Positions 1 through 64,000 of a stretch of DNA of 64,000 nucleotides are shown here, one piece after another. Within the stretch, counting starts at the first letter, position 1. Every line of letters starts with the position of its first letter. The position numbers and the translations under genes were made by a program. Where the stretch lies: positions 1 through 64,000 of the forward strand of contig JAKALM010000017.1 in the NCBI GenBank assembly GCA_021824145.1, in the 5' to 3' direction. The DNA comes from Bacteroidota bacterium. GTDB lineage: Bacteria; Bacteroidota; Ignavibacteria; Ignavibacteriales; Ignavibacteriaceae. The notes under the pieces are model-generated. The model was given only the letters and a program-made list of their open reading frames with translations, was not told the DNA's origin and made no database searches.

Positions 1-1
1 G

Positions 2-76
2 TGGGCGCTGAAGGAGTCGAACCTCCGACCCTCTGCTTGTAAGGCAGATGCTCTGAACCAACTGAGCTAAGCGCCC
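2..76 (-). tRNA. tRNA-Val (anticodon UAC)
   Basis: Read on the minus strand this folds as a complete cloverleaf. The acceptor arms GGGCGCT and AGCGCCC pair perfectly, the T-loop is TTCGACT with a 5-bp stem, and the anticodon stem encloses the loop CTTACAA, giving anticodon UAC (valine, GUA codons). The discriminator base is A at position 2 and the next base is C at position 1, so an encoded CCA tail is possible but is cut by the window edge. Confidence 0.95.
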
Positions 77-711
77 AATAAAAAACATAAAATATTTTAT
101 GAACAATAAAACTTGCACGCCAAATATCTAACTTTTTGAAAATAATTCCAAACTAAAAAACAATTTTTTTAAAATTTAATTTTATGTTAAATATTCAAAC
201 TAATGATTGAATCAATATAAAGATCATTATCCAACTTAATAAGAATGAATTAGTTAAAGAAAAAGGCTATAAAATTTGTTTAATAATTTTTATTTAATCT
301 TACTTTTTTTATAAGAAGCAAAACAATTGCTAAAAATTTAGTCCCACTACTTTACCTGCTCAGACGTATCAATAAATTTGAAATTATAGTTTAGAAATTT
401 AATCAGCCTCTTTATAATGGCAGTTTAAGAGAAGAAGAAATTAAAAATGAAGTTGTAAATCGACTTAATTATTATGCAGTTAAATATAAGCATTACCATT
501 AATATACGATAAGTTTATTGTAAACTTAAACAAAATTTAATTTTAAGTGGAAATTTGAAACTGAAATATTTCGGTACTGCTATATAGCATACTTCAAATA
601 TCGGATTATTAAGTAAAGATAAAATAAATAGAGGAAGTAATTCAGCTAAAGCTTTGGTTAATAAATTTATGAAAGATTTTTTTATGGCTAAAAGGAGTGT
701 AAAGAATTTTG
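77..711 (+). pseudogene. Inter-tRNA stretch with decayed coding fragments
   Basis: These 635 bases between two tRNA genes contain no intact gene. On the plus strand, 395-502 reads as an open segment whose middle (404-466) translates to QPLYNGSLREEEIKNEVVNRL, which looks protein-like; an in-frame stop lies just upstream at 392-394. A second stretch around 546-710 reads, with one internal stop, into a lysine-rich segment containing SAKALVNKFMKDFF. Both look like remnants of genes decaying beside tRNA genes, a common integration site. I cannot name the parent gene. The rest is very AT-rich and shows nothing else. Confidence 0.3.
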
Positions 712-784
712 TGGAGCTAAGGAGGATCGAACTCCTGGCCTCTTCGTTGCGAACGAAGCGCTCTCCCAGCTGAGCTATAGCCCC
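712..784 (-). tRNA. tRNA-Ala (anticodon CGC)
   Basis: The minus strand folds into a full cloverleaf: acceptor GGGGCTA with TAGCTCC, including the G3-U70 wobble that is the alanine identity element. The anticodon stem CTTCG/CGAAG encloses the loop TTCGCAA, so the anticodon is CGC (alanine, GCG codons). The T-loop is TTCGATC. The discriminator is A at 712; the following bases are CA rather than CCA, so the 3' tail is not encoded. A CGC anticodon is notable in such an AT-rich genome and presumably supplements a UGC tRNA elsewhere. Confidence 0.95.
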
Positions 785-841
785 AAAATGTTTTCTCTAA
801 CTCAAAATTAATTTTTTAAATTTTATTTGTCAATTTGAATA

Positions 842-881
842 TTAATATAAAAAGCCGATTAGGTTTATTCCTAACCGGCTT
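842..881 (-). terminator. Rho-independent terminator of the T9SS cargo operon
   Basis: Just downstream of the stop codon at 905 there is a 12-bp hairpin (852-863 with 870-881, one G-U/mismatch position, 6-base loop). On the minus strand it is followed by a T-rich tract (TTTTATATTAAT, 851 down to 840). This is a strong intrinsic terminator for the minus-strand pair of exported proteins. Confidence 0.8.
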
Positions 882-904
882 ATATTATTAAGAAAATTCT
901 ATTC

Positions 905-3505
905 TTATTTTAAAAGCATCATTTTCTTAATTACAATATTGCTGCCTGCTTGTAATCGATAGAAATAAGCTCCACTCGCTAACTTTGAAGCATTAAATTC
1001 TACAGTGTGAGAGCCTGCAGTTAAACGTTGATTATTAAGTAATGAAGCAACTTGTCGACCGAGTATGTCATAAACCACCAAATTTACATTCTCCTCTTTA
1101 GCTAACCCAAATCTTATATTAGTTGTTGGGTTAAATGGATTTGGATAATTCTGATCTACGTAAAAGCTGTAAGGAATTGATTTATTCTCAATTCCAGTTA
1201 CTGTATTTATAATTATAGTTGCAAATATTGTATCAACACTTGTAACCACTGGTTCAGAAGCTACACTGCTTTTTGCAAGGACAGTCATATATACTTGGGC
1301 TGTATCTTTTCCGCCCATTGCTTTAATAATATCGGTACCTTTTAAAATTACCATGGTATCTTTTCCGCTATTATTTGAAGCTTGTTTCATTATATCTTTA
1401 CCACCAGATGTTACAATGAATTGATAAATTATTGCATCGCCATTTAAGTCAATTGCCGGCGACCAAGAAACTGTATCAACATCTGTTGAATCAACATAAA
1501 GAGGACCTTGCAATGCACGAGCTTTTAACTCTGGATTAAAGAAAAAGTATGGAGATGGGGGAACAGAAACACCCTGTGCAATATCTGTATAGAAGTTTGG
1601 AGTTATTTGATATCCATCATTAAATACAGTTGAAGAGCTTGTATATTGGGTTGCCACACCTTTTATATTAATAGGATATGTTGGTTCTGGATTATCATCA
1701 ACATTAGTATCACCATCAATTCTAAGTGTTAATGTTTTATATCCATCCCAAATTGTCATATTAGCAGAGCCTCCTGGAGCCGGCCAAGCAGCAGATGTAG
1801 CTGTTTTTGCAACTCCATCTAATTCAATTAATTGACTTTCATAATTTTCAGGATTTGCTAAATAAGATTCGATTGTCAATTTTTTTGCTGTAAGTACTCT
1901 ACCAGTATCTAAAAGAACGATATCTGTAGCTGGATTGTTAATCGAGAGTTCAGTTGTTCCTCTATATTGTGCAACAGTTCCAGTAGCTAAAACTCTATCA
2001 CCAAAATTGAATTTTGTAGTTGTTGCTCCACTTTTAAATAAAAGTATTCCTGCATTGCCATCTTGCATTGAATAACTAAATTGTGCTGTCCCTTGTAAAT
2101 TTGGTGCGTTTATTACACCAATAACTTTATAAGTTTTACCAAGACTGTCTGGTTTAAAGTCATTATTAGCATCTACTCTTGCTGCTGCAATGGTTGATAA
2201 GCTGTCAACTTGCATTGAACTAAGGACACCTATTGGTACAGGAATTCCACTTCTGTCAATACCCGAATATACAATTTGATTAGGTGAAGATACATTATCT
2301 GTTGCTAACATATCCCATTGTTCGCCTGCATGCAGTCCTGAATCTGCAACTGCAGTTTGGTAACTGGCAGGGCTAGTAATATCTCCGCCCATATAATAAA
2401 GAACATAAACAGAAGCATCTGGAGTTCCAAAACGCGATCCAAAAGCGAAATCCGGGTGACCGTCGCCATTGAAATCTCCTGTAGTACCTCCATCAATAAG
2501 ATTTGCACCAAGCGAAGTAAAGTCGGCAATTGCAGTAGTCGATAATGAATCTCCTGCAGGTTGTAAAAGATATACCTTCTTGCCTGTCCAACTAGCAACT
2601 ACAATTTCTTTTTTGCCATTTCCTTGTAAATCAACTACTTGAGCTGATTTCCAATCACCACCAGGAATTACATTAGAATACAATTTACCGAATGTGTATT
2701 TCCCGTTTGCATAATAAACAGGCTGCATAGCTCCAGATGAATAGTTGAAGATATATATTGTACTATCAATAACAGCTAAATCGTTATAACTTGATCCTAC
2801 TGCCATAGCTGCGCCAATGCCTGAGGTATCCATCTTCCATGTTTCCGAACCATCGCCATTATTTGGAATATCGCTGACTGATACAACACCAAAAGTATTG
2901 TTGCCGGCTCTAGAAGTAAATATCAACTCTTGTTTACCATCATTATTTACATCCGCTGCAACCCATCTGAATGGGCGCATATTATAACTTAAAGAATCTG
3001 TCATAGTCCATGTTGCATTTGGTTTATAACCACCGCTTCCATCTGGAACACCTAATGCATCACCACTGCCATTAGCTTCATATACTATCAACCTCATTGG
3101 GTTAGTAACGCTAGAGCTTAAAGCATTGACTGGTCCCCAAATAACTTCTTTTCTTCCATCACCATCTAAATCAGCAATTGTTAATGCTGGCCAAGTATTT
3201 TGATCTGCTAAACCGGGTACTGATGCCCAAACAGAATCCCATTTAGTTCCATCCCATTTAAATTCATAAATTCTCGGAACGATTGGGTTGGTATTTAATT
3301 CTCCGCTTACGGCATAGATTTGTGGAGCGCCGCTGCCTGTTACATCACCGCTTACTAAGTTTCCGTAACCTTCCGGATCTGCTTCTCGTGGAGCTATTGT
3401 AGCACTCCGTTTAAATATTGTAGTAGTTTGTGCACTTAATGTCCCCATTAATATGAACACAAGAAAATTCAAAAAAAGAAAATTTGTAAATGATTTTCCC
3501 TTCAT
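905..3505 (-). CDS. Type IX-secreted FG-GAP/VCBS repeat protein with OB-fold-like domain
   Basis: An 866-residue exported protein. A signal peptide (about residues 1-25, ending LSAQ) is followed by FG-GAP/VCBS-type beta-propeller repeats with calcium-binding-like motifs DLDGDGRKE, DVNNDGKQE, DLQGNGKKE and DFNGDGHPD. Around residues 455-640 a region containing FGDRVLATGTV resembles the OB-fold/DUF5689-like domains found in Bacteroidota exported proteins. Next comes an Fn3-like stretch, then a C-terminal type IX sorting domain (about 785-866; NYPNPFNPTT, VVYDILGRQV, KMMLLK end). It is therefore predicted to be moved across the outer membrane by the type IX system; its ligand or substrate is unknown. 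The start has a good ribosome site (AGAGGT). It lies 18 bases after the neighbouring cargo gene, probably in one transcript. Confidence 0.85.
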   Translation of the reverse strand: MKGKSFTNFLFLNFLVFILMGTLSAQTTTIFKRSATIAPREADPEGYGNLVSGDVTGSGAPQIYAVSGELNTNPIVPRIYEFKWDGTKWDSVWASVPGLADQNTWPALTIADLDGDGRKEVIWGPVNALSSSVTNPMRLIVYEANGSGDALGVPDGSGGYKPNATWTMTDSLSYNMRPFRWVAADVNNDGKQELIFTSRAGNNTFGVVSVSDIPNNGDGSETWKMDTSGIGAAMAVGSSYNDLAVIDSTIYIFNYSSGAMQPVYYANGKYTFGKLYSNVIPGGDWKSAQVVDLQGNGKKEIVVASWTGKKVYLLQPAGDSLSTTAIADFTSLGANLIDGGTTGDFNGDGHPDFAFGSRFGTPDASVYVLYYMGGDITSPASYQTAVADSGLHAGEQWDMLATDNVSSPNQIVYSGIDRSGIPVPIGVLSSMQVDSLSTIAAARVDANNDFKPDSLGKTYKVIGVINAPNLQGTAQFSYSMQDGNAGILLFKSGATTTKFNFGDRVLATGTVAQYRGTTELSINNPATDIVLLDTGRVLTAKKLTIESYLANPENYESQLIELDGVAKTATSAAWPAPGGSANMTIWDGYKTLTLRIDGDTNVDDNPEPTYPINIKGVATQYTSSSTVFNDGYQITPNFYTDIAQGVSVPPSPYFFFNPELKARALQGPLYVDSTDVDTVSWSPAIDLNGDAIIYQFIVTSGGKDIMKQASNNSGKDTMVILKGTDIIKAMGGKDTAQVYMTVLAKSSVASEPVVTSVDTIFATIIINTVTGIENKSIPYSFYVDQNYPNPFNPTTNIRFGLAKEENVNLVVYDILGRQVASLLNNQRLTAGSHTVEFNASKLASGAYFYRLQAGSNIVIKKMMLLK

Positions 3506-3523
3506 GTTGACCTCTGTTTTTAG

Positions 3524-4978
3524 TTATTTGATTAGTGACATCTTCCTAGTTAATTGCTGGATGCCATTTGTTAATTCATAAAAATATGTTCCTGATGCTA
3601 ACTTAGAAGCATCAAATGTAATTTTATAATTGCCTGAATTGAAATATGCAGAATTAATTAATTTTGAAACTAGCTTTCCATTAATATCATATATTGTAAG
3701 TGTTACATTTGAACCTTTACTAATTGTAAATTCAATTGTTGTTGTTGGATTGAATGGATTAGGGTAATTTTGAGAAAGTTCAAATTTATCTGGAACAAGA
3801 TTATTAGATCTTTCTACTGACGTAATTGTTAAAGGAATAGTTGGAAGTGTTCCAGAGAAATTCCATTTGTCAACTGTCCAACCAAAATATGATTGATCAT
3901 AAATATTAAAGTTTTCATCATAAGCAACATTATATGGAGAAGCATATCCCGAAACATTTCCTACAGTTCCACTAGCCCTTTGATTCCAACCACCAGTATG
4001 ATCGTAATTCCATTTTGCACAGTCAATCGTATCTAGTATTGAACCAGTATTTGGATTGAGCGCATAAATACGACCATATTCATAACCAGCACCTAATTGA
4101 AAATTATTGGCGCAAGCTACAAATAAAATATTTTTACTCTTCATATAAGAAAGTCCCCAAGGACCTGGATTTAATAGTGTTCCCCCAATGGAAGTCATTG
4201 TATCATTTAAGGTAAAGCTAAAACCATTGTATAGAGTATATCCAGTAGAAGGGCTTCCGGTATAACAATATATTTTTTTATTTGAATAATTAGAAACATA
4301 TAATACTGTTCCAGTACTATTTGTTGCTATTCCTCTAATTATTCCTGTATCTGGTAGTGTTATAGTTGTTAATGCGTTTGGCGTGTGTAGACCTGCCCAA
4401 TTATCATCTTTTGAAATACTGTTAAAAACTAAAACTTTACCAAACTTTCCTTGGCCTGGGTATGTTGAAACATAAGTTACTCCATTACCATCTACAGTAA
4501 CTGCCCAAATTGAATCTGTACCAGTTGATATCCTGTAATCGCTCGAATAAACTGAATCCGCACCAAGTTTAAAAACAAGAATATTTCTTTCGGGATCATT
4601 ATTTGCAACATAGATTAAAGAATCTGGAGTTGCATATATTGAAATTGCACCAGTCATTTCAACATCATCAAAACCACTCATCCAGTGCTGATGCCATCCT
4701 CCGTTATAAGGATAAAAACCCATTCTTCCTTTAGCTGAATCTGCGTTTGTATATCCTACTAGAAAATCAGTTCCTCCATTAGTACTGTAAGCTAAAGCAA
4801 CAAATGTATTTTCTTTAATTACACCTAAAGATGGAACATTTATACCTACACCGTTTGATTCATCATCATAAGTTGAATAATTACATGACCACGAACCACT
4901 AAATTGCTGGGCTTGTGATGTAATTGTGAATACTATGATGGAAACAAAAAGAAACTTTAGTAAATGATCAAACCTCAT
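3524..4978 (-). CDS. Type IX-secreted beta-propeller-like protein
   Basis: A 484-residue exported protein with an N-terminal signal peptide (about 1-23, ending SQAQ). The long central region has recurring beta-propeller-like blades (for example TVLYVSNYSNKKIYCY and KNILFVACANNFQL), similar in style to YVTN/NHL-type repeats. The C-terminus is a type IX sorting domain (LSQNYPNPFNPTTTIEF, LTIYDINGKLV, ending KMSLIK). The binding target is unknown. The start is well supported by a strong ribosome site GGAGGAG seven bases before the ATG at 4978. It is the first gene of a two-gene minus-strand unit ended by the terminator near 850. The 283 bases upstream, shared with the MATE gene, are AT-rich and show no recognisable element. 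Confidence 0.85.
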   Translation of the reverse strand: MRFDHLLKFLFVSIIVFTITSQAQQFSGSWSCNYSTYDDESNGVGINVPSLGVIKENTFVALAYSTNGGTDFLVGYTNADSAKGRMGFYPYNGGWHQHWMSGFDDVEMTGAISIYATPDSLIYVANNDPERNILVFKLGADSVYSSDYRISTGTDSIWAVTVDGNGVTYVSTYPGQGKFGKVLVFNSISKDDNWAGLHTPNALTTITLPDTGIIRGIATNSTGTVLYVSNYSNKKIYCYTGSPSTGYTLYNGFSFTLNDTMTSIGGTLLNPGPWGLSYMKSKNILFVACANNFQLGAGYEYGRIYALNPNTGSILDTIDCAKWNYDHTGGWNQRASGTVGNVSGYASPYNVAYDENFNIYDQSYFGWTVDKWNFSGTLPTIPLTITSVERSNNLVPDKFELSQNYPNPFNPTTTIEFTISKGSNVTLTIYDINGKLVSKLINSAYFNSGNYKITFDASKLASGTYFYELTNGIQQLTRKMSLIK

Positions 4979-5261
4979 AGAAACTCCTCCTTTGAGTTTG
5001 TATTTTTAGTATTGCATGGACAACTTTCAAAAAAATGATTTAAATGTCAAGAAAATATCTTAATATTTTAATTTTTTTTAATATTTCATTTATCATTGTA
5101 AAGCAATTTTATTATTGAAGATGGATTTACTAAATTCTGTACGAAAATTGTACTTCAATTACAAATTTATAGTGGTTAGTAAATTATATTTATTGGAAAA
5201 AATGAAAAGAGAATTTGGATTAGGTAAATTATAATTTTTTATTCTTTTTTGTTTGAAGTTA

Positions 5262-6617
5262 ATGATTTTATTTCCAAATAAAAATTTTTACAAAAAGATA
5301 TTGCAAGTATCTTTGCCGGCAATAGCAGGACTTTCAACTCAAATGGTTGTATCAGTGGTTGATGCTGCAATGGTTGGGAGATTAACTGAAGCAACTTATG
5401 CTTTAGCTGCTATGGGAATTGGGATTCTTGCAACTTGGGCAGTTGTGAGTTTCTTTTCAAGTTTGGCAACTGGTACACATGTACTTATTGCTAGAAATTT
5501 TGGATCGAAAAATTTTACACAATGCGGAAAAGTATTGAATAATTCTTTAATAATTGGATTTTTAATTGGAATTTTCATTACAGTTATCTTTGTGTTTGGT
5601 TCATACCCTATGTCGCATTTCTTGGCAGCCGATCTTGTGGTTGGAAATTATGCTGCCCAATTTATTCTTTTTAGGTTTCTGGGTTTGCCATTTTTTCTTC
5701 TTTCGGTTTCATATAGAGGTTTTTTCTTTGGGATAGGAAATACTAAAGTTTTTATGTACTCAGGAATCATTACAAATATTCTAAATATAATTTTTAATTA
5801 TTTCTTAATTTTTGGGCATTTGGGAATTCCAAGAATGGGATTAGCTGGTGCAGGATTAGGTTCTTCTCTTGCTACTTTATTCGATTCATTATTTTATTTT
5901 GTAATTATTTTGCTGCCATCATACAGAAAAAGATATCAAAATTTTCTTCACTTCAAATTAGATATTGAAATCATAAAAAAAATATTTAGAATTTCTTTAC
6001 CGGTTTCTTTTCAAAATATTTTTATTCTTATTGGATTCTTAATCTTTGTTTCAATTACCGGATTTATCGGTACCAAAGAACAAGCTGCTTCTCAAGCTGT
6101 TATCAGTTCATTGTTTTTATCTTTTCTACCATGCTTTGGTTTTGGAATAGGAGTACAAACTTTGGTTGGAAATAGTCTCGGTTCAAAGAGATTTGATTTA
6201 GCAAAAATTTATGGTATTGAGACTGCGAAAATTGCCACATATTATACTTTGTTTCTTGGTTCTATTTATATTTTTCTTCCGAAAATGATATTAATAATTA
6301 TTACTACTGATCAGTCAATTATTGATACTGCTGAACCAGCATTAAGAATTGCTGGATTTGCGCAAATATTTTATGCAACTGGTGTTGTTTTGGCAAACGG
6401 TCTTCAAGCCAGCGGTAAAACTTTATTTGTGATGACTGCAGAAGTTATTGCAAATCTTTTTATTTTTGTTCCATTAGCATTTATTTTGGGAATGTATTTT
6501 AAGCTAGGCTTAACAATTACTTGGTTAGCTTTGCCAATTTATATTATATCATATACAGTAATAATTTTCTTCAAATTTTTAAGAAATAATTGGGAAATTG
6601 AAAAAGCAAAAATGTGA
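5262..6617 (+). CDS. MATE family efflux transporter
   Basis: An inner-membrane multidrug and toxin extrusion (MATE/NorM/DinF-like) antiporter with about 12 hydrophobic segments, arranged as two homologous halves (roughly residues 10-225 and 235-445). The opening LQVSLPAIAGLSTQMVVSVVDAAMVGRL is the typical first MATE helix region, and the paired internal copy starts near FRISLPVSFQNIF. Length (451 residues) is normal. The reading frame also offers a TTG three codons upstream at 5253; the ATG at 5262 is preferred because the protein aligns from there. Substrates cannot be predicted; sodium- or proton-coupled export of organic cations is usual for the family. It appears to stand alone. Confidence 0.9.
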   Translation: MILFPNKNFYKKILQVSLPAIAGLSTQMVVSVVDAAMVGRLTEATYALAAMGIGILATWAVVSFFSSLATGTHVLIARNFGSKNFTQCGKVLNNSLIIGFLIGIFITVIFVFGSYPMSHFLAADLVVGNYAAQFILFRFLGLPFFLLSVSYRGFFFGIGNTKVFMYSGIITNILNIIFNYFLIFGHLGIPRMGLAGAGLGSSLATLFDSLFYFVIILLPSYRKRYQNFLHFKLDIEIIKKIFRISLPVSFQNIFILIGFLIFVSITGFIGTKEQAASQAVISSLFLSFLPCFGFGIGVQTLVGNSLGSKRFDLAKIYGIETAKIATYYTLFLGSIYIFLPKMILIIITTDQSIIDTAEPALRIAGFAQIFYATGVVLANGLQASGKTLFVMTAEVIANLFIFVPLAFILGMYFKLGLTITWLALPIYIISYTVIIFFKFLRNNWEIEKAKM

Positions 6618-6721
6618 ATTGTATTTTTAGCAGTGGAAATTTATATTTATTCCAATAATAAAAGTGAATTAATTTTAATATAAATCTTGACATTATTTAT
6701 TATCTACAATATATTTTCTAC

Positions 6722-7123
6722 ATGAAAAATCGATACCTTATTAAAATCCTTTTAATTTTAGGTTTTATTGCCACAGCATTTGCTGGTGCTAATATTCAAA
6801 CATTTCAAGCGATTGCTTCTGGCGATAATGTTAATTTAGAATGGCAAGTTTCTGATGAAACCAATGTCCAATATTACGTTATACAAAGGCAAACACCTCA
6901 AACAAATTTTATAGATGTTGCAAGAATTCCTGCCAACGGAAGTTCAGTTTATAAATACACAGATCAGTCAATATATAAAACTAATGATGTTATGTTGACA
7001 TATCAAATTGGAGTAATTTATTTTGGAGATCCAAACATTTATTATTTGAAGCAAACTAGAATTTCGTTAAGCATTTCTGGTATTAGAAGAACATGGGGAA
7101 GTATCAAAGCGATGTTCCGCTAA
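6722..7123 (+). CDS. Small exported protein with Fn3-like fold, function unknown
   Basis: A 133-residue protein with a clear signal peptide (residues 1-21, ending TAFAGA). The mature part resembles a single fibronectin type III-like beta-sandwich (NVNLEWQVSDETNVQYYVIQRQ, then a Y.YTD.S motif), a layout common in exported Bacteroidota/Ignavibacteria proteins. The C-terminal tail is basic (GIRRTWGSIKAMFR). There is no sorting domain or lipobox, so a periplasmic location is most likely. No function can be assigned. It lies 101 bases before the SpoIID-like gene in the same direction and may or may not be cotranscribed. Confidence 0.7.
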   Translation: MKNRYLIKILLILGFIATAFAGANIQTFQAIASGDNVNLEWQVSDETNVQYYVIQRQTPQTNFIDVARIPANGSSVYKYTDQSIYKTNDVMLTYQIGVIYFGDPNIYYLKQTRISLSISGIRRTWGSIKAMFR

Positions 7124-7224
7124 AAATCATCACGCTCAATTTAATTTTTCATTACAAATCTTTTTTTAAATAATTAAACTTTTATGACTAATTTTAGCAA
7201 TATAGTTTTGTTAAAATTTTTTTA

Positions 7225-8457
7225 ATGTTAAAAATCTATTCTTATATATTACTAATAGCTTTTTCAGTTTTTTTATTTTATGGATGTTCAACTTCCAGAA
7301 GATTTAAAAAGGAAGAAAGAGTTTATTCGTCTTCTAACAGTTTGCTTATTAAAGTTCTTCTTAGCAACCAATCAAGCCAATTTACATATTCAGCTGTGAA
7401 TCAATTTTACCTTTATGACGAAAATAAACCAATTGCAATCGTAAAAAAGGGTAATGTGCTGAATTTTTCTCTTTATAATGAAGGGAAGATAATTCTAAAT
7501 ATTGCTGATAAAAAATTTATCGCTGATTATTTTGAATTGAAACCATTATCAAATGAAAATCCGCTTAATTATAATGGAAGAAAATATGCTGGCATTTTTT
7601 TTATCAAACCTGATGGAAATTCAATTAGAATAATAAATCGAGTTTCATTAGAAGATTATTTGAAAGGTGTAGTTCCAGCTGAGATGCCTGTAGGCCACGG
7701 AAATGATTATTTAGAAGCTTTAAAAGCTTTTGCCATTTGCGCTCGTACTTACGCTTTAAATAAAATGGAAGATGATAATTCTTTTTTTGATGTTTATTTA
7801 GATACAAGAGATCAAGTTTATGGTGGAGTTGAATACGAAAAGAAATTATCCAATCGTGCTGTTGATGAAACAAATGGGATGATACTCACTTATAAAGGAA
7901 ATCTTGCCAAAGTTTATTATCATTCGGCTTGCGGCGGGCACACCGAAGATGCAAAATTAATTTTTGGTGTGAAAGATGCTCCATATTTGGAAGGAGTAAA
8001 AGATGGTGATCCGCCTAATTGTTCTGAAGCTCCTAACTTTAAATGGGAAGAGAAATATAGACCTGAAGTGTTTGTGCAAAGATTATTTGAAGCAGGTTTA
8101 ATTTCTAATAAAAATTATTCATTAAAAAATGTAGAAATTAAAAATAGAGATGAATCTGGGAGAGTAAGTGACCTTGAAATTATTTTAAATTCATATAGTA
8201 ATGATGAAAAAACAATTCATATATTTGCAAATCGTATAAGAAACATAATTAGGACTTCTGATAATTCAAATATTTTAAAGAGCACTTTATTTAATATTTT
8301 ATTTAATGGGAAAATGGTTACTATTCTTGGAAAGGGTTATGGTCACGGAGTTGGACTTTGCCAATGGGGTGCAATACATCAATCAATTGAGGGAAAGAAT
8401 TATAAAAATATTTTATCATTTTATTTCCCAGGAACTGAGGTTAGTAAGTCTAAATGA
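7225..8457 (+). CDS. SpoIID/LytB domain lipoprotein
   Basis: A 410-residue protein with a lipoprotein signal peptide (lipobox FLFYGC, Cys about 21). It contains the SpoIID/amidase-enhancer domain: SLEDYLKGVVPAEMP, ALKAFAICARTYAL and the C-terminal GYGHGVGLCQWGA motif. In Bacillus, SpoIID is a lytic transglycosylase that cuts denuded glycan strands, while LytB homologues modulate amidases; homologues outside spore formers are thought to act in cell-wall remodelling. The predicted location is the periplasm or an anchored outer-membrane/inner-membrane leaflet. The stop overlaps the start of maf by 4 bases (ATGA), which indicates translational coupling. Confidence 0.88.
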   Translation: MLKIYSYILLIAFSVFLFYGCSTSRRFKKEERVYSSSNSLLIKVLLSNQSSQFTYSAVNQFYLYDENKPIAIVKKGNVLNFSLYNEGKIILNIADKKFIADYFELKPLSNENPLNYNGRKYAGIFFIKPDGNSIRIINRVSLEDYLKGVVPAEMPVGHGNDYLEALKAFAICARTYALNKMEDDNSFFDVYLDTRDQVYGGVEYEKKLSNRAVDETNGMILTYKGNLAKVYYHSACGGHTEDAKLIFGVKDAPYLEGVKDGDPPNCSEAPNFKWEEKYRPEVFVQRLFEAGLISNKNYSLKNVEIKNRDESGRVSDLEIILNSYSNDEKTIHIFANRIRNIIRTSDNSNILKSTLFNILFNGKMVTILGKGYGHGVGLCQWGAIHQSIEGKNYKNILSFYFPGTEVSKSK

Positions 8458-9032
8458 TTAAATCTAAACTGCCGATTATTCTTGCATCAAATTCACCAAG
8501 AAGAAAAAAACTGCTTCATCAATTAAACCTAACTTTTGAAGTTCTTAAAGTTGAAATTGATGAAAGCGTAAAGAAGAATGAGAAACCTGTTCATCTTGTT
8601 AAAAGGCTTTCAATTCAAAAATTAAACGAAGCAAAAGAAAAAATTAAAAACGGAATTATAATTACTGCCGATACAATAGTGGTGCTTGATGGTAAGGTTA
8701 TAAATAAACCAGTTGATGAGAAAGATGCAAAAAATATTCTAAATAAATTAAGCGGAAGAAGGCATATTGTTTATACTGGATTTTCAGTTTATAATTCATC
8801 TACAAAAAAAACAATAACTGATTATGAAAAGACCTTTGTTACTTTTCGAGATTTAAATAATAAAGAAATTGAAGATTATATTTTAAGCGGAAGCCCAATG
8901 GATAAAGCTGGAGCTTATGGAATTCAAGATGATTTTGGAGCTGTATTTATAAAAAAAATTAATGGCTGTTATTACAACGTTGTTGGTCTGCCATTGATGA
9001 AACTATATCAAACTTTACTGAAGGTTATTTGA
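8454..9032 (+). CDS. maf: Maf family nucleoside triphosphate pyrophosphatase
   Basis: A 192-residue cytoplasmic enzyme of the Maf/HAM1-like fold that hydrolyses non-canonical or excess nucleoside triphosphates (dTTP, UTP, m7GTP or pseudo-UTP, depending on subfamily) to monophosphate and pyrophosphate. Visible family motifs are LASNSPRRKKLL at the N-terminus (phosphate loop), TADTIVV with the catalytic aspartate, GKPxD-like NKPVDEKDA, and SGSPMDKAGAYGIQ. Length is typical. Its ATG overlaps the previous stop and it is followed after one base by the flippase-like gene, so the three form a compact operon. Confidence 0.93.
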   Translation: MIKSKLPIILASNSPRRKKLLHQLNLTFEVLKVEIDESVKKNEKPVHLVKRLSIQKLNEAKEKIKNGIIITADTIVVLDGKVINKPVDEKDAKNILNKLSGRRHIVYTGFSVYNSSTKKTITDYEKTFVTFRDLNNKEIEDYILSGSPMDKAGAYGIQDDFGAVFIKKINGCYYNVVGLPLMKLYQTLLKVI

Positions 9033-9033
9033 T

Positions 9034-9993
9034 TTGTTAAAAAAAATAAAACGAAATATTTTTATTTCTCTTGGTGCGGCAGGATTGCTTTATCTTGGTT
9101 TTACAATTTATGCAAACTTCGATAATGTTTTATTAACATTTGCTTCATTCAACTGGCTGCTCATTCCGTTATTGCTTTTACTTTCCTTAATAAATTATTT
9201 TTTTAGATTTCTAAAGTGGGATTATTATCTTAATCTTTTAAAAGTTAGGATAAAGAAGATTGATTCTTTCTCAATTTTTATGTCTGGTTTAATTATGAGT
9301 GTAACTCCTGGTAAGATGGGTGAACTTCTAAAATCATATTTAGTTAAGGAAGTAACTAAAGAGCCAATAAGTAAAACTTTCCCAGTTGTTTTTGCCGAAA
9401 GAATTACCGACTTCGTTTCGCTAATTATTATTACATTGTTTGGGGCGTATATTTTTAATTTCGGAAGAGAGATTGTTATTGGTGTTGGAATATTTTTCCT
9501 GGTTGTTTTGATTATAATTAGTAATAAAATAATTGCATTAAATATTATTAGGCTATTAGAAAAAAATAAAATTTTAAAAAAACATTTAGCTAGCATCCAT
9601 AACGCTTATGAAAGTTCATACCAAATGTTGAAACCGCTCCCGCTAATTTATATGACTTTATTAAGCCTAGTCTCTTGGTCATTTGAATGTTTGGGCTATC
9701 ATATCATTCTAATTAATTTTAAAATTGAAGTTAGTTTTTTGTGGGCGGCATTTAGCTATGGATTTTCAATTATAGTTGGTGCAATCACAATGTTGCCAGG
9801 CGGCCTAGGGGTTACTGAGGGTTCACTAACTTTTATGTTAGTCCGAAATAACTTTCCTAAAGATATAGCAGTTGCCTCAACATTTATTGTAAGAGTAGTA
9901 ACGCTTTGGTTTGCTGTTTTAGTTGGAATATTTAGTGTATCACTTTATCAAAATAGATATGGTAAAATAACTGTAGAAACAGTTTCAAATTAA
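9034..9993 (+). CDS. Flippase-like integral membrane protein (UPF0104/AglD family)
   Basis: A 319-residue polytopic membrane protein with about seven or eight hydrophobic segments. It matches the lysylphosphatidylglycerol synthase transmembrane region/flippase-like family: the PGKMGELLKSYLV motif near residue 95 and the diagnostic LPGGLGVTEGSL motif near residue 255. Family members are implicated in lipid or lipid-linked sugar translocation, but the substrate here is unknown. The start is a TTG at 9034 directly after maf; there is no nearby ATG that preserves the first helix. The tight spacing suggests cotranscription with the SpoIID-like and maf genes, consistent with an envelope role. Confidence 0.85.
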   Translation: MLKKIKRNIFISLGAAGLLYLGFTIYANFDNVLLTFASFNWLLIPLLLLLSLINYFFRFLKWDYYLNLLKVRIKKIDSFSIFMSGLIMSVTPGKMGELLKSYLVKEVTKEPISKTFPVVFAERITDFVSLIIITLFGAYIFNFGREIVIGVGIFFLVVLIIISNKIIALNIIRLLEKNKILKKHLASIHNAYESSYQMLKPLPLIYMTLLSLVSWSFECLGYHIILINFKIEVSFLWAAFSYGFSIIVGAITMLPGGLGVTEGSLTFMLVRNNFPKDIAVASTFIVRVVTLWFAVLVGIFSVSLYQNRYGKITVETVSN

Positions 9994-10202
9994 AATATAT
10001 TCATATCTAAATTGTATATTGAAAAAACTAAAACGTAAAAATGAAAGTAAAAAATAAAGAACTATAAATGCTCTGCTGGTATTAAAAATTATATGTGTAA
10101 ACACTAATTCTGATATTTTTTAAAGTTATGGCAAAAACTATAAAAACAATCAATTTTATATTTAAATAGTTAAAAAAAATAAATTTGGTAAAGCAAACTT
10201 TC

Positions 10203-10231
10203 TTGATTTTCAGAAGGGTGCTTGTTATATT
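10203..10231 (+). promoter_or_regulatory. Candidate sigma-70-like promoter for the YtxH gene
   Basis: TTGATT at 10203-10208 is separated by exactly 17 bases from TATATT at 10226-10231, a reasonable -35/-10 pair. The ribosome site AAGGAG (10256-10261) sits 6 bases before the ATG at 10268. No binding data; in this lineage promoter consensus may deviate from that of E. coli. Confidence 0.4.
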
Positions 10232-10267
10232 CTCAATATAGAATTATAGATAAAAAAGGAGCATGAC

Positions 10268-10681
10268 ATGTCTGAGAACAATATTGGTAAAGGTCTTTTA
10301 ATTGGATTTCTTGCCGGCGGTGCAGTTGGTGCTGTTTTGGCATTATTATATGCACCTAAAAGCGGCAAAGAATTACGCAATGATATTAAAGTAAAAGCTG
10401 ATGGATATTTAGATGAAGCCGAAAAATACATTGCTGATGCAAAAGATAAAGCAAAAGATTTAATAAATGAGGGGAAGAAAAAATCAGAGAAATTAATCAG
10501 CGATGCAAAAACAAAATCGGAAGAATTGTTAAAAGATGCCGAAAAAATTTTTAACGATGCAAAAACAAAAACTGGGAATGTCATATCATCAAGCAGAGAA
10601 ACTTTTGAAACAGAAAGTAATAGATTGAAAGACGCAGTTAAAGCAGGTGTTGATGCTTATAAAAGTTCTAAGAACTCATAG
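10268..10681 (+). CDS. YtxH domain protein
   Basis: A 137-residue protein with the YtxH signature: a short glycine-rich membrane segment at the N-terminus (GLLIGFLAGGAVGAVLALLYAP followed by KSGKELR, shown in two parts) and then a long amphipathic, alanine/lysine-rich helix built from repeated 11-residue-like units (DAKDKAKDL, DAKTKSEEL, DAEKIFNDAKTK). Such proteins resemble general-stress and LEA-like factors; the exact role is unsettled. It has a good ribosome site, a candidate promoter at 10203-10231, and is followed 18 bases later by a DUF948-like gene, a very common pairing. Confidence 0.88.
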   Translation: MSENNIGKGLLIGFLAGGAVGAVLALLYAPKSGKELRNDIKVKADGYLDEAEKYIADAKDKAKDLINEGKKKSEKLISDAKTKSEELLKDAEKIFNDAKTKTGNVISSSRETFETESNRLKDAVKAGVDAYKSSKNS

Positions 10682-10699
10682 AATAGAAGCGAACTTATT

Positions 10700-11095
10700 A
10701 TGAATGTAATCTCAATCTTGTATTCAATATTGCTAATTGCCGCATCAGTTTTGTGTATTGCATTAATTTTTTATTTGAATAAAATAGTGCATGCTATTAA
10801 AACAATTGAGCATGAAATAAAAGATATTTCAATTGAAATTAAACCTTTGATTGCATCTACAACTAATTTGAGTGAAAAGCTGAATAGAATTTCTGACTCT
10901 GCAGATACTCAGCTGGCAATGACTAAAAATATTGTTAAAAAAGTAAATGATAGAGTAGATACAGTCTTGGATTTAGAAGAAAAAATTAGAAGTGGTTTTG
11001 AAGGTTCCGTGTTAGATCTTTTAAAAAGCCTTTCCGCAATTACCAATGGGATTAGTGCTTTTTGGTCAACCTACCGGAAAAAACAACAAACATAA
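10700..11095 (+). CDS. DUF948-like membrane-anchored coiled-coil protein
   Basis: A 131-residue protein with a single N-terminal transmembrane helix (about residues 4-27) followed by a long helical, probably coiled-coil region (heptad-like IVHAIKTIEHEIKDISIEI, then SEKLNRISDSADTQ and VNDRVDTVLDLEEKI). This is the architecture of DUF948 proteins, which often sit beside YtxH genes as here. The molecular function is not known; an envelope stress role is inferred from the pairing only. It is 39 bases upstream of the EF-G-like gene. Confidence 0.75.
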   Translation: MNVISILYSILLIAASVLCIALIFYLNKIVHAIKTIEHEIKDISIEIKPLIASTTNLSEKLNRISDSADTQLAMTKNIVKKVNDRVDTVLDLEEKIRSGFEGSVLDLLKSLSAITNGISAFWSTYRKKQQT

Positions 11096-11134
11096 AATAA
11101 TATCTCTCACCTAGAATCTAAGGAGGAAAATCCG

Positions 11135-13228
11135 TTGAAAGAGTATGGTGCTGAATCAATACGTAATATTGCCCTAATTGGACATGGTGGAAGTGGAAAA
11201 ACTTCCTTATCTGAATTGTTGCTCTTTACTGCTGGTGAAATAAATAGAATTGGCACAATAGCCGAGGGGACAACAACTTCAGATTACACGCCGAATGAAA
11301 TAGAAAAACAAATCTCAATTTCCACATCGCTTCTTCATCTAGAATGGAATAATGTTAAAATTAACATCTTAGATACTCCAGGGTATTCAGACTTCTTAGG
11401 AGATGTTAAAGCTGCATTAAGAGTATCAGATGTTGCGGTGATGGTATTAAAATCTGCTGAAGGAATTGAAGTAGGTTCCGAAAGCACTGCATCGTTTGCT
11501 GAAGAATTTAAACTTCCTTTAGCTATAATCATCAATAAAGTTGATAATGAACATTCAACATTTAGTAAAACCTATAATCAAGCTAAAGAAAGACTTTCGA
11601 CCAATGCTATAGTTATAACATTTCCGCTAAATGAAGGATTAAATTTCAATACCGTTGTTGATGTACTTTCAATGAAGGCTTATCAATATGGCGAAATTGG
11701 AAGTAAAAAAGTTAATATTATTGATATTCCAGCTGATGTTAAAAAAACTGCTGAAGATTATAGGACAGAACTAATTGAAAAAGTTGCTGAAACAACAGAA
11801 GAATTAATGAATAAATATTTTGAAGAAGGTACACTTTCTGCCGATGATCTTGAGAAAGGATTAAAACTAGCGGTAACTAAAGGAAATCTTACTCCAATTT
11901 TTGCTTGCTCAGCATCTAAAGGTGTTGGTGTTAATAATTTTAATGATTTTGTTTCAAAATATTTTCCATCCCCCATTGATAGGGGCGGAGAAGAAGTAAC
12001 ATTAAAAGACAATAAAAATAAAATATTGTTAAAACCAGATGCCGCTGGCGAATTAGTTATGTTTGTCTTTAAAACAATTTCAGAGCAGCATGTTGGTGAA
12101 CTTTCCTTATTTAAAGTTTTGTCAGGTACTGCTTCTGCGGGGCTTGATTTGGTCAATCAGACAAACTCCAAATCAGAAAGATTAGGACAGCTTTCAATAT
12201 TAAATGGGCATAACCGCACTGATATTTCTAAAATATTTGCCGGAGATTTAGGTTCTGTTGTAAAGCTTAAAGATACACATACAAACAATACATTATCTTC
12301 GAAAAATTTATCTGTAATTGTTGAGCCAATTAATTTTCCAGAACCAGTTATAAATAGCGCTATCATTCCTAAAGCAAAAGGAGATGAAGATAAAATTGCG
12401 TCTGGGCTTCACACACTTCATGAAGAAGATCCATCATTTAGTGTAAAATATGATCCAGAAATTTCGCAAACAATTGTATCTGGGCAGGGAGAACTTCAAT
12501 TAGCTTTAGCGGTAAAAAGATTAAAAGAACGATACGGCGTTGAAGTCGATATGGTTGAGCCAAAAGTTCCTTACCGCGAAACCATAAAAGGAAAAGCCGA
12601 CGATGTAGAATATAAACATAAAAAACAATCTGGCGGTCGTGGTCAATATGGTCATGTTCATTTTAAAATGGAACCTTTACCAAGAGGAAAAGGATTTGAA
12701 TTTGTTGATGCGATTGTTGGCGGTGTTGTACCAGGAAGATTTATCCCAGCTGTTGAAAAGGGAATTGTAGAAACAATGCAAAAAGGTGTTCTTTCAGGAA
12801 ATCAAGTTGTTGATGTGAAAGTTACTTTGTTTGACGGAACATATCATACAGTTGACTCGGATGAAATGTCTTTTAAATTAGCAGCGGCTCAATGCTTTAA
12901 GAAAGGATTTCTGGAAGCCAAACCTGTATTGCTTGAACCAATTTATATAATTGAAGTAACAGTTCCTGAAGATTTCATGGGTGATGTAATGGGAGATATT
13001 TCCAGCCGTCGAGGCAAAATTTTAGGTATGGATTCAAATGGCCATTTTCAGATTATAAAAGCTCAAGTTCCATTAGCGGAACTTTATAAATATTCTTCAA
13101 CACTACGCAGTTTAACTTCTGGAAGAGGAACTCACAAAAGGCAATTCTCTCATTACGAAGAAACCCCAAAAGAAGTTGAACAAAAAATTGTGGATGAATA
13201 CAACAAATCAAAAGAAGAAGGACATTAA
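11135..13228 (+). CDS. Elongation factor G-like translational GTPase (EF-G paralogue)
   Basis: A 697-residue GTPase with the EF-G domain order: G domain (G1 GHGGSGKT at residues 16-23, DTPGYSDF, NKVD), domain II, domain III (HEEDPSFSVKYDPE), domain IV (GGRGQYGHVHFKMEP, GVVPGRFIPAVEKGI) and domain V (RRGKILGMD). The G1 motif differs from the AHIDAGKT form of canonical EF-G and matches the EF-G-2/EF-G-like group often found as a second copy. It may function in ribosome translocation or recycling under particular conditions; a canonical fusA should exist elsewhere. The start is TTG at 11135, supported by the very strong ribosome site AAGGAGGA at 11120-11127. Confidence 0.9.
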   Translation: MKEYGAESIRNIALIGHGGSGKTSLSELLLFTAGEINRIGTIAEGTTTSDYTPNEIEKQISISTSLLHLEWNNVKINILDTPGYSDFLGDVKAALRVSDVAVMVLKSAEGIEVGSESTASFAEEFKLPLAIIINKVDNEHSTFSKTYNQAKERLSTNAIVITFPLNEGLNFNTVVDVLSMKAYQYGEIGSKKVNIIDIPADVKKTAEDYRTELIEKVAETTEELMNKYFEEGTLSADDLEKGLKLAVTKGNLTPIFACSASKGVGVNNFNDFVSKYFPSPIDRGGEEVTLKDNKNKILLKPDAAGELVMFVFKTISEQHVGELSLFKVLSGTASAGLDLVNQTNSKSERLGQLSILNGHNRTDISKIFAGDLGSVVKLKDTHTNNTLSSKNLSVIVEPINFPEPVINSAIIPKAKGDEDKIASGLHTLHEEDPSFSVKYDPEISQTIVSGQGELQLALAVKRLKERYGVEVDMVEPKVPYRETIKGKADDVEYKHKKQSGGRGQYGHVHFKMEPLPRGKGFEFVDAIVGGVVPGRFIPAVEKGIVETMQKGVLSGNQVVDVKVTLFDGTYHTVDSDEMSFKLAAAQCFKKGFLEAKPVLLEPIYIIEVTVPEDFMGDVMGDISSRRGKILGMDSNGHFQIIKAQVPLAELYKYSSTLRSLTSGRGTHKRQFSHYEETPKEVEQKIVDEYNKSKEEGH

Positions 13229-13229
13229 A

Positions 13230-13257
13230 AAAGCGGCTTAAATGCCGCTTTATTTTA
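13230..13257 (+). terminator. Rho-independent terminator after the EF-G-like gene
   Basis: Two bases after the stop codon lies a perfect 8-bp GC-rich stem, AAAGCGGC (13230-13237) with GCCGCTTT (13244-13251), around a 6-base loop, followed by TTTATTTTAT-like T-rich sequence. It separates the EF-G-like gene from the HIT gene, which starts only 12 bases further on. Confidence 0.85.
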
Positions 13258-13268
13258 TATGAGGCTTT

Positions 13269-13778
13269 ATGGAAAAACTTTGGTCGCCATGGCGATCTCA
13301 ATATATTGATTCAATAAAAGAAAAAAACAATTCTAACGAATGCGTATTTTGCAGCATCTCAAAACTTCCAGTAGAAGATTTAACTAATCTTTTGATTGAT
13401 AAAGGTGAACACACATTTACTGTATTAAACCTTTATCCTTATAACAATGGCCATTTAATGGTTGTTCCGTATAAACATACAAATGATTTTTCTTTATTAA
13501 CTTTAGAAGAAAATATTGAGATTATGCAAAAACTTCAGCTTGCAGAAAAATCGTTAAAAATAGTGTTTAGTCCAGAAGGATTTAATATAGGTGCAAATCT
13601 TGGCAAAGTAAGTGGTGCTGGAATTGATGAACATGTTCACTTTCACATTGTTCCAAGATGGAACGGCGACACGAATTTTATGCCTGTTCTTGGTGAAGTA
13701 AAAATCATTTCGCAAGATTTACTTGATACAAAGAAACAACTTTTTGAAGCTTATAAAAAATTATTAAATAAAAACTGA
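13269..13778 (+). CDS. HIT domain protein (AP4A hydrolase/phosphorylase-like)
   Basis: A 169-residue histidine-triad nucleotide-binding protein. The active-site motif HVHFHIVPRW (H-x-H-x-H) lies near residue 125, and the ECVFC pair near residue 26 resembles the zinc-binding cysteines of the Ap4A phosphorylase/HIT branch. The N-terminus LWSPWRSQYI is typical of this subgroup. Expected activity is hydrolysis or phosphorolysis of dinucleoside polyphosphates or AMP conjugates in the cytoplasm. Its start lies immediately after the terminator hairpin of the preceding gene, so it may depend on read-through or a promoter within that gene. A second, shorter HIT protein occurs at 60051-60398. Confidence 0.9.
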   Translation: MEKLWSPWRSQYIDSIKEKNNSNECVFCSISKLPVEDLTNLLIDKGEHTFTVLNLYPYNNGHLMVVPYKHTNDFSLLTLEENIEIMQKLQLAEKSLKIVFSPEGFNIGANLGKVSGAGIDEHVHFHIVPRWNGDTNFMPVLGEVKIISQDLLDTKKQLFEAYKKLLNKN

Positions 13779-13919
13779 TCGTAAAGAATTTGCTCTGAAA
13801 TAATTTCAATATTTTACTTACCTTTTTCTTGCCTCAAAATTCTATTATCTTTATCCCGAAATTTTTAATGCTGTTTGTATCTTATAGATTGGAGTTTTCT
13901 AATTTTTACCTTAAGTAAA

Positions 13920-14462
13920 ATGAAATATGCAACTTATTTTTTTATAATAGTTTTAGTATTGTCTTTTTTTGAGGCTTGTAAGAATCAGCAAAATGAAAAA
14001 AGTATTTTAATTATAAAAAATGGATTGATTTATAAAACAGGAAGCAGTGTACCTTTTACTGGAAGGGAAATTGCTCGTGTAAAACAACGAACTATTATTT
14101 ATGACGTACTAGATGGGAAAAAAACTGGTGAATTTAAAATTTTATTTTTAGATGGTAAACCAGAAATTATTGGGCAAATGGTTAATAATTCAAACGAAGG
14201 TTTGTGGAAATATTTTTATCCAAATTCACAAATTGAAAATGAAGGCAATTTTAAGAATAATATGGTTGAAGGTAAATGGATTTGGTATTATGAGGACGGT
14301 TCTCTTAAAGAAGTAGGAAATTATGTTAATGGTAAAAGAGAAGGAGAGTGGATATCTTATAAAGAAGACGGCAAGATTTTAGAAAAGAAAACTTTTAAAG
14401 ATGGAAAAGAAGTACAAACTTTAGTAAAAGAAAAAATTAAATCTATAAAGCAGATTAATTGA
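13920..14462 (+). CDS. YwqK-like MORN-repeat lipoprotein
   Basis: A 180-residue protein with a lipoprotein-type signal peptide (lipobox-like FFEAC, Cys about 20). The mature part carries MORN/YwqK-type repeats: NEGLWKYFYPNSQIENEG, VEGKWIWYYEDGSLKEVG and REGEWISYKEDGKILEK. Such repeats form beta-hairpins that contact membranes or proteins; database names calling them antitoxins are not supported by context here. I chose the ATG at 13920 because it starts the signal peptide; an in-frame TTG at 13875 only adds a non-conserved extension. Eight bases of AT-rich spacer precede the ribosome site of the next lipoprotein, and the two are probably cotranscribed. Confidence 0.75.
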   Translation: MKYATYFFIIVLVLSFFEACKNQQNEKSILIIKNGLIYKTGSSVPFTGREIARVKQRTIIYDVLDGKKTGEFKILFLDGKPEIIGQMVNNSNEGLWKYFYPNSQIENEGNFKNNMVEGKWIWYYEDGSLKEVGNYVNGKREGEWISYKEDGKILEKKTFKDGKEVQTLVKEKIKSIKQIN

Positions 14463-14482
14463 TTATTTAATTGGAGAATTGG

Positions 14483-15229
14483 ATGGAAAAAAGAAATTTT
14501 ATTTTCCCAATTTTAATTTTGATAAGTTTGATTATATCAAGTTGTTCTTCATCAAAAAAAATTATAAAAGAAGAAAAGCCTAAAGAAAAAGTTGAAGAAA
14601 AAATTAAACCAGTAGTAATTAAAAATTTAGATTTCGAAGAAAGAAATTTTATTAAGTCTGCAAAAATAAGTTCAATTGATAAAATAAAATTTGTATATAA
14701 TTCAAGGAATAAACTTACTGGCGGAACGAAAATTTCTAAAATAAAATACGACAAAGATGGATTCATGACTGAAATGGATTTCTTAAATTCAAATGGAAAA
14801 ATTGATCAAAGTTATAAATATCAGTATGATAAAAATGGTTTTAGGATAGAGACAATTAGATATAATAATTTAGGCAAACCAGATAAAAGATACACTTACG
14901 ATTACAATAAGTTCGGAAATAAAATAAAAGCTACTCGTTTTAACATCAGTGGGAAAATGGAAAAATATTATTTATACAAATATGATGAGAATGGAAATCT
15001 GATTGATGATTTGTGGTATAATGCTGACGGCAAATTAGAATTCAAAATTATTTACCAATATGATTCCAATGGAAATAAAATTGAAGCAATAAGTTATAAT
15101 GGAAACAACGAATTAGTAGCACAAAGTAAATTTAAGTACGGATCAAATGATAAAATAATTGAAGAAGATTTATTCGATAAAGATGGAAATCCAACTGGAA
15201 TAATTCAATACGTTTACAAATATTATTAA
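14483..15229 (+). CDS. Lipoprotein with YD/RHS-like repeats
   Basis: A 248-residue predicted lipoprotein (signal peptide with lipobox IISSC near residue 20; lysine/glutamate-rich linker after it). The rest is at least five tandem repeats of about 23-25 residues with the core YxYDxNGxxIExxxYN, closely resembling YD repeats of RHS/tyrosine-aspartate proteins but without any RHS toxin core. No function is known. The ATG at 14483 has GGAG at 14473-14476 with correct spacing; an upstream in-frame TTG at 14471 overlaps that ribosome site and is unlikely. It follows the YwqK-like lipoprotein closely and precedes threonine dehydratase by one base. Confidence 0.75.
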   Translation: MEKRNFIFPILILISLIISSCSSSKKIIKEEKPKEKVEEKIKPVVIKNLDFEERNFIKSAKISSIDKIKFVYNSRNKLTGGTKISKIKYDKDGFMTEMDFLNSNGKIDQSYKYQYDKNGFRIETIRYNNLGKPDKRYTYDYNKFGNKIKATRFNISGKMEKYYLYKYDENGNLIDDLWYNADGKLEFKIIYQYDSNGNKIEAISYNGNNELVAQSKFKYGSNDKIIEEDLFDKDGNPTGIIQYVYKYY

Positions 15230-15230
15230 T

Positions 15231-16190
15231 GTGGATAAGCAAATTATGTTTGAAAAAGTATTACAAGCTCAAGAACGCTTAAAAGGTTTTTCAAAAATAA
15301 CTCCGGTTGTTGCCTCATCAACTCTGGATGAAATTGCAAAAGCCAAAGTTTTTTTGAAGTGCGAAAATTATCAAAGGATGGGTGCGTTTAAATTTCGCGG
15401 TGCGTTTAATGCAATGTCTCAATTAAGTGAAGAAGAAAAATTACTTGGTGTTATAACATATTCTTCTGGTAATCATGCGCAAGCAGTTGCACTAGTTGGA
15501 AAAATTTTAGAAATTAAAACCACAATCGTGATGCCTAAAAACGCACCCCAAATTAAGCTAAAAGCTACAGCAGGTTATGGCGCCAACATTATTGAATATA
15601 ATCCAGAATTGCAACAGCGTGAAGAAATTGCAAAAGAAATCCAAAATAAAAATGGATTTGTATTAATTCCGCCATTCGATCATCAAGAAGTTATTGCTGG
15701 GCAAGGTACTGCTGCATTAGAATTATTTCAAGATAAAAAAGAATTGGATTATCTTTTGGTTCCTTGCGGCGGCGGCGGATTGTTAAGTGGTTCGGCAATT
15801 GCAGCAAAAGGTATGTATCCAAATTGTAAAGTAATTGGAATTGAACCAGAAGTTGCAGATGATGCTACAAAGTCGTTTAAAACAAAAGTACTTCACTCGG
15901 TAAAAAATCCACCAACAATTGCAGATGGAACAAGAACAACTTCTCTAGGGAAATTAACTTTCCCTCTGGTGTTGGAATATGTAGATGATATGGTAACAGT
16001 TACTGAATATTCAATTATTGAAGCAGTTAAATTTTTATTTTATAGATTGAAACTTGTGGTTGAACCTTCGGGTGCATTGGGAATAGCAGCTTTATTAAGC
16101 GGTGCAGTTAAAGTAAATGGAAAAATAGGAGTTATAATTAGCGGCGGAAATATAGATGCAGAAACGATGACTTTTATTTTAAATTCTTAA
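15231..16190 (+). CDS. Threonine/serine dehydratase-like PLP enzyme
   Basis: A 319-residue fold-type II pyridoxal-phosphate enzyme. The PLP lysine lies in MGAFKFRGAFNAM, the substrate-binding SSGNHAQAVAL and the glycine-rich phosphate loop PCGGGGLLSG are all present, and the C-terminus GVIISGGNID is typical. It lacks the C-terminal ACT-like regulatory domain of biosynthetic IlvA, so it belongs to the short catabolic TdcB/serine racemase-like group that deaminates threonine to 2-oxobutyrate or serine to pyruvate. The start is GTG at 15231. It converges with the LuxC-like gene and the two stop codons overlap by 4 bases. Confidence 0.9.
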   Translation: MDKQIMFEKVLQAQERLKGFSKITPVVASSTLDEIAKAKVFLKCENYQRMGAFKFRGAFNAMSQLSEEEKLLGVITYSSGNHAQAVALVGKILEIKTTIVMPKNAPQIKLKATAGYGANIIEYNPELQQREEIAKEIQNKNGFVLIPPFDHQEVIAGQGTAALELFQDKKELDYLLVPCGGGGLLSGSAIAAKGMYPNCKVIGIEPEVADDATKSFKTKVLHSVKNPPTIADGTRTTSLGKLTFPLVLEYVDDMVTVTEYSIIEAVKFLFYRLKLVVEPSGALGIAALLSGAVKVNGKIGVIISGGNIDAETMTFILNS

Positions 16191-17428
16191 ATAATATTCA
16201 CTCTTTTACTTAATTCATTTAATAGTGAATAGCCATCCCAACTTGGTGAAAAATTTAGCGCCTGACCAATTGGTACTATTCTATCAATTCCAGCACCATT
16301 TACTATTTTTGCAAAATCTATTAACTCTTTTTTCTCAAATCCAAAATATGCGAGTGTTTGATCTTTTCTGCTGATAAGATTTGTAAGTGCATCTATATTT
16401 TCTAAATAGCATTCGAAGAAAAATCCGCCGCCGCAAGATTCTCTAAACTTATTAATTTCTTCTATTTCAACTTTTAAAACTGTTGGTTTATTATTATTTG
16501 TTGGAAATACAGCAGAAGCTTTTTCTGTCCTAGAAATTGATTCATACATATAGACAAGCTTTTCCATTGCAACATCTATTGAATCGCTTTTACTTCTTCG
16601 GTTTAATTCTCTTTCTAGCGATTTCCAAAATGCTTTACTTGCTTCTTCACATTCATTTTGGTTCCCAATAAACAGAACGAATCTTGGAGAAGAACACGCC
16701 ATTTGATCGAACCAATAAGCATCATTGTAAAATTGTGTTGCTTGTATGGCTTTCTTATCTTCAGACAAATTATTGTATGAAACCGCTTTTATTATTGAAT
16801 ATGAAAATTTGTCGGCAAAAGTAATATCTTTTGTCACCGGTTTTGAAGGTAAAATTTTAATTTGGCTGATGGTTTCATCACCGCCCCACAATATTCTTAT
16901 ATCTGAATGAAGTGAAATAAAACGATTGATCTTTTCATCTCGAGGATAAGTTACAATTAAGTTTCTTGAAAGGATTGGAGCAAATTTATCTTCTTTGAAA
17001 ATATCTCTAACAATTGAAAGCAATAGTTCAAGCTGTTGATTTACATCTTGAGTAACGCGCACAATATTAATGTTACCAATCAAAAGAGATAAAGCCCAAG
17101 AGTAAAGAAAAATGCTGTCAACATTCGATGGGGCAATGTGAAATGCAAATCCTCTTGGAACTATAATTTCATGTTCATTAATTTCTTTTTGAAAATTATT
17201 AATTATTGTGGTGATATTCGATTTACGAAGCCAATATGCTAAGGCAACAAGCTCCGGAAAGTTTTTTATTTCTTTTGATTCTAAAATATTTTTCGATAGG
17301 CTGGAAAGAAATTCAATATTTATATTATTAAAAGGAGAAAGAGGTTTTTGCGAAAAAAAATTATCATTTAGAAAATTTTCTAATTCGGACTTTAAATAAT
17401 ATTGAGGTGCAAAAATTGTTACTTCCAT
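16187..17428 (-). CDS. LuxC-family acyl-CoA/acyl-protein reductase (left arm)
   Basis: A 413-residue member of the LuxC fatty-acyl reductase family, which is distantly related to aldehyde dehydrogenases. The catalytic cysteine is Cys245 in DQMACSSPRF, matching the conserved C-[SN]-S-P signature. RGFAFHIAPSNVDSIF near residue 92 corresponds to the conserved region after the N-terminal domain, and the C-terminal VNGAGIDRIVPIGQAL motif is typical. In lux systems LuxC takes the acyl group from LuxE and reduces it with NADPH to an aldehyde. Here it follows the LuxE-like gene (3-base gap) in a minus-strand operon with an acyl ligase, dehydrogenase and carrier protein. No luciferase genes are present, so the aldehyde must serve another purpose. 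Confidence 0.88.
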   Translation of the reverse strand: MEVTIFAPQYYLKSELENFLNDNFFSQKPLSPFNNINIEFLSSLSKNILESKEIKNFPELVALAYWLRKSNITTIINNFQKEINEHEIIVPRGFAFHIAPSNVDSIFLYSWALSLLIGNINIVRVTQDVNQQLELLLSIVRDIFKEDKFAPILSRNLIVTYPRDEKINRFISLHSDIRILWGGDETISQIKILPSKPVTKDITFADKFSYSIIKAVSYNNLSEDKKAIQATQFYNDAYWFDQMACSSPRFVLFIGNQNECEEASKAFWKSLERELNRRSKSDSIDVAMEKLVYMYESISRTEKASAVFPTNNNKPTVLKVEIEEINKFRESCGGGFFFECYLENIDALTNLISRKDQTLAYFGFEKKELIDFAKIVNGAGIDRIVPIGQALNFSPSWDGYSLLNELSKRVNII

Positions 17429-17431
17429 ATT

Positions 17432-18532
17432 TTACCTTGATGTACTTAAAACAGACTCGGCATGTGTGTCGCTACAGCCGCGTAATTCTGCTTTTGGAAC
17501 TCTTCCTTCAACAAAAAAATAGGTGCCTTTTCTGCCGCACTTGCAGTTATCAATTCCTTTAATAGTTCCCAAATCTTCAGTTAATAAAGAATGTCCGGGA
17601 TAACTTTTTGGCAAAACACTAATTGTTTGGATGATGCCGCTCTTGCCAGCCGGAAGAACGCTCCAATCTTCAAAGCTTCTAATTAATATTTCTGCAAAAT
17701 TTGGTGTGTGAAGATATCCTTCTTCGCATTCCATAAAAATACTTCCGACTTGTTCAACCATTCCATAAAAATTATAAATTCTTTTCAAATTAAATTGGTT
17801 GAATAATTCTCTTTTAAAAACTTCGTTGGAAACTGCTTGTTCTTGAAGTTTTTTCCATCCGCCGCTATGAATTAAAATTGCTGAGTTTAAATCAATTTTT
17901 ACATTTGCATCTTTTAGCTTCTTGAAAAAATATTGCCAAACCATGAAGGTAAAACCAAAAATTAAAATTGATTCTGATCTATTTTTTTCAATATAGCTAA
18001 TTAAGTTTTCAGTTTTTAATTCCATGTTTTCATCAAGTGCGAAGAAATGGTTTCTTCCAAAATTAGATAAACCAACTAATCCGGCACCGCGCGCACTTAA
18101 AGATGATTTATTTTTTATTGTTGCATCAGTGTCGATAATTATCATTGGAAGGCGTTTGTTTCCGATATAAGAAGTAATAATCGAAGCTAAAGCTTTTACT
18201 TGAAGCATCGATGTTTCTTTATTCAAAACAATTTTTGAAACTTGCTGCCCAGAAGTTCCGCTTGAAGTTAAAACTTTAAGAATTTCATTGTCTGGAATGC
18301 TTTGTATTTTTTGGGATTTAAACAACCTTACAGGTAAATATGGAATATTTTCAATTTCCTTAAATTCCATTTCTGGATTTATATTAAGATTAGTCAAAAT
18401 ATTTCTGTAAGGTTGGCAATTTTTAAAATGAAATTTTGTTAAGTCCGATAATCCAGAAATAAGCAATGAACGTTTTTGGGAATTATCAATTGAGTATTCT
18501 GGCAGTTCAAATAATTCTTCAATTGCATTCAT
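17432..18532 (-). CDS. LuxE-like acyl-protein synthetase (left arm)
   Basis: A 366-residue ANL-superfamily enzyme of the LuxE acyl-protein synthetase family. The AMP-binding loop is LTSSGTSGQQVS near residue 88, and FYGMVEQVGSIF corresponds to the YGxTE-like A5 region. The C-terminal ELRGCSD motif contains Cys353, equivalent to the acyl-accepting cysteine of LuxE. The expected role is to activate a carboxylic acid as an acyl-AMP, acylate this cysteine and hand the acyl group to the LuxC partner encoded just downstream. Length matches LuxE. It overlaps the preceding AMP ligase gene by 14 bases. Confidence 0.88.
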   Translation of the reverse strand: MNAIEELFELPEYSIDNSQKRSLLISGLSDLTKFHFKNCQPYRNILTNLNINPEMEFKEIENIPYLPVRLFKSQKIQSIPDNEILKVLTSSGTSGQQVSKIVLNKETSMLQVKALASIITSYIGNKRLPMIIIDTDATIKNKSSLSARGAGLVGLSNFGRNHFFALDENMELKTENLISYIEKNRSESILIFGFTFMVWQYFFKKLKDANVKIDLNSAILIHSGGWKKLQEQAVSNEVFKRELFNQFNLKRIYNFYGMVEQVGSIFMECEEGYLHTPNFAEILIRSFEDWSVLPAGKSGIIQTISVLPKSYPGHSLLTEDLGTIKGIDNCKCGRKGTYFFVEGRVPKAELRGCSDTHAESVLSTSR

Positions 18533-19955
18533 TAAACTTCATCTCTTTTATTAAATTATAATCTTTCTTTCCTGAAGAAGTAACCGGAATTGAATCTACA
18601 CAGCGAACATCAACAACCGAATGATGAATTTTATAAATGTCAATAATCTTCTTTTTTGCAGCCTCTGAAATATGGTTTGAACGCTTTTGCAGAAGAACTT
18701 TTAGTGAGTCATCATTTCCATAACAAGCAGCTGGGCAGGAGAAATTGTTTTCTAACATTTTTTCAACTTCATCTAAATTTACTCTTAATCCAAAAAGCTT
18801 TATAAATCGTTTTAATCTACCGGTAATATAAATAAAACCATCGGTATCTTTATAAGCCAAGTCGCCAGTGTGAAGTTCTCCTTTTAGCAAATCGCCTTCA
18901 GATAGATCTTCTCTAGATTCAGCATAGCCCATCATAACATTATCGCCAAAATATACTAATTCACCTTGCTCATTCGGAGAAGAAATTTCTTCACTGTCTG
19001 AAAATATTTTTATTTTTCCGCCTGGAATCGGAATTCCAATTGACCCAATTTTATTACCAAGATTTTCAAATGGCACATAAGAAATTCTTGCTGTTGCTTC
19101 TGTTTGTCCATACATAACGAAGAATTTAATTTTTTTATTTATTGCAGCGTCATAAAAATATTTAATAAATTCTTCACTTAACCTTCCGCCAGCTTGTGTC
19201 ATAGTTTTTAATGTTGGCAAATCCATTTTATCAAATTTTAATCTTTGAAGCATTTGATAATTATAAGGTACGCCTGAAAATGAAGTGCATTTTTGCAAAT
19301 TGAAAGTACTCCAAAATTCTCTCATTACCATTGATTTATTGGAACAGAGAATTGTTGCGCCTTTTAACAAATGGCTGTTTATTACCGACAAACCAAAAGA
19401 ATAACTCATTGGCAAACTTGTAATTGGTTTTTCACTTTCAGTAATATTTAGATATTCTGAAATGGATTCTGCATTTGCCTGTATGTTCTTATAAGAAAGT
19501 TTTACAAGCTTTGGACTTCCAGTTGTTCCAGAAGTTGAAAGTAAAACAGCAAGATCTTTATGAACTGAAATATTGTTGGTGTTTTTTGTCTTATAAAAAT
19601 AAAATTTATTTTCCAAAAATATCTTTTCATAAGAAGTTAATTCAAAATTGATTTCTTCAACGCTGAAAATTATATCTGGCTGATAAATCGAAATGAGCCT
19701 CTTTTTCAGCTCAGAATCCATTTTGGAATTAGCAAGAAATATTGCATCACAAGAACGTAGTACAGATAAATAAAAGATGATGCTTTTAGCAGAATTATCG
19801 CAAAAAGAAAAAATTAATTTTTTTGAACTGAATTTGAGTTGATTAACAAGTTCATCTATCTTTTTATTCAATTCTAAATAAGAGTAAAAATCACCCGAAT
19901 CGTCGTCAATTAAAGCAATTTTATTTGGTTCAATATTTTCAAAATTCCAGAACAT
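18519..19955 (-). CDS. AMP-dependent acyl ligase (left arm)
   Basis: A 478-residue adenylate-forming enzyme (ANL superfamily). Motifs in order: phosphate loop STSGTTGSPKLV near residue 137, MYGQTEAT near 279, the hinge ITGRLKRFIKLFGLRV near 396, and the C-terminal catalytic lysine in TSSGKKDYN. It probably activates a fatty or other carboxylic acid and loads CoA or, given the operon, the carrier protein encoded two genes upstream. It sits between the SDR gene (1-base overlap) and the LuxE-like gene (14-base overlap), so translation is coupled. Acid specificity cannot be read from the sequence. Confidence 0.87.
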   Translation of the reverse strand: MFWNFENIEPNKIALIDDDSGDFYSYLELNKKIDELVNQLKFSSKKLIFSFCDNSAKSIIFYLSVLRSCDAIFLANSKMDSELKKRLISIYQPDIIFSVEEINFELTSYEKIFLENKFYFYKTKNTNNISVHKDLAVLLSTSGTTGSPKLVKLSYKNIQANAESISEYLNITESEKPITSLPMSYSFGLSVINSHLLKGATILCSNKSMVMREFWSTFNLQKCTSFSGVPYNYQMLQRLKFDKMDLPTLKTMTQAGGRLSEEFIKYFYDAAINKKIKFFVMYGQTEATARISYVPFENLGNKIGSIGIPIPGGKIKIFSDSEEISSPNEQGELVYFGDNVMMGYAESREDLSEGDLLKGELHTGDLAYKDTDGFIYITGRLKRFIKLFGLRVNLDEVEKMLENNFSCPAACYGNDDSLKVLLQKRSNHISEAAKKKIIDIYKIHHSVVDVRCVDSIPVTSSGKKDYNLIKEMKFNECN

Positions 19956-20713
19956 TACATTATCATTCCGCCATCAACACCTAAAACTTGACCAGTTATG
20001 TACTTGGACATATCTGAAGCAAAAAATAAAACTGCATTTGCAACATCTTCCGGTTGGCCAACTCTTTTCATTTTAATCGAGTTTAATCTTTCTTGATATT
20101 TTTCAGGTGAAAGAGATTTTATGAAATCTGTATTAATAAAACCAGGTGCAATTGCATTTACTCTAATATTCATTGGTGCAAGTTCGCGTGCAGCCGATAA
20201 AGTTATTCCAATAACTGCAGCTTTACTTCCGCCGTAAACAACTTGCCCTTCGTTTCCAACTTTACCAACAATTGAAGAAATATTTATAATTGAACCTGAT
20301 TTATTTCGCATCATCAATCTAGCAGCTAATTGCAAATTGTTTATTACTCCGGTTGTATTTGTGCTAAACGTATTTTGGATATCGTCTTTCTTAATCATTC
20401 CAACTAAATTATCTTCCATCATTCCAGCATTATTTACAAGTATATCCAATCTTTTATATTTCTTAAAAATGGTATTATAACAATTTTGTGTTGCTTCTAC
20501 ATCGCCAACGTCAAATAAAAATCCATCTACATCAATATTAAATTCTTTTTTTAATTCTTCTTTTCGTTGATCGAGCAGCTCTTGGCTGTGAACACCATTT
20601 AGAATTACAGTTGCTCCATATTTAGTAAGAAGCTTAGCTTCAGCCCAGCCTTGGCCTCTAGTAGAGCCTGTAATAAATGCAACTTTCCCTTCAAGATTAA
20701 AAATCGATGTCAT
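19955..20713 (-). CDS. Short-chain dehydrogenase/reductase, FabG-like (left arm)
   Basis: A 252-residue classical SDR. The NAD(P)-binding motif is TGSTRGQG near residue 16, followed by the NNAG motif, the catalytic serine in INISSIVG, the YGGSK tetrad segment (Y-x-x-x-K) and the C-terminal ITGQVLGVDGG typical of 3-oxoacyl-ACP reductases. It likely reduces a 3-oxoacyl thioester on the adjacent carrier protein, although reduction of another carbonyl in the pathway is possible. It overlaps the carrier-protein gene by 17 bases and the ligase gene by 1 base. Confidence 0.88.
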   Translation of the reverse strand: MTSIFNLEGKVAFITGSTRGQGWAEAKLLTKYGATVILNGVHSQELLDQRKEELKKEFNIDVDGFLFDVGDVEATQNCYNTIFKKYKRLDILVNNAGMMEDNLVGMIKKDDIQNTFSTNTTGVINNLQLAARLMMRNKSGSIINISSIVGKVGNEGQVVYGGSKAAVIGITLSAARELAPMNIRVNAIAPGFINTDFIKSLSPEKYQERLNSIKMKRVGQPEDVANAVLFFASDMSKYITGQVLGVDGGMIM

Positions 20714-20933
20714 ATTTATTTAATATCTCCTTGGCTTTTTTGAAGCTGCTCATATCAATTACGTCATCAGAATTGAGCATAATATCAAATTCTGTTTCAA
20801 TAGAAGCTACTAATGCTAGATGAGCAATGGAATCCCAAGTTTCATTTCCATAGCTTAATTCATCAGTTATTTTTTCATTCGATAATTCTAAAGCATCTGA
20901 AAATGCTTTCTTTAATTTATCAATATTATCCAT
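20697..20933 (-). CDS. Acyl carrier protein (left arm)
   Basis: A 78-residue acidic four-helix carrier protein. The phosphopantetheine attachment serine is in NETWDSIAHLALV (W-D-S-[IL] pattern), about residue 39. Tryptophan before DS and the low similarity to FabB/FabF-dedicated AcpP suggest a specialised carrier rather than the housekeeping ACP. It is the first enzyme-pathway gene of the left operon after the GNAT genes and overlaps the SDR gene by 17 bases. Confidence 0.88.
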   Translation of the reverse strand: MDNIDKLKKAFSDALELSNEKITDELSYGNETWDSIAHLALVASIETEFDIMLNSDDVIDMSSFKKAKEILNKYDIDF

Positions 20934-20971
20934 TAAGACTCCATTTAATAATAAAATTAAAATTAGTTTAA

Positions 20972-21694
20972 TTATAAGTTAAGAATTTTATTATGATCTA
21001 ACTCCATAAGTGTTTTCGAATTATAAGGAAAAAAATCTAAAACTGTGTTGTCTTCCGCAACCTTTGTTTCAATTTCAATAAATCCTAATTTTAAATGTGC
21101 ATAAAATGAAGTAAAATTATCTTTAAATAAAATTGTTTGTACTTTAGTAAAAGGGAAGCGTAATAAATTTCTTTTAATATTCTCCTTAATTAAAATTGAA
21201 AACATTCCTTGTTTACGAAATTTTTCTCTAATATAAACATGCTCAAGTTGAAAGGTTAGATTTTCTCTAGTTAATGTTAAAGCACTAATCAAATGAATGT
21301 TTTTATTCATTTTTTCAATTCTATCTTTACCAAGATATTGTGTTAACATAGATGTTTTAATCAAACCACTTGAAATACCATCACGATATTCGATCCATGA
21401 ACCAGATGCTCCAATGTACTCATCGTTCTGCTTTGCAATTAAATATCCAGATAAATCATATTCATAATCTCCAATATTTTCTTTCAAAATTTCTCGTAGG
21501 ATATTTTTGTATTCTTCTTCGTTTATTCCAAAAACTTTACAAGTACTTATTACTTGAGAACCGCTTTTTTCTGATTCAATTATTGCTTCAATTATAAAAT
21601 CAATATCATGATTTTGTGCAATGGAAAGAGTTACATTTTCAATAGGATTACCAGAAATTTTCGGTCCTTTTGATGACAATATTTCAGAATACAT
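20972..21694 (-). CDS. GNAT acyltransferase, paralogue 1
   Basis: A 240-residue GNAT-fold protein. The acyl-CoA pyrophosphate-binding loop is REKFRKQGMF (R-x-x-G-x pattern) near residue 162. The upstream half carries features shared by four paralogues in this window: IIESEKSG, an S.CK.F segment, LSGYLIAKQNDEYIGASGSWIE and a segment ending SGLIKTS. The C-terminal FFPYNSKTLMELD motif is also shared. The N-terminus is about 12 residues longer than in the other copies. It probably transfers an acyl group from CoA or carrier protein to an amine or hydroxyl; the acceptor is unknown. It lies 38 bases before the carrier-protein gene. Confidence 0.83.
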   Translation of the reverse strand: MYSEILSSKGPKISGNPIENVTLSIAQNHDIDFIIEAIIESEKSGSQVISTCKVFGINEEEYKNILREILKENIGDYEYDLSGYLIAKQNDEYIGASGSWIEYRDGISSGLIKTSMLTQYLGKDRIEKMNKNIHLISALTLTRENLTFQLEHVYIREKFRKQGMFSILIKENIKRNLLRFPFTKVQTILFKDNFTSFYAHLKLGFIEIETKVAEDNTVLDFFPYNSKTLMELDHNKILNL

Positions 21695-21735
21695 TTTACC
21701 ACCTTTTAATTTATTATTTAAAAAATAATTTTTAA

Positions 21736-22416
21736 TTATTCAAATGTTGAAAATATTTCTTTATCAAGTTCCATTAGTACTTTAGTATCAAATGGGAAAA
21801 AATTTAAAACTTCTGGATCATCAACATGTTTTTCTTCAACTACTTTATATCCTATTTTCAAATGAGCATTGAAAGATTTGTAATTAGCTTTAAATAAAAC
21901 TCCTTGAACAGTTTCAAAGTCTTTATATTTTTTTCTGTTCCTTATAATATTTACTTTAATTAGACTTGAAAAAATTCCTTGTCTTCTATATTCTTCGCGA
22001 GTATAACCATGCTCCAATTGCAGTGTATAAGGTTTTCGGTTAACAGTTAAGCCTTTAATAACTTTGGTATTTTTACTTATATCCTTCATTTTTGATTTGT
22101 CGAGATAAGGAAATAAGAGCGTTGCTTTTATAATTCCGCTTGGAGTTTCATCAGCAGCTTCGTACCACGATCCTAAGGCACCAACATAATTCCCATTTTT
22201 TTCAGCAATTAGAAAACCGGACAGATAATAATCATAATTTGGGACATTTTGTTTTAATACTTCAGTCAAAATATCTTTAAATTTTTCTTCACTTAATGCA
22301 AACAACTTGCATGAACTTACAACATTAGAACTACTTTTTTCTGATTCAATTATTGTTTCAATAACAAAATCTATATCATCATAAGTTGCTTCTCTAATAA
22401 TTAATTTTTCTAACAT
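21736..22416 (-). CDS. GNAT acyltransferase, paralogue 2
   Basis: A 226-residue GNAT-fold protein, tandem paralogue of its two neighbours and of the copy at 32284-32970. Shared landmarks are IIESEKSSSN, SSCKLFALSEE, the strand YDYYLSGFLIAEKNGNYVGA, the acyl-CoA loop REEYRRQGIF near residue 147 and the C-terminal FFPFDTKVLMELD. Differences concentrate in the segment WYEAADETPS and the stretch around residues 100-125, which may be the acceptor-binding side. It is 41 bases upstream of paralogue 1 and in the same direction. Activity as an N- or O-acyltransferase is inferred from the fold only. Confidence 0.83.
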   Translation of the reverse strand: MLEKLIIREATYDDIDFVIETIIESEKSSSNVVSSCKLFALSEEKFKDILTEVLKQNVPNYDYYLSGFLIAEKNGNYVGALGSWYEAADETPSGIIKATLLFPYLDKSKMKDISKNTKVIKGLTVNRKPYTLQLEHGYTREEYRRQGIFSSLIKVNIIRNRKKYKDFETVQGVLFKANYKSFNAHLKIGYKVVEEKHVDDPEVLNFFPFDTKVLMELDKEIFSTFE

Positions 22417-22505
22417 CTAATCCTATTATTTTTCTTTTAAATTAAAATTGATGTTAATAATATAGCAATCACTGCAGACAATTTATAATGCATTTGGGAG
22501 AGATA

Positions 22506-23183
22506 TTAATTAAGCAAAAATATTTTATCTTCGCTAAATTCCATTAGAACTTTCGTATCATAAGGGAAATATTTTAATATTATAGGGTCATCAACTCTTT
22601 TTTCTTCAGCAACGGAATATCCTACTTTTAAATTTGCATTATATGATTTATAATTTTGTTTAAATAAAATGACTTGAGATAATGAAAATGAATTTTTATC
22701 AAAATTTCTTCTTATGTTTTCTTTTACAAGCCGTGTAAAAATGCCTTGGCGTCTGTATTTTTCTCGAACGTAACCATGTTCTAATTGAAGACTTCCATTT
22801 TTTCTTGCGAATGTTAAGTTTTTAATGATTTGAGAATTTTTATTTATTTCTTTCATTTTAGTTTTATCTAAATAGGGAAATAAAACAGTTGCTTTGATTA
22901 ATCCGCTTGGAGTGCCATCAACATTTTCTATCCAGGAACCTGATGCCCCAATATATTCACCATTTGATTCGGCAATTAAGAACCCGGATAAATAATAGTC
23001 ATAATTTTCAATATCCTGGTTGAGTACATCTTTGAGAATCTCCTTAAATCTAATTTCGGGTAAATTAAAAATATTGCATGAACTTACCATGTTAGAAGTC
23101 CCTTTTTCTGATTCTATAATTGCTTCAATTACGAAATCAATATCATTAGCAGTTGCCTGCCTAATATTTAAATCTTCAATCAT
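22506..23183 (-). CDS. GNAT acyltransferase, paralogue 3
   Basis: A 225-residue GNAT-fold protein, the first gene of the left minus-strand arm. It shares IIESEKGTSN, SSCNIFNLPE, the strand YDYYLSGFLIAESNGEYIGA, SWIENVDGTPSGLIKA, the acyl-CoA loop REKYRRQGIF near residue 145 and YFPYDTKVLME with its paralogues. The ATG at 23183 is chosen because MIEDLNIRQATANDID then lines up with the N-termini of the other copies and is preceded by GGAGA; an in-frame TTG at 23195 is less likely. The acceptor is unknown. Confidence 0.83.
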   Translation of the reverse strand: MIEDLNIRQATANDIDFVIEAIIESEKGTSNMVSSCNIFNLPEIRFKEILKDVLNQDIENYDYYLSGFLIAESNGEYIGASGSWIENVDGTPSGLIKATVLFPYLDKTKMKEINKNSQIIKNLTFARKNGSLQLEHGYVREKYRRQGIFTRLVKENIRRNFDKNSFSLSQVILFKQNYKSYNANLKVGYSVAEEKRVDDPIILKYFPYDTKVLMEFSEDKIFLLN

Positions 23184-23499
23184 TATTTTCTCCAAATGTT
23201 ATTATTAGAAACTTTATCCGCATGGATGCAATTATTACTTTCTAAAATTATACCATTTATAAGTTGTTTAATTACAAGAATTTTTGTTTTCCTAATGTTT
23301 CAAATGAAGTCAGTTCAAAATATTTTGAGCCATGTTTAATTTTACATTATAATTTATATTAAATAAATGTTCGAATTCCTTTGGAAAACGTTATTTTTTT
23401 TATAATATAAGATTTAGAAAATATTTATTTTGGTGGCATAAATCTGGAGACAAATAGATAATACAGAATTTTTATTAAACATTAAAGTTGAGTGTTTAT
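23184..23499. promoter_or_regulatory. Divergent intergenic region between the two arms
   Basis: This stretch of 316 bases without a gene separates the leftward GNAT/LuxC arm from the rightward carrier/KAS III arm and must contain the promoters for both. It is very AT-rich. TATAAT occurs at 23401-23406 on the plus strand with TTGGAA 14 bases upstream, which is too short a spacing to be convincing. No clear operator palindrome or riboswitch is visible. Confidence 0.4.
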
Positions 23500-23727
23500 A
23501 TGGAAGAATTTATAACTAAGTTTGAGGGATGTTTTGACGGAATAGAATCTGGTAAAATACAAGCAGAAACTCAATTTCGGGATCTAAAAGAATGGGATTC
23601 TCTCACAGCATTAACTTTACTTGCAATGATTGATGCAGATTATGATGTTTCAATTTCGGCAACCGAGCTTGGAATGTGCAACTCTCCAATTGAAATATAT
23701 AAGCTAATTAATGAAAAGAAGAATTGA
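23500..23727 (+). CDS. Acyl carrier protein (right arm, first copy)
   Basis: A 75-residue acidic carrier protein with the phosphopantetheine serine in KEWDSLTALTLLAMID (about residue 33) and a helix III/IV region ending in NSPIEIYKLIN. The preferred start is the ATG at 23500; an in-frame TTG four codons upstream has no better ribosome site. It opens the right operon, 45 bases ahead of the KAS III gene. Together with the carriers at 24839 and 20697 it gives three dedicated carrier proteins in the cluster, each with tryptophan before the DS motif. Confidence 0.85.
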   Translation: MEEFITKFEGCFDGIESGKIQAETQFRDLKEWDSLTALTLLAMIDADYDVSISATELGMCNSPIEIYKLINEKKN

Positions 23728-23772
23728 TATTATTTTTTAAACCTTTTTCGATAAACAAAATAAATTTTACAA

Positions 23773-24828
23773 ATGAATGTTACATTATCCGGATTAAGCA
23801 TCAAAGGAATTTCTACTTGCATTCCCCAAAAATTGTTAAACTTAAGAGATCTATCAAATCAATTTGGTGAAACAGAAGTAGAAAGAATAATGAAAAGTAC
23901 CGGAATTGAAAAAATCAGAATTGCAGATGAGGGAACTTGTGCTTCAGATTTATGTGAAACTGCCGCTAAATATCTTTTAACAGAAATTAACTTGAACCCG
24001 AAAGATATTGATGGAGTTATATTTGTTACAGAAACGCCAGATTATATTGTACCTGCAACGAGTGTAATTTTACAAAACAAATTAAAAATACCAACAACAG
24101 CCGTTGCATTTGATATTAATTATGGCTGCTCTGGTTATGTTTATGGAATATATCTTGCATCTTTACTAATTTCTTCAAAAAGTTGTAAAAATGTTTTGCT
24201 GTTAGTTGGAGATGTGATAACCCCATATGTTAATAATCTTGATCGATCATTGAAGATGATTCTTGGCGATGCTGGAAGTGCAACAATCATTTCTGAAGGA
24301 GATGATAAATTTTCATTTAATATTTTTTCTGATGGCAGCGGATTTCAAACTTTAATGATCCCTGCTGGAGGAGCGCGAATTCCAAAGAGCGAAAAGACTT
24401 CGCTTCTTTTGGAAAGAGAAAATGGAAATTATCGAACCGATGAAAATATTTTGATGAACGGACTAGATGTTTTTAACTTTGCAATTAGAGAAGCGCCTAA
24501 ATCCATTTTGGAAGTGCTTAATCAGCATGGATGGCAAAAAGAAGAAATTAAATTATTTGGTTTGCATCAACCTAATTTTCTTATAATAGATTTTATTCGG
24601 AAAAAATTAAAATTACAATCTGATGTAATTCCAATTGCAATGCGCGAAACCGGTAACACTGGCCCAGCTTCAATTCCAATGTTGCTTACAGTAGAACATA
24701 AGACTTTGGAAGAACAGGATAGGTTGGAAAAAGTTGTTTTATGCGGATTTGGAATCGGGCTTTCCTGTGCTTCTGTTGCGTTGCCGCTTAAATCAACAAA
24801 AATATTTGATCCAATAATTTTTAATTAA
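23773..24828 (+). CDS. KAS III (FabH-like) 3-oxoacyl-carrier synthase
   Basis: A 351-residue thiolase-fold ketosynthase III. The catalytic triad is visible: Cys119 in INYGCSGYVYG, His265 in GLHQPNFLI and Asn295 in ETGNTGPAS. It should condense a short acyl-CoA starter with malonyl-carrier protein, giving a 3-oxoacyl product that the SDR proteins in the cluster could reduce. It lies between two carrier-protein genes (45 bases after one, 10 before the other), so it is likely to serve this pathway rather than bulk fatty acid synthesis. The chain made by a single KAS III without a visible elongating synthase would be short, unless housekeeping enzymes extend it. Confidence 0.9.
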   Translation: MNVTLSGLSIKGISTCIPQKLLNLRDLSNQFGETEVERIMKSTGIEKIRIADEGTCASDLCETAAKYLLTEINLNPKDIDGVIFVTETPDYIVPATSVILQNKLKIPTTAVAFDINYGCSGYVYGIYLASLLISSKSCKNVLLLVGDVITPYVNNLDRSLKMILGDAGSATIISEGDDKFSFNIFSDGSGFQTLMIPAGGARIPKSEKTSLLLERENGNYRTDENILMNGLDVFNFAIREAPKSILEVLNQHGWQKEEIKLFGLHQPNFLIIDFIRKKLKLQSDVIPIAMRETGNTGPASIPMLLTVEHKTLEEQDRLEKVVLCGFGIGLSCASVALPLKSTKIFDPIIFN

Positions 24829-24838
24829 AAGGCTAGTT

Positions 24839-25072
24839 ATGAAGATTGAAAAATTAATTAGAGAAACTCTTTTTCTTCCCGATTCAGTTGAAATTACTGA
24901 TGCTGCCGGACCTGGACAAATTGAAGGTTGGGATTCTCTTGGTCATGTAACTTTAATTTCTGCAATTGAAAATTCATTTGGGGTTTCTTTCGATATGGAA
25001 GAAATTATGATGATTGAAAGTTTGACTGATATTAAAAGAATGCTGCAAGTAAAAGGTGTTACAGATTTTTAA
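24839..25072 (+). CDS. Acyl carrier protein (right arm, second copy)
   Basis: A 77-residue carrier protein with the phosphopantetheine serine in IEGWDSLGHVTLISAIE (about residue 37). It is distinct from the 23500 copy, being closer in pattern to carriers that partner with stand-alone adenylation enzymes. It follows the KAS III gene by 10 bases and ends one base before the ATG of the AMP ligase, so these are probably translated together and may be functional partners. Confidence 0.88.
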   Translation: MKIEKLIRETLFLPDSVEITDAAGPGQIEGWDSLGHVTLISAIENSFGVSFDMEEIMMIESLTDIKRMLQVKGVTDF

Positions 25073-25073
25073 T

Positions 25074-26540
25074 ATGGAAAGTTCTGTCTTAGAAATACTT
25101 TTCAAACATGCAAAAAATCATCCCGACAAACCCGCTTTAATTATTAACGAAAGAATAATTTCATATTCTCAATTAGCTAAAAATATAATTGGAACTGCAA
25201 AAAAATTAGACTCAGATGGAGTAACAAATTCAAATAGAATTATTTTAGCGGCACAGCATTCAGCTTCATTCGTGTTTGGATATTTTGCTGCGCATCTTCT
25301 TGGAGCAATTGCAGTTCCGGTTGATCCTCAAATTAGTGAAAAAAATTTAAGAAACATTATTGAACAAACCTCACCATCAAAAATATTTTTAGCAAAAGAT
25401 AATTTTGTAAATTCAGAATCGATAGAAGAATTAGATAACCAACAATCTGAATATGAAGTTGAAGAATTTTTTAACATAAAAATTAAAAATGATGATGTCG
25501 CCGATATTTTGTTTACCACAGGAACTACAGGCAAACCGAAAGGTGTTGTTCTAACACATCAAAATATTTTATCTGCGGCGCAAAATATTAATCAATTTAT
25601 TGGAAATTCGTTTGAGGATAGGGAAGTAATACCTCTACCTTTAAGTCATTCCTTTGGTTTGGGCAGATTAAGATGTAATATAATTTCTGGAAGCACAATG
25701 ATTTTGTGCGAAAGTATTGTTTTAGTAAAAAAAATTTTTGATAATATTCAGAAGTGGACTGCAACCGGATTTTGTTCAGTCCCCGCTGGTTTTGAATTAT
25801 TATTAAAAATGAGTGGAGAAAAATTAAATGAGTTTGCTTCTCAATTAAAATATATTGAAATTGGCAGTGCGCCAATGGATATAAAAACTAAAGTAAAATT
25901 AATGTCTCTTCTTCCTAACACAAAAATTTGTATGCATTATGGATTAACAGAAGCCTCACGTTCATGCTTTATTGAGTTCCATTCAGATAAAGAAAAATTA
26001 AATTCAGTTGGAAAACCTTCACCGAATGTGGATATAAAATTATTAGACGATCAAAAAAAAATAGTCCCAACCGGAAATCCAGGCTCAATTTATGTTTCCG
26101 GAAAACATGTAATGAAAGAATATTGGAACTTAGCAGATACAACTGAAAAAACATTTTATAATAATTGGCTTAACACCGGCGATGTAGGAAAATTAGATGA
26201 AGAAAATTATCTATATCTTCTTGGAAGGCAAAATGAAATTATAAATGTTGGCGGATTGAAAGTTAGTCCAGATGAAATTGAAGAATTCTTAAATGAGCTT
26301 GATTTTATTCAAGATTCTGCATGTGTTGGGATTCCTGATCCAAAAGGAATTTCTGGGGAGATAATTAAAAGTTTTGTTGTTCTAAAAACTGATTCAGAAA
26401 ATAAGTTTTCTAAAATAGAAATAGTTGATTATTTAAGACAAAGAATTGAGCAATATAAAATTCCTTCTGAGTTTGAGATTATTGAAAAAATACCAAGAAC
26501 TTCGTCAGGAAAAATTCAAAGGCAATTATTAAAAAATTAA
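25074..26540 (+). CDS. AMP-dependent acyl ligase (right arm)
   Basis: A 488-residue ANL-superfamily adenylate-forming enzyme. Motifs are FTTGTTGKPKGVVLTH (phosphate loop, about 148-163), MHYGLTEASR, LGRQNEIINVGGLKVSP (hinge) and the C-terminal lysine in RTSSGKIQRQL. The complete motif set implies an active ligase that loads an acid onto CoA or on the adjacent carrier protein. The ATG at 25074 directly follows the carrier stop; a GTG at 25056 in the same frame would overlap the carrier gene and is less likely. It is a counterpart of the left-arm ligase at 18519, but the sequences are clearly divergent. Confidence 0.88.
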   Translation: MESSVLEILFKHAKNHPDKPALIINERIISYSQLAKNIIGTAKKLDSDGVTNSNRIILAAQHSASFVFGYFAAHLLGAIAVPVDPQISEKNLRNIIEQTSPSKIFLAKDNFVNSESIEELDNQQSEYEVEEFFNIKIKNDDVADILFTTGTTGKPKGVVLTHQNILSAAQNINQFIGNSFEDREVIPLPLSHSFGLGRLRCNIISGSTMILCESIVLVKKIFDNIQKWTATGFCSVPAGFELLLKMSGEKLNEFASQLKYIEIGSAPMDIKTKVKLMSLLPNTKICMHYGLTEASRSCFIEFHSDKEKLNSVGKPSPNVDIKLLDDQKKIVPTGNPGSIYVSGKHVMKEYWNLADTTEKTFYNNWLNTGDVGKLDEENYLYLLGRQNEIINVGGLKVSPDEIEEFLNELDFIQDSACVGIPDPKGISGEIIKSFVVLKTDSENKFSKIEIVDYLRQRIEQYKIPSEFEIIEKIPRTSSGKIQRQLLKN

Positions 26541-26555
26541 GAACGGCGTGTCTAA

Positions 26556-27692
26556 ATGTTAAATCTTTTATCAAGAATTATTTCGCCAAATGAAATTGTA
26601 CTTAAAAAAGGCAGCTTAATTAGATTAAAATATTTGGAAGGTAAGAAAACTATAATTGTTTTAGGCCAAAGTTCTTTTGAAGCAACAGAAAATTTTCAAA
26701 AAGTTAAAACATTTTTATCTGCTTCAAAGCTTGAAGTTGATATTATTAAACTACCTTCTGGTGATCCTACTTTTGATTCTGTTAATAAATTGTTGAATCA
26801 TTTTCATGTTTATAATCCAGATATTATTCTTGGTATTGGAGGTGGGTCGGTTCTCGATACTGTAAAAATTGCTCGACTTCTTTTTGAAAATAATGAAAAT
26901 ATTATCCAAAATATTTCTCAAAATTTTTCATTTAAAAACTCAATAAGAAAGACACAACTTATTTTAATTCCTACGACATGCGGTTCGGGATCAGAAGTAA
27001 GCTCGGTTGTTGTTCTTAAAGAAAATGAATCTTCAAAAAAAATTACTTTTGTGTCGCATTCATTCATTCCGGATATTGTAATTTTAGATCCGTCAGTATT
27101 AATTTCTCTTCCAATAAATTTAATTGCATCAACAGCTATTGATGCCTTAACACATGCATTGGAGTCTTATTCTTCCAAATTATCAATTCCATTTAGTGAA
27201 AGCTTTGCAAAAATTGCAGCATTTGAAATTAAGAATAATTTGGAAAATGCTATAACAAATACAGATCAAATCTTAGTTAAAGAAAAATTACAAATTGCTG
27301 CACTTAATGCTGGAATTGCTCAAAATATTTCTTCAGTCGGAGCTTCACATGCAATTGCTCATGCGCTAGGTGCTTTGTTAAATATTCCGCACGGCGTTGC
27401 AAATGGAATTGTATTAAGTAAAGTTATTCAACTTAACGTTTCAGCATCACCAAAAGTTATGGAGATTCTTAATTTCATCGGATTTAATTCTGTTTTTGAA
27501 TTTGAAGTTTGGTTAACCAATATTCAGTTGAAGTCTGATATTCCAAATAAATGGGGTTTATATTTGAAAGATCAAAATAAAAATATTATTAATGAGTTAG
27601 CAATGTTAGTTTCAGAAGATGTTTGCATAAAAACGAACCCGAAAAGATTTTCGATGGAAGAAATCCAAAATATTTTACTGGAAACCAAATAA
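26556..27692 (+). CDS. Iron-type (group III) alcohol dehydrogenase
   Basis: A 378-residue iron-containing alcohol dehydrogenase family member. The nucleotide-binding motif is GIGGGSVLDTVKIA near residue 92, followed by PTTCGSGSEVSSV. The metal ligands are probably the aspartate and histidine of IDALTHALESYSS and the histidines of GASHAIAHALGALLNIPHGVANG. It would interconvert an aldehyde and an alcohol with NAD(P)H. Because LuxE-like and LuxC-like genes follow immediately, reduction of the aldehyde they produce to an alcohol is a reasonable inference. Its stop codon shares one base with the ATG of the LuxE-like gene (TAATG). Confidence 0.88.
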   Translation: MLNLLSRIISPNEIVLKKGSLIRLKYLEGKKTIIVLGQSSFEATENFQKVKTFLSASKLEVDIIKLPSGDPTFDSVNKLLNHFHVYNPDIILGIGGGSVLDTVKIARLLFENNENIIQNISQNFSFKNSIRKTQLILIPTTCGSGSEVSSVVVLKENESSKKITFVSHSFIPDIVILDPSVLISLPINLIASTAIDALTHALESYSSKLSIPFSESFAKIAAFEIKNNLENAITNTDQILVKEKLQIAALNAGIAQNISSVGASHAIAHALGALLNIPHGVANGIVLSKVIQLNVSASPKVMEILNFIGFNSVFEFEVWLTNIQLKSDIPNKWGLYLKDQNKNIINELAMLVSEDVCIKTNPKRFSMEEIQNILLETK

Positions 27693-28816
27693 TGTTTTAC
27701 GAAGAATTACTCAAGTATAAACCATTTGAGCTAAATAAAATTGAAAAAGATAAACTGCTGAAGGCATCACTAAAAGAAAGTCTTGAACATCATTTTCAAA
27801 ACTCGAAAGAATATCAAAAATATTGTAGGAAGAAAGGATTCTTACCTCCTTTCGAGAATATTAATTATGAGGACATTCCATTTTTCCCAGTAGATATATT
27901 TAAAAATTTCCATCTTTCATCAGTACCCGAAAACTCTTTGGTGAGAACATTAAATTCAAGCGCTACTACTTCACAAACTCCTAGCAGTATTTATTTAGAT
28001 GATATTACCAGGAAAAGGCAAGTCAAAACATTAATCTGGTTATTGTCAGATTTCATCGGTAAGGAAAGAATTCCATTCTTAATTTTTGATGCTGATCCTC
28101 GTAAGAATAATTTGGATAATAAAATTACTGCAAGGAACGCTGCAATCAGAGGATTTCTTGTTGCAGCTTCTCAATCAGAATATTTTATGAATGTTGATGC
28201 AAAAAATGAACTCAAGGTAGATCTTCCAAAACTAATTAATTTTTTGGCTGAAGTAGAAAAACAAAAAACTAAAGTTATATTATTCGGATTTACTTATGTA
28301 TTATTTGCTCATGTTGCTAAACAACTTCAGCAGCAGAATATAAAATTCAATTTAGCAAATTCATTAATCATTCATATTGGCGGCTGGAAAAAACTTCAAA
28401 GTGAAGCAGTGTCGAAAAATGTTTTCAACAATACTCTCAGCTCTGTTTTTGGTGTACAGACAAATAATATTTTAGATTCCTACGGCTTTACAGAACAGCT
28501 TGGAATAATTTATATTGATTGTGAAGATGGTCTAAAAAGATGCCCACTAGTTTCAGAAATTATAATAAGAGATCCAGGTACTTTACAACAGCTTCCCGAT
28601 GGTGAACCAGGCTTAGTTGAGTTTATTTCGCCGTTGCCATTTAGTTATCCAGGATGTGCAGTTTTATTAGATGATATCGGAAGAGTTGTAACAAGAAATT
28701 CTGATTCACACGGAAGGAATGGCACAGCTTTTGAAATTTTAGGTCGAGCAAAAGAAGCTGAAGTAAGAGGATGCGGCGATATTATGGCGGAAAAAATAAT
28801 AAGTGAAGATAGATGA
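27692..28816 (+). CDS. LuxE-like acyl-protein synthetase (right arm)
   Basis: A 374-residue LuxE-family protein. It aligns with the left-arm copy: an N-terminal helix region, FFPVDIFKNF, the AMP-binding loop region LNSSATTSQTPS (weaker than usual, lacking the glycines of TSGTTG), HIGGWKKLQSEAV, SYGFTEQLGIIY and the C-terminal EVRGCGD with the acyl-accepting Cys361. The loss of glycines in the phosphate loop raises a question about its adenylation efficiency. The correct start is the ATG at 27692; an upstream in-frame start would run through the end of the dehydrogenase. It overlaps the LuxC-like gene by 4 bases (ATGA). Confidence 0.87.
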   Translation: MFYEELLKYKPFELNKIEKDKLLKASLKESLEHHFQNSKEYQKYCRKKGFLPPFENINYEDIPFFPVDIFKNFHLSSVPENSLVRTLNSSATTSQTPSSIYLDDITRKRQVKTLIWLLSDFIGKERIPFLIFDADPRKNNLDNKITARNAAIRGFLVAASQSEYFMNVDAKNELKVDLPKLINFLAEVEKQKTKVILFGFTYVLFAHVAKQLQQQNIKFNLANSLIIHIGGWKKLQSEAVSKNVFNNTLSSVFGVQTNNILDSYGFTEQLGIIYIDCEDGLKRCPLVSEIIIRDPGTLQQLPDGEPGLVEFISPLPFSYPGCAVLLDDIGRVVTRNSDSHGRNGTAFEILGRAKEAEVRGCGDIMAEKIISEDR

Positions 28817-30144
28817 AAGTTTATAATCTTTTTTCTAATGGTAAATTATATTGCAATGATGAAGAATATTTATCAAATTCTCCTCAAACAATTTCGCTTA
28901 AAGAAATATCCGAAAGAGTAAAAGTTGGCCAGGGCTATTTACGAAAAATTTCAATCGACGATATTATTACTTGTGTTGATTCAGTTCTTGAAGATTGGAG
29001 TGCAAGAGATGGTGAAATACAAAAACAGTTAGCACCACATGGATTAAATTTTTTGATTTATTGGTTTCGTGCATCTCACCTTAGACAAATAAGTGATAAC
29101 TCTCTTTTAGGAAATAGAAAAGTTGTTGATGATTTTTGTTTTATTCCTTCGAACAACTACGAAGCAATGGCAAATCCAAGAGGAATAATTGCGCATTGGC
29201 TTTCCGGAAATGTTCCGATGTTGGGAATGCTTTCTCTTATTCAAGGCATTTTAACTAAAAATGCAAACATATTAAAAGTATCCAAGGAACATTATCATTT
29301 TATACCACTGCTGTTAAATTCATTTAATAAAGTTGTTGTAAAAAATAAATCCGGAAACGAAATACTCGGTTCAGAAATAATAAAATCTGTTGCAGCAATT
29401 TATTTTGAAAGAGATGATATGGAAGCACAAAATCAGCTTTCGCAAATTGCAGATGTAAGAGTAGCTTGGGGCAATATGGAAGCGGTTGAAACAATAATGA
29501 ATTTGCCAAAACACTACGGGACAATTGATGTAATTTTTGGCCCGAGAACTTCTTTTATGGTTGTGGGCAAAGAATTTTTACAAAACGAAAAAGATGCTGA
29601 ACAGATTGCAAAGAAAGCAGCTTTGGATGGTTCTCTATTTGAACAAAGAGGATGTAATTCACCGCATACAGTTTTTGTTGAAGATGGGAATCCTGTTACA
29701 CCATTACAATTTGCCGAATTGCTTTCAATAGAGATGGAAAAATTGGAAAAGAAAATTCCTAAACAACCAATAGCTTCCGCAGATTCATTAAAGATTTTAA
29801 AATATCGAGCAGAGTACGATATTAAAGGTGAAGCATTTTATTCAAAAGGAACAGAATGGTCAGTTTTATATTCTGAAGATGACAAAGGCTTAGCTGTACC
29901 GTGCTATAACAGAACTTTATTTGTTCGTCCGGTTAAAGATATTTTAGAAGTTGCTGAATATTGTAATCATCACACTCAATCTGCCGGCGCAGCTTTATCT
30001 CCTGAAAGAAAAAAAATTTTTGCTAAAGCTGTAACTTCAAAAGGTGTTGATCGAGTACCAGAAATTGGAAATATGACACTTTACGAAATTCCTTGGGATG
30101 GAATGTTCTTAATGCATCAGTTTGTAAGATGGTGTAGATTATAA
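28813..30144 (+). CDS. LuxC-family acyl-CoA/acyl-protein reductase (right arm)
   Basis: A 443-residue LuxC-family reductase with the catalytic cysteine Cys281 in EQRGCNSPHTVFVE. Other landmarks are NPRGIIAHWLSGNVPMLG near residue 121 (the conserved region that binds the cofactor/acyl group in the family), RVAWGNMEAV and the terminal KGVDRVPEIGNM. It is a closer match to canonical LuxC than the left-arm copy, which is 30 residues shorter. Together with the LuxE-like protein it should release an aldehyde from an activated acyl group. It is the penultimate gene of the right operon. Confidence 0.9.
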   Translation: MKVYNLFSNGKLYCNDEEYLSNSPQTISLKEISERVKVGQGYLRKISIDDIITCVDSVLEDWSARDGEIQKQLAPHGLNFLIYWFRASHLRQISDNSLLGNRKVVDDFCFIPSNNYEAMANPRGIIAHWLSGNVPMLGMLSLIQGILTKNANILKVSKEHYHFIPLLLNSFNKVVVKNKSGNEILGSEIIKSVAAIYFERDDMEAQNQLSQIADVRVAWGNMEAVETIMNLPKHYGTIDVIFGPRTSFMVVGKEFLQNEKDAEQIAKKAALDGSLFEQRGCNSPHTVFVEDGNPVTPLQFAELLSIEMEKLEKKIPKQPIASADSLKILKYRAEYDIKGEAFYSKGTEWSVLYSEDDKGLAVPCYNRTLFVRPVKDILEVAEYCNHHTQSAGAALSPERKKIFAKAVTSKGVDRVPEIGNMTLYEIPWDGMFLMHQFVRWCRL

Positions 30145-30183
30145 CAAAAAATATTTTATTAATAAATTTATTTCTATAGAATT

Positions 30184-30930
30184 ATGATTACCACTGATGA
30201 ATTTGAATCAAAAAGATTTATCATTACTGGCGCCAGTTCCGGAATTGGACGGAAAATTGCTATTGATTTAGCTGCTAAAGGAAGTTCAGTTCTTGCTCTA
30301 GGAAGGAACCAAGATAAACTTCAATCTCTTAAAATTTTATATCCTGAAAAAATAGAAATTGAAGCGTTTGATATATTGGACTTTTCACAGTTAAAATTAG
30401 TAGTTGAAAAATTTTCTGAAAAAGCAAAACTTGATGGATGTGTTCATGCTGCTGGAATAAATAAATTTACTCCATTGCGTGCTTTAAATTGGAACGTTTT
30501 TGAAAAAATTATGAAGACAAATTTATATTCAGGAATTGAATTGATAAGACTGTGTGCATCAAATAAAATTTCAAATTCAGGAAGTTCAATTGTTATGATT
30601 TCATCTGTAGCTGGAATAAAAGGAGAGATGGGATTTACAGCTTATGCTTCTTCAAAAGGAGCTTTAATTAGCGCAGTAAAATGTTTGGCCTTGGAATTGA
30701 GTAATAGTAAAATTAGAGTTAACTCTATTTCGCCAGGTGTTGTAGAAACTGAATTAACAAAATCAATGGAAAGTTTTTATCCAGATGGAATTGAATCTGT
30801 TGTTAAAAAACATCCTGGCGGAATTGGTAATGTTGATGATATTTCAAATTTAGTTCAATTTCTGTTGAGCAATAAAAGCAGATGGATTACCGGTTCAAAC
30901 TATATAATTGATGGAGGGTATACAATTTAA
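30184..30930 (+). CDS. Short-chain dehydrogenase/reductase (right arm)
   Basis: A 248-residue classical SDR. It has TGASSGIGRKIAI (cofactor motif), HAAGINKFTP in place of the usual NNAG, the catalytic serine in MISSVAG, YASSK (Y-x-x-x-K) and the C-terminal ITGSNYIIDGGYT. The likely substrate is a 3-oxoacyl or other keto intermediate of the pathway. It lies 39 bases after the LuxC-like gene and converges, with a 14-base gap, with the SGNH hydrolase gene, so it closes the right operon. Confidence 0.86.
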   Translation: MITTDEFESKRFIITGASSGIGRKIAIDLAAKGSSVLALGRNQDKLQSLKILYPEKIEIEAFDILDFSQLKLVVEKFSEKAKLDGCVHAAGINKFTPLRALNWNVFEKIMKTNLYSGIELIRLCASNKISNSGSSIVMISSVAGIKGEMGFTAYASSKGALISAVKCLALELSNSKIRVNSISPGVVETELTKSMESFYPDGIESVVKKHPGGIGNVDDISNLVQFLLSNKSRWITGSNYIIDGGYTI

Positions 30931-30944
30931 TTAAACTAAAATTT

Positions 30945-32216
30945 TTATTTTGAATTATTATAAGCATCAATTAATACTTTAGCTAACATTTGTCCAATTT
31001 CTGCAGAACCAAGTTCAGAAGGATGTGCATAATCTAATACCGCTAAAGGTGGGGTAGCATTAACCCATTTAACCATTGAACCATATCCACCCATTGCTTC
31101 AAAGAAATTCCAAAAGGCTATTCCAGTTTTCGAAACAATGTCTTGTTGAATTTTTAATAATTGTGGAACCCGTGGATCAGTGATAAAACTTGTACCTTTT
31201 TTAATACTTTTGTCTGCAACCCCCATTAGTAAAATACTAGCTTGCGGGAAATCTTTTTTTAAATTTTCAATTACTTTTATCATTTGGTTTTCATACCATT
31301 TATCAGAATTTGAGTTATAGGTACCTTGATAAATGCCAAAAGTTAAAATCAATAGTTTGTAGTTTAAGAAACTGTCGAATTGTTTAATGTTAGATTCAGA
31401 AATATTTTGAAATCCAAGTCCTGTATTCATCGGCCAAGCAAAATTATCAACATAAATTCCATTACCATTTTCTAAGCTGACTCCATAAAAATATGCTTGA
31501 TCAGGTTGTGTAGTTGAAATTTTAATTGAATTTGAAACCCCCGATGGGGCATAAAGTTTTAGTTCATGTATTTCATTACCCGTTAAAAGATTCGAATTTT
31601 GTTTCACGCCATCATTAAATGAATATATAATACTTGAATTCTTTGCATTGCTATAATATAATTTTACGCAACTGAAATTATTTAAATATCCGTGCCAACC
31701 AGTTGCAACATATTTTACCCAACTAATACCTTGAGGAATGTATACATAACCACTTATTCCAAGCGGAATATTATTTGGATTATTACTTAAAACTGATAAT
31801 GATTTCCAATTATCTGAAAAGGATTGTCTTGTTGTAGTTCTGAACATAATATCAGGAGAAGTAATAGACATAAAACCAACCGCGCTGCCTCCAAATTTTT
31901 TTTGCAGATCTTCTCTTAAACTTGATGTTATCATATCTCCTTCTAATCCCGAATCGCCAAAATGAGCTATTCGTACTGCATGGCCTTTTGTCTGTTTAAG
32001 AGCATCAAAAAAATATTTCATTTGAGAAAGATTTCCTGTTAATTTAATTTCTTTAATTATTGGCACTTCTTGCTTAGGTAGTGATGTGCATTCTAAATTA
32101 ATTTTGTGGCCAATTCTTGAAATCACTTTGCTTGCTATAAGATTAGTAGTTATTATTACCAGACTAATAGTTAATACGATTATAAAAAAATAATTATGAT
32201 TTTTTTCCTTTTGCAA
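30945..32216 (-). CDS. Membrane-anchored SGNH/GDSL-like hydrolase
   Basis: A 423-residue protein with an N-terminal membrane anchor (about residues 9-28) and an SGNH-hydrolase-like domain outside the cytoplasm. The first block is HFGDSGLEGDMI with the nucleophile serine, LLILTFGIYQGTYNS may be the Asn/Gly block, and DYAHPSELG carries the D-x-x-H pair. Such enzymes are esterases or, in AlgX/PatB-like relatives, O-acetyltransferases or acetylesterases acting on exopolymers. In this cluster it may add or remove an acyl decoration at the cell surface. It is transcribed leftwards, downstream of a GNAT gene. Confidence 0.75.
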   Translation of the reverse strand: MQKEKNHNYFFIIVLTISLVIITTNLIASKVISRIGHKINLECTSLPKQEVPIIKEIKLTGNLSQMKYFFDALKQTKGHAVRIAHFGDSGLEGDMITSSLREDLQKKFGGSAVGFMSITSPDIMFRTTTRQSFSDNWKSLSVLSNNPNNIPLGISGYVYIPQGISWVKYVATGWHGYLNNFSCVKLYYSNAKNSSIIYSFNDGVKQNSNLLTGNEIHELKLYAPSGVSNSIKISTTQPDQAYFYGVSLENGNGIYVDNFAWPMNTGLGFQNISESNIKQFDSFLNYKLLILTFGIYQGTYNSNSDKWYENQMIKVIENLKKDFPQASILLMGVADKSIKKGTSFITDPRVPQLLKIQQDIVSKTGIAFWNFFEAMGGYGSMVKWVNATPPLAVLDYAHPSELGSAEIGQMLAKVLIDAYNNSK

Positions 32217-32283
32217 TTTGAATTATTTCCTTTTTTTTTGAATTAAACTGTTACTAAATAACTATTAAAATTTAATTCTGGAT

Positions 32284-32970
32284 TTAAAAATTATAAATTT
32301 CGTTCATCCTTTTTTTATCCATTTCAAGTAGAACTTTTTCTGTATATGGAAAAATCTTTTTTATTTCTTCTTTATCCGAAAATTTTATTTCAGCAATTTT
32401 AAATCCTAACTTTTCTGCAGCATTTACTGATTTAAAATTCTTCTGAAAACATATACCCTGTGTTTTGGGGATTGATTTATTATTATTGTAATGTTTTTTT
32501 ATACTTTCAGTCATTAATCTTGTATAAATTCCTTTTCGTCTATATTCTTCTTTTACATAACCATATTCAAATTGAATTGCTCCTACTTCTCTTTTAAAAC
32601 TTACTTCTTTTGTAATTTTAAAATTTGAAAGGACCTCCTGGATTTTTTCTCTTTTTAAATAATTAAGTAAAATATTACTATAGAGAATATAGCTTGAAAC
32701 TCCTACAGCCCCTTCAACCCACGATCCTAAAGCTCCAACTTGAACTCCGTTAATTTCAGCAATTAAGAAACCGGAAAGGCTGTATTCCTGACCTTCTATA
32801 TTTTCTTCCAAAATATTTTTTAAAATACTTTTGTATTCTTCTTCAGAGATGTTTAAAATATTACAAGCGCTAATTACTGAAGTTCCACCCTTGTCGGCTT
32901 CAATAATTGTTTCGATAATAAAATCAATATCTTGAAATGCTGCTTGTCGGATTAAAAGATTTTCTATCAT
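32284..32970 (-). CDS. GNAT acyltransferase, paralogue 4
   Basis: A 228-residue GNAT-fold protein clearly related to the three tandem copies at 20972-23183: MIENLLIRQAAFQDIDFIIETIIEA is the matching N-terminus (given only as a landmark for the first residues), followed by ISACNILNISEEEY, YSLSGFLIAEINGVQVGALGSW, the acyl-CoA loop KEEYRRKGIY near residue 150 and IFPYTEKVLLEMD. It lies 12 kb away, next to the two DltA-like adenylation genes (3-base gap). One copy per sub-cluster suggests each pairs with a different donor or acceptor. Confidence 0.83.
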   Translation of the reverse strand: MIENLLIRQAAFQDIDFIIETIIEADKGGTSVISACNILNISEEEYKSILKNILEENIEGQEYSLSGFLIAEINGVQVGALGSWVEGAVGVSSYILYSNILLNYLKREKIQEVLSNFKITKEVSFKREVGAIQFEYGYVKEEYRRKGIYTRLMTESIKKHYNNNKSIPKTQGICFQKNFKSVNAAEKLGFKIAEIKFSDKEEIKKIFPYTEKVLLEMDKKRMNEIYNF

Positions 32971-32973
32971 ATT

Positions 32974-34485
32974 TTACTTCTCTTCATTTGCTGCAATTTT
33001 TATTAAAGATTTTCTATCAACTTTTCCATTAGAATTTAATGGAAGCTCTGATATAGATGTTATTTTATATGGAATCATATAATGAGGAATTTTACTTCCC
33101 AAATATTGTGTTATTTCATTTAGATTGCCAGAATAATTTTGAATAAACACATAAATCAAATTATTTCCAGGACTTTTTTCAACTGGAACTGCATAAACAT
33201 TCGGTACTTTTGTAAAAATACTTATATGATGTTCAATCTCACCTAGTTCATTTCGGAATCCTTGTACCTTTATCTGATTATCTTTTCTTCCACAGTACAT
33301 AAAATCACCATCTTCGTCAACAAATGAAATATCGCCTGTTCTGTAAAATCTTTTTGAAATTGAATTTTCATTTATTACAAAAAACGATTCTTTATTTTTC
33401 CCTGGATTATTTATATATCCTTCAGTCAGTTGTTTTCCTGATAGGCACAATTCGTTCTTGCTGTTGTCTAAAATAATTCTATTTCCTTCGTCAATTATTT
33501 TTGCTTCCATATTGTGAATTGGTTTTCCAATACAAACTGTGCCGTTATAATTTTTAATTTTTGATTTATCTTTGGGAAGAGAATAAGAGAGACAAAATAT
33601 TGTTGCTTCTGTTGGGCCATAAACATTTTGAACTTCTGCATTTGGGACGCAACTCAACCACTCTTTAGCAAGTTCCAAATTCAATGCTTCACCGCAGAAT
33701 AGAGAGTACCTCATGCTATTTAGTTTAATTTCGTTAAAATATGGTTGCAAATAGCTGAGGATTGATGGAACCATTAATGCGAATGTTATTTTATCTTCTT
33801 CCAGTGTGCAATATATTGAAGAAAATTTTATTCCATTTTCAGGAATTGTGTAAACGCAGGCGCCAACACATAATGGAATAAAGTAACACATTATTGAAAG
33901 ATCAAAAGTCATTTCAAACATCTGCAGAAATCTATCCTTAAAATCTATTTTATAATCTAAATTAAAAAAAGAATTAACAAATGAGTTAAGATTTTTATAA
34001 GATAGCTTTACTCCTTTTGGTACGCCAGTGCTGCCAGACGTAAACAAAACATAAGCGAAATTATTTTCGTCAATTACGGGAACTTCTAAATTAATTTTAG
34101 TTACAGGTAAGTTTTTAGAGTTGACAATTTTTATTTTTTCTTCGTTAGCTAGTTCTCGATAATTTCTGTTATCTGCACTATCTAAAATTATTTTTAATCC
34201 AGATTGTTTTATAATAGAAATATTTCTTTCCAATGGGTGAGAAGGATTTATTGGAACAAATCCTTTGCCCGCATACAAAATTCCAAAAACCGAACAATAA
34301 CTCTCAAAGTCATCATTAGTCATAATCCCAATTAATTTTTCTGAATCGTCTATATCATTTTCCAGAAAAAATCTTATTTTCGACACTGTTTTTGCAAATT
34401 CTAAATATGTATAGAATTTATTATTAATATGGAAAGCATTCCTATTTAAATAGCTGAGTACACTATCTCTAATTTTAGTTAGCAT
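32974..34485 (-). CDS. Stand-alone amino-acid-type adenylation enzyme (DltA/NRPS A-like), copy 1
   Basis: A 503-residue adenylation enzyme of the DltA/NRPS A-domain type, without a fused carrier or condensation domain. Motifs: FTSGSTGVPKGVKLSYKN (A3), NVYGPTEATIF (A5), YRTGD (A7), CGRKDNQIKVQGFRNELGEIE (split here: CGRKDNQIKVQ then GFRNELGEIE, A8) and LNSNGKVDRKSL with the A10 lysine. It should activate an amino acid or similar small acid and load it on a carrier protein in trans. It is a tandem paralogue of 34558-36075. The specificity pocket was not decoded. Confidence 0.87.
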   Translation of the reverse strand: MLTKIRDSVLSYLNRNAFHINNKFYTYLEFAKTVSKIRFFLENDIDDSEKLIGIMTNDDFESYCSVFGILYAGKGFVPINPSHPLERNISIIKQSGLKIILDSADNRNYRELANEEKIKIVNSKNLPVTKINLEVPVIDENNFAYVLFTSGSTGVPKGVKLSYKNLNSFVNSFFNLDYKIDFKDRFLQMFEMTFDLSIMCYFIPLCVGACVYTIPENGIKFSSIYCTLEEDKITFALMVPSILSYLQPYFNEIKLNSMRYSLFCGEALNLELAKEWLSCVPNAEVQNVYGPTEATIFCLSYSLPKDKSKIKNYNGTVCIGKPIHNMEAKIIDEGNRIILDNSKNELCLSGKQLTEGYINNPGKNKESFFVINENSISKRFYRTGDISFVDEDGDFMYCGRKDNQIKVQGFRNELGEIEHHISIFTKVPNVYAVPVEKSPGNNLIYVFIQNYSGNLNEITQYLGSKIPHYMIPYKITSISELPLNSNGKVDRKSLIKIAANEEK

Positions 34486-34557
34486 ACTATTATCCTTTTT
34501 ACTTAGCCTTAATTTTATAAGGCAGAAGCGGCAATAAATTTATTTAAAAAAATATTA

Positions 34558-36075
34558 TTATAATTCTTTACCCATCGATATTAATTTTTTCCGATCGATT
34601 TTACCATTTTCATTTAAAGGGAAAGATGGAATAATTGAAATATATGATGGTACCATATATTCAGGTATTTTTAATTTCAAATGTTCTTCTATTTCAAGCG
34701 AAGTTCCATTATAATTTTCCACAAATAAATGAATCTGCATATTCCCAAATGAGTTTTGATAACCTACTGCCGCAACATTTCCACCTTTAATAAATTCTCT
34801 TGCAAAATGTTCAATCTCTCCCAATTCAATTCTAAATCCTTGAATTTTAATTTGATTATCTATTCTTCCTGCAAAAAAGAAATCCCCATCTTCATCTTGA
34901 AAAGCTAAATCACCTGTTCTATAAAATATTTCTTCCTCACCATTTAATATTGTTCTAAAAAAAGTTTTTGAGTTTTTGTCGTCATTATTCCAATAGCCTG
35001 GCGTTAGCTGTTTACCAGATAGACAAAGTTCGCCTTTTTCTGTCGATTTATTTGTAATTATTTTAGAATTTTCATCAACAATTATAGCCCCCATATTTTC
35101 CATTGGTTTCCCAATACAAACTCCGCCATTAAAAGTTTTTATTGGCGAGTTCTCGCTATTCCATTCATAAACTAAACAGAATACGGTTGCTTCAGTTGGG
35201 CCATAAGCATTAATAATTTTTGCATTTGGTGTGCATTTAGACCATCCTTGTGCAATTTGATCTAACAAAGTCTCACCACAAAAAAGTGAATATCTCATTT
35301 TTTCTAATTTAATTTCATCAAAGTAAGGAGTAAGATATGATAATACAGAAGGAACCATGCATGCAAATGTAATTTCATTTTCTTCTAATGCCATATAAAC
35401 ATTTGCAAACTTTACACCTTCGGCAGGTAATGTATAAATACATGCGCCAACACATAGCGGAACTGTATAACAAACTACTGAAAAGTCGAATGTCAATTCA
35501 AACATTTGTAAAAATCTATCGTTTTCGTTTACATTATAACCAAGCCTTAAAAACGCATCAACAAATGAATTTAGATTCTTTCTAGTAATCGGAACGCCTT
35601 TCGGAATGCCAGTACTTCCTGAAGTAAATAATAAATAAGCAATTTCATTTTCATCAACAATAGGAGGCTGCAAATTTATTTTTGCAGTTGGTAATTCATC
35701 TACAGAAACAATTTTAACATTATTAGTCGAAGCAATTTCAGTAATTAAATCATCCTTCTTTTTACAAAAAATAGTTTTGATACCTGTTTGTTCAAGTATT
35801 GATGAATTGCGACTAAGCGGATTAGCTGGATTAATTGGAACATATCCTCGTCCTGAAAATAAGCATCCATAAATTGCAGCATAAGTTTCTATTTCTGGAG
35901 ATTGCTTTGCAATTATTCCAACTAATTTTTCAGAACCACTACAATTAATTTCAATGTAATTTCTAATTTTAGATACTAATTGAGCAAATTGTTCATAAGA
36001 ATAATAGACTCCATTAATATAAAAAGCATTTCGGTTAGCGAATTTAATGTATGATTGGTGAATCTTTTCTAGCAC
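34558..36075 (-). CDS. Stand-alone amino-acid-type adenylation enzyme (DltA/NRPS A-like), copy 2
   Basis: A 505-residue paralogue of the downstream copy. Motifs: FTSGSTGIPKGVPITRKN (A3), NAYGPTEATVF (A5), YRTGDLAF (A7), AGRIDNQIKIQGFRIELGE (A8) and LNENGKIDRKKL (A10 lysine). All catalytic motifs are intact. It starts the minus-strand unit copy 2, copy 1, GNAT 4, SGNH hydrolase. Carrier proteins are not encoded in this unit, so those at 20697, 23500 or 24839 are the likely partners. DltA-type activity towards D-alanine is only one possibility, since DltB-like membrane acyltransferases are absent here. Confidence 0.87.
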   Translation of the reverse strand: MLEKIHQSYIKFANRNAFYINGVYYSYEQFAQLVSKIRNYIEINCSGSEKLVGIIAKQSPEIETYAAIYGCLFSGRGYVPINPANPLSRNSSILEQTGIKTIFCKKKDDLITEIASTNNVKIVSVDELPTAKINLQPPIVDENEIAYLLFTSGSTGIPKGVPITRKNLNSFVDAFLRLGYNVNENDRFLQMFELTFDFSVVCYTVPLCVGACIYTLPAEGVKFANVYMALEENEITFACMVPSVLSYLTPYFDEIKLEKMRYSLFCGETLLDQIAQGWSKCTPNAKIINAYGPTEATVFCLVYEWNSENSPIKTFNGGVCIGKPMENMGAIIVDENSKIITNKSTEKGELCLSGKQLTPGYWNNDDKNSKTFFRTILNGEEEIFYRTGDLAFQDEDGDFFFAGRIDNQIKIQGFRIELGEIEHFAREFIKGGNVAAVGYQNSFGNMQIHLFVENYNGTSLEIEEHLKLKIPEYMVPSYISIIPSFPLNENGKIDRKKLISMGKEL

Positions 36076-36442
36076 TGTTCAAGTTCTCCTGAGTAGTTTA
36101 AGTAATTCTGAATTCTGATTTGTCATTTCTCTTATTTGTAAATCATCATATTTAACAAGCAATATATCAAACCAAATTAAAGCAGGCAAGAAATTTCCTA
36201 TGTTATATATACAATATTTTCATGCCATTTGGGAAAATTATCTAAAATTATACCACAATAAATATTTAAGTTTATGAAATTAAATATGATTTAGGAATGA
36301 TTATTGTCTCATAAAAAGCCAAAAATAATTATTCTTCAATCACAATGAGATAAAAAATTAAATTATTTTTTCTCTTAGAAATAAATTTAGAAATTTATAT
36401 TTTAGATGTACTATTTACTTGATAGAAAAATTGAGGATGTTC
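36076..36442. other. Gene-free divergent region before the NlpC/P60 gene
   Basis: These 367 AT-rich bases separate the leftward adenylation genes from the rightward NlpC/P60 gene and should hold promoters for both. TCTCAT near 36309 and ATGAGA near 36346 form a weak 6-bp inverted pair. I see no gene, RNA or convincing operator. Confidence 0.3.
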
Positions 36443-37621
36443 ATGAGGTATTTTTTAATTTTTAGTTTCTTTTTATTAACAGTGCCAATTTTTTCACAGA
36501 AGAATAAATCCATGGAAGATATTCATAAAATAATTTCAGAAGTTCAGCAAAAATATGCGCCTGATAAAAGAACGGCTGTATTTAACATTTCAAGCAATGT
36601 GGAAGGTAATGAAATTCAATTATCTGGCGAGACAAATTTAACAAATGCGAAAACAGAATTAATTAATAAATTAGAGAAAGAAGGAATAAAAATAAAAGAT
36701 GAAATAGAACTTCTTCCGGCAAAAAATCTTGGCGAAGATATTTTTGGAGTAATTGATCTTTCCGTTGCAACTCTTAGAGTAAAGCCGGAACAGCAGGCTG
36801 AACTAGCCACACAAGCTCTTCTTGGTTGTTCAGTTAAATTGTTGAAAAAAAATAAGGAATGGTTTCTTGTTCAAACACCAGATAAATATATCGCTTGGCT
36901 GGAGTCTGGAAGTTTTGTTCCAATGAATAAAGAACAATTTTCCGAATGGAATTCTTCAGACAAAGTTATTTTTATTAACAATTACGGATTTTCTTACTCC
37001 CAGAGTAATTTAAATTCTAATCCTGTCTCCGATCTTGTAGCGGGAAATATTTTGAAGAAAATTGGATCAGAAGGTGATTTCGTAAAAGTTGAATATCCGA
37101 ATAAAAGAATTGCTTTCATTCCAAAATCAAAATGTGAAGAATTTAAAACATGGCTGGAAAGCAGGGAATTAACTGCTGATAATATCATAAAAACTGCAAA
37201 AACTTTTTTAGGAGTTCCATATCTATGGGGTGGTACTTCTGCTAAATTAATGGACTGTAGCGGTTTTACAAGAACTGTATTTTTTCTGAACGGAGTTTAT
37301 TTACCTCGAGACGCATCTCAACAGGTTAATGTAGGACTTCCTATCGATACTAAGAATGGATTTGATAAACTTAAACCTGGCGATTTATTGTTCTTTGGTA
37401 AAAAAGCAACTGAAACTACTAAAGAAAAAATTACTCATGTCGGAATTTATATAGGAAATGGTGAATTTATCCATGAGGCTGGAATGGTTCATATTAGTAG
37501 TTTCGATAAATCAGCAAAAAATTTTAATGCTTATAGGTTAAACCAATTTGTTCGAGCAAAAAGAATTATTGGCTCTGTAGGTGAAAATGGAGTTGAATTG
37601 TTAAAAAAAGTTCAATATTAA
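36443..37621 (+). CDS. SH3-containing NlpC/P60 family cell-wall peptidase
   Basis: A 392-residue exported protein with a signal peptide (about 1-20, ending PIFSQ). Residues about 95-240 look like bacterial SH3 domains (VIDLSVATLRVKPEQQAEL and SQSNLNSNPVSDLVAG). The C-terminal NlpC/P60 peptidase has its catalytic Cys in MDCSGFTRTVF, one His in THVGIYIGNG and the second polar residue FIHEAG. It should cleave gamma-D-Glu-diamino acid bonds in peptidoglycan stems. The start is ATG 36443, preceded by TTGAGGA; upstream ATG 36437 and TTG 36419 are possible. The next gene encodes a dipeptide epimerase, as in Bacillus ykfABC, supporting murein peptide use. Confidence 0.9.
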   Translation: MRYFLIFSFFLLTVPIFSQKNKSMEDIHKIISEVQQKYAPDKRTAVFNISSNVEGNEIQLSGETNLTNAKTELINKLEKEGIKIKDEIELLPAKNLGEDIFGVIDLSVATLRVKPEQQAELATQALLGCSVKLLKKNKEWFLVQTPDKYIAWLESGSFVPMNKEQFSEWNSSDKVIFINNYGFSYSQSNLNSNPVSDLVAGNILKKIGSEGDFVKVEYPNKRIAFIPKSKCEEFKTWLESRELTADNIIKTAKTFLGVPYLWGGTSAKLMDCSGFTRTVFFLNGVYLPRDASQQVNVGLPIDTKNGFDKLKPGDLLFFGKKATETTKEKITHVGIYIGNGEFIHEAGMVHISSFDKSAKNFNAYRLNQFVRAKRIIGSVGENGVELLKKVQY

Positions 37622-37713
37622 AATTTAAATTATTTTGCTTGATTAATTATTTGAATAAAATTTTAATCAAAGTTTAATAATAAAAAATTATTTAACAATT
37701 AAACGGGGTAATT

Positions 37714-38850
37714 ATGGTGCAAAATAGAAGAGACTTTTTGAAAACTTCGGGACTATTAGCTGGTTCGGTTATATTACCCGGATTTACAAATAAATTATTT
37801 GATGAAAAAATTATTGAGAAAAAAATGTCGGGAAAAATAAAATTTAGATATAGACCATATACATTAGAATTAAAACATGTTTTTACTGTCGCAACAAATT
37901 CAAGATCAACAACTCCAATTGTATTAACAGAAATTGAGTACGATGGAATTATTGGATATGGTGAAGCTTCTATGCCGCCATATCTTGGAGAGTCACATCA
38001 AACAGTATTAGATTTTCTTTCCAAAGTTAATTTTGACAAATATGAAAACATTTTCGAACTAGAGACAATTTTAAGTGATATTGATTCAATTGCACCCGGA
38101 AATCCAGCAGCAAAAGCATCTATAGATATTGCTTTGCATGATTTAATTGGTAAGCTAATGAATCAACCTTGGTACAACATATGGGGATTGAATAAAGAAA
38201 AAACTCCATATACTTCATTTACAATTGGAATAGACAAACCTGATGTTGTTAGAAAAAAAGTAAAAGAAGCTGAAGAATACAAAATCCTAAAAGTTAAGCT
38301 GGGCAGAGATAATGATAAAGAAATGATCGAAACTATCAGATCGGTTACGGACAAGCCAATTACAGTAGACGCAAACCAAGGCTGGACAGATAAACAATTT
38401 GCGCTTGATATGATTCATTGGCTTAATGAAAAAAATGTTTTATTTGTTGAGCAGCCGATGCCAAAAACACAAATTGAAGATCTTCAATGGCTTACTCAGC
38501 ATAGCCCGCTTCCTACAATTGGAGATGAATCAGTTCAGAGATTAAGTGATGTTATAAAAGCGAAGGAAATTTTCTCAGGTATTAATATAAAATTAATGAA
38601 AAGCACTGGCATGCGTGAAGCATATAAAATGATAATGCTTGCAAGAGCATTGGGTATGAAAGTAATGCTTGGCTGTATGACAGAAACTTCATGTGCAATT
38701 TCAGCCGCTGCACAATTGTCGCCTTTAGTTGATTGGGCAGATCTAGATGGGGCGTTGCTTATTAATAATGATGTTTATGAGGGAACAAAAATTATAGATG
38801 GTAAAGTTGTACTAAGTTCATTGGCGGGCATTGGAATAAGAAAAATATAG
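37714..38850 (+). CDS. Enolase-superfamily dipeptide epimerase (L-Ala-D/L-Glu type)
   Basis: A 378-residue muconate-lactonizing-subgroup enolase superfamily enzyme. The KxK acid/base motif is ILKVKLGRD near residue 193; the metal ligands are in VDANQGW, VEQPM and GDESV, the second lysine in NIKLMKSTG, and the C-terminal DLDGALLI carries the substrate-binding DxD typical of dipeptide epimerases. It should interconvert L-Ala-D-Glu and L-Ala-L-Glu. Unusually it starts with a twin-arginine-like signal (NRRDFLKTSGLLAGSVI), so it may be exported folded to the periplasm, whereas classical YkfB/YcjG is cytoplasmic. It lies 92 bases after the NlpC/P60 gene. Confidence 0.9.
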   Translation: MVQNRRDFLKTSGLLAGSVILPGFTNKLFDEKIIEKKMSGKIKFRYRPYTLELKHVFTVATNSRSTTPIVLTEIEYDGIIGYGEASMPPYLGESHQTVLDFLSKVNFDKYENIFELETILSDIDSIAPGNPAAKASIDIALHDLIGKLMNQPWYNIWGLNKEKTPYTSFTIGIDKPDVVRKKVKEAEEYKILKVKLGRDNDKEMIETIRSVTDKPITVDANQGWTDKQFALDMIHWLNEKNVLFVEQPMPKTQIEDLQWLTQHSPLPTIGDESVQRLSDVIKAKEIFSGINIKLMKSTGMREAYKMIMLARALGMKVMLGCMTETSCAISAAAQLSPLVDWADLDGALLINNDVYEGTKIIDGKVVLSSLAGIGIRKI

Positions 38851-38967
38851 TTAACAATTCTTATTAAAAATAATTTAAATGTGTAAAATTGTGTAGTACA
38901 AATCATATTTAAATTTTTAATTGAAAAAAAAATATTAAATTTGTTCGAATTGTTAAAAGAGGTAGTT

Positions 38968-39627
38968 ATGCCAAAAAATTTTGTATCGAATAAAGATGAA
39001 ACTGTTAGGATGTTCGATAATAATTTCATGGAGGCACTTTCGCATGTACATCCTGCAGTTCCTGTAATAATTTATGTCCCAGTAATTTTATATTTTTTAT
39101 TTAAATCTGTAAACGTTTTAGGAATTTCTGTTCAAAGCATTCTATTATTAGCATTTGTTGGAATTTTTGTATGGACAATAACTGAATATTCTCTTCACAG
39201 ATTTGTTTTTCATTATAATGCTAAATCTGAATTCGGCAAGAAAATTCATTTCATATTTCATGGTGTCCATCACGATTATCCGAGTGATTCTAAGAGACTA
39301 GTAATGCCGCCTTCGGTAAGCGTTCCGTTAGCAATATTATTCTATTTTATTTTTTATATCATACTGGGAAGCAGTTTTGTAGCTCCTTTTTTTGTAGGAT
39401 TTTTAACCGGCTATCTGTTTTATGACATAACACATTATGCAGTCCATCATTTCAATATTCATAATAAATTTTGGCTTGCCTTAAAAAAACATCACATGAA
39501 ACATCATTATCAAAATCAAGAATTAGGTTTTGGAGTTAGTTCACCTGTTTGGGATAAAATTATTGGGACAGATTTCCCCAAAACTAAAAATGGAAAGGAC
39601 GAAGTTTCGATTGAAGAAATTAGTTAA
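38968..39627 (+). CDS. Fatty acid hydroxylase/sterol desaturase-like membrane protein
   Basis: A 219-residue integral membrane di-iron oxygenase-like protein of the fatty acid hydroxylase superfamily. Histidine motifs typical of the family are HRFVFHYNA, IFHGVHHDYP, HYAVHHFNIH and KKHHMKHHY, with about four transmembrane segments. The related bacterial and eukaryotic enzymes 2-hydroxylate ceramide-linked fatty acids; here hydroxylation of a lipid acyl chain is inferred. The ATG at 38968 is preferred because AAGAGGT lies just upstream; an in-frame TTG at 38941 only extends the protein into that site. Confidence 0.87.
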   Translation: MPKNFVSNKDETVRMFDNNFMEALSHVHPAVPVIIYVPVILYFLFKSVNVLGISVQSILLLAFVGIFVWTITEYSLHRFVFHYNAKSEFGKKIHFIFHGVHHDYPSDSKRLVMPPSVSVPLAILFYFIFYIILGSSFVAPFFVGFLTGYLFYDITHYAVHHFNIHNKFWLALKKHHMKHHYQNQELGFGVSSPVWDKIIGTDFPKTKNGKDEVSIEEIS

Positions 39628-39685
39628 ATTATTATATACTTGATAATGAGTTAGTTTTCTTCAATAATTTACTTTAATAAAATCT

Positions 39686-40054
39686 GTGGAAAAGAAAAAA
39701 ATATTAATAGTAGAAGATAACACTGAGACACAATTAATTTTCAAAATTTATTTGCGAGATAAATATGAAGTTGATGTTGCTGATGATGCCGAAAAAGGAA
39801 TTACTCTTTTAAGAAATAATCAGTATGATCTTTTACTTCTTGATATAAATCTGCCAGGTAAATTAAGCGGGGAAGATGTATTAAAAGAAATTAGGAATGG
39901 ATTAAATTTACCGGATTTCCCGGTTTTAGTTGTAACAGCTTATGCATTAAAGGGTGATAGAGAAAAATTTTTGCAGATGGGTGCAAACAAATATATTCCC
40001 AAGCCTGTTGAAAAAGCAGTTCTTAGGCAAGAAATTGAAGAATTTCTTCAATAA
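39686..40054 (+). CDS. Single-domain response regulator (CheY-like receiver)
   Basis: A 122-residue receiver domain without an output domain. The acidic pocket is LIVEDN, the phospho-acceptor aspartate is in LLLDINLPG (about residue 52), the Thr/Ala switch is VVTAYAL and the lysine is in IPKPVE. It resembles the receiver at the C-terminus of the hybrid kinase at 51419-54754 (MDINLQG, VTAYVLPGDKEKF, SKPI), so both may be fed by related kinases. The start is GTG at 39686. It lies 11 bases before the GH9 gene and may be cotranscribed with it. Confidence 0.9.
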   Translation: MEKKKILIVEDNTETQLIFKIYLRDKYEVDVADDAEKGITLLRNNQYDLLLLDINLPGKLSGEDVLKEIRNGLNLPDFPVLVVTAYALKGDREKFLQMGANKYIPKPVEKAVLRQEIEEFLQ

Positions 40055-40065
40055 TATTTAAGTTT

Positions 40066-41772
40066 TTGAGATCTAACTTGAAAATATATAAAACAATAAA
40101 AAATGTTCAGTTACAATTTAATATTCTCATAATATTTCTTTCTGTATTTGTAATTTTAACATTGCATACTACTTCGTACTCATTTTCACAAAATCATATT
40201 TATATTAGAGCCAATCAGGTTGGTTATCTTCCAAATGATATTAAAACAGCTGTCGTATTTTCAGAAACTCCAATAATGAATTTACATTTTGAAATAAAGA
40301 ATTTGTTTAATTATAGAATTGTGTTTAGTGGATATCTCAAACAATCAAAACTTACTTATGGCAAATTTAAATATTGTTACTATGCAGATTTTTCAAAATT
40401 AACTTCAATTGGTAATTATAAGATTGATGTTGAGGGAACGAATTCTTATGCTTTTAAGATTGGTGAAAAAATTTATAATAATGTTGTTGATTCTTTAATG
40501 CTATTTTTTAAAGAACAAAGATGCGGACCAACAAATCCAATTTTACATAAACCGTGTCATCTTTCTGACGTTTCAAGGTTAATCGGAGATGAAACACATA
40601 AAGGCGGAGTCGATTTAACAGGCGGCTGGCATGATGCTGGTGATTATATTAAATTTTTATCTACTACTGCTTACACAACTTACATGCTTATTTTTTCCTA
40701 TGAATTTGATAAATCAAAATTTGATTTTGATAACAATAGGAATGGCGTACCAGATGTTTTAGAAGAAGCAAAAGTGGGCTTAGATTGGCTTTTAAGATGT
40801 AATTATTCTAAATATAAATTAGTAACTCAAGTAATGGATTTAAGAGATCATTCTGTTGGATGGCGATTACCAGAAAAAGATACTTTACAGTATGATCGTC
40901 CAGGATTTGTAGGTATAGGTAAAAATCAAATTGGAATATTTGCCGCAACAATGGCATTAGCCTCGCGAATTTGGTCGGTGCGATTTAAGAAATACGATTT
41001 TGCAAAACAATGCTTAGATGCAGCAGAGAATTTGTATTCGATACGAAATAACGTTCCAAATATTGATACAAGTGGAACTGGAATGTATCGTGATAATACT
41101 TTCTGGGGAAAGCTTGCATTGGGTGCGGTAGAACTATATTTAACTACTAATCAGCAAAGATATTTAAATGATGCAGTAACCTATGCTGATAGCGCTGGCT
41201 CTGATTATTGGTGGAGCTATGGTAATATTAATGCTTTAGCAGATTTTAGATTAGCGAAAATTTATCCAAGATTTTCAAAATATATTTTAAATAATCTCTT
41301 TAGTTTCAATTTGAATAAGGATTCTTCTGTTTTTAATAATGGTTTAGCTTACAGCTGGGGTACAACAAATTCATTGTTAGGTGTTAGTCTTCAAGCTATT
41401 TTGTATAAAAATTTAACTGGCAGTAGTGCTTATGATTCATTAGCATTCGATCAAAGAGATTTTGTACTAGGAAGAAATCCTTGGGGATTAAGTTTTATCT
41501 ATAATATAGGCTCAGATTTTCCCAAACATTTACATTCACAAGTAGCATATTTTAATGGCGGCTATTTGCCAGGGGCATTGACTGCCGGACCTGCACCTGA
41601 ATATATTTTAAAACAATATCAAATTAAAAGGGAAAATCATAAATACGACTTTTTCAACTCAGATGATGTAGAATATTTTGATGATTGGGGAGATTATATT
41701 ACTAATGAACCAACAATTATTGGTAATGCAACTGCAGTTTTTGTTTTCGGGTATTTTTCCCATAGAAATTAG
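40066..41772 (+). CDS. Glycoside hydrolase family 9 (cellulase-like)
   Basis: A 568-residue exported glycosidase. An N-terminal hydrophobic signal (about 18-42) is followed by a CelD_N/Ig-like domain (about 45-140, containing IRANQVGYLPND) and a GH9 (alpha/alpha)6 domain. Catalytic residues appear intact: the aspartates in GGWHDAGDYIKF, the His-region FVLGRNPWGLSF and PKHLHSQ, and the acid glutamate in ITNEPTIIGNATAV. GH9 enzymes hydrolyse beta-1,4-glucans or related chitosan/exo-oligosaccharides. The start is uncertain (TTG 40066 or TTG 40078). It directly precedes an exopolysaccharide synthase locus, which suggests possible processing of that polymer. Confidence 0.88.
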   Translation: MRSNLKIYKTIKNVQLQFNILIIFLSVFVILTLHTTSYSFSQNHIYIRANQVGYLPNDIKTAVVFSETPIMNLHFEIKNLFNYRIVFSGYLKQSKLTYGKFKYCYYADFSKLTSIGNYKIDVEGTNSYAFKIGEKIYNNVVDSLMLFFKEQRCGPTNPILHKPCHLSDVSRLIGDETHKGGVDLTGGWHDAGDYIKFLSTTAYTTYMLIFSYEFDKSKFDFDNNRNGVPDVLEEAKVGLDWLLRCNYSKYKLVTQVMDLRDHSVGWRLPEKDTLQYDRPGFVGIGKNQIGIFAATMALASRIWSVRFKKYDFAKQCLDAAENLYSIRNNVPNIDTSGTGMYRDNTFWGKLALGAVELYLTTNQQRYLNDAVTYADSAGSDYWWSYGNINALADFRLAKIYPRFSKYILNNLFSFNLNKDSSVFNNGLAYSWGTTNSLLGVSLQAILYKNLTGSSAYDSLAFDQRDFVLGRNPWGLSFIYNIGSDFPKHLHSQVAYFNGGYLPGALTAGPAPEYILKQYQIKRENHKYDFFNSDDVEYFDDWGDYITNEPTIIGNATAVFVFGYFSHRN

Positions 41773-41956
41773 GTCAAAAACCTAAAATTCACATAAAAAA
41801 GGGAAATGTAGCATTCTAATACAATAATCCAACTTTGTCTCTCTTTAGACCAATTTATGTGATGAGTTTATAAGCAAATAAGCTGTTATTCATTATATTA
41901 TTCGGCATAATATTTGGAAAAATAAAGAAAAAATATGATAAGGCTTTTTATATAAA

Positions 41957-43213
41957 ATGAAAAAGAAAATACAATTAGTCCAATCGGGTATTTCTCTTGT
42001 TGACAATGCTTGGGGCGGATTTTATAGAGGAGGAACTTATTTATTGATAGGTCCAAGAAAATCCGGCAGAACATTGGTTGGATTACAATATGCTTTAGAA
42101 TGTGCAAGCCAAAAAGAAGTTTGTTTATATTTTACAAGTATGCGGCCAAAAGATTTGATGATTCAAGCAGCTTCAATAGATTTTGATTTACAGCATTATA
42201 TGAACCAAAACCTTATCATTGTTGTTAGAGTAGCTCCACCTTCAGATCTTTATGAAGTTGGCAATCCAGATGATTATTTGGTTGAATATCTAAATGATAT
42301 AGTCACTGTGGTAGAGCAATATCAGCCAAACAAAATAGTATTCGATGAATTAACACCATTTATCGGGTTTAATAATATAAATCTTCTTCAAGATGTTTTC
42401 GTTCAAACTATCGAAGCAATTGAGGAAAGCGGAATTACAAGTCTTTTTATACTTGGAGATCCAGCTACTTCACTGGCAAATGCTATTGTAGATGCAATGG
42501 CTACATATTCAACTGGCATAATTTATCTCCAAAGAAGTGAAGATGATATAAACCAAACTCAAAATGGAATTATGACAATTACCCCAAATATTGGGCATAC
42601 AGAAGGCAGATTTAAGGCAAATTATTATATTGAACCCTATAAAGGTATAATAGTTGATTTTCAAAAATCTCAAACGAAACCACAGATCAAACCACAGTAT
42701 GCAAATGAAAAGGTAAATAATAATAATTCTAAATACAAATCATTTGCCGAACTCGATTTGCCAGTGGATAATATTTCATTTTCAAATTTCTATTCTGTTA
42801 ATGATTTCCTTTTAATATTAAATAACCAAATTGCATTATATAAAAGTACTGGACAAGTATTTACAATACTTTCATTCAAGCTTGATCAAACAGCAGAAAA
42901 ATTAGGCTATTTAACTCTAACTCAGCTTCAAAATTCAGTAAGACTAGCTTGCGATAGAAAAGATAAAATATGCGTTCTAAGCGATAAAGTAATTATTTTG
43001 GTAACAAAAGATGACTCAAAAGCAATTTTGAATTTAGTTGCAAAAGTAAAAGCAAACCTTCCTAATGGCGATAAGGATTATTTTAAGAATGTTAGTCCTT
43101 ACATTTCAGTTTTCACAATAAAAGTTGATGACAATATTCAAAATGCAGAAGATATAATTCAGCAGATAACTTCTGAAGTAGAAAAAGAAAAGAATAAATT
43201 AGGATTCTTTTAA
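41957..43213 (+). CDS. KaiC/RAD55-like P-loop protein with degenerate GGDEF-like tail
   Basis: A 418-residue protein. Residues about 5-235 form a RecA/KaiC-like P-loop domain opening with VQSGISLVDNAWGGFYRGGT. The Walker A motif reads GPRKSGRT, so the usual lysine is arginine (AGA codon at 42066-42068 region). A Walker B-like strand KIVFDELTPF retains D and E. Residues about 270-415 resemble a GGDEF fold (FTILSFKLDQ, a helix, then DRKDKICVLSDKVIIL) in which the GGDEF signature is replaced by VLSDK and no RxxD I-site is evident. It may be a binding or regulatory protein rather than an enzyme. It is 11 bases upstream of the TPR/barrel exporter gene. Confidence 0.8.
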   Translation: MKKKIQLVQSGISLVDNAWGGFYRGGTYLLIGPRKSGRTLVGLQYALECASQKEVCLYFTSMRPKDLMIQAASIDFDLQHYMNQNLIIVVRVAPPSDLYEVGNPDDYLVEYLNDIVTVVEQYQPNKIVFDELTPFIGFNNINLLQDVFVQTIEAIEESGITSLFILGDPATSLANAIVDAMATYSTGIIYLQRSEDDINQTQNGIMTITPNIGHTEGRFKANYYIEPYKGIIVDFQKSQTKPQIKPQYANEKVNNNNSKYKSFAELDLPVDNISFSNFYSVNDFLLILNNQIALYKSTGQVFTILSFKLDQTAEKLGYLTLTQLQNSVRLACDRKDKICVLSDKVIILVTKDDSKAILNLVAKVKANLPNGDKDYFKNVSPYISVFTIKVDDNIQNAEDIIQQITSEVEKEKNKLGFF

Positions 43214-43224
43214 CCGATATTATT

Positions 43225-46095
43225 ATGAATAAATTAACATTTAGCTTCTTCTTTTTTGTTGTTTTATTCTTCTATTCATCAAATCTTATTTCTCAAACAA
43301 TAGTTAATGCAATGAAACAGGAAGCTATTCGAGAAATGAGTGTGGGAAGATATGGTGAAGCTATCGATTTATTGAATCGGTATATTTCTGCGCATCCTCA
43401 ACAAGCTGATGGTTATAATTTGCGCGGCGAATGTTATGAAAAGCGCCAGCAATTTGAGAACGCTGTTTATGATTATCGATCTGCTAGAAAATTAGAACCT
43501 AAAGACAAAGAAATAAATGCAAATCTTGCAAGAGCAACAAACACTTGGTATTCACTTTTATATAATGATATCGAAGGTTATAAACGCGAAATAGCAATTA
43601 ATCCAAACAATGCCGATAATTATTTAGCAATCGGTAAATCTTATAAAAATTTAGGTCAATGGTTAGTTGCTGAAGAATGGTATGACAAATATTTAACAAT
43701 GGCACATGCATCTCCAGATGAAATAATTAGATATTCTGAAATTCTTGCAAAGAATAATCATATTGCAAAAGGTTGGCCAATTTTAAAAAGGTATACTGAA
43801 GAATATCCAAATGATCAGCGCTTATGGTCTAGGTTCGGTTATTTTTCTTTGTGGCTTGGAAAAACTAAAATTGCAATAGAAGCTTTTGAAAATTCTCTTG
43901 CAATAAAACCATATTTTAAGGAAGCTATGGATGGTTTGGATGAAGCAAGAGGCAAAGGCTATATTTATACTGTTAATGACACTTCATATAAATATTATAA
44001 TTACGGATTGCCGCCAGCTAGGCCAACATTTGTATATCCAATCGATAAATATTACAGAATAGTTAAAAAGAATCCAAAAGACAATGATACAAGATTTAAA
44101 TTATTGAAAGCTTTAATTGAAGTAAAAAGATATGAAGAAGCTTATCAGCAAATTCAATATTTAGAAAATGCTGGATATGATTCATTGCAAGTAGTTGCTA
44201 TTTCTGCTCAAGTAGATTCTTTAAGCAATTTATATTATAAAGATGAAGTTGTTGCTTACAAGGCAAAGTTAGCATCTGATTCTACTAATAAAGATGCAAT
44301 AAAAAATCTTGGATTATATTATTCCCGATTACAAGATTATGATTCTGCATTGGCAGTTTATTCAAGTTATTTAAATAAATATCCTGATGATTCGGATATT
44401 CTTTATATGTATGTTCAAGCAGAAGCAAATAATCGTGATTATTTCAAAGCTCAAGATAAACTTCAAATATTATTGAAGAAAGATCCACAAAATTTAAATT
44501 ACCAATTATTTATGGGGGAACTTGATGTTTGGACGGGGCAAAATCTGGATGATGCAAAAAATTATCTTACGAATGTGTTAACAAAAGAACCAGACAATAT
44601 TGCTGGACTTATAGCTATGAGTTCTTTAAGTATGCGTAATAACGATTTTGTAAGCGCTCAAAATTATATGGATAAAATAAAAACTTTAAATCCAGATAGC
44701 CCAGATTTAAAAAGTCTTCAAGCAGCAATGACAATGAACAAATTCAGATATCAGCAAGAACAGAATTATGCAATTCTAAATCAAGCGGAAACTTTATATG
44801 CAGAACATAATTGCCAAGATGCTATTCCATTATATGAAAAATTTTTAGCTAATACTCCGCAAAATAATTTGATAGAAAAGGAATATGCCGATGTAAATGT
44901 TTGTGCAGGCAATTATCAAAAAGCAATAGATATTTATACAAATCTTCTAAATCAAGGCTATGACTTTAATATTGATTACTCTAGAGCAACAACATATTTT
45001 GCTATGGGTGATTCTGTTGATGCACTTGCAAATTTTCAAAGATTAGCTAAAGACAGCACCAATAACTTTAATGTAAATTTATATCTTGGTGATTCTTATT
45101 TTAGAATGCACGAATATAGCAAAGCTGAAGATGTTTATGATAATATGAAAGAAAAATTGAATTTAGATTCTGCTCAAATTGCAATGATTAATCAACGATA
45201 TAATTGGATGCCTGTATCTGGTTTTAGAGGATTTCTTAATACATTTCCAACATATACATTACTTACACCTTATGCTTCTTACTATGCAGATAATATTGGT
45301 ATAAAAAACGCCACACAAGGATTGCGTGTAGATTTAGGTATTACATCATTCTTTACACTTGGAGTCGAAGCATTTAGAACAGCATTGAAGTCAAATACTG
45401 CGCAAGAAAATACAAATACTTTTCGTTGGGATCTAACTTTCAGGCTAGCAGAAACACTTATGTTTGGCGTAAATTTTGGGAATACATATTATAGTAATTC
45501 ATTTAGGCAGCCTATTGCAGATATTTATGCAAGATCTGAAGTAGCAAATAAATATGCCATTTACGGTACATACTCTAAAGTTGATGCTTCGCAGTTGATC
45601 TTCTCAACTAATTTAATCACATTACATATGATTGCTAATACCTTTAGAGCTGGAGGTTATTATCAATTTAAATCCGGTGTGAAGACTTCACTAGACTATT
45701 CATATCTCAGTTTTTCCGATGGCAATATTGGAAATACTTTGGCGTTCAGAATTGGAAAATATTTTTATCCCGATTTTCTTTTTGGATATGAATATTATGG
45801 CTCCGCTTTCCGTCAAACCTCGCCTTTATATTTTTCTCCTTCCAGTTATTCATCTCATAATATAACTGCAGATTGGGATGTTTTAAAAGATTCGACATCC
45901 ACAGTAACTATTGGCGGTTTAATTGGATTTGTTGCGAATACTAATTTTATTCTTAGGCAAGCATATGGGATTGCAACTTTTAGATTAGCGGATAGATTTA
46001 CAATCCAAGGTAGAATTAGTGGCGGCAGCAGCTTACAAAATTTTGTAGGTTATAGTTCATGGTCTGCCGGTTTAACAGCTTATTGGTCATTGTGA
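43225..46095 (+). CDS. TPR protein with C-terminal YaiO-like outer-membrane beta-barrel
   Basis: A 956-residue envelope protein with a signal peptide (about 1-24, ending LISQ). Residues about 30-650 are tetratricopeptide repeats (for example GEAIDLLNRYISAHPQQADGY and the repeated A...Y...L..-P patterns). The C-terminal third (about 670-956) is a beta-barrel region of the YaiO type, with alternating aromatic strands such as WDLTFRLAETLMFGV, and an aromatic end. PgaA and BcsC, the exporters of poly-GlcNAc and cellulose, share this TPR-barrel layout. Its position next to a GT2 synthase gene supports a polysaccharide-exporter role, though no close family name can be given. Confidence 0.82.
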   Translation: MNKLTFSFFFFVVLFFYSSNLISQTIVNAMKQEAIREMSVGRYGEAIDLLNRYISAHPQQADGYNLRGECYEKRQQFENAVYDYRSARKLEPKDKEINANLARATNTWYSLLYNDIEGYKREIAINPNNADNYLAIGKSYKNLGQWLVAEEWYDKYLTMAHASPDEIIRYSEILAKNNHIAKGWPILKRYTEEYPNDQRLWSRFGYFSLWLGKTKIAIEAFENSLAIKPYFKEAMDGLDEARGKGYIYTVNDTSYKYYNYGLPPARPTFVYPIDKYYRIVKKNPKDNDTRFKLLKALIEVKRYEEAYQQIQYLENAGYDSLQVVAISAQVDSLSNLYYKDEVVAYKAKLASDSTNKDAIKNLGLYYSRLQDYDSALAVYSSYLNKYPDDSDILYMYVQAEANNRDYFKAQDKLQILLKKDPQNLNYQLFMGELDVWTGQNLDDAKNYLTNVLTKEPDNIAGLIAMSSLSMRNNDFVSAQNYMDKIKTLNPDSPDLKSLQAAMTMNKFRYQQEQNYAILNQAETLYAEHNCQDAIPLYEKFLANTPQNNLIEKEYADVNVCAGNYQKAIDIYTNLLNQGYDFNIDYSRATTYFAMGDSVDALANFQRLAKDSTNNFNVNLYLGDSYFRMHEYSKAEDVYDNMKEKLNLDSAQIAMINQRYNWMPVSGFRGFLNTFPTYTLLTPYASYYADNIGIKNATQGLRVDLGITSFFTLGVEAFRTALKSNTAQENTNTFRWDLTFRLAETLMFGVNFGNTYYSNSFRQPIADIYARSEVANKYAIYGTYSKVDASQLIFSTNLITLHMIANTFRAGGYYQFKSGVKTSLDYSYLSFSDGNIGNTLAFRIGKYFYPDFLFGYEYYGSAFRQTSPLYFSPSSYSSHNITADWDVLKDSTSTVTIGGLIGFVANTNFILRQAYGIATFRLADRFTIQGRISGGSSLQNFVGYSSWSAGLTAYWSL

Positions 46096-46429
46096 TTTTA
46101 ATTTTGCACTTTGTGCTCTACTACAATATAATTTTATAAAATGATCTTTAACTTACTTCATATTTTTGAATAGTAATTTTAATTAGATTTTTCTTCCTTA
46201 AAACTATTTTCCAATTTTATTTTCAGAATAATCTGAATTTTTCTTTTTATAACTTAAAATTGATGAATTTGTTCTAAATTATTTATCTGATTTAATTTGA
46301 TACAAGGCTTATAGTAGTCTTAATCTGTTACAAATTTTAGTGTTAAAACAAGCCAAAGTCATCAAAAAATAATGATTTATGTGGCATTATTATTGAACAT
46401 TCTATTAAAATTTATAAGTATTTTGTTAA
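46096..46429. other. Gene-free AT-rich spacer before the GT2 gene
   Basis: These 334 bases contain stop codons in all frames and no recognisable RNA, palindrome or terminator. The following gene probably has its own promoter here, so the exporter and synthase may be separately regulated. Confidence 0.4.
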
Positions 46430-47833
46430 ATGGAACTAAATCAAGAAATAAAAAGATTAGCAATTGTTTTAGACAATAAAGAGTCAAATCAAATTGATGA
46501 AGATAAACCTAAAAGATATCTCCGAAGAATTATAACAACTGGAATTATCTCATTCTTTTTAATATTGGTAATCACTTATACTCTTCCAATGACGGTGCTT
46601 TCTGTTAAATCTTTATTTGAATATTCAACAATTGTTGCATTAGTAATTTTCTTATTTGTACTGCTTTTCAGATATTTTGCAATTCTTTTAATGGCATATC
46701 TTTATATTAACCAATATACTTATACTGCACCATTAGGCGGATATTTTCCATTTGTTTCTATTTTAGTTCCGGTTTATAATGAAGAAAAAGTAGTTGCAGA
46801 TTCTATAAAATCATTACTTAATCTTAATTATCCAAATTATGAAATTATAGTTATCAACGATGGTTCATCAGATAAAACAAAAGAAGTTGCTGAAACTTTA
46901 GTAGGATTCCAAAAAGGTAAATTTTCCGACGTTAAAGTTTCTTTAATTAATAAGCCAAATGGTGGAAAAGCAAAAGCTTTAAATGCCGGAATTAAACTTT
47001 CGAAAGCTGAAATAGTTTTATGTATGGATGGTGATTCACAGCTTTCACCAGATTCTGTTAAACTTGCAGTAAGACATTTTGCAACCAGAGAAATAGGAGC
47101 TGTTGCTGGAAACGTTAAAGTTTTAAATAGAGGGAAATTATTTACAGATCTTCAAGCGCTAGAATATATTGAAGGTTTAAATATGGCAAGAAGCGCGCAA
47201 AGTTTTGTAAGACTTGTAAACATTATTCCAGGTCCAATTGGTTTCTTTAGAAAAAAAGCTATTGAAGAAGCTGGCTATTATTCAAGTGATACTTTTGCTG
47301 AAGATGCAGATCTTACACTTAAAATACTTGCCAACGGTTGGAAAATATATTACGAACCTAATTCAATATCATATACAGAAGCTCCAACAAAACTTCAGCA
47401 GTTATTAAAACAAAGATATAGATGGACGAGAGGAATTCTTCAGTCAATTAGAAAGCATAGAAAATTAATGGTTAATCCAAGCATTAATTTTGGTGATACA
47501 TTTATTCTTTGGACGATGTTTTATGAAGCCCTTATTTGGCCTGCAATGAATATTGCCGCTAATTTATTCTTCATTATTGCAGCTTTAGCATTTGGATTTT
47601 CTTCATTAATATTTTTCTGGTGGGCTGGTTTAGCACTTTTAGATTTAGTAACTGCTCTTTACTGCATAGCAGTTGAAAAAGAAGAATTTAGATTAGTTGG
47701 TTACTCAATAATTTATAGAATGTTTTTTATTCTTATAATTGATATTTGTAAGGCGATGTCTACAATTGAAGAGTTTCTTGGTATAAGAATGACATGGGGA
47801 AAACTCGAAAGAGTAGGAACAGCAAAAGCTTAA
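46430..47833 (+). CDS. Processive family 2 glycosyltransferase (exopolysaccharide synthase)
   Basis: A 467-residue inner-membrane GT2 enzyme. Two N-terminal transmembrane segments (about 33-58 and 64-93) are followed by the GT-A domain: PVYNEEKVV, MDGDSQ (DxD-type metal site at 200-202), AEDAD (291-294) and QRYRW at 328-332, the QxxRW signature of processive synthases. Two or three more membrane segments follow. The layout matches PgaC/IcaA and hyaluronan synthase-like enzymes, so the product is likely a beta-linked homopolymer such as poly-N-acetylglucosamine or a glucan; the sugar is not resolved. No PilZ domain is present. Confidence 0.9.
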   Translation: MELNQEIKRLAIVLDNKESNQIDEDKPKRYLRRIITTGIISFFLILVITYTLPMTVLSVKSLFEYSTIVALVIFLFVLLFRYFAILLMAYLYINQYTYTAPLGGYFPFVSILVPVYNEEKVVADSIKSLLNLNYPNYEIIVINDGSSDKTKEVAETLVGFQKGKFSDVKVSLINKPNGGKAKALNAGIKLSKAEIVLCMDGDSQLSPDSVKLAVRHFATREIGAVAGNVKVLNRGKLFTDLQALEYIEGLNMARSAQSFVRLVNIIPGPIGFFRKKAIEEAGYYSSDTFAEDADLTLKILANGWKIYYEPNSISYTEAPTKLQQLLKQRYRWTRGILQSIRKHRKLMVNPSINFGDTFILWTMFYEALIWPAMNIAANLFFIIAALAFGFSSLIFFWWAGLALLDLVTALYCIAVEKEEFRLVGYSIIYRMFFILIIDICKAMSTIEEFLGIRMTWGKLERVGTAKA

Positions 47834-47862
47834 GTTAAAATTTAATATACAAGAGGTTACTC

Positions 47863-48378
47863 ATGGAACTGATTCCGATTTTATCAACAATTATTCTGGT
47901 TGCAACAATCAGCACTTTTTTACTTGCAATCGGAGCATATGTTCTCTACAAAGTTAGAGAAAGGAAAGGGCAAATTGCTGTAACACCACAACCTTCTGAA
48001 GTAAAAGCCGAATTAGTCACTCCAGCTTCAGCACCAGCGGTTTTGTCATCAGAAAAACAAAAAGCAGTTCCACAGCCAGGTTATATTGATAGACAACCAA
48101 TTTTAATTCAACAGCAATTACCACAAAATCCAGCTTCGATTCAGCAAAGACCTCAACCTTATACAGTATATGGACAAGCTTATGGTTCTCGAACAACTCA
48201 GCCAAAACAATTTGCCCAACCATTAAAAATTCAGCAAAGAGGATTTCAAGGAAAACCTACTGGAAATACAAGAACAGAAGAACGTTATGGCAGAGATTCA
48301 AAATTCATGAAATATACTGAAGAAGGTTATATTTCAACAAAAGAAGATAAAGATAACGGAGTCTTAAAGTGGCGATAA
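47863..48378 (+). CDS. Small membrane protein with Gln/Pro-rich tail
   Basis: A 171-residue protein with one N-terminal transmembrane helix (about residues 4-30) and a long, low-complexity, positively charged tail rich in Gln and Pro (for example SSEKQKAVPQPG and QQQLPQNPASIQQRPQP). It ends in a more ordered, charged segment (EEGYISTKEDKDNG). I do not recognise it. By position it could play the accessory role of a PgaD/IcaD-like synthase partner, but there is no sequence support for that. It lies 29 bases after the GT2 gene and overlaps the next gene by 10 bases, so the three are coupled. Confidence 0.65.
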   Translation: MELIPILSTIILVATISTFLLAIGAYVLYKVRERKGQIAVTPQPSEVKAELVTPASAPAVLSSEKQKAVPQPGYIDRQPILIQQQLPQNPASIQQRPQPYTVYGQAYGSRTTQPKQFAQPLKIQQRGFQGKPTGNTRTEERYGRDSKFMKYTEEGYISTKEDKDNGVLKWR

Positions 48379-50267
48379 GGACAAAAAAGCCGGGCGGAGT
48401 AAACCAGGCTTTAATTGTTTTAAGCGGCTTAACTTTCCTAGTAGGATCAATTTTAATTTATTTATACATCCTTCGTGGTGTTTTTGGAAGATTTAGTGCA
48501 GCCGAATTATTACCTAATTCAAAAATAATTAAGGAAGTTATTTATGGTGAAAAGCCTACTATAGGAATTCTTTATTCAAAATATACTGAGAATATGCTTC
48601 CGGTGGGAAGCACTTGGCTTAATGATAATATTTCCACATGGAAAAAATTTCTATCAAATTCTAATTTCAATTATGATGTAATTGCCGATTCTACAATTGA
48701 ACTTGGATTGGCAGATAAATACAAACTATTAATTCTACCAGGTTCTAAATCTTTAAGTGATAAAGAAATAATGCAGCTTAAAAAATATATAAATAATGGA
48801 GGGAGCGTTTTTGCAACCAGTGGAACTGCATCATATTCAAATGATGGAAAGTGGAGAGGATGGGATTTCTTTTCTGAAGTTTTTGGTTTGAAATTCAGTA
48901 AAGAAATTTTACCTTCAGAATTAACTAAAATTCACACACTTCGCGGCGGTCTTCCTATTACTGCAAATATTCCAGCTGGGTATCCTTTAAGAGTCGCAAC
49001 TTGGGATCGTCCAATGTCTGTTGAAGTATTAGATCCTAGAACTGTTCAAGCAAGTTTTTGGTATAATTATAGGCTTCAAGATGGATTAACAAGAGATCAA
49101 ATTAAAAAGAGCGCTGGAATTGTATATGGAACATATGGCGCAGGCAGATTTGTTTGGATGGGATTCGAAATAAGTTCAGTTATCGGTGTACAAGAAGATT
49201 ATATTTATTTTGATAGATTATTTAATAATTGTATGAATTGGTTGTTGTATAAGCCAATTGCATTTGTTAGAGATTGGCCAGCTAATTATACTGCTGCAGC
49301 TGTTTTGGTCCCAACTTTAACTAAAGATATAAATAACATAAATAATCTTTTAAAAGTTTTGAATTCCGAAAAAGTTCCAGCATCATTTTTTATAGATCAA
49401 AATCAAGCAGAGATGAACAAAAGTATTTTAAAACCTCTAATTAGATACGGCGATGTTGGTTCATTGGTTGATATTGGTTACTTAACTTCTATAAGTGATA
49501 CGCTAAATAAACTAAATGATTTTCAAACCCAAAAAGATAAATTATTTAATGCTAAATCAACTATTGATGAAATTACCGGGACTAATGACTTTGGCTGTAT
49601 GCCTTATTACGGTATTTATGATCAGAATACTTTACAAGCTTTAATTCAGGATAAGTATAAATATATTTTCACTGATTCTCTAACTGATAGATCTGTTCCA
49701 ACTACAATTATAAGAGGTGACAGCCTTCTTGTTTCAATTTCTAAAACTGGAAGAGACGATTATGAAGTAATTAGAGATTTTGGATTAACAGACCCAAATT
49801 TCCAATTCTACACTTATCAAGAAGATTTGGACAGAATATTATTCGAAGGTGGATTATATACTTTAAAACTTCACACTGAGTATCAATGTAAGCCTGAAAA
49901 TATTGGAGTTGTTAAGAATGTAATTGAAGATCTTAAGCGAAAAGGTTTTTGGATTACAACTTTATCTCAAATAGAAAATTGGTGGGCTAGAAGAAATTAT
50001 GTAGAAGTTCGCGTTGATAAACGAGGAGATACAAGAATTGCTTTAACAATTTCAAATCCAGGTAAACAGGTCGTAAATAATTTAGTAATTCAACTTGATA
50101 TGAGCGAAGCTGCAAGAAATATTACTTTAAGTTCAGAAATAATTGGCACTAAAGTAGCAAAATATGTTTATGATAAGAATGCTCATATTATTTATGTGTA
50201 TATAAATGATTTAATTCCCGATGAATCTCGTACTTATTATTTCGATTATTTTATTCCTAACACATGA
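48369..50267 (+). CDS. Membrane-anchored GATase-like plus degenerate NodB-like deacetylase protein
   Basis: A 632-residue protein with a transmembrane helix at about 16-37. Next comes a ThuA/glutamine-amidotransferase-like alpha/beta region (LLILPGSKSLSDKEI and NNGGSVFATSG). From about residue 305 there is a polysaccharide-deacetylase (NodB) fold: YTAAAVLVPTLTKD aligns with the motif-1 strand, GSLVDIGYLTS with motif 2, and MPYYGIYDQNTLQAL with motif 3. Motifs 1 and 2 lack the aspartates and histidines that bind the metal, so it is probably not an active deacetylase. A beta-sandwich tail follows. The start is GTG at 48369, overlapping the previous gene. Confidence 0.75.
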   Translation: MAIRTKKPGGVNQALIVLSGLTFLVGSILIYLYILRGVFGRFSAAELLPNSKIIKEVIYGEKPTIGILYSKYTENMLPVGSTWLNDNISTWKKFLSNSNFNYDVIADSTIELGLADKYKLLILPGSKSLSDKEIMQLKKYINNGGSVFATSGTASYSNDGKWRGWDFFSEVFGLKFSKEILPSELTKIHTLRGGLPITANIPAGYPLRVATWDRPMSVEVLDPRTVQASFWYNYRLQDGLTRDQIKKSAGIVYGTYGAGRFVWMGFEISSVIGVQEDYIYFDRLFNNCMNWLLYKPIAFVRDWPANYTAAAVLVPTLTKDINNINNLLKVLNSEKVPASFFIDQNQAEMNKSILKPLIRYGDVGSLVDIGYLTSISDTLNKLNDFQTQKDKLFNAKSTIDEITGTNDFGCMPYYGIYDQNTLQALIQDKYKYIFTDSLTDRSVPTTIIRGDSLLVSISKTGRDDYEVIRDFGLTDPNFQFYTYQEDLDRILFEGGLYTLKLHTEYQCKPENIGVVKNVIEDLKRKGFWITTLSQIENWWARRNYVEVRVDKRGDTRIALTISNPGKQVVNNLVIQLDMSEAARNITLSSEIIGTKVAKYVYDKNAHIIYVYINDLIPDESRTYYFDYFIPNT

Positions 50268-50363
50268 TGGATTATGAATTGTGGCAAATCAAAAATGGGA
50301 AAATTCAATATGCAATTTATTTTTAGGATTTAATATTTATTCTATTTCTTATTAAAGATTTAA

Positions 50364-51347
50364 ATGAAAATACGGTTTGTTATATTATCAATAATTTCGT
50401 CATTTTTCATTTACCATTTTATTGGTTGTACAGACTTATTTTTAGGTCCATCATCTAGCAACAGTTCAAGCATTATTAAAATTACAATCAACAATCCAGT
50501 TTCAAATGATACAATAAATTATTCAAGCACAAATATTAGCTATAATATAACTCAAGATGCTGGAATAAATTTTATAGAACTTTATGTAAATGGAACTATT
50601 TACAAATGGAATCCACCCAATTCTGATGGCTCAAAACCTGTAATTCCGCTTTCATTCGATTCAACATATATTAATAAAAGAATTAGTTACTATTTAATAT
50701 ATTACGATAAAGATGGATTTTCAGCACGAAGCGATACGATGAGTAATATTTTAGTCTCAAATATTCAATATCCACCGCAAACGCCAAGTTCATTTACATT
50801 TATTAGATTGTCATACACAACCATAAATTTATCATGGAAAGATTCTGTGATTTCTAATCCCCCAGGTTTTGAAATTTGGCGTAAAACAGGATACTATGGA
50901 AATTTTGTCCTTCAATTAGTTTCTGGACCAAATACAAACAACATCAATGATAATAATGCCGAAGATACAACTGTATATTATTATAAGATTAGAAGTTTAA
51001 ATACAATTGGAACTTCTCCTTTTAGTTATACAATTAATACTTATGGTGATGGAGCTACTCATTCAATTCCGCCACCAATAGGATTAACTGCAAAAGCATT
51101 AAGTGCAACAAAGGTTGTACTTAATTGGAATGATGATATCGGAGTGGAAAATTATTTTAAAATTGAAAGAAGATATTCTTGGTCATCATTTGTAAGTATT
51201 GGAGTTGTAAACCGCGGAACGACACAATTTACAGATAGTGCAAATGGACTTACTGGTTCGATTGGTTATTATTACAGAGTTAAAGCAATTGCAAGCAGTG
51301 ATTCATCGTGGTCAAATGAAGTTTATGTTCAAACACCATGGCAGTAA
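50364..51347 (+). CDS. Fn3-domain lipoprotein
   Basis: A 327-residue predicted lipoprotein (lipobox-like FIGC, Cys about 22). After a serine-rich linker there is a beta-sandwich at about 35-125 (ITINNPVSNDTINYSSTN) resembling an Ig-like domain, and two fibronectin type III domains at about 135-225 and 230-325 (each with a LxW core: INLSWKDS and VVLNWNDD, and a late YYY..R motif). It lacks a type IX sorting domain. It may bind or present the exopolysaccharide made by the neighbouring synthase, but that is by position only. Confidence 0.75.
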   Translation: MKIRFVILSIISSFFIYHFIGCTDLFLGPSSSNSSSIIKITINNPVSNDTINYSSTNISYNITQDAGINFIELYVNGTIYKWNPPNSDGSKPVIPLSFDSTYINKRISYYLIYYDKDGFSARSDTMSNILVSNIQYPPQTPSSFTFIRLSYTTINLSWKDSVISNPPGFEIWRKTGYYGNFVLQLVSGPNTNNINDNNAEDTTVYYYKIRSLNTIGTSPFSYTINTYGDGATHSIPPPIGLTAKALSATKVVLNWNDDIGVENYFKIERRYSWSSFVSIGVVNRGTTQFTDSANGLTGSIGYYYRVKAIASSDSSWSNEVYVQTPWQ

Positions 51348-51418
51348 TTTTTTAGATTATTGGATGAAATTAGTAATTTAAATAATAAAATATTTTTTTA
51401 ATAAATTATAGAAGCATT

Positions 51419-54400
51419 TTGGATTCTTCAAATAAATTAAATAATAAGCTTTTCGATTCATTAAACAATAATATTGTTGATCCTTTCATTGTAATTGATC
51501 AAAACGGTGATTTATTATCTATAAACAAAATTGCAAAATCTTTATTTAACTTTAATGATAATTTTAAAAATATATCAGAAATATTTGATGAGTCTTCTCA
51601 AATAAAATTAAATGATTTAATCGAGGAAGCATATACTAAAAATTCTCAAGCAAGTCAGGATATTCAATTTATTTTAAAAAATGGATCCGAATTAAATGCT
51701 CAAATAATTATTAATTTTTATAAAGAAGAAAATGAACTTTACTTTTTCTGTACTTTCAAACAACAAGAATACGACTTTAACGTAAAAGGTATTTCAAACT
51801 TAAAGGTCATATCAAATAATTTCGAAAATCTGATTATAAATAAATCACTTTTAAAAGTAATTGAAAAAATAAAATCGTTTTATCCATTTACTTTTATAGG
51901 CAAAGAAAAAATTTCAAAAGAAGTTAACGAATTTGAGGAATTATTTTGGATCAAAGACGTAAATGGCATATATATTTTAGTTAATAGTAAATTAGCTTCC
52001 GGTTTAGCTCTAAAACAATCTCAAGTTGAAGGAAGAAAATATCAATCATTCTTGCCGCCATACCAAGTTGAATTTTATTCTTCGATAGAAAAATATATTA
52101 AAGATACACTTAATTGTGTTATTATGGAAGGTGTTCCGCTTGTTGGCATTAGTGATCCTGAAAAATTTCAGACAATTGAAATACCGTTAAGCGATGCTGA
52201 TAATAATGTTATTGCTATTATTGGGATTGCACAAAAGGTTGATGAGAAAAATGAAATTCCCAAAGTTGAGGTACAAAATAATTCATCAGTCAATCTTATA
52301 GAAAATTTTGATAAAGCTCTTGCATTTATTGATTCAAAAGGAGTTATTAAGCAAGGAAGTAAAGAATTTTGTAAATTGTTCTCGGAAGAAATTACTGATT
52401 TAAGAAATTATCCCTATGAAAAAGTTTTTCCATTAAAAATTACAGAAAGGATAAATCAATTTTTAAGCTTTTCTAAAAATTCTGAAAAATTTGATATTAT
52501 TATTGATAATATAGAAAATAAAAAATCGAATAATAATTTTGATATTTATCTAAATAAAATTTTTAATGAAAATAACGAACCCGAAGGATTTTCAATATTA
52601 ATTGAAGAAAAAATTAATGTTGATAATTTAGAAAACTTAATAAATCATAGAGGCAGAATGTTTGAAGTTTTAATCCAAAATAATCCAGAACCTATTTTCA
52701 TTTATGATACAGAAAATCTTAGGTTCATAGAAGTTAATGATACAGCATTAGCGCTTTATGGATATCGGAAAGATGAATTTTTACAAATGGATCTTACTGA
52801 TCTTTATTCTTCAGAAGATATTCAAACATTGTTAGATTCTTCAAACCAATCAAACCGAAAGGGAAGATTCAGCGGTCCATTTAAACATAAAAAGAAAGAT
52901 GGAACCTTTGTATACGTTGAAATCAGTAAAATTCCATTTAAGTATAATGAAAAAGAAGCACATTTCAATATTATTAGAGATGTTACAAATCAATTAGAAC
53001 TGAGCAAAAAAAGTCAGTTGTTCAAAACGGCTTTTGACAACACAAATGATCTACTTTTTGTAACTGATAATGTAGGGCTAATTAATTTTTGCAATCAATC
53101 AGTAAAACAATTTTTAGGTTATCAAAAAGATGAAATTGAAAATTCCTCATTTACAGCATTAGTTAAAAATGAAGATCGTGGGACAATTAATTCTTCAATT
53201 TTTCAATCTCATTTAAAAGAACCGGTAACAATTCGAACACAATTGAAAAAGTCTAACGGTGATTTTATTGATTTTGAAATTACTGCAGCTCCAATTTTAA
53301 ATTATAAAGGTGATGTTGAATCATTCAGTTTACTATGTAAAGTTGAAAAAGGTGAATCTGAAGTAGATGAAAAAATAAAAGAAGTAGTGAGAGAGGTAAT
53401 TGTAGAAAAATCTTCTGCAAGTGAATCCTCTAGTACTTATGTTTCAGATTTTAATTTATTACCGAATCTTTTTCATGAGTTATTAACACCAATTAACGTA
53501 ATCCTAGGATTCGTTCAAGAACTGACTGATGGAATTAAAGACCCTTCTGTAGAGCAAAAAGAAGCAGCAGAAATTATAAACCAAAACCGCGATAGACTTC
53601 TTAATATTATGAATTCGGTAATAGAATATTCTAATATTAAGCAAAATAATTATGAACTTACTCCTCAGGAAATTGGAATTACAGAAGTAATTGATCAATT
53701 GCATAATGATTTTAATGAGATTTCCAGTGTGAAAGATATGGAGTTCTCTTATGGTAAAATTTCTTCGTCGCTAAAATTTGAATCTGACAAACAAAAGTTT
53801 CAAACATTAATTTCTCTTCTTCTAAAAATTGCAATCCATATTGATAAAGAGAAGAAAATATATTTTTCTGCTTATCAATCAAACGACGAATATTTTATTA
53901 TATCAATGAAAGATAATTATTCCGCAATTTCAAAAAATATGCTAAATAATTTCCAAACTCTTTTCCAATCCGAAAATGATTCGATTGCTAAAGATTATGG
54001 ACTTTCAAGATTATCAATTCTTTTAGCAAAGACACTCTTAAAGTTGCTTAATGGAAAATTTGAAGTTACTGAGCAAGGCAAAGATAAATTTGATTGCGGT
54101 TTTATCTTCCCAATTAATTTTGCAAAGTTAATCGAAGAAAAACAAAATATTGCAGAAAAAATATCAGAAGAAAATATTATTGAAAAAATTCCATTTGAGG
54201 ATGATACTAAAGAAATTGAAGAAATAATTCAAGAAGATTTTACACCAGTTGATCGTAAAAAATTAGACAATATCGAATCAGTTCCGATTGAAGAAGAGCC
54301 AGAAAAAGACAATCTAGAAATTCAATCAGAAAATATTCAAGCAAAAGCGGTTGAAAAATCTTTTGACAAACAACCATTATCTTCACTTTCTTGCCTCTAT

Positions 54401-54754
54401 ATAGAAGATCAAATTGATTCGCAAATACTTTTCAAAGTTCAAATGAAAGAACTTAAGGAAATAAAATTTGCTGTTAGCTTCGAAGAAGCTTTACCTCTGT
54501 TAGATAGTATTCATTTTGATTTTATTGTTATGGATATTAATCTGCAAGGTGAATATAATGGATTGGATGCTTTGAGGATTATTCATAAAATGCCTGGCTA
54601 CGAAACCATTCCAATTATTGCAGTAACAGCTTATGTGCTCCCGGGTGATAAAGAAAAATTTATAGCTGCTGGTTTCAACGACTTTATTTCAAAACCAATA
54701 TTTCACGAAAAAATGATCGATTCTTTAGAAAAGATTTTTCTTCTTCATGTATAA
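51419..54754 (+). CDS. Multi-PAS hybrid histidine kinase-like protein with degraded ATPase domain
   Basis: An 1111-residue cytoplasmic sensor without an obvious membrane segment. PAS-type domains occur at about 15-115, 160-285, 415-525 and 535-645. The dimerization/phosphoacceptor region follows (FHELLTPINVILG, His about 688; HELLTP for HELRTP). The next 180 residues look like a HATPase_c fold but lack the N-box asparagine (TLISLLLKIAIHI) and the DxGxG G1 box (MKDNYSAIS). A receiver closes the protein (about 998-1107): YIEDQ, phospho-acceptor in MDINLQGE, VTAYVLP and SKPIF. It may therefore receive rather than generate phosphate. The start is TTG at 51419. Confidence 0.82.
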   Translation: MDSSNKLNNKLFDSLNNNIVDPFIVIDQNGDLLSINKIAKSLFNFNDNFKNISEIFDESSQIKLNDLIEEAYTKNSQASQDIQFILKNGSELNAQIIINFYKEENELYFFCTFKQQEYDFNVKGISNLKVISNNFENLIINKSLLKVIEKIKSFYPFTFIGKEKISKEVNEFEELFWIKDVNGIYILVNSKLASGLALKQSQVEGRKYQSFLPPYQVEFYSSIEKYIKDTLNCVIMEGVPLVGISDPEKFQTIEIPLSDADNNVIAIIGIAQKVDEKNEIPKVEVQNNSSVNLIENFDKALAFIDSKGVIKQGSKEFCKLFSEEITDLRNYPYEKVFPLKITERINQFLSFSKNSEKFDIIIDNIENKKSNNNFDIYLNKIFNENNEPEGFSILIEEKINVDNLENLINHRGRMFEVLIQNNPEPIFIYDTENLRFIEVNDTALALYGYRKDEFLQMDLTDLYSSEDIQTLLDSSNQSNRKGRFSGPFKHKKKDGTFVYVEISKIPFKYNEKEAHFNIIRDVTNQLELSKKSQLFKTAFDNTNDLLFVTDNVGLINFCNQSVKQFLGYQKDEIENSSFTALVKNEDRGTINSSIFQSHLKEPVTIRTQLKKSNGDFIDFEITAAPILNYKGDVESFSLLCKVEKGESEVDEKIKEVVREVIVEKSSASESSSTYVSDFNLLPNLFHELLTPINVILGFVQELTDGIKDPSVEQKEAAEIINQNRDRLLNIMNSVIEYSNIKQNNYELTPQEIGITEVIDQLHNDFNEISSVKDMEFSYGKISSSLKFESDKQKFQTLISLLLKIAIHIDKEKKIYFSAYQSNDEYFIISMKDNYSAISKNMLNNFQTLFQSENDSIAKDYGLSRLSILLAKTLLKLLNGKFEVTEQGKDKFDCGFIFPINFAKLIEEKQNIAEKISEENIIEKIPFEDDTKEIEEIIQEDFTPVDRKKLDNIESVPIEEEPEKDNLEIQSENIQAKAVEKSFDKQPLSSLSCLYIEDQIDSQILFKVQMKELKEIKFAVSFEEALPLLDSIHFDFIVMDINLQGEYNGLDALRIIHKMPGYETIPIIAVTAYVLPGDKEKFIAAGFNDFISKPIFHEKMIDSLEKIFLLHV

Positions 54755-55054
54755 ACATTAAATTTTCATATTTACTTGCCAAAACTTTGGAATCTGATTA
54801 ATAATATTTTCCAACCACAATCTTTATTATGTCCGGCTCCATGCTAAACTATATATCAGCGAAAAACTATAATATTTTATAAATAAATAGCTTATCTCGA
54901 TTACTTCTAATTTTTTTTTTGGCATTATCTAAACAAATTTTCCAGACTATTTTTAATATTGACAATTTTATATCTGTTTTATAAATTAACCATACAAATG
55001 TATGGTATTATTAATTATATCTTTTAATTGTAACTGACCAACCGGAGGTGTATT
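54755..55054. other. Gene-free leader of lexA
   Basis: This 300-base AT-rich gap has no coding signal. It contains the 18-bp palindrome at 54989-55006 described separately and the lexA ribosome site GGAGGTG at 55044-55050. Nothing else is evident. Confidence 0.5.
54989..55006. promoter_or_regulatory. lexA: Candidate LexA operator
   Basis: ACCATAC-AAAT-GTATGGT is a perfect palindrome (7-bp arms, 4-base spacer) located 49 bases before the lexA start codon. LexA proteins bind dyads of lineage-specific sequence and normally repress their own gene, so this is the obvious candidate operator. It matches neither the E. coli CTGT-N8-ACAG nor the Gram-positive GAAC-N4-GTTC box. I did not find a second copy by eye in the window, including upstream of dinB. 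Confidence 0.65.
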
Positions 55055-55696
55055 GTGTCTAAAGAAATAACAGAAACACAGAGACGAATTTTAAATTTTT
55101 TAATTGAACAAAAAACTAGTAGGGGGATTCCTCCAACGCTTGCTGAAATGGCTAAACATTTTGGCTATAAAAATAGAGCAACAGTGAGGGAGCATCTTGC
55201 TGCACTCGAAAAGAAAGGATTCATAAAAAAAAATCCGAAACTTTCGCGCCATATTGAGCTTACTCTTGAAGATAAATTTTTTATTCCGCGTCCAATTATT
55301 GGTGAAGTTGCCGCTGGAAATCCTCTAACAATTTATCCAGATGCAATTGATACGATTGAACTTCCCACTATAGCAAAAATGCCTAAAGATTCTTTTTTGC
55401 TTAGAGTTAAAGGTGACAGTTTGAAGGATGCTTACATTTTCAGCGGTGATATTGTAATTGTAAATCCAAATCTAGAGCCAAAGAACGGACAAATTGTAGT
55501 TGCAATACTCGACGATGCGGCAGTTGTAAAGCGGTTCTACAAAAAGAAAAGTGAATCTACTTCTCAAATGATGATTGAACTACTTTCGGAGAATCCCGAA
55601 TATAAACCTATTGTAATTGAAAAAACTTACCAGAAATTTAAGATTGTAGGTGTTGTAATTGGTATTTATAGAAGCATGGAAAAGAAGGCGGGATAG
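55055..55696 (+). CDS. lexA: LexA SOS repressor
   Basis: A 213-residue LexA. The N-terminal winged helix-turn-helix (about 1-65) includes PPTLAEMAKHFGYKNRATV, in which the recognition helix differs from E. coli LexA. The self-cleavage site is Ala87-Gly88 in GEVAAGNPL, the nucleophile is Ser122 in KGDSLKDAY and the general base Lys159 in AAVVKRFY, so RecA-stimulated autoproteolysis should be intact. The start is GTG at 55055 with ribosome site GGAGGTG. A palindrome 49 bases upstream is the likely autoregulatory operator. The DNA polymerase IV gene lies 3.2 kb downstream. Confidence 0.95.
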   Translation: MSKEITETQRRILNFLIEQKTSRGIPPTLAEMAKHFGYKNRATVREHLAALEKKGFIKKNPKLSRHIELTLEDKFFIPRPIIGEVAAGNPLTIYPDAIDTIELPTIAKMPKDSFLLRVKGDSLKDAYIFSGDIVIVNPNLEPKNGQIVVAILDDAAVVKRFYKKKSESTSQMMIELLSENPEYKPIVIEKTYQKFKIVGVVIGIYRSMEKKAG

Positions 55697-55699
55697 CTC

Positions 55700-55869
55700 A
55701 ATTATCGTTAAAGGAATAACACTTCAATTTGATCAATCAAATACATCGGATAAAAAGTTCAAGTTTAAGTTTAAGTTCAAGATAGAATGTATTTATGACG
55801 CCATTGTATTTTTATACTGATGTCGAAATACGATTACAAAGTTTCGGACAAAGCAAATTATCGTTAAAG
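55700..55869. repeat. 14-bp direct repeat pair and AAGTTY hexamer repeats
   Basis: AATTATCGTTAAAG occurs exactly twice, at 55700-55713 and 55856-55869. Between them, 55755-55781 contains four-and-a-half tandem copies of the hexamer AAGTT(C/T). These lie in the non-coding gap between lexA and the TonB receptor gene, close to where base composition changes. They could be recombination scars or regulator sites; I cannot decide which. Confidence 0.5.
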
Positions 55870-55950
55870 TTTCTGTTAGTTAGGTCTCAATACCGTTAGA
55901 AAGTTATTTTTATAGTTGAAGCATTCATTCACTTAAAGTAGGAACGCGAG

Positions 55951-57819
55951 ATGACGGCTCGGTTACCAAAAAAGATAAATCTAAATTTCATTTTAATAGA
56001 AGTAAGTTTATTATTTCTCGCCGCAATATTTTTTATTCCAATTGCGCAAATGAACGCTCAGGTACTTCCGGAATACCAGCTTAGCGATGTTGTTGTAACC
56101 GCTAGCAGAACTCCGACAACTTTTTCGGATCTTACAAGAAATGTAATTGTAATCGGACCGAAAGAAATTAAAGACGCACCGGTAAACAGCGTGCAGGGAT
56201 TGCTTCAGTACGCAGCCGGAGTTGACTTGCAGCAGCGCGGAGTAGACGGCGTTCAAGGCGATGTCAGCATCCGAGGCGGCTCTTTTGAAGAAACTTTAAT
56301 TATGATCGACGGCGTAAGCGTGAACGATCCGCAGACCGGTCATCATAATTTAAATTTGCCTGTTACGCTGGATGATATTCAAAGGATTGAGATTTTAAAA
56401 GGTCCTGGCTCAAGTGCTTACGGTGCCAACGCTTTCAGCGGGATTATAAACATCATCACAAAAAATGGAAGCAGCGAATCGCTTTCGCTCGAGGCAAGCG
56501 GCGGGCAGAACGGCTATTACGACGGCTTAATCCACGTCTCTCTTCCGGTTGGAATTTTGAGTAATCATATTTCTTTATCGCGGCAAAAGTCGGACGGCTA
56601 CATTCACAACACTAATTTTGATATTACCGATTTCACTTACGGCTCATCAATTACCAGCGGCGGAAATAATTTGAATATACTCTTCGGATATAACGATAAG
56701 AAGTTCGGCGCCAACAGTTTTTACTCAACACTTTTCCCAAATCAGTGGGAACACACAACTACCAAGCTGCTGAATTTAAATGGAAATTTCGGCACTGAAT
56801 CTTTTTTAGTTTCGCCTAAAGTTTACTGGCGGCATAACGACGACAATTACATCCTCGATTATACCAATCCATCTTTTTACGAAAATAATCATCACACCGA
56901 TGTTTACGGCGCGGAGGTTCAGGCTTCAATTGCGAGCAACATCGGTATTACATCTTTCGGCGGTGAGTATAATACAGATAAGATCGTGAGCAACAATCTC
57001 GGTAATCATTCGCGCGTTAAGAAAGGAATTTTTGCCGAGCAGAAAATTTCTCCGCTGAATGATTTCACCGTCATTGCAGATGCTTATGCCTACGATTATT
57101 CTGATATTGGCTGGAAGATTTGGCCTGGAATAAATCTCGGTTACAATATTGTCAAAGATGTAAGATTGTTCGGATCGGTTGGCGAAGCTTTCCGAATTCC
57201 AACCTACACGGAGCTTTATTATTCTTCTCCGGCAAGTGTAGGTAACCCGAACCTTCAGACAGAAGAAGCCGTGGATTACGAAATCGGATTGAGCACTTTG
57301 CGTGCGGCGTACAATGCAAGAGTGAGCGTATTCTACAAGCAAGGAAAAAATTTAATTGATTGGGTTAGATCGAATGACGCCCAGCCATGGACAGCAAGGA
57401 ACATTACAAAGATTAACACCGCCGGCGCGGAAATAAATTTAGAAATGAATCCTTCTATATTGATCAACGATTCTCCAATTTACAGGGTCGGTATAGATTA
57501 TACTTATTTAAATTCCAGCCGGGTTGCAAATGAATTTCAATCTCAGTATCTGCTTCAGTATCTTCGTCATCAGTTGATTTTGAATATTGAAAACAAATGG
57601 TGGCTAGGCATTCAGCAAAGCTGGGAACTTAGATACGAAAGCCGCGTTAATGCCGCCGATAATTTTTTAGTGGATTCGCAGCTATTCCGCCGTTTCGATC
57701 AATGGAAAGTATTTGTGAAGGCGACGAACTTATTTAACAAATCTTATTACGAAGTAAGCGGTGTGCCTCTGCCGGGAAGATGGATTACGGCTGGAGTTAA
57801 GCTAAGCATTGGCGAATAA
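55951..57819 (+). CDS. TonB-dependent outer-membrane receptor (BtuB-like)
   Basis: A 622-residue outer-membrane receptor. A signal peptide (about 1-37) is followed by a TonB-box-like segment LSDVVVTASRTP, the plug domain (about 45-160: LLQYAAGVDLQQRG, VSIRGGSFEETLIMIDGV, LKGPGSSAYGANAFSGIINI as separate landmarks) and a 22-strand-type barrel ending VSGVPLPGRWITAGVKLSIGE (last residues GVKLSIG). The layout matches short vitamin B12/siderophore-type receptors. The ligand is unknown; no cobalamin riboswitch is visible upstream. Codon choice is much richer in G and C than in the genes to its left, which marks the beginning of a compositional island. Confidence 0.9.
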   Translation: MTARLPKKINLNFILIEVSLLFLAAIFFIPIAQMNAQVLPEYQLSDVVVTASRTPTTFSDLTRNVIVIGPKEIKDAPVNSVQGLLQYAAGVDLQQRGVDGVQGDVSIRGGSFEETLIMIDGVSVNDPQTGHHNLNLPVTLDDIQRIEILKGPGSSAYGANAFSGIINIITKNGSSESLSLEASGGQNGYYDGLIHVSLPVGILSNHISLSRQKSDGYIHNTNFDITDFTYGSSITSGGNNLNILFGYNDKKFGANSFYSTLFPNQWEHTTTKLLNLNGNFGTESFLVSPKVYWRHNDDNYILDYTNPSFYENNHHTDVYGAEVQASIASNIGITSFGGEYNTDKIVSNNLGNHSRVKKGIFAEQKISPLNDFTVIADAYAYDYSDIGWKIWPGINLGYNIVKDVRLFGSVGEAFRIPTYTELYYSSPASVGNPNLQTEEAVDYEIGLSTLRAAYNARVSVFYKQGKNLIDWVRSNDAQPWTARNITKINTAGAEINLEMNPSILINDSPIYRVGIDYTYLNSSRVANEFQSQYLLQYLRHQLILNIENKWWLGIQQSWELRYESRVNAADNFLVDSQLFRRFDQWKVFVKATNLFNKSYYEVSGVPLPGRWITAGVKLSIGE

Positions 57820-57840
57820 ATTTTATAAAAAATTCTAGAA

Positions 57841-57865
57841 GCTGGATACTCGTTACTTATCCAGC
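57841..57865. repeat. Inverted repeat after the TonB receptor gene
   Basis: GCTGGATA (57841-57848) and TATCCAGC (57858-57865) form a perfect 8-bp stem with a 9-base loop, 22 bases after the receptor stop codon. It lacks a T-tract on either strand, so it is not a standard intrinsic terminator; it may still stabilise the 3' end of the message. Confidence 0.5.
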
Positions 57866-57965
57866 ATCTAAAGTCCAGAATCCAATTTTCATTATAAAAA
57901 ACATACCCCGCAAGATTTATAAGGATGTAAAGATTATTTTTTAATTATTAAAAAAGGGAAATAAC

Positions 57966-58874
57966 ATGCCTAAATTCTTCATTGGTACTGCCGGCTGGTC
58001 CTACAAGGACTGGGTTCCGGCGTTCTATCCAAAACAGCAGAGCGGCGGCTTCGACTGGCTGCAATTCTATTCTCATTACTTCAACTGCGTCGAGGTGAAC
58101 TCGACTTACTATTCTTACCTTAGCCCAAGAGTTGTTGAAAGCTGGATAAGAAAAGTAATCGACTCGGAAGATTTTACTTTTACCGTTAAGCTTCATCAGG
58201 ATTTCACTCACAAGAAAAATTTTGATGAGAAAAAGATAAAAGCCGTCAATTATAATCTTGATATTCTTTCAAAAGCCGAAAGGCTTGGCGGGCTGCTTAT
58301 TCAGTTCCCTTATTCATTTCCGTTCTCGGATGTTACTGCGGATTATGTAAGAAGACTGAGCGAGATTTTCCAATCTTACAATCTTTTTTTTGAAGTGCGG
58401 CATGCGTCGTGGCAGAATGAGCAGGCGATGGAATTGTTTAAGAAGCTGAATCTAACTTTCTGCACAATCGATCAGCCGCAGATTGGAAAGTCTATTCCGT
58501 TTGAGCCAGTGATAACTAACGACAAAGCCTATATCCGCTTCCACGGAAGGAATGTTGAAGCGTGGATGAAATCGATCCACAGCTATGGCAAGGAACAATC
58601 GTATGAAGAGCAGAGCGAAAGGTATAAATATCTTTACTCGCCTGGTGAACTGGTTGAGATACAGCAGAAGATAAAGGAAGTGCAGGGAAAGGTGAAAGAA
58701 GTTTATGTAATAATGAACAATCATCCTCAAGGCGATGCTGTGGCAAATACATTTGAACTGATTCATCTGCTGGAGGAGAAAATAAAAGTTGATATGCCGG
58801 CGACAATTGTGAAAGCTTTCCCGAGATTGCAAACGATATTTGAAGGCAATGGAAAGTCTATGACACTGATTTAA
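57966..58874 (+). CDS. DUF72 (YecE-like) family protein
   Basis: A 302-residue TIM-barrel protein of the DUF72 family. Signature elements are FIGTAGWSYKDWVPAFYP at the N-terminus, the CVEVNSTYYSY segment, the LLIQFPYSFPF strand, FEVRHASW and YIRFHGRN. The biochemical role of DUF72 proteins is not established; some are linked with nucleic-acid or DNA-repair contexts by gene neighbourhood. Here it sits 24 bases ahead of dinB, which agrees with a repair-linked context but proves nothing. G+C is high relative to the surrounding genome. The start ATG follows the ribosome site AAAGGGA. Confidence 0.9.
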   Translation: MPKFFIGTAGWSYKDWVPAFYPKQQSGGFDWLQFYSHYFNCVEVNSTYYSYLSPRVVESWIRKVIDSEDFTFTVKLHQDFTHKKNFDEKKIKAVNYNLDILSKAERLGGLLIQFPYSFPFSDVTADYVRRLSEIFQSYNLFFEVRHASWQNEQAMELFKKLNLTFCTIDQPQIGKSIPFEPVITNDKAYIRFHGRNVEAWMKSIHSYGKEQSYEEQSERYKYLYSPGELVEIQQKIKEVQGKVKEVYVIMNNHPQGDAVANTFELIHLLEEKIKVDMPATIVKAFPRLQTIFEGNGKSMTLI

Positions 58875-58898
58875 TAAAATATTTTCAAAATTATTTTT

Positions 58899-60044
58899 AT
58901 GAGAACTATTTTTCATTTAGACCTTGATGCGTTTTTCGTTTCTGTTGAAAGGATACTCGATCCTTCATTGGAAGGAAAACCAGTGATTGTAGGCGGGGAT
59001 CCGCACGGAAGGGGAGTGGTAGCCGCATGCTCATACGAGGCGCGAAGGTTTGGTTTACACTCAGCCATGCCGATAAGGACCGCCTTCAAGCTTTGCCCGC
59101 AAGGAATTTATCTGCATGGGCACTTTAAAGAATACTCAAGATATTCCCGCGCAGTGAAAAATATTTTATCCGGTTATGCGCCGGTAATCGAGCAGGCATC
59201 GGTGGATGAATTTTACATGGACTTTACCGGCTGCAGAAGAATGTACGGCTCGATGTTCGAGCTGGCTTCGCATCTTCAAAAAAAAATTTGGGTAAAGCTA
59301 TCGCTGCCGTGTTCGATCGGCATAGGCGGCAATAAAACGGTTGCAAAGATTGGTTCCGACTGCATGAAGCCGATGGGGATTACTTACATTCTTCCCGGTA
59401 TGGAAAAAGAATTTCTTGCGCCAATGCCCGTCGAAACAATTCCCGGTGTAGGCAAAGTTACTATGCGAGAGTTGAACAGCAAAGGCATTTACAAGATCGA
59501 TGACATAACAAAACTTCCATCAGATTACTTTGCTGCAGCATTTGGAAAATATGGAATTGATCTTTGGCTTAAGGCAAACGGAGAAGGAAGCGAATACTTA
59601 ACTGTTGAGCGTGAGCAAAAAAGTATTTCGAAAGAAACAACTTTTGGCAGCGATGTTGTGAACAAAGAAATTATCTACAACACTTTGTTCGAATTAACAG
59701 GAAAGGTTTGTCATTCGCTTAGAGAAAACAACTGGCAGGCAGCCACAATAACAATCAAGTTAAGATATTCTGACTTTCAAACAATCACGCGCTCCAAAAC
59801 AATTAAACCTTCATCGGATGATGATAAAGTAATTTTCGAGACTGCATTGAACATGCTTAAGAAAGCACAAACAAGAAGAGTAGCAGTAAGGCTGATTGGA
59901 ATCGGGCTTACGAAATTTAACGAATTTAGCGAGCAGGAAGTTTTGTTCGAAGATATTGAGATAAAAAGAAAAAAATTATTAAGAGCAGTTGATTGGTTAA
60001 GAAGAAAATACAATTACTCAATAATTACGATGGGAGCTCAATAA
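58899..60044 (+). CDS. dinB: DNA polymerase IV (Y-family translesion polymerase)
   Basis: A 381-residue Y-family polymerase. The catalytic acidic residues are in FHLDLDAFFVSVE near the N-terminus and ASVDEFYMDF near residue 105. The helix-hairpin-helix region is TIPGVGKVTM, followed by a little-finger domain (about 235-345). Length and motif order agree with DinB. It bypasses damaged bases with low fidelity. It has no convincing LexA palindrome directly upstream and may be expressed from upstream of the DUF72 gene. It converges with the HIT gene (6-base gap). Confidence 0.93.
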   Translation: MRTIFHLDLDAFFVSVERILDPSLEGKPVIVGGDPHGRGVVAACSYEARRFGLHSAMPIRTAFKLCPQGIYLHGHFKEYSRYSRAVKNILSGYAPVIEQASVDEFYMDFTGCRRMYGSMFELASHLQKKIWVKLSLPCSIGIGGNKTVAKIGSDCMKPMGITYILPGMEKEFLAPMPVETIPGVGKVTMRELNSKGIYKIDDITKLPSDYFAAAFGKYGIDLWLKANGEGSEYLTVEREQKSISKETTFGSDVVNKEIIYNTLFELTGKVCHSLRENNWQAATITIKLRYSDFQTITRSKTIKPSSDDDKVIFETALNMLKKAQTRRVAVRLIGIGLTKFNEFSEQEVLFEDIEIKRKKLLRAVDWLRRKYNYSIITMGAQ

Positions 60045-60050
60045 TTTTTT

Positions 60051-60398
60051 TCATCCCGGTGGCCATTTCATTTGTCTGCCGCCCAACAAGTGCATGTGAA
60101 GATGATAAACTTCCTGTCCGCCGTTATCACCGCAATTAAGAACCAATCGGAATCCATCCTTTTCAATTTTCATTTCTTTTGCAAGTTTATTTGCGGCATC
60201 GAAGAGATCGCCGAGAAGCTGTGAATGCTTCTTGCCATCAATTTCTGTTACCTTGGGAATTTCTATTTTCGGAATAATTAAAATATGAACGGGAGCTTGT
60301 GGGTTTATGTCTCTGAACGCAAGTACGGTGTCGGTTTCATAAACTATGTCAGCGGGAATTTCGCGCTTAATTATTTTTGAAAATATTGTTTCTGCCAT
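60051..60398 (-). CDS. HinT-type histidine triad nucleotide-binding protein
   Basis: A 115-residue HIT protein of the HinT/PKCI branch. The active site is VYHLHMHLLGGR (H-x-H-x-H-L-L-G-G) near residue 100, with the N-terminal IFSKIIKREIPADIVYE typical of HinT. The family hydrolyses adenosine 5'-phosphoramidates and acyl-AMP derivatives; acyl-AMP clean-up would fit a cell with many adenylating enzymes, but this is speculation. It is separated by 2 bases from the upstream NtrC-type regulator and is probably in that operon. Confidence 0.93.
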   Translation of the reverse strand: MAETIFSKIIKREIPADIVYETDTVLAFRDINPQAPVHILIIPKIEIPKVTEIDGKKHSQLLGDLFDAANKLAKEMKIEKDGFRLVLNCGDNGGQEVYHLHMHLLGGRQMKWPPG

Positions 60399-60400
60399 AT

Positions 60401-61756
60401 TTATTCTTCCTTCTCAATTCCATATTTTTTCATTTTATTGTACAAATGGCTACGCTGAATTTCAAGTACTTCAGCAGTTTTACTTATATTCCAATCATTG
60501 GCTTTAAGTTGTTTTATGATAAAAGCCTTTTCAGATTTATCTTTAAATTCCTGGAATGAATTGCTTGTATCTATAATATCTCCCAAAGATGTTTTGCTGG
60601 AAGGGAAAAGAAATTCAATATCCTTTTTTAGAATTTCTTTTTTATCAGTTAAGATTATGATCCTTTCAATTGCATTTCTTAGCTCGCGAATATTACCACT
60701 CCATGGTAATGATTGTAAAAATTTAATGACTTCTTCAGAAAATTTTACTTGCGATTTTTTTAGTTTAGATGTTATTTCGTTTGAAAAATGATTAACTAAA
60801 ACAATAATATCTTCCGTTCTTTCTCTTAAAGGAGGGACATGAATTGGAATAACATTTAACCTATGATAAAGATCCTCTCTAAAATTTCCTTTTTCAATTT
60901 CTTCTTTCAAATTTTTATTGGTTGCAGAAATTATTCTTACATCCACTTCAATTTTTTTAGTTCCGCCAACGCGTTCAATCTTGCTGTCTTCAATAGCTCG
61001 TAAAACTTTTGCTTGAGCTTGAAGGCTCATATCACCAACTTCATCAAGGAAAATTGTTCCTTTATTTGCTAGCTCAAATTTTCCAATTCTTTGCTGAAAA
61101 GCGCCTGTGAATGATCCTTTTTCATGGCCAAACAATTCTGATTCAATCAATTCGTTTGGAATAGCAGCGCAATTTACTTCCACAAAAGGTTTATCTTTTC
61201 TTAAACTTTTGTTATGAATTGCTCTTGCAACTAATTCTTTTCCGGTACCGTTCTCACCAGTAATTAAAACGCGAGTGTCTATCGGTGCAACACGTTCAAT
61301 AACCTCAAGTATATTTTTTATGGCGTTACTTTCACCGAGAATTTTACCTTCAGGATGAAGTGTTTTTTTTATTTCTTTATTCTCGGTAAGTAGATTAAAT
61401 TGATCAATTGCATTTCTAACACTTATTAATAATTTATCTCTATCAATTGGTTTTTCAATAAAATCAAAAGCGCCAAGTTTTGTTGCTTTTATTGCATTCT
61501 CTATACTTCCGTGTGCCGAAATAATAATTACAGAAGAGTTCGAATTATTTTCTTTGATCTTCTTTAGTACTTCGAATCCATTCATCTCCGGCATTTGTAT
61601 ATCTAAAAGAAGGCAAGAAAAGTCATTTAAAAAAAATTTTTCTAGTCCTTCTTTTGAACTATTGGAATAATCAACTTGATAGTTCTCGTATTCAAGGATC
61701 ATTTTTATGCTTTCGCAAATTTCTTTTTCGTCGTCTATTATTAAAACCGAATTCAT
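60401..61756 (-). CDS. Sigma-54-dependent response regulator (NtrC/AtoC family)
   Basis: A 451-residue three-domain regulator. The receiver (about 1-120) has VLIIDDEKE, phospho-acceptor LLLDIQMPEMNG and the lysine in IEKPIDRDK. The AAA+ domain (about 140-375) has Walker A GENGTGKE, the sigma-54 contact loop EKGSFTGAFQ, Walker B GTIFLDEVGDM and the arginine-finger region FREDLYHRLNV. A Fis-type helix-turn-helix ends the protein (NISKTAEVLEIQRSHLYNKM). No cognate kinase is adjacent. The ATG at 61756 is preferred over an ATG five codons upstream because MNSVLIIDDE begins the receiver; it overlaps the previous gene by 4 bases (ATGA). Confidence 0.93.
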   Translation of the reverse strand: MNSVLIIDDEKEICESIKMILEYENYQVDYSNSSKEGLEKFFLNDFSCLLLDIQMPEMNGFEVLKKIKENNSNSSVIIISAHGSIENAIKATKLGAFDFIEKPIDRDKLLISVRNAIDQFNLLTENKEIKKTLHPEGKILGESNAIKNILEVIERVAPIDTRVLITGENGTGKELVARAIHNKSLRKDKPFVEVNCAAIPNELIESELFGHEKGSFTGAFQQRIGKFELANKGTIFLDEVGDMSLQAQAKVLRAIEDSKIERVGGTKKIEVDVRIISATNKNLKEEIEKGNFREDLYHRLNVIPIHVPPLRERTEDIIVLVNHFSNEITSKLKKSQVKFSEEVIKFLQSLPWSGNIRELRNAIERIIILTDKKEILKKDIEFLFPSSKTSLGDIIDTSNSFQEFKDKSEKAFIIKQLKANDWNISKTAEVLEIQRSHLYNKMKKYGIEKEE

Positions 61757-62436
61757 AAATGGTATCTGCAATAAAATAGTGAAAGAATAATCAGCACTTG
61801 AGAAGGAAGTACTTTCTTTTTTTTTTTAAGCACTTTGCCAAAAATATTTCCTAAAATATTTGTCCTTAAATCTCTGTTGTCAATCGAATTCTGGACTTCG
61901 AAATCTTGTTCAAATACTTCCACAAAATAACCAATAACATTACCTAAATCAAAAATATTTGATGAATAGGAAATGAATGCACTGCCAAAAAAATGTGCCA
62001 GCTTATCCTTGTCTCCATAATTATCATTCGGTGTGTCGAAGAAAAGTCTTTTGGGTAAATTTTCATCCTTCTTTTGAAAAATTTCTTCCTGTGCCGATGG
62101 TAATCTGTAGGTAACAATATTTCCGATGACCGGAATTCTAAGTTCAACTTTGTTGTATGGAATTGCTGCAAAGGTTAGTGCGAACAATGCTTCTTGATAA
62201 TTGAGCTTTTCATAATCAAGTGCTCGAAGATAAATTGTATCCGTTAATGCTAAATCATTATTTGTTTTTTTTAATTCTTGAAAGTAATCGGAAGCAATAA
62301 AACTTGAAATATAATTTATTGCCTTAGATAATTTACTTTGCTGGCAATTAGCTATTGAGGGTAAAATCAAAATAAGCAATAAAAAATAAATTCTATAATT
62401 CACACTGCAAACAATGCTAGATTTTATGAAATGCAT
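61753..62436 (-). CDS. Exported protein of unknown function with an A11 homopolymer
   Basis: A 227-residue protein with a signal peptide (about 9-31, ending IANCQ). The segment KDKLAHFFGSAFISY near residue 143 resembles the DK..H motif of YfiM/DUF2279-type membrane-associated proteins, but the match is weak and I do not assign a family. Coding-strand positions 61827 to 61817 are a run of 11 adenines inside KKKKK near residue 205, a possible slippage site that would change only the C-terminal 20 or so residues and the coupling to the next gene. The stop codon overlaps the regulator start (ATGA). Confidence 0.6.
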   Translation of the reverse strand: MHFIKSSIVCSVNYRIYFLLLILILPSIANCQQSKLSKAINYISSFIASDYFQELKKTNNDLALTDTIYLRALDYEKLNYQEALFALTFAAIPYNKVELRIPVIGNIVTYRLPSAQEEIFQKKDENLPKRLFFDTPNDNYGDKDKLAHFFGSAFISYSSNIFDLGNVIGYFVEVFEQDFEVQNSIDNRDLRTNILGNIFGKVLKKKKKVLPSQVLIILSLFYCRYHL

Positions 62437-62440
62437 ATTT

Positions 62441-64000
62441 CTAAGTTTGAATAACTCCGAGATTAAACTTTGGCATTTCAGGATTATTATTGGCTACTTC
62501 AATTGCCATTGAAACATATTCTCTTGTTAATGTTGGGTCAATAATTTCATCAATCCACAATCTTGCAGCTGCGTAAAGCGGATTGCTTGCGCCATCATAG
62601 GAAGTTATTATTTCATCTAATAATTTTTTCTTTTCAGCTTCTGAAAATACTTTCCCGCTTTTTTCAACTTGTTTTAGTTTTATGTCAAGAAGAACGCTGC
62701 TTGCTTGTGAGCCTCCCATTACAGCAATTTTTGCATTTGGATATGCGAAGATAAACCTTGGATCATAAGCTTTGCCGCACATTGCATAATTGCCAGCGCC
62801 AAAGCTATTGCCAATAATTATAGTAATTTTTGGAACAACTGAATTTGCAACTGCATTTACCATTTTTGCGCCATCTTTAATAATTCCGCCATGTTCTGCT
62901 CTACTACCAACCATAAAACCGGTTACATCTTGCAAAAATAAAAGAGGAATTTTCCTTTGGTTACAATTCATTATGAAGCGTGCAGCTTTATCGGCACTGT
63001 CTGAATAAATAACTCCGCCAACTTGCATTTCGCCGGATTCTGTTTTAACAATATTTCTTTGATTGGCAACAATTCCAACTGCCCAGCCATCAATTCTTGC
63101 ATATGCTGTAATTATAGTTTTGCCATAACCGGCTTTGTATTCATCAATTTCTGAACCATCGACTATTCGAGCAATTAATTCGTAAGTGTCATAAGTTTTA
63201 ATCGGATCTTCTGGAAGTATTCCATAAATTTCTTTTGTTGGGAAGAGAGGCGGTTTACTTTCAATTCTATTGAATCCTGCTTTTGTACTTTCACTAAATT
63301 TATTTGAAAGATTCCTTATTCTATCAATACATTCGAGATCATTTTTTTCTATATAATCAGTAACTCCGGAAATGTTCGATTGAACCTTAGCACCGCCTAA
63401 ACTTTCGTTGTCAATCACTTCTCCAATTGCTGCACGAACCAAATGTGAACCAGCGAGAAAAACTGAACCTTCGCCTTCAACAATTAAAGCTTCATCACTC
63501 ATAATAGGAAGATAGGCACCGCCAGCAACGCATGGACCCATGATTGCCGAGATTTGCGGAATTCCCATCGAAGACATAACAGCATTGTTCCTAAAAACTC
63601 TTCCGAAGTGTTCTTTGTCAGGAAATATTTCATCTTGAAGAGGAAGAAAAACTCCAGCGCTGTCAACCAAATAAATAATAGGCAAACGATTATTCATTGC
63701 AATTTCTTGAGCTCTGAGATTTTTTTTAGCAGTAATTGGAAACCAAGCGCCAGCTTTAACAGTTGCATCATTTGCAACAATTACAAAATTTCTGCCATTT
63801 ATTTTTCCAATTCCATAAATAGTTCCTGAAGACGGGGCGCCCCCGTATTCTTCGTACATCCCAAAAGCAGCAAAAGTACTAAGCTCATAAAAATCTTTTT
63901 CGTTATCAATTAACTTTGCAATTCTTTCTCTTGCAGTTAATTTACCTTTTGATTTATGCTTTTCTATTGCTTTTATACCGCCGCCCAATTTAATTTTTTC
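62441..64000 (-). CDS. Acyl-CoA carboxylase beta (carboxyltransferase) subunit, partial at the window edge
   Basis: The open frame runs to the right edge (EKIKLGGGIKAIEKHKSKG are the first visible residues), so the N-terminus is missing; an internal TTG at 63988 is not a credible start because the conserved N-terminal sequence continues across it. The visible 519 residues carry the crotonase-type carboxyltransferase fold: GKLTARERI, GAPSSGTIYGIGKI, VDSAGVFLPLQ, MGPCVAGGAYLP, FLQDVTGFMVG, GNSFGAGNYAMCGKAYDP and AVMGGSQASSVL. This fits propionyl-/methylcrotonyl-CoA carboxylase beta subunits, which transfer a carboxyl from biotin to an acyl-CoA. Biotin carboxylase/carrier genes are not in the window; acyl specificity is open. 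Confidence 0.9.
   Translation of the reverse strand, partial: EKIKLGGGIKAIEKHKSKGKLTARERIAKLIDNEKDFYELSTFAAFGMYEEYGGAPSSGTIYGIGKINGRNFVIVANDATVKAGAWFPITAKKNLRAQEIAMNNRLPIIYLVDSAGVFLPLQDEIFPDKEHFGRVFRNNAVMSSMGIPQISAIMGPCVAGGAYLPIMSDEALIVEGEGSVFLAGSHLVRAAIGEVIDNESLGGAKVQSNISGVTDYIEKNDLECIDRIRNLSNKFSESTKAGFNRIESKPPLFPTKEIYGILPEDPIKTYDTYELIARIVDGSEIDEYKAGYGKTIITAYARIDGWAVGIVANQRNIVKTESGEMQVGGVIYSDSADKAARFIMNCNQRKIPLLFLQDVTGFMVGSRAEHGGIIKDGAKMVNAVANSVVPKITIIIGNSFGAGNYAMCGKAYDPRFIFAYPNAKIAVMGGSQASSVLLDIKLKQVEKSGKVFSEAEKKKLLDEIITSYDGASNPLYAAARLWIDEIIDPTLTREYVSMAIEVANNNPEMPKFNLGVIQT

Follow-up and report, generated by a model that had tools for sequence, protein, structure and literature searches.

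An operon with LuxE and LuxC genes, interrupted by a putative second acyl-supply cassette in an Ignavibacteriales genome, and its possible role in surface O-acylation

What two LuxC-LuxE pairs do in one locus, and whether they act together, is the question raised by a 64,000-nucleotide stretch (the window) of a genome of the order Ignavibacteriales, where the pairs lie in a minus-strand arm (arm 1) and a plus-strand arm (arm 2). All 20 ORFs at 16187-36075 are present as placed, and Pfam assignments agree, except for the GNATs (weak or no matches) and the SGNH protein (no match): two LuxC (PF05893, E = 1.7e-31 and 3.5e-77), two LuxE (PF04443, 4e-58 and 1e-86), three carriers, four GNATs, two DltA-like enzymes, a KAS III, an iron-containing alcohol dehydrogenase (Fe-ADH) and an SGNH protein, with further Pfam matches to two AMP-binding ligases and two SDRs. 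The gene list of the original prediction was confirmed. Each of the three PP-binding carriers contains the serine motif DS[LI], and the genome encodes a carrier-activating PPTase. The LuxC cysteines (Cys281 in arm 2, Cys245 in arm 1) and LuxE cysteines (Cys361 in arm 2, Cys353 in arm 1) aligned and were invariant in alignments of six LuxC and seven LuxE sequences. Carrier-bound acyl chemistry, as previously proposed for these genes, is supported. Pfam revealed no sugar or glycosyltransferase families among the 20 ORFs, and no transporter, thioesterase or regulator families. Murein-type genes diverge at the flank of the locus.

We considered a lux bioluminescence operon and rejected it. Luciferase (PF00296) had no matches in the 3.48 Mb window genome, which is 95% complete, while a control search was positive in 10 of 14 genomes. 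The LuxC proteins scored 29 and 94 bits against the NCBIfam equivalog, far under the cut-off of 750, and the LuxE proteins 85 and 125 bits against a cut-off of 550. These results support the expectation that the end product is something other than light.

Arm 1 and the DltA-like and GNAT genes to its right form a single minus-strand operon, given here from its first gene (G numbers denote genomes; percentages are identities):

34558..36075, minus strand: DltA/NRPS-type adenylation enzyme 1, first operon gene (TIGR01733, 2.2e-93, below cut-off)
32974..34485, minus strand: DltA/NRPS-type adenylation enzyme 2 (TIGR01733, 6.9e-89, below cut-off)
32284..32970, minus strand: GNAT d (PF00583, 2.9e-5)
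22506..23195, minus strand: GNAT a, first operon gene left of the insertion (structure model with GNAT fold, mean pLDDT 90)
21736..22416, minus strand: GNAT b (65% to GNAT a)
20972..21694, minus strand: GNAT c (50% to GNAT b)
20697..20933, minus strand: acyl carrier protein, arm 1 (PF00550, 1.8e-4; WDSI motif; 60-85% to family relatives)
19955..20713, minus strand: FabG-like SDR, arm 1 (PF13561, 2.7e-60; YxxxK motif)
18519..19955, minus strand: AMP-forming acyl ligase, arm 1 (PF00501, 1.9e-42)
17432..18532, minus strand: LuxE-type acyl-protein synthetase, arm 1, Cys353 (PF04443, 4.2e-58)
16187..17428, minus strand: LuxC-type acyl thioester reductase, arm 1, Cys245 (PF05893, 1.7e-31; 56% to G263, 80% to G414)

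This operon begins with three of the four right-hand minus-strand genes, the two DltA-like genes and one GNAT, and the same LuxC-LuxE-ligase-SDR-ACP-GNAT-DltA-like set lies on one strand in G263, G444, G409, G411 and G414. In the LuxE tree, the arm-1 protein groups with those of G414 and G263 (SH-aLRT 100) and, at SH-aLRT 84, joins Deinococcus, Ponticoccus, G029 and L140. The four GNATs have weak or no Pfam matches, yet are 41-65% identical to one another. Both adenylation enzymes scored 257-287 bits with DltA models, under the cut-offs of 476 and 560; against the PDB, the LgrA A domain ranked first for enzyme 1 and the best DltA structure reached 2.9e-54.

The operon is interrupted by an insertion of approximately 9 kb, which consists of the plus-strand arm and the SGNH gene:

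23334..32480, no strand: insertion, edges approximate, missing from the same site in G414
23488..23727, plus strand: acyl carrier protein 1, arm 2 (PF00550, 4.4e-5; WDSL motif)
23773..24828, plus strand: KAS III (FabH-like), Cys119-His265-Asn295 triad (PF08541/PF08545; 78% to G408)
24839..25072, plus strand: acyl carrier protein 2, arm 2 (PF00550, 6.4e-5; 75% to G408)
25056..26540, plus strand: AMP-forming acyl ligase, arm 2 (PF00501, 7.6e-70; 69% to G408)
26556..27692, plus strand: iron-containing alcohol dehydrogenase (PF00465, 6.6e-35; 60% to G408)
27692..28816, plus strand: LuxE-type acyl-protein synthetase, arm 2, Cys361 (PF04443, 1e-86; 74% to G408)
28813..30144, plus strand: LuxC-type reductase, arm 2, Cys281 (PF05893, 3.5e-77; solved relative 7xc6, E = 1.7e-17)
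30184..30930, plus strand: SDR, arm 2 (PF13561, 7.2e-49)
30945..32216, minus strand: Ape1-like SGNH protein, diverged copy (profile A5 to 4k3u, 5.7e-25; Foldseek, 2.8e-23)

In G414, which belongs to the same genus, the flanking genes are identical in kind and the site is uninterrupted. When the window was compared by blastn with the G414 stretch (L166), the flanks aligned up to 23333 and from 32855 onward; there was no match at 23334-32484 and just GNAT-type matches at 32485-32931. The right edge thus lies inside or beside GNAT d, within a tandem array whose window and G414 copies do not correspond strictly one to one. A repeat search found no obvious terminal repeats. The arm-2 LuxE falls near the clade of fused LuxE-LuxC proteins. 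The two sets look like exchangeable kits for loading small acid groups onto carrier proteins, with the plus-strand kit placed inside the other.

The locus had been predicted to be a single two-armed cluster, a view to be abandoned if the arms belonged to separate loci that never co-occurred elsewhere. For the LuxE genes, this is what we found among 164 genomes of the order. Arm-1-type LuxE is present in 10 genomes, the window genome included; G408 (79% complete) has the arm-2 type alone; and both occur together in the window genome only. The locus is instead an operon plus an insertion. Could the two then be functionally unrelated, adjacent merely because a cassette landed in an operon? The uninterrupted G414 site, the near-absence of LuxE co-occurrence and G408, which has arm 2 but no GNAT operon, fit this idea. 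However, in G413 and G454, relatives of the arm-2 KAS III, SDR and ACP1 adjoin GNAT, DltA-like and trio genes (the SGNH-ACP-MBOAT trio, described below). GNAT d best matches copies in these genomes and G405 (78% G413, 75% G405, 68% G454), while the G414 copy at the same place is 48% identical. The insert also carries an SGNH gene of the trio family, and it lacks obvious terminal repeats. We consider unrelated loci very improbable. Since FkbH stands with KAS III and SDR in both G413 and G454, both sets look like suppliers of starter units. Relatives of the arm-2 SDR are likewise found in G405, G413 and G454 (70-78%), and a 58% paralogue lies beside the trio of the window genome.

The GNAT family occurs in 19 of the 164 genomes, including all 10 LuxE genomes other than G408. 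A DltA-like gene is present in 17 of these 19, the arm-1 ACP and SDR in 12, and an MBOAT, on the same analyzed stretch as a GNAT, in 8, although all 19 belong to one family and so are not independent. The trio of the window genome lies on a different contig (C36) from the operon, so the physical linkage rests on relatives, in some of which the trio adjoins the operon.

This carrier-containing set, with an Ape1-like SGNH and a DltB-like MBOAT, is new. The only solved MBOAT relatives found were DltB; the trio MBOAT scored 190 bits against TIGR04091 (cut-off 375). Its C-terminal FxYxxF-like hexapeptide contained the Tyr in 38 of 38 C-termini, with V as first residue in the window genome, G410 and G413, and P in two outgroups and G184. 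An ACP adjoins the MBOAT at 12/12 loci of GNAT genomes and 13/14 other loci of the order. The ligase is distributed differently. At 13 of the 14 MBOAT loci examined in order genomes without GNAT, the arrangement is SGNH-ligase-ACP-MBOAT (9/10 in family f2, 4/4 in family f1). In GNAT genomes, all 12 MBOATs (ten stretches, ten genomes) follow SGNH-ACP, and none of the 12 loci has a ligase. Outside the order, neither ligase nor carrier was present at 12 of 12 MBOAT-SGNH loci examined. Genomes that carry the operon have a trio with no ligase of its own, as though the operon now did that enzyme's work.

SGNH genes also occur with no MBOAT nearby: at 3 of 7 further f1 loci, at 2 of 12 f2 loci, in G405 and in the window. 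The window copy has no Pfam match, and Foldseek gave TM scores of 0.69 by query length and 0.82 by target length. Alignments revealed a different N-terminus and a Tyr in place of the block-III Asn, which is nearly invariant in other copies.

On balance, we think that the minus-strand operon belongs to a modular system for acyl supply, that a second such cassette interrupts it, and that it serves surface O-acylation via the trio. We infer the substrates, the order of the steps and the acceptor. On its own cysteine, LuxE would activate a short (di)acid at one carboxylate, and LuxC would reduce this group to an aldehyde, which the Fe-ADH (insert) or SDR (operon) could convert to an alcohol. The AMP ligase would place the hydroxy-acid on a carrier, where KAS III and SDR might extend it once. 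The DltA-like enzymes may charge a carrier with an amino acid, and the GNATs may join acyl groups to amines, in the simplest case by N-acylating aminoacyl-ACP. By replacing the trio ligase, the operon would supply hydroxyacyl- or aminoacyl-ACP: the charged carrier would serve the trio, the DltB-like MBOAT would take the group onto the tyrosine of its own C-terminus, from which the Ape1-like SGNH would hand it to an envelope glycan. This is perhaps peptidoglycan, as hinted by the Ape1 fold and the murein-type flanking genes. Since Ape1 itself removes acetyl groups, according to the accessible portion of PMC12148441, the SGNH could instead be an esterase. Surface decoration, one of the ends suggested by the original prediction, is supported as the likely one. 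Release of an aldehyde is not: in both arms LuxE-LuxC lies next to a ligase-ACP pair and a reductase, so it is simpler to read the aldehyde as an intermediate.

LuxE-LuxC cassettes elsewhere suggest a different role, cytoplasmic sugar N-acylation, in which the GNATs would transfer carrier-borne hydroxyacyl groups to an amino sugar nucleotide, as in flagellin-glycan and O-antigen loci, with the MBOAT trio a separate function. Glycan-type neighbors were present at 53 of 80 LuxE loci (DegT at 27, NeuB at 14, Bac_transf at 13), and none of nine such types at the other 27. These neighbors mostly act on sugar nucleotides in the cytoplasm, which favors N-acylation of a sugar before export. In G029, a cassette 36-51% identical to arm 1 has FdtA, DegT and sugar-transferase genes around it, and its ACP-SDR-ligase-LuxE-LuxC order is shared by arm 1 and a Deinococcus plasmid polysaccharide locus. 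Among six plasmid loci that we examined, Deinococcus and two Rhizobium loci contained glycosyltransferases, those of Ponticoccus and Pantoea had none annotated, and Nonomuraea carries no annotation. In a Clostridium group, LuxE-LuxC is paired with HpaB-type and sigma-54 genes. Non-luminous LuxE-LuxC cassettes are thus widespread, often among glycan genes, and this part was already known. However, sugar N-acylation gives the DltA-like enzymes no role, although the GNATs are physically tied to them (17/19) and often to the trio (8/19); nor does it fit the missing trio ligase or the lack of sugar genes among the 20 ORFs. We regard it as unlikely.

Adenylation enzymes near NRPS A domains, together with KAS III, carriers and reductases, could also constitute a stand-alone NRPS-like pathway in which GNATs would catalyze the condensation and the secreted small molecule would be an aldehyde, an alcohol or an N-acyl amino acid. 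A thioesterase cluster was present at 10 of the 80 LuxE loci. As the 20 ORFs include no transporter, thioesterase or regulator family, and the linked genes in relatives are the envelope O-acylation trio, with murein-type genes at the flank, we find this improbable.

Returning to supply of the trio, a broader scenario is possible, and we offer it tentatively. The order may have made an ordinary acyl-CoA-fed MBOAT/SGNH machine carrier-fed while keeping the tyrosine shuttle fused to it. Some members of one family may then have swapped the single ligase for exchangeable cassettes (LuxE-LuxC, FkbH, DltA-like plus GNAT), decorating the envelope, perhaps peptidoglycan, with custom N-hydroxyacyl-aminoacyl or hydroxyacyl esters.

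LuxE-LuxC without luciferase is common and no surprise; the surprise is that such cassettes and DltA-like enzymes are tied to a carrier-containing MBOAT/SGNH trio. Contrary to the proposal that no named pathway is known to have this exact gene set, both arms resemble known systems. In Vibrio fortis L085, the order is ACP-ligase-FeADH-fused LuxE-LuxC, and arm 2 follows it as ACP2-ligase-FeADH-LuxE-LuxC. We take this to be the order in the O-antigen tetronate locus of V. cholerae O1 as well, the comparison having been made with V. fortis only. The product of the tetronate type is 3-deoxy-tetronate on perosamine. G408 has the tetronate-type order as far as its contig reaches, with LuxC not on that contig. 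The window differs in having LuxE and LuxC as separate ORFs, and in its KAS III, extra ACP and SDR. As in Dlt (DltA, DltC, DltB, DltD, DltX), there are DltA-like enzymes, here in the operon, and the trio adds a carrier and a DltB-like MBOAT, but the SGNH is Ape1-like rather than DltD and the MBOAT carries the shuttle hexapeptide as a fusion. We know of no Dlt counterpart of LuxE-LuxC or the GNATs. For arm 1, the accessible portion of PMC7874193 describes the same five genes (ACP, 3-oxoacyl-ACP reductase, AMP synthetase, luxE and luxC) in the Aeromonas polar-flagellin glycosylation group II cassette; that cassette is set among pse genes and glycosyltransferases, whereas arm 1 stands with GNATs and DltA-like genes and no sugar genes. 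The MBOAT with a C-terminal hexapeptide and the Ape1-fold SGNH recall PatA/PatB/Ape1 peptidoglycan O-acetylation, from which the trio differs by a dedicated ACP between SGNH and MBOAT. MBOAT/SGNH pathways other than Dlt are acyl-CoA-fed and have no carrier, as far as the accessible portion of PMC12148441 describes them. The outgroups that we examined fit this rule and the order breaks it, which provides a natural series for testing how an MBOAT changes its donor; unusual acyl groups in the envelope may also come from such a carrier-containing trio.

All 20 open reading frames (ORFs) that the original prediction described between 16187 and 36075 were present, with labels that matched our family scans, and the catalytic cysteines it assigned to LuxC and LuxE did not vary when 6 and 7 sequences were aligned. 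A residue check found the serine motif in all three carriers and a Cys-His-Asn triad in KAS III. A search of the 3.48 Mb genome at an E-value of 0.001 found no LuxC or LuxE beyond these two pairs. Luciferase, described as missing, was indeed absent, as PF00296 had no match in the genome. Thus, bioluminescence was ruled out.

The grouping of the genes differs from the single cluster of two arms first proposed. In G263, a genome of the same family, a contiguous minus-strand operon has two DltA-like adenylation enzymes and two GNATs in alternation, followed by ACP, SDR, ligase, LuxE and LuxC, and its proteins are 36-65% identical to those of the window. In G414, of the same genus, both flanks of the operon carry the window's neighbor genes. 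The DNA of the window aligned with that of G414 at 78% over 12137-21609 and on through the GNAT array to 23333 (where correspondence was not strictly one to one), and the alignment picked up again at 32855-37622, at 76%. Since the gap between the aligned flanks is ~9.5 kb in the window versus ~1 kb in G414, where it holds the fourth GNAT, we conclude from this comparison that insertion of the plus-strand arm (arm 2, ACP1-KAS III-ACP2-ligase-FeADH-LuxE-LuxC-SDR) and the SGNH gene interrupted the operon, one minus-strand unit made up of arm 1 (LuxC-LuxE-ligase-SDR-ACP), the GNATs and the two DltA-like enzymes. As GNAT d, at the right edge of the insert, is 48% identical to G414's copy versus 78%, 75% and 68% to those of G413, G405 and G454, it may have arrived together with the insert. 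A transposon-like insertion was discarded, as a repeat search gave short AT-rich matches alone, none framing the insert. We also rejected the idea that one arm is a recent duplicate of the other, because identities were low (LuxE, 35%; LuxC, 25%; SDR, 29%) and the LuxE proteins fell in separate parts of a tree of 87 rows. There, arm 1 fell in a clade of mostly unfused proteins and arm 2 close to the fused one (supports 84 to 100 and 93); the tree was built by a quick method that flagged long branches, and its arm-1 side included two fused rows. Elsewhere in the window, G+C rose to 0.41 over 56001-60000, from ~0.30 before. C-terminal tails in the window resemble those of Ignavibacteria-type Bacteroidota.

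The inserted arm is a self-standing unit. A 6-kb contig of G408, of the same genus, carries KAS III-ACP2-ligase-FeADH-LuxE in the arm-2 order at 60-78% identity, and a GNAT search of that genome, which is 79% complete, found none. LuxE occurred in 11 of the 164 genomes of the order (E 1e-30), as the arm-1 type in ten including the window's and as the arm-2 type in G408; that of G416 was typed as arm 1. The original prediction had named arms that never occur together elsewhere as a sign against it; judged by LuxE, only the window's genome among the 164 has both types. KAS III of the arm-2 type was found in five of the 164 (E 1e-80). In G413 and G454, KAS III, SDR and ACP1 occur together with FkbH, GNAT and DltA-like genes and with genes of an SGNH-ACP-MBOAT trio. 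This arrangement suggests that starter units can come from either FkbH, which forms glyceroyl-ACP, or the ligase-FeADH-LuxE-LuxC set. Two small ORFs in one fetched stretch (L173, 6452-7220; 99 and 162 aa) had no Pfam match and were seen again beside FkbH or near KAS III, also in L165 and L176. L165 (G413:C71) holds a trio and an FkbH/KAS III set. It also has a second operon, with a 40% match to LuxC but no LuxE found, which reflects either decay of the cassette or an error of assembly.

LuxE-LuxC without luminescence is ordinary. Scanning genome contigs yielded at least 548 stretches encoding a LuxE relative, and 80 loci (L074-L153) were kept from the matches listed, with one representative per cluster in the neighbor scan. 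In these 80 loci among the matches listed, ORF calling recovered LuxE in the expected orientation in 77, LuxE and LuxC formed a single ORF in 30, and LuxC (73), ligase (71), ACP (49), SDR (37), Fe-ADH (19) and KAS III (12) lay near LuxE; one locus, from a Lachnospiraceae bacterium (L075), had all seven arm-2 functions. Recurrent neighbors among the same listed matches were DegT aminotransferase (27), hexapeptide acyltransferase (18), NeuB (14) and sugar transferase (13), as well as a split transketolase pair (26) and malate/lactate dehydrogenase (12), the last two giving a hint of the acids made. Of these 80 listed loci, 53 had at least one of nine glycan-type neighbors; the other 27, which include short loci, had none. 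A Clostridium group has LuxE-LuxC with HpaB-like and sigma-54 genes instead of glycan neighbors. Its scanned member, L117, carries HpaB-like, NifU-like and sigma-54 activator genes, unlike glycan synthesis; L126, L133, L135, L139 and L148 were grouped with it on the basis of their layout and cluster size. LuxE also matched 62 plasmid records, six of which were opened: glycosyltransferases were present in Deinococcus and two Rhizobium loci, none was annotated in Ponticoccus or Pantoea, and the Nonomuraea record was without annotation. The neighbors of many LuxE loci elsewhere suggest cytoplasmic N-acylation of an amino sugar, the chief rival to the envelope acylation that we favor.

A GNAT-alignment search found the GNAT family in 19 of the 164 genomes, every one in the same family, and a plasmid search for relatives of GNAT a found none. 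Among fetched stretches, an ACP-GNAT-DltA-like run free of other called ORFs was present in G263, G406, G409, G411, G412, G414, G416 and G444. Stretches holding GNAT in the 19 genomes also held DltA-like genes in at least 17, the cassette ACP and SDR in at least 12, MBOAT in at least eight and FkbH in at least three, lower bounds because many contigs are short. The trio directly adjoins the LuxC end of the operon in G410 and G444; in the window's genome, trio and operon are on different contigs. Attempts to derive the GNAT substrate from the fold were dropped, as matches were to generic GNATs only, as was adenylation-domain specificity from pocket residues, for which the residue mapping was tentative and the stretch apparently not diagnostic for DltA versus LgrA.

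The window's SGNH (30945-32216) is 61% identical to a copy on another contig (C36) of the same genome, where ACP and then MBOAT follow. Its profile matched Neisseria Ape1 at 5.7e-25, and its model matched Ape1 structures at 2.8e-23 (TM 0.82 by target length, 0.69 by query length); the match of the next kind was at 3e-9. Asp88-Ser89 and Asp395-His398 were invariant among 15 sequences. The window copy differs at its N terminus and has Tyr at the nearly invariant Asn of what we take to be block III, which the C36 paralogue keeps. For the trio MBOAT, the solved relatives found were DltB only, and all 38 MBOATs have the shuttle tyrosine in a C-terminal hexapeptide. Three 11-kb stretches (L210, L212 and L216) have an Ape1-like SGNH but no MBOAT, which hints that this SGNH family could serve another purpose as well. 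A second DltB-like MBOAT lies near an AMP-ligase homologue on contig C4 of the window's genome (L072, 7897-17907), with ORFs resembling, by eye, asparagine synthase and a carrier; this is apparently another acylation locus.

We compared MBOAT loci from the GNAT stretches and from part of the 78 of 395 phylum genomes that have this SGNH; counts within one family are not independent, and some genomes are incomplete. In ten stretches of GNAT genomes, all 12 MBOATs lay in SGNH-ACP-MBOAT without a ligase. GNAT-free genomes of another family of the order (one locus each, 12 of 24 genomes) gave nine SGNH-ligase-ACP-MBOAT, one SGNH-MBOAT and two loci without MBOAT, while GNAT-free members of the operon-bearing family (seven loci, five of six genomes) gave four SGNH-ligase-ACP-MBOAT and three without MBOAT. 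From the 44 genomes that lie outside the order, 12 were examined: all had MBOAT beside SGNH genes, and a called carrier or ligase was present in none; a carrier profile, whose sole control was its own training set, found nothing at E 1 in those 12. Thus, the presence or absence of the ligase at the trio follows the GNAT operon. Since four loci in GNAT-free genomes of the operon-bearing family keep the ligase, its absence goes with the operon and not with the whole family.

This pattern adds weight to the envelope reading and takes slightly from its rivals, including sugar N-acylation. It also makes somewhat more likely, though still less likely than not, the boldest form of that reading, in which exchangeable supply cassettes took the place of the ligase in a carrier-fed MBOAT/SGNH system. 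On balance, we lean slightly toward a model in which carriers charged by the operon feed the trio for envelope acylation. The ligases and DltA-like enzymes would charge the carriers that supply the trio. Shaping of the acid would fall to LuxE-LuxC together with Fe-ADH or SDR, and the GNATs would join the pieces. The acceptor is the weakest step. It could be peptidoglycan, because of the Ape1 fold and the NlpC/P60 endopeptidase and MR_MLE (racemase/epimerase-like) genes at the flank (36419-38850, divergent from the operon), one or both of which recur next to the operon in several relatives. The nearest models to the window's MR_MLE were N-acetyl-D-Glu racemase and dipeptide epimerase, with scores below the cut-offs.

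In the open-licence papers searched, we found no description of this system and no paper on FkbH with flagellin or on MBOAT, SGNH or DltA with Bacteroidetes. LuxE-LuxC cassettes have been described from the flagellin-glycan regions in Aeromonas, Enterobacteriaceae and Dickeya (PMC7874193, PMC4875605, PMC7575072), with a liposugar suggested for the first two (PMC7874193, PMC4875605). VC0248-VC0252 of V. cholerae O1 are described as tetronate genes (PMC3441752); a search of open-licence papers for the roles of the single genes found none. The hexapeptide has been reported from acyl-CoA-fed pathways, which are said to have no carrier (PMC12148441). In contrast to those pathways, the set of this order combines hexapeptide with carrier.
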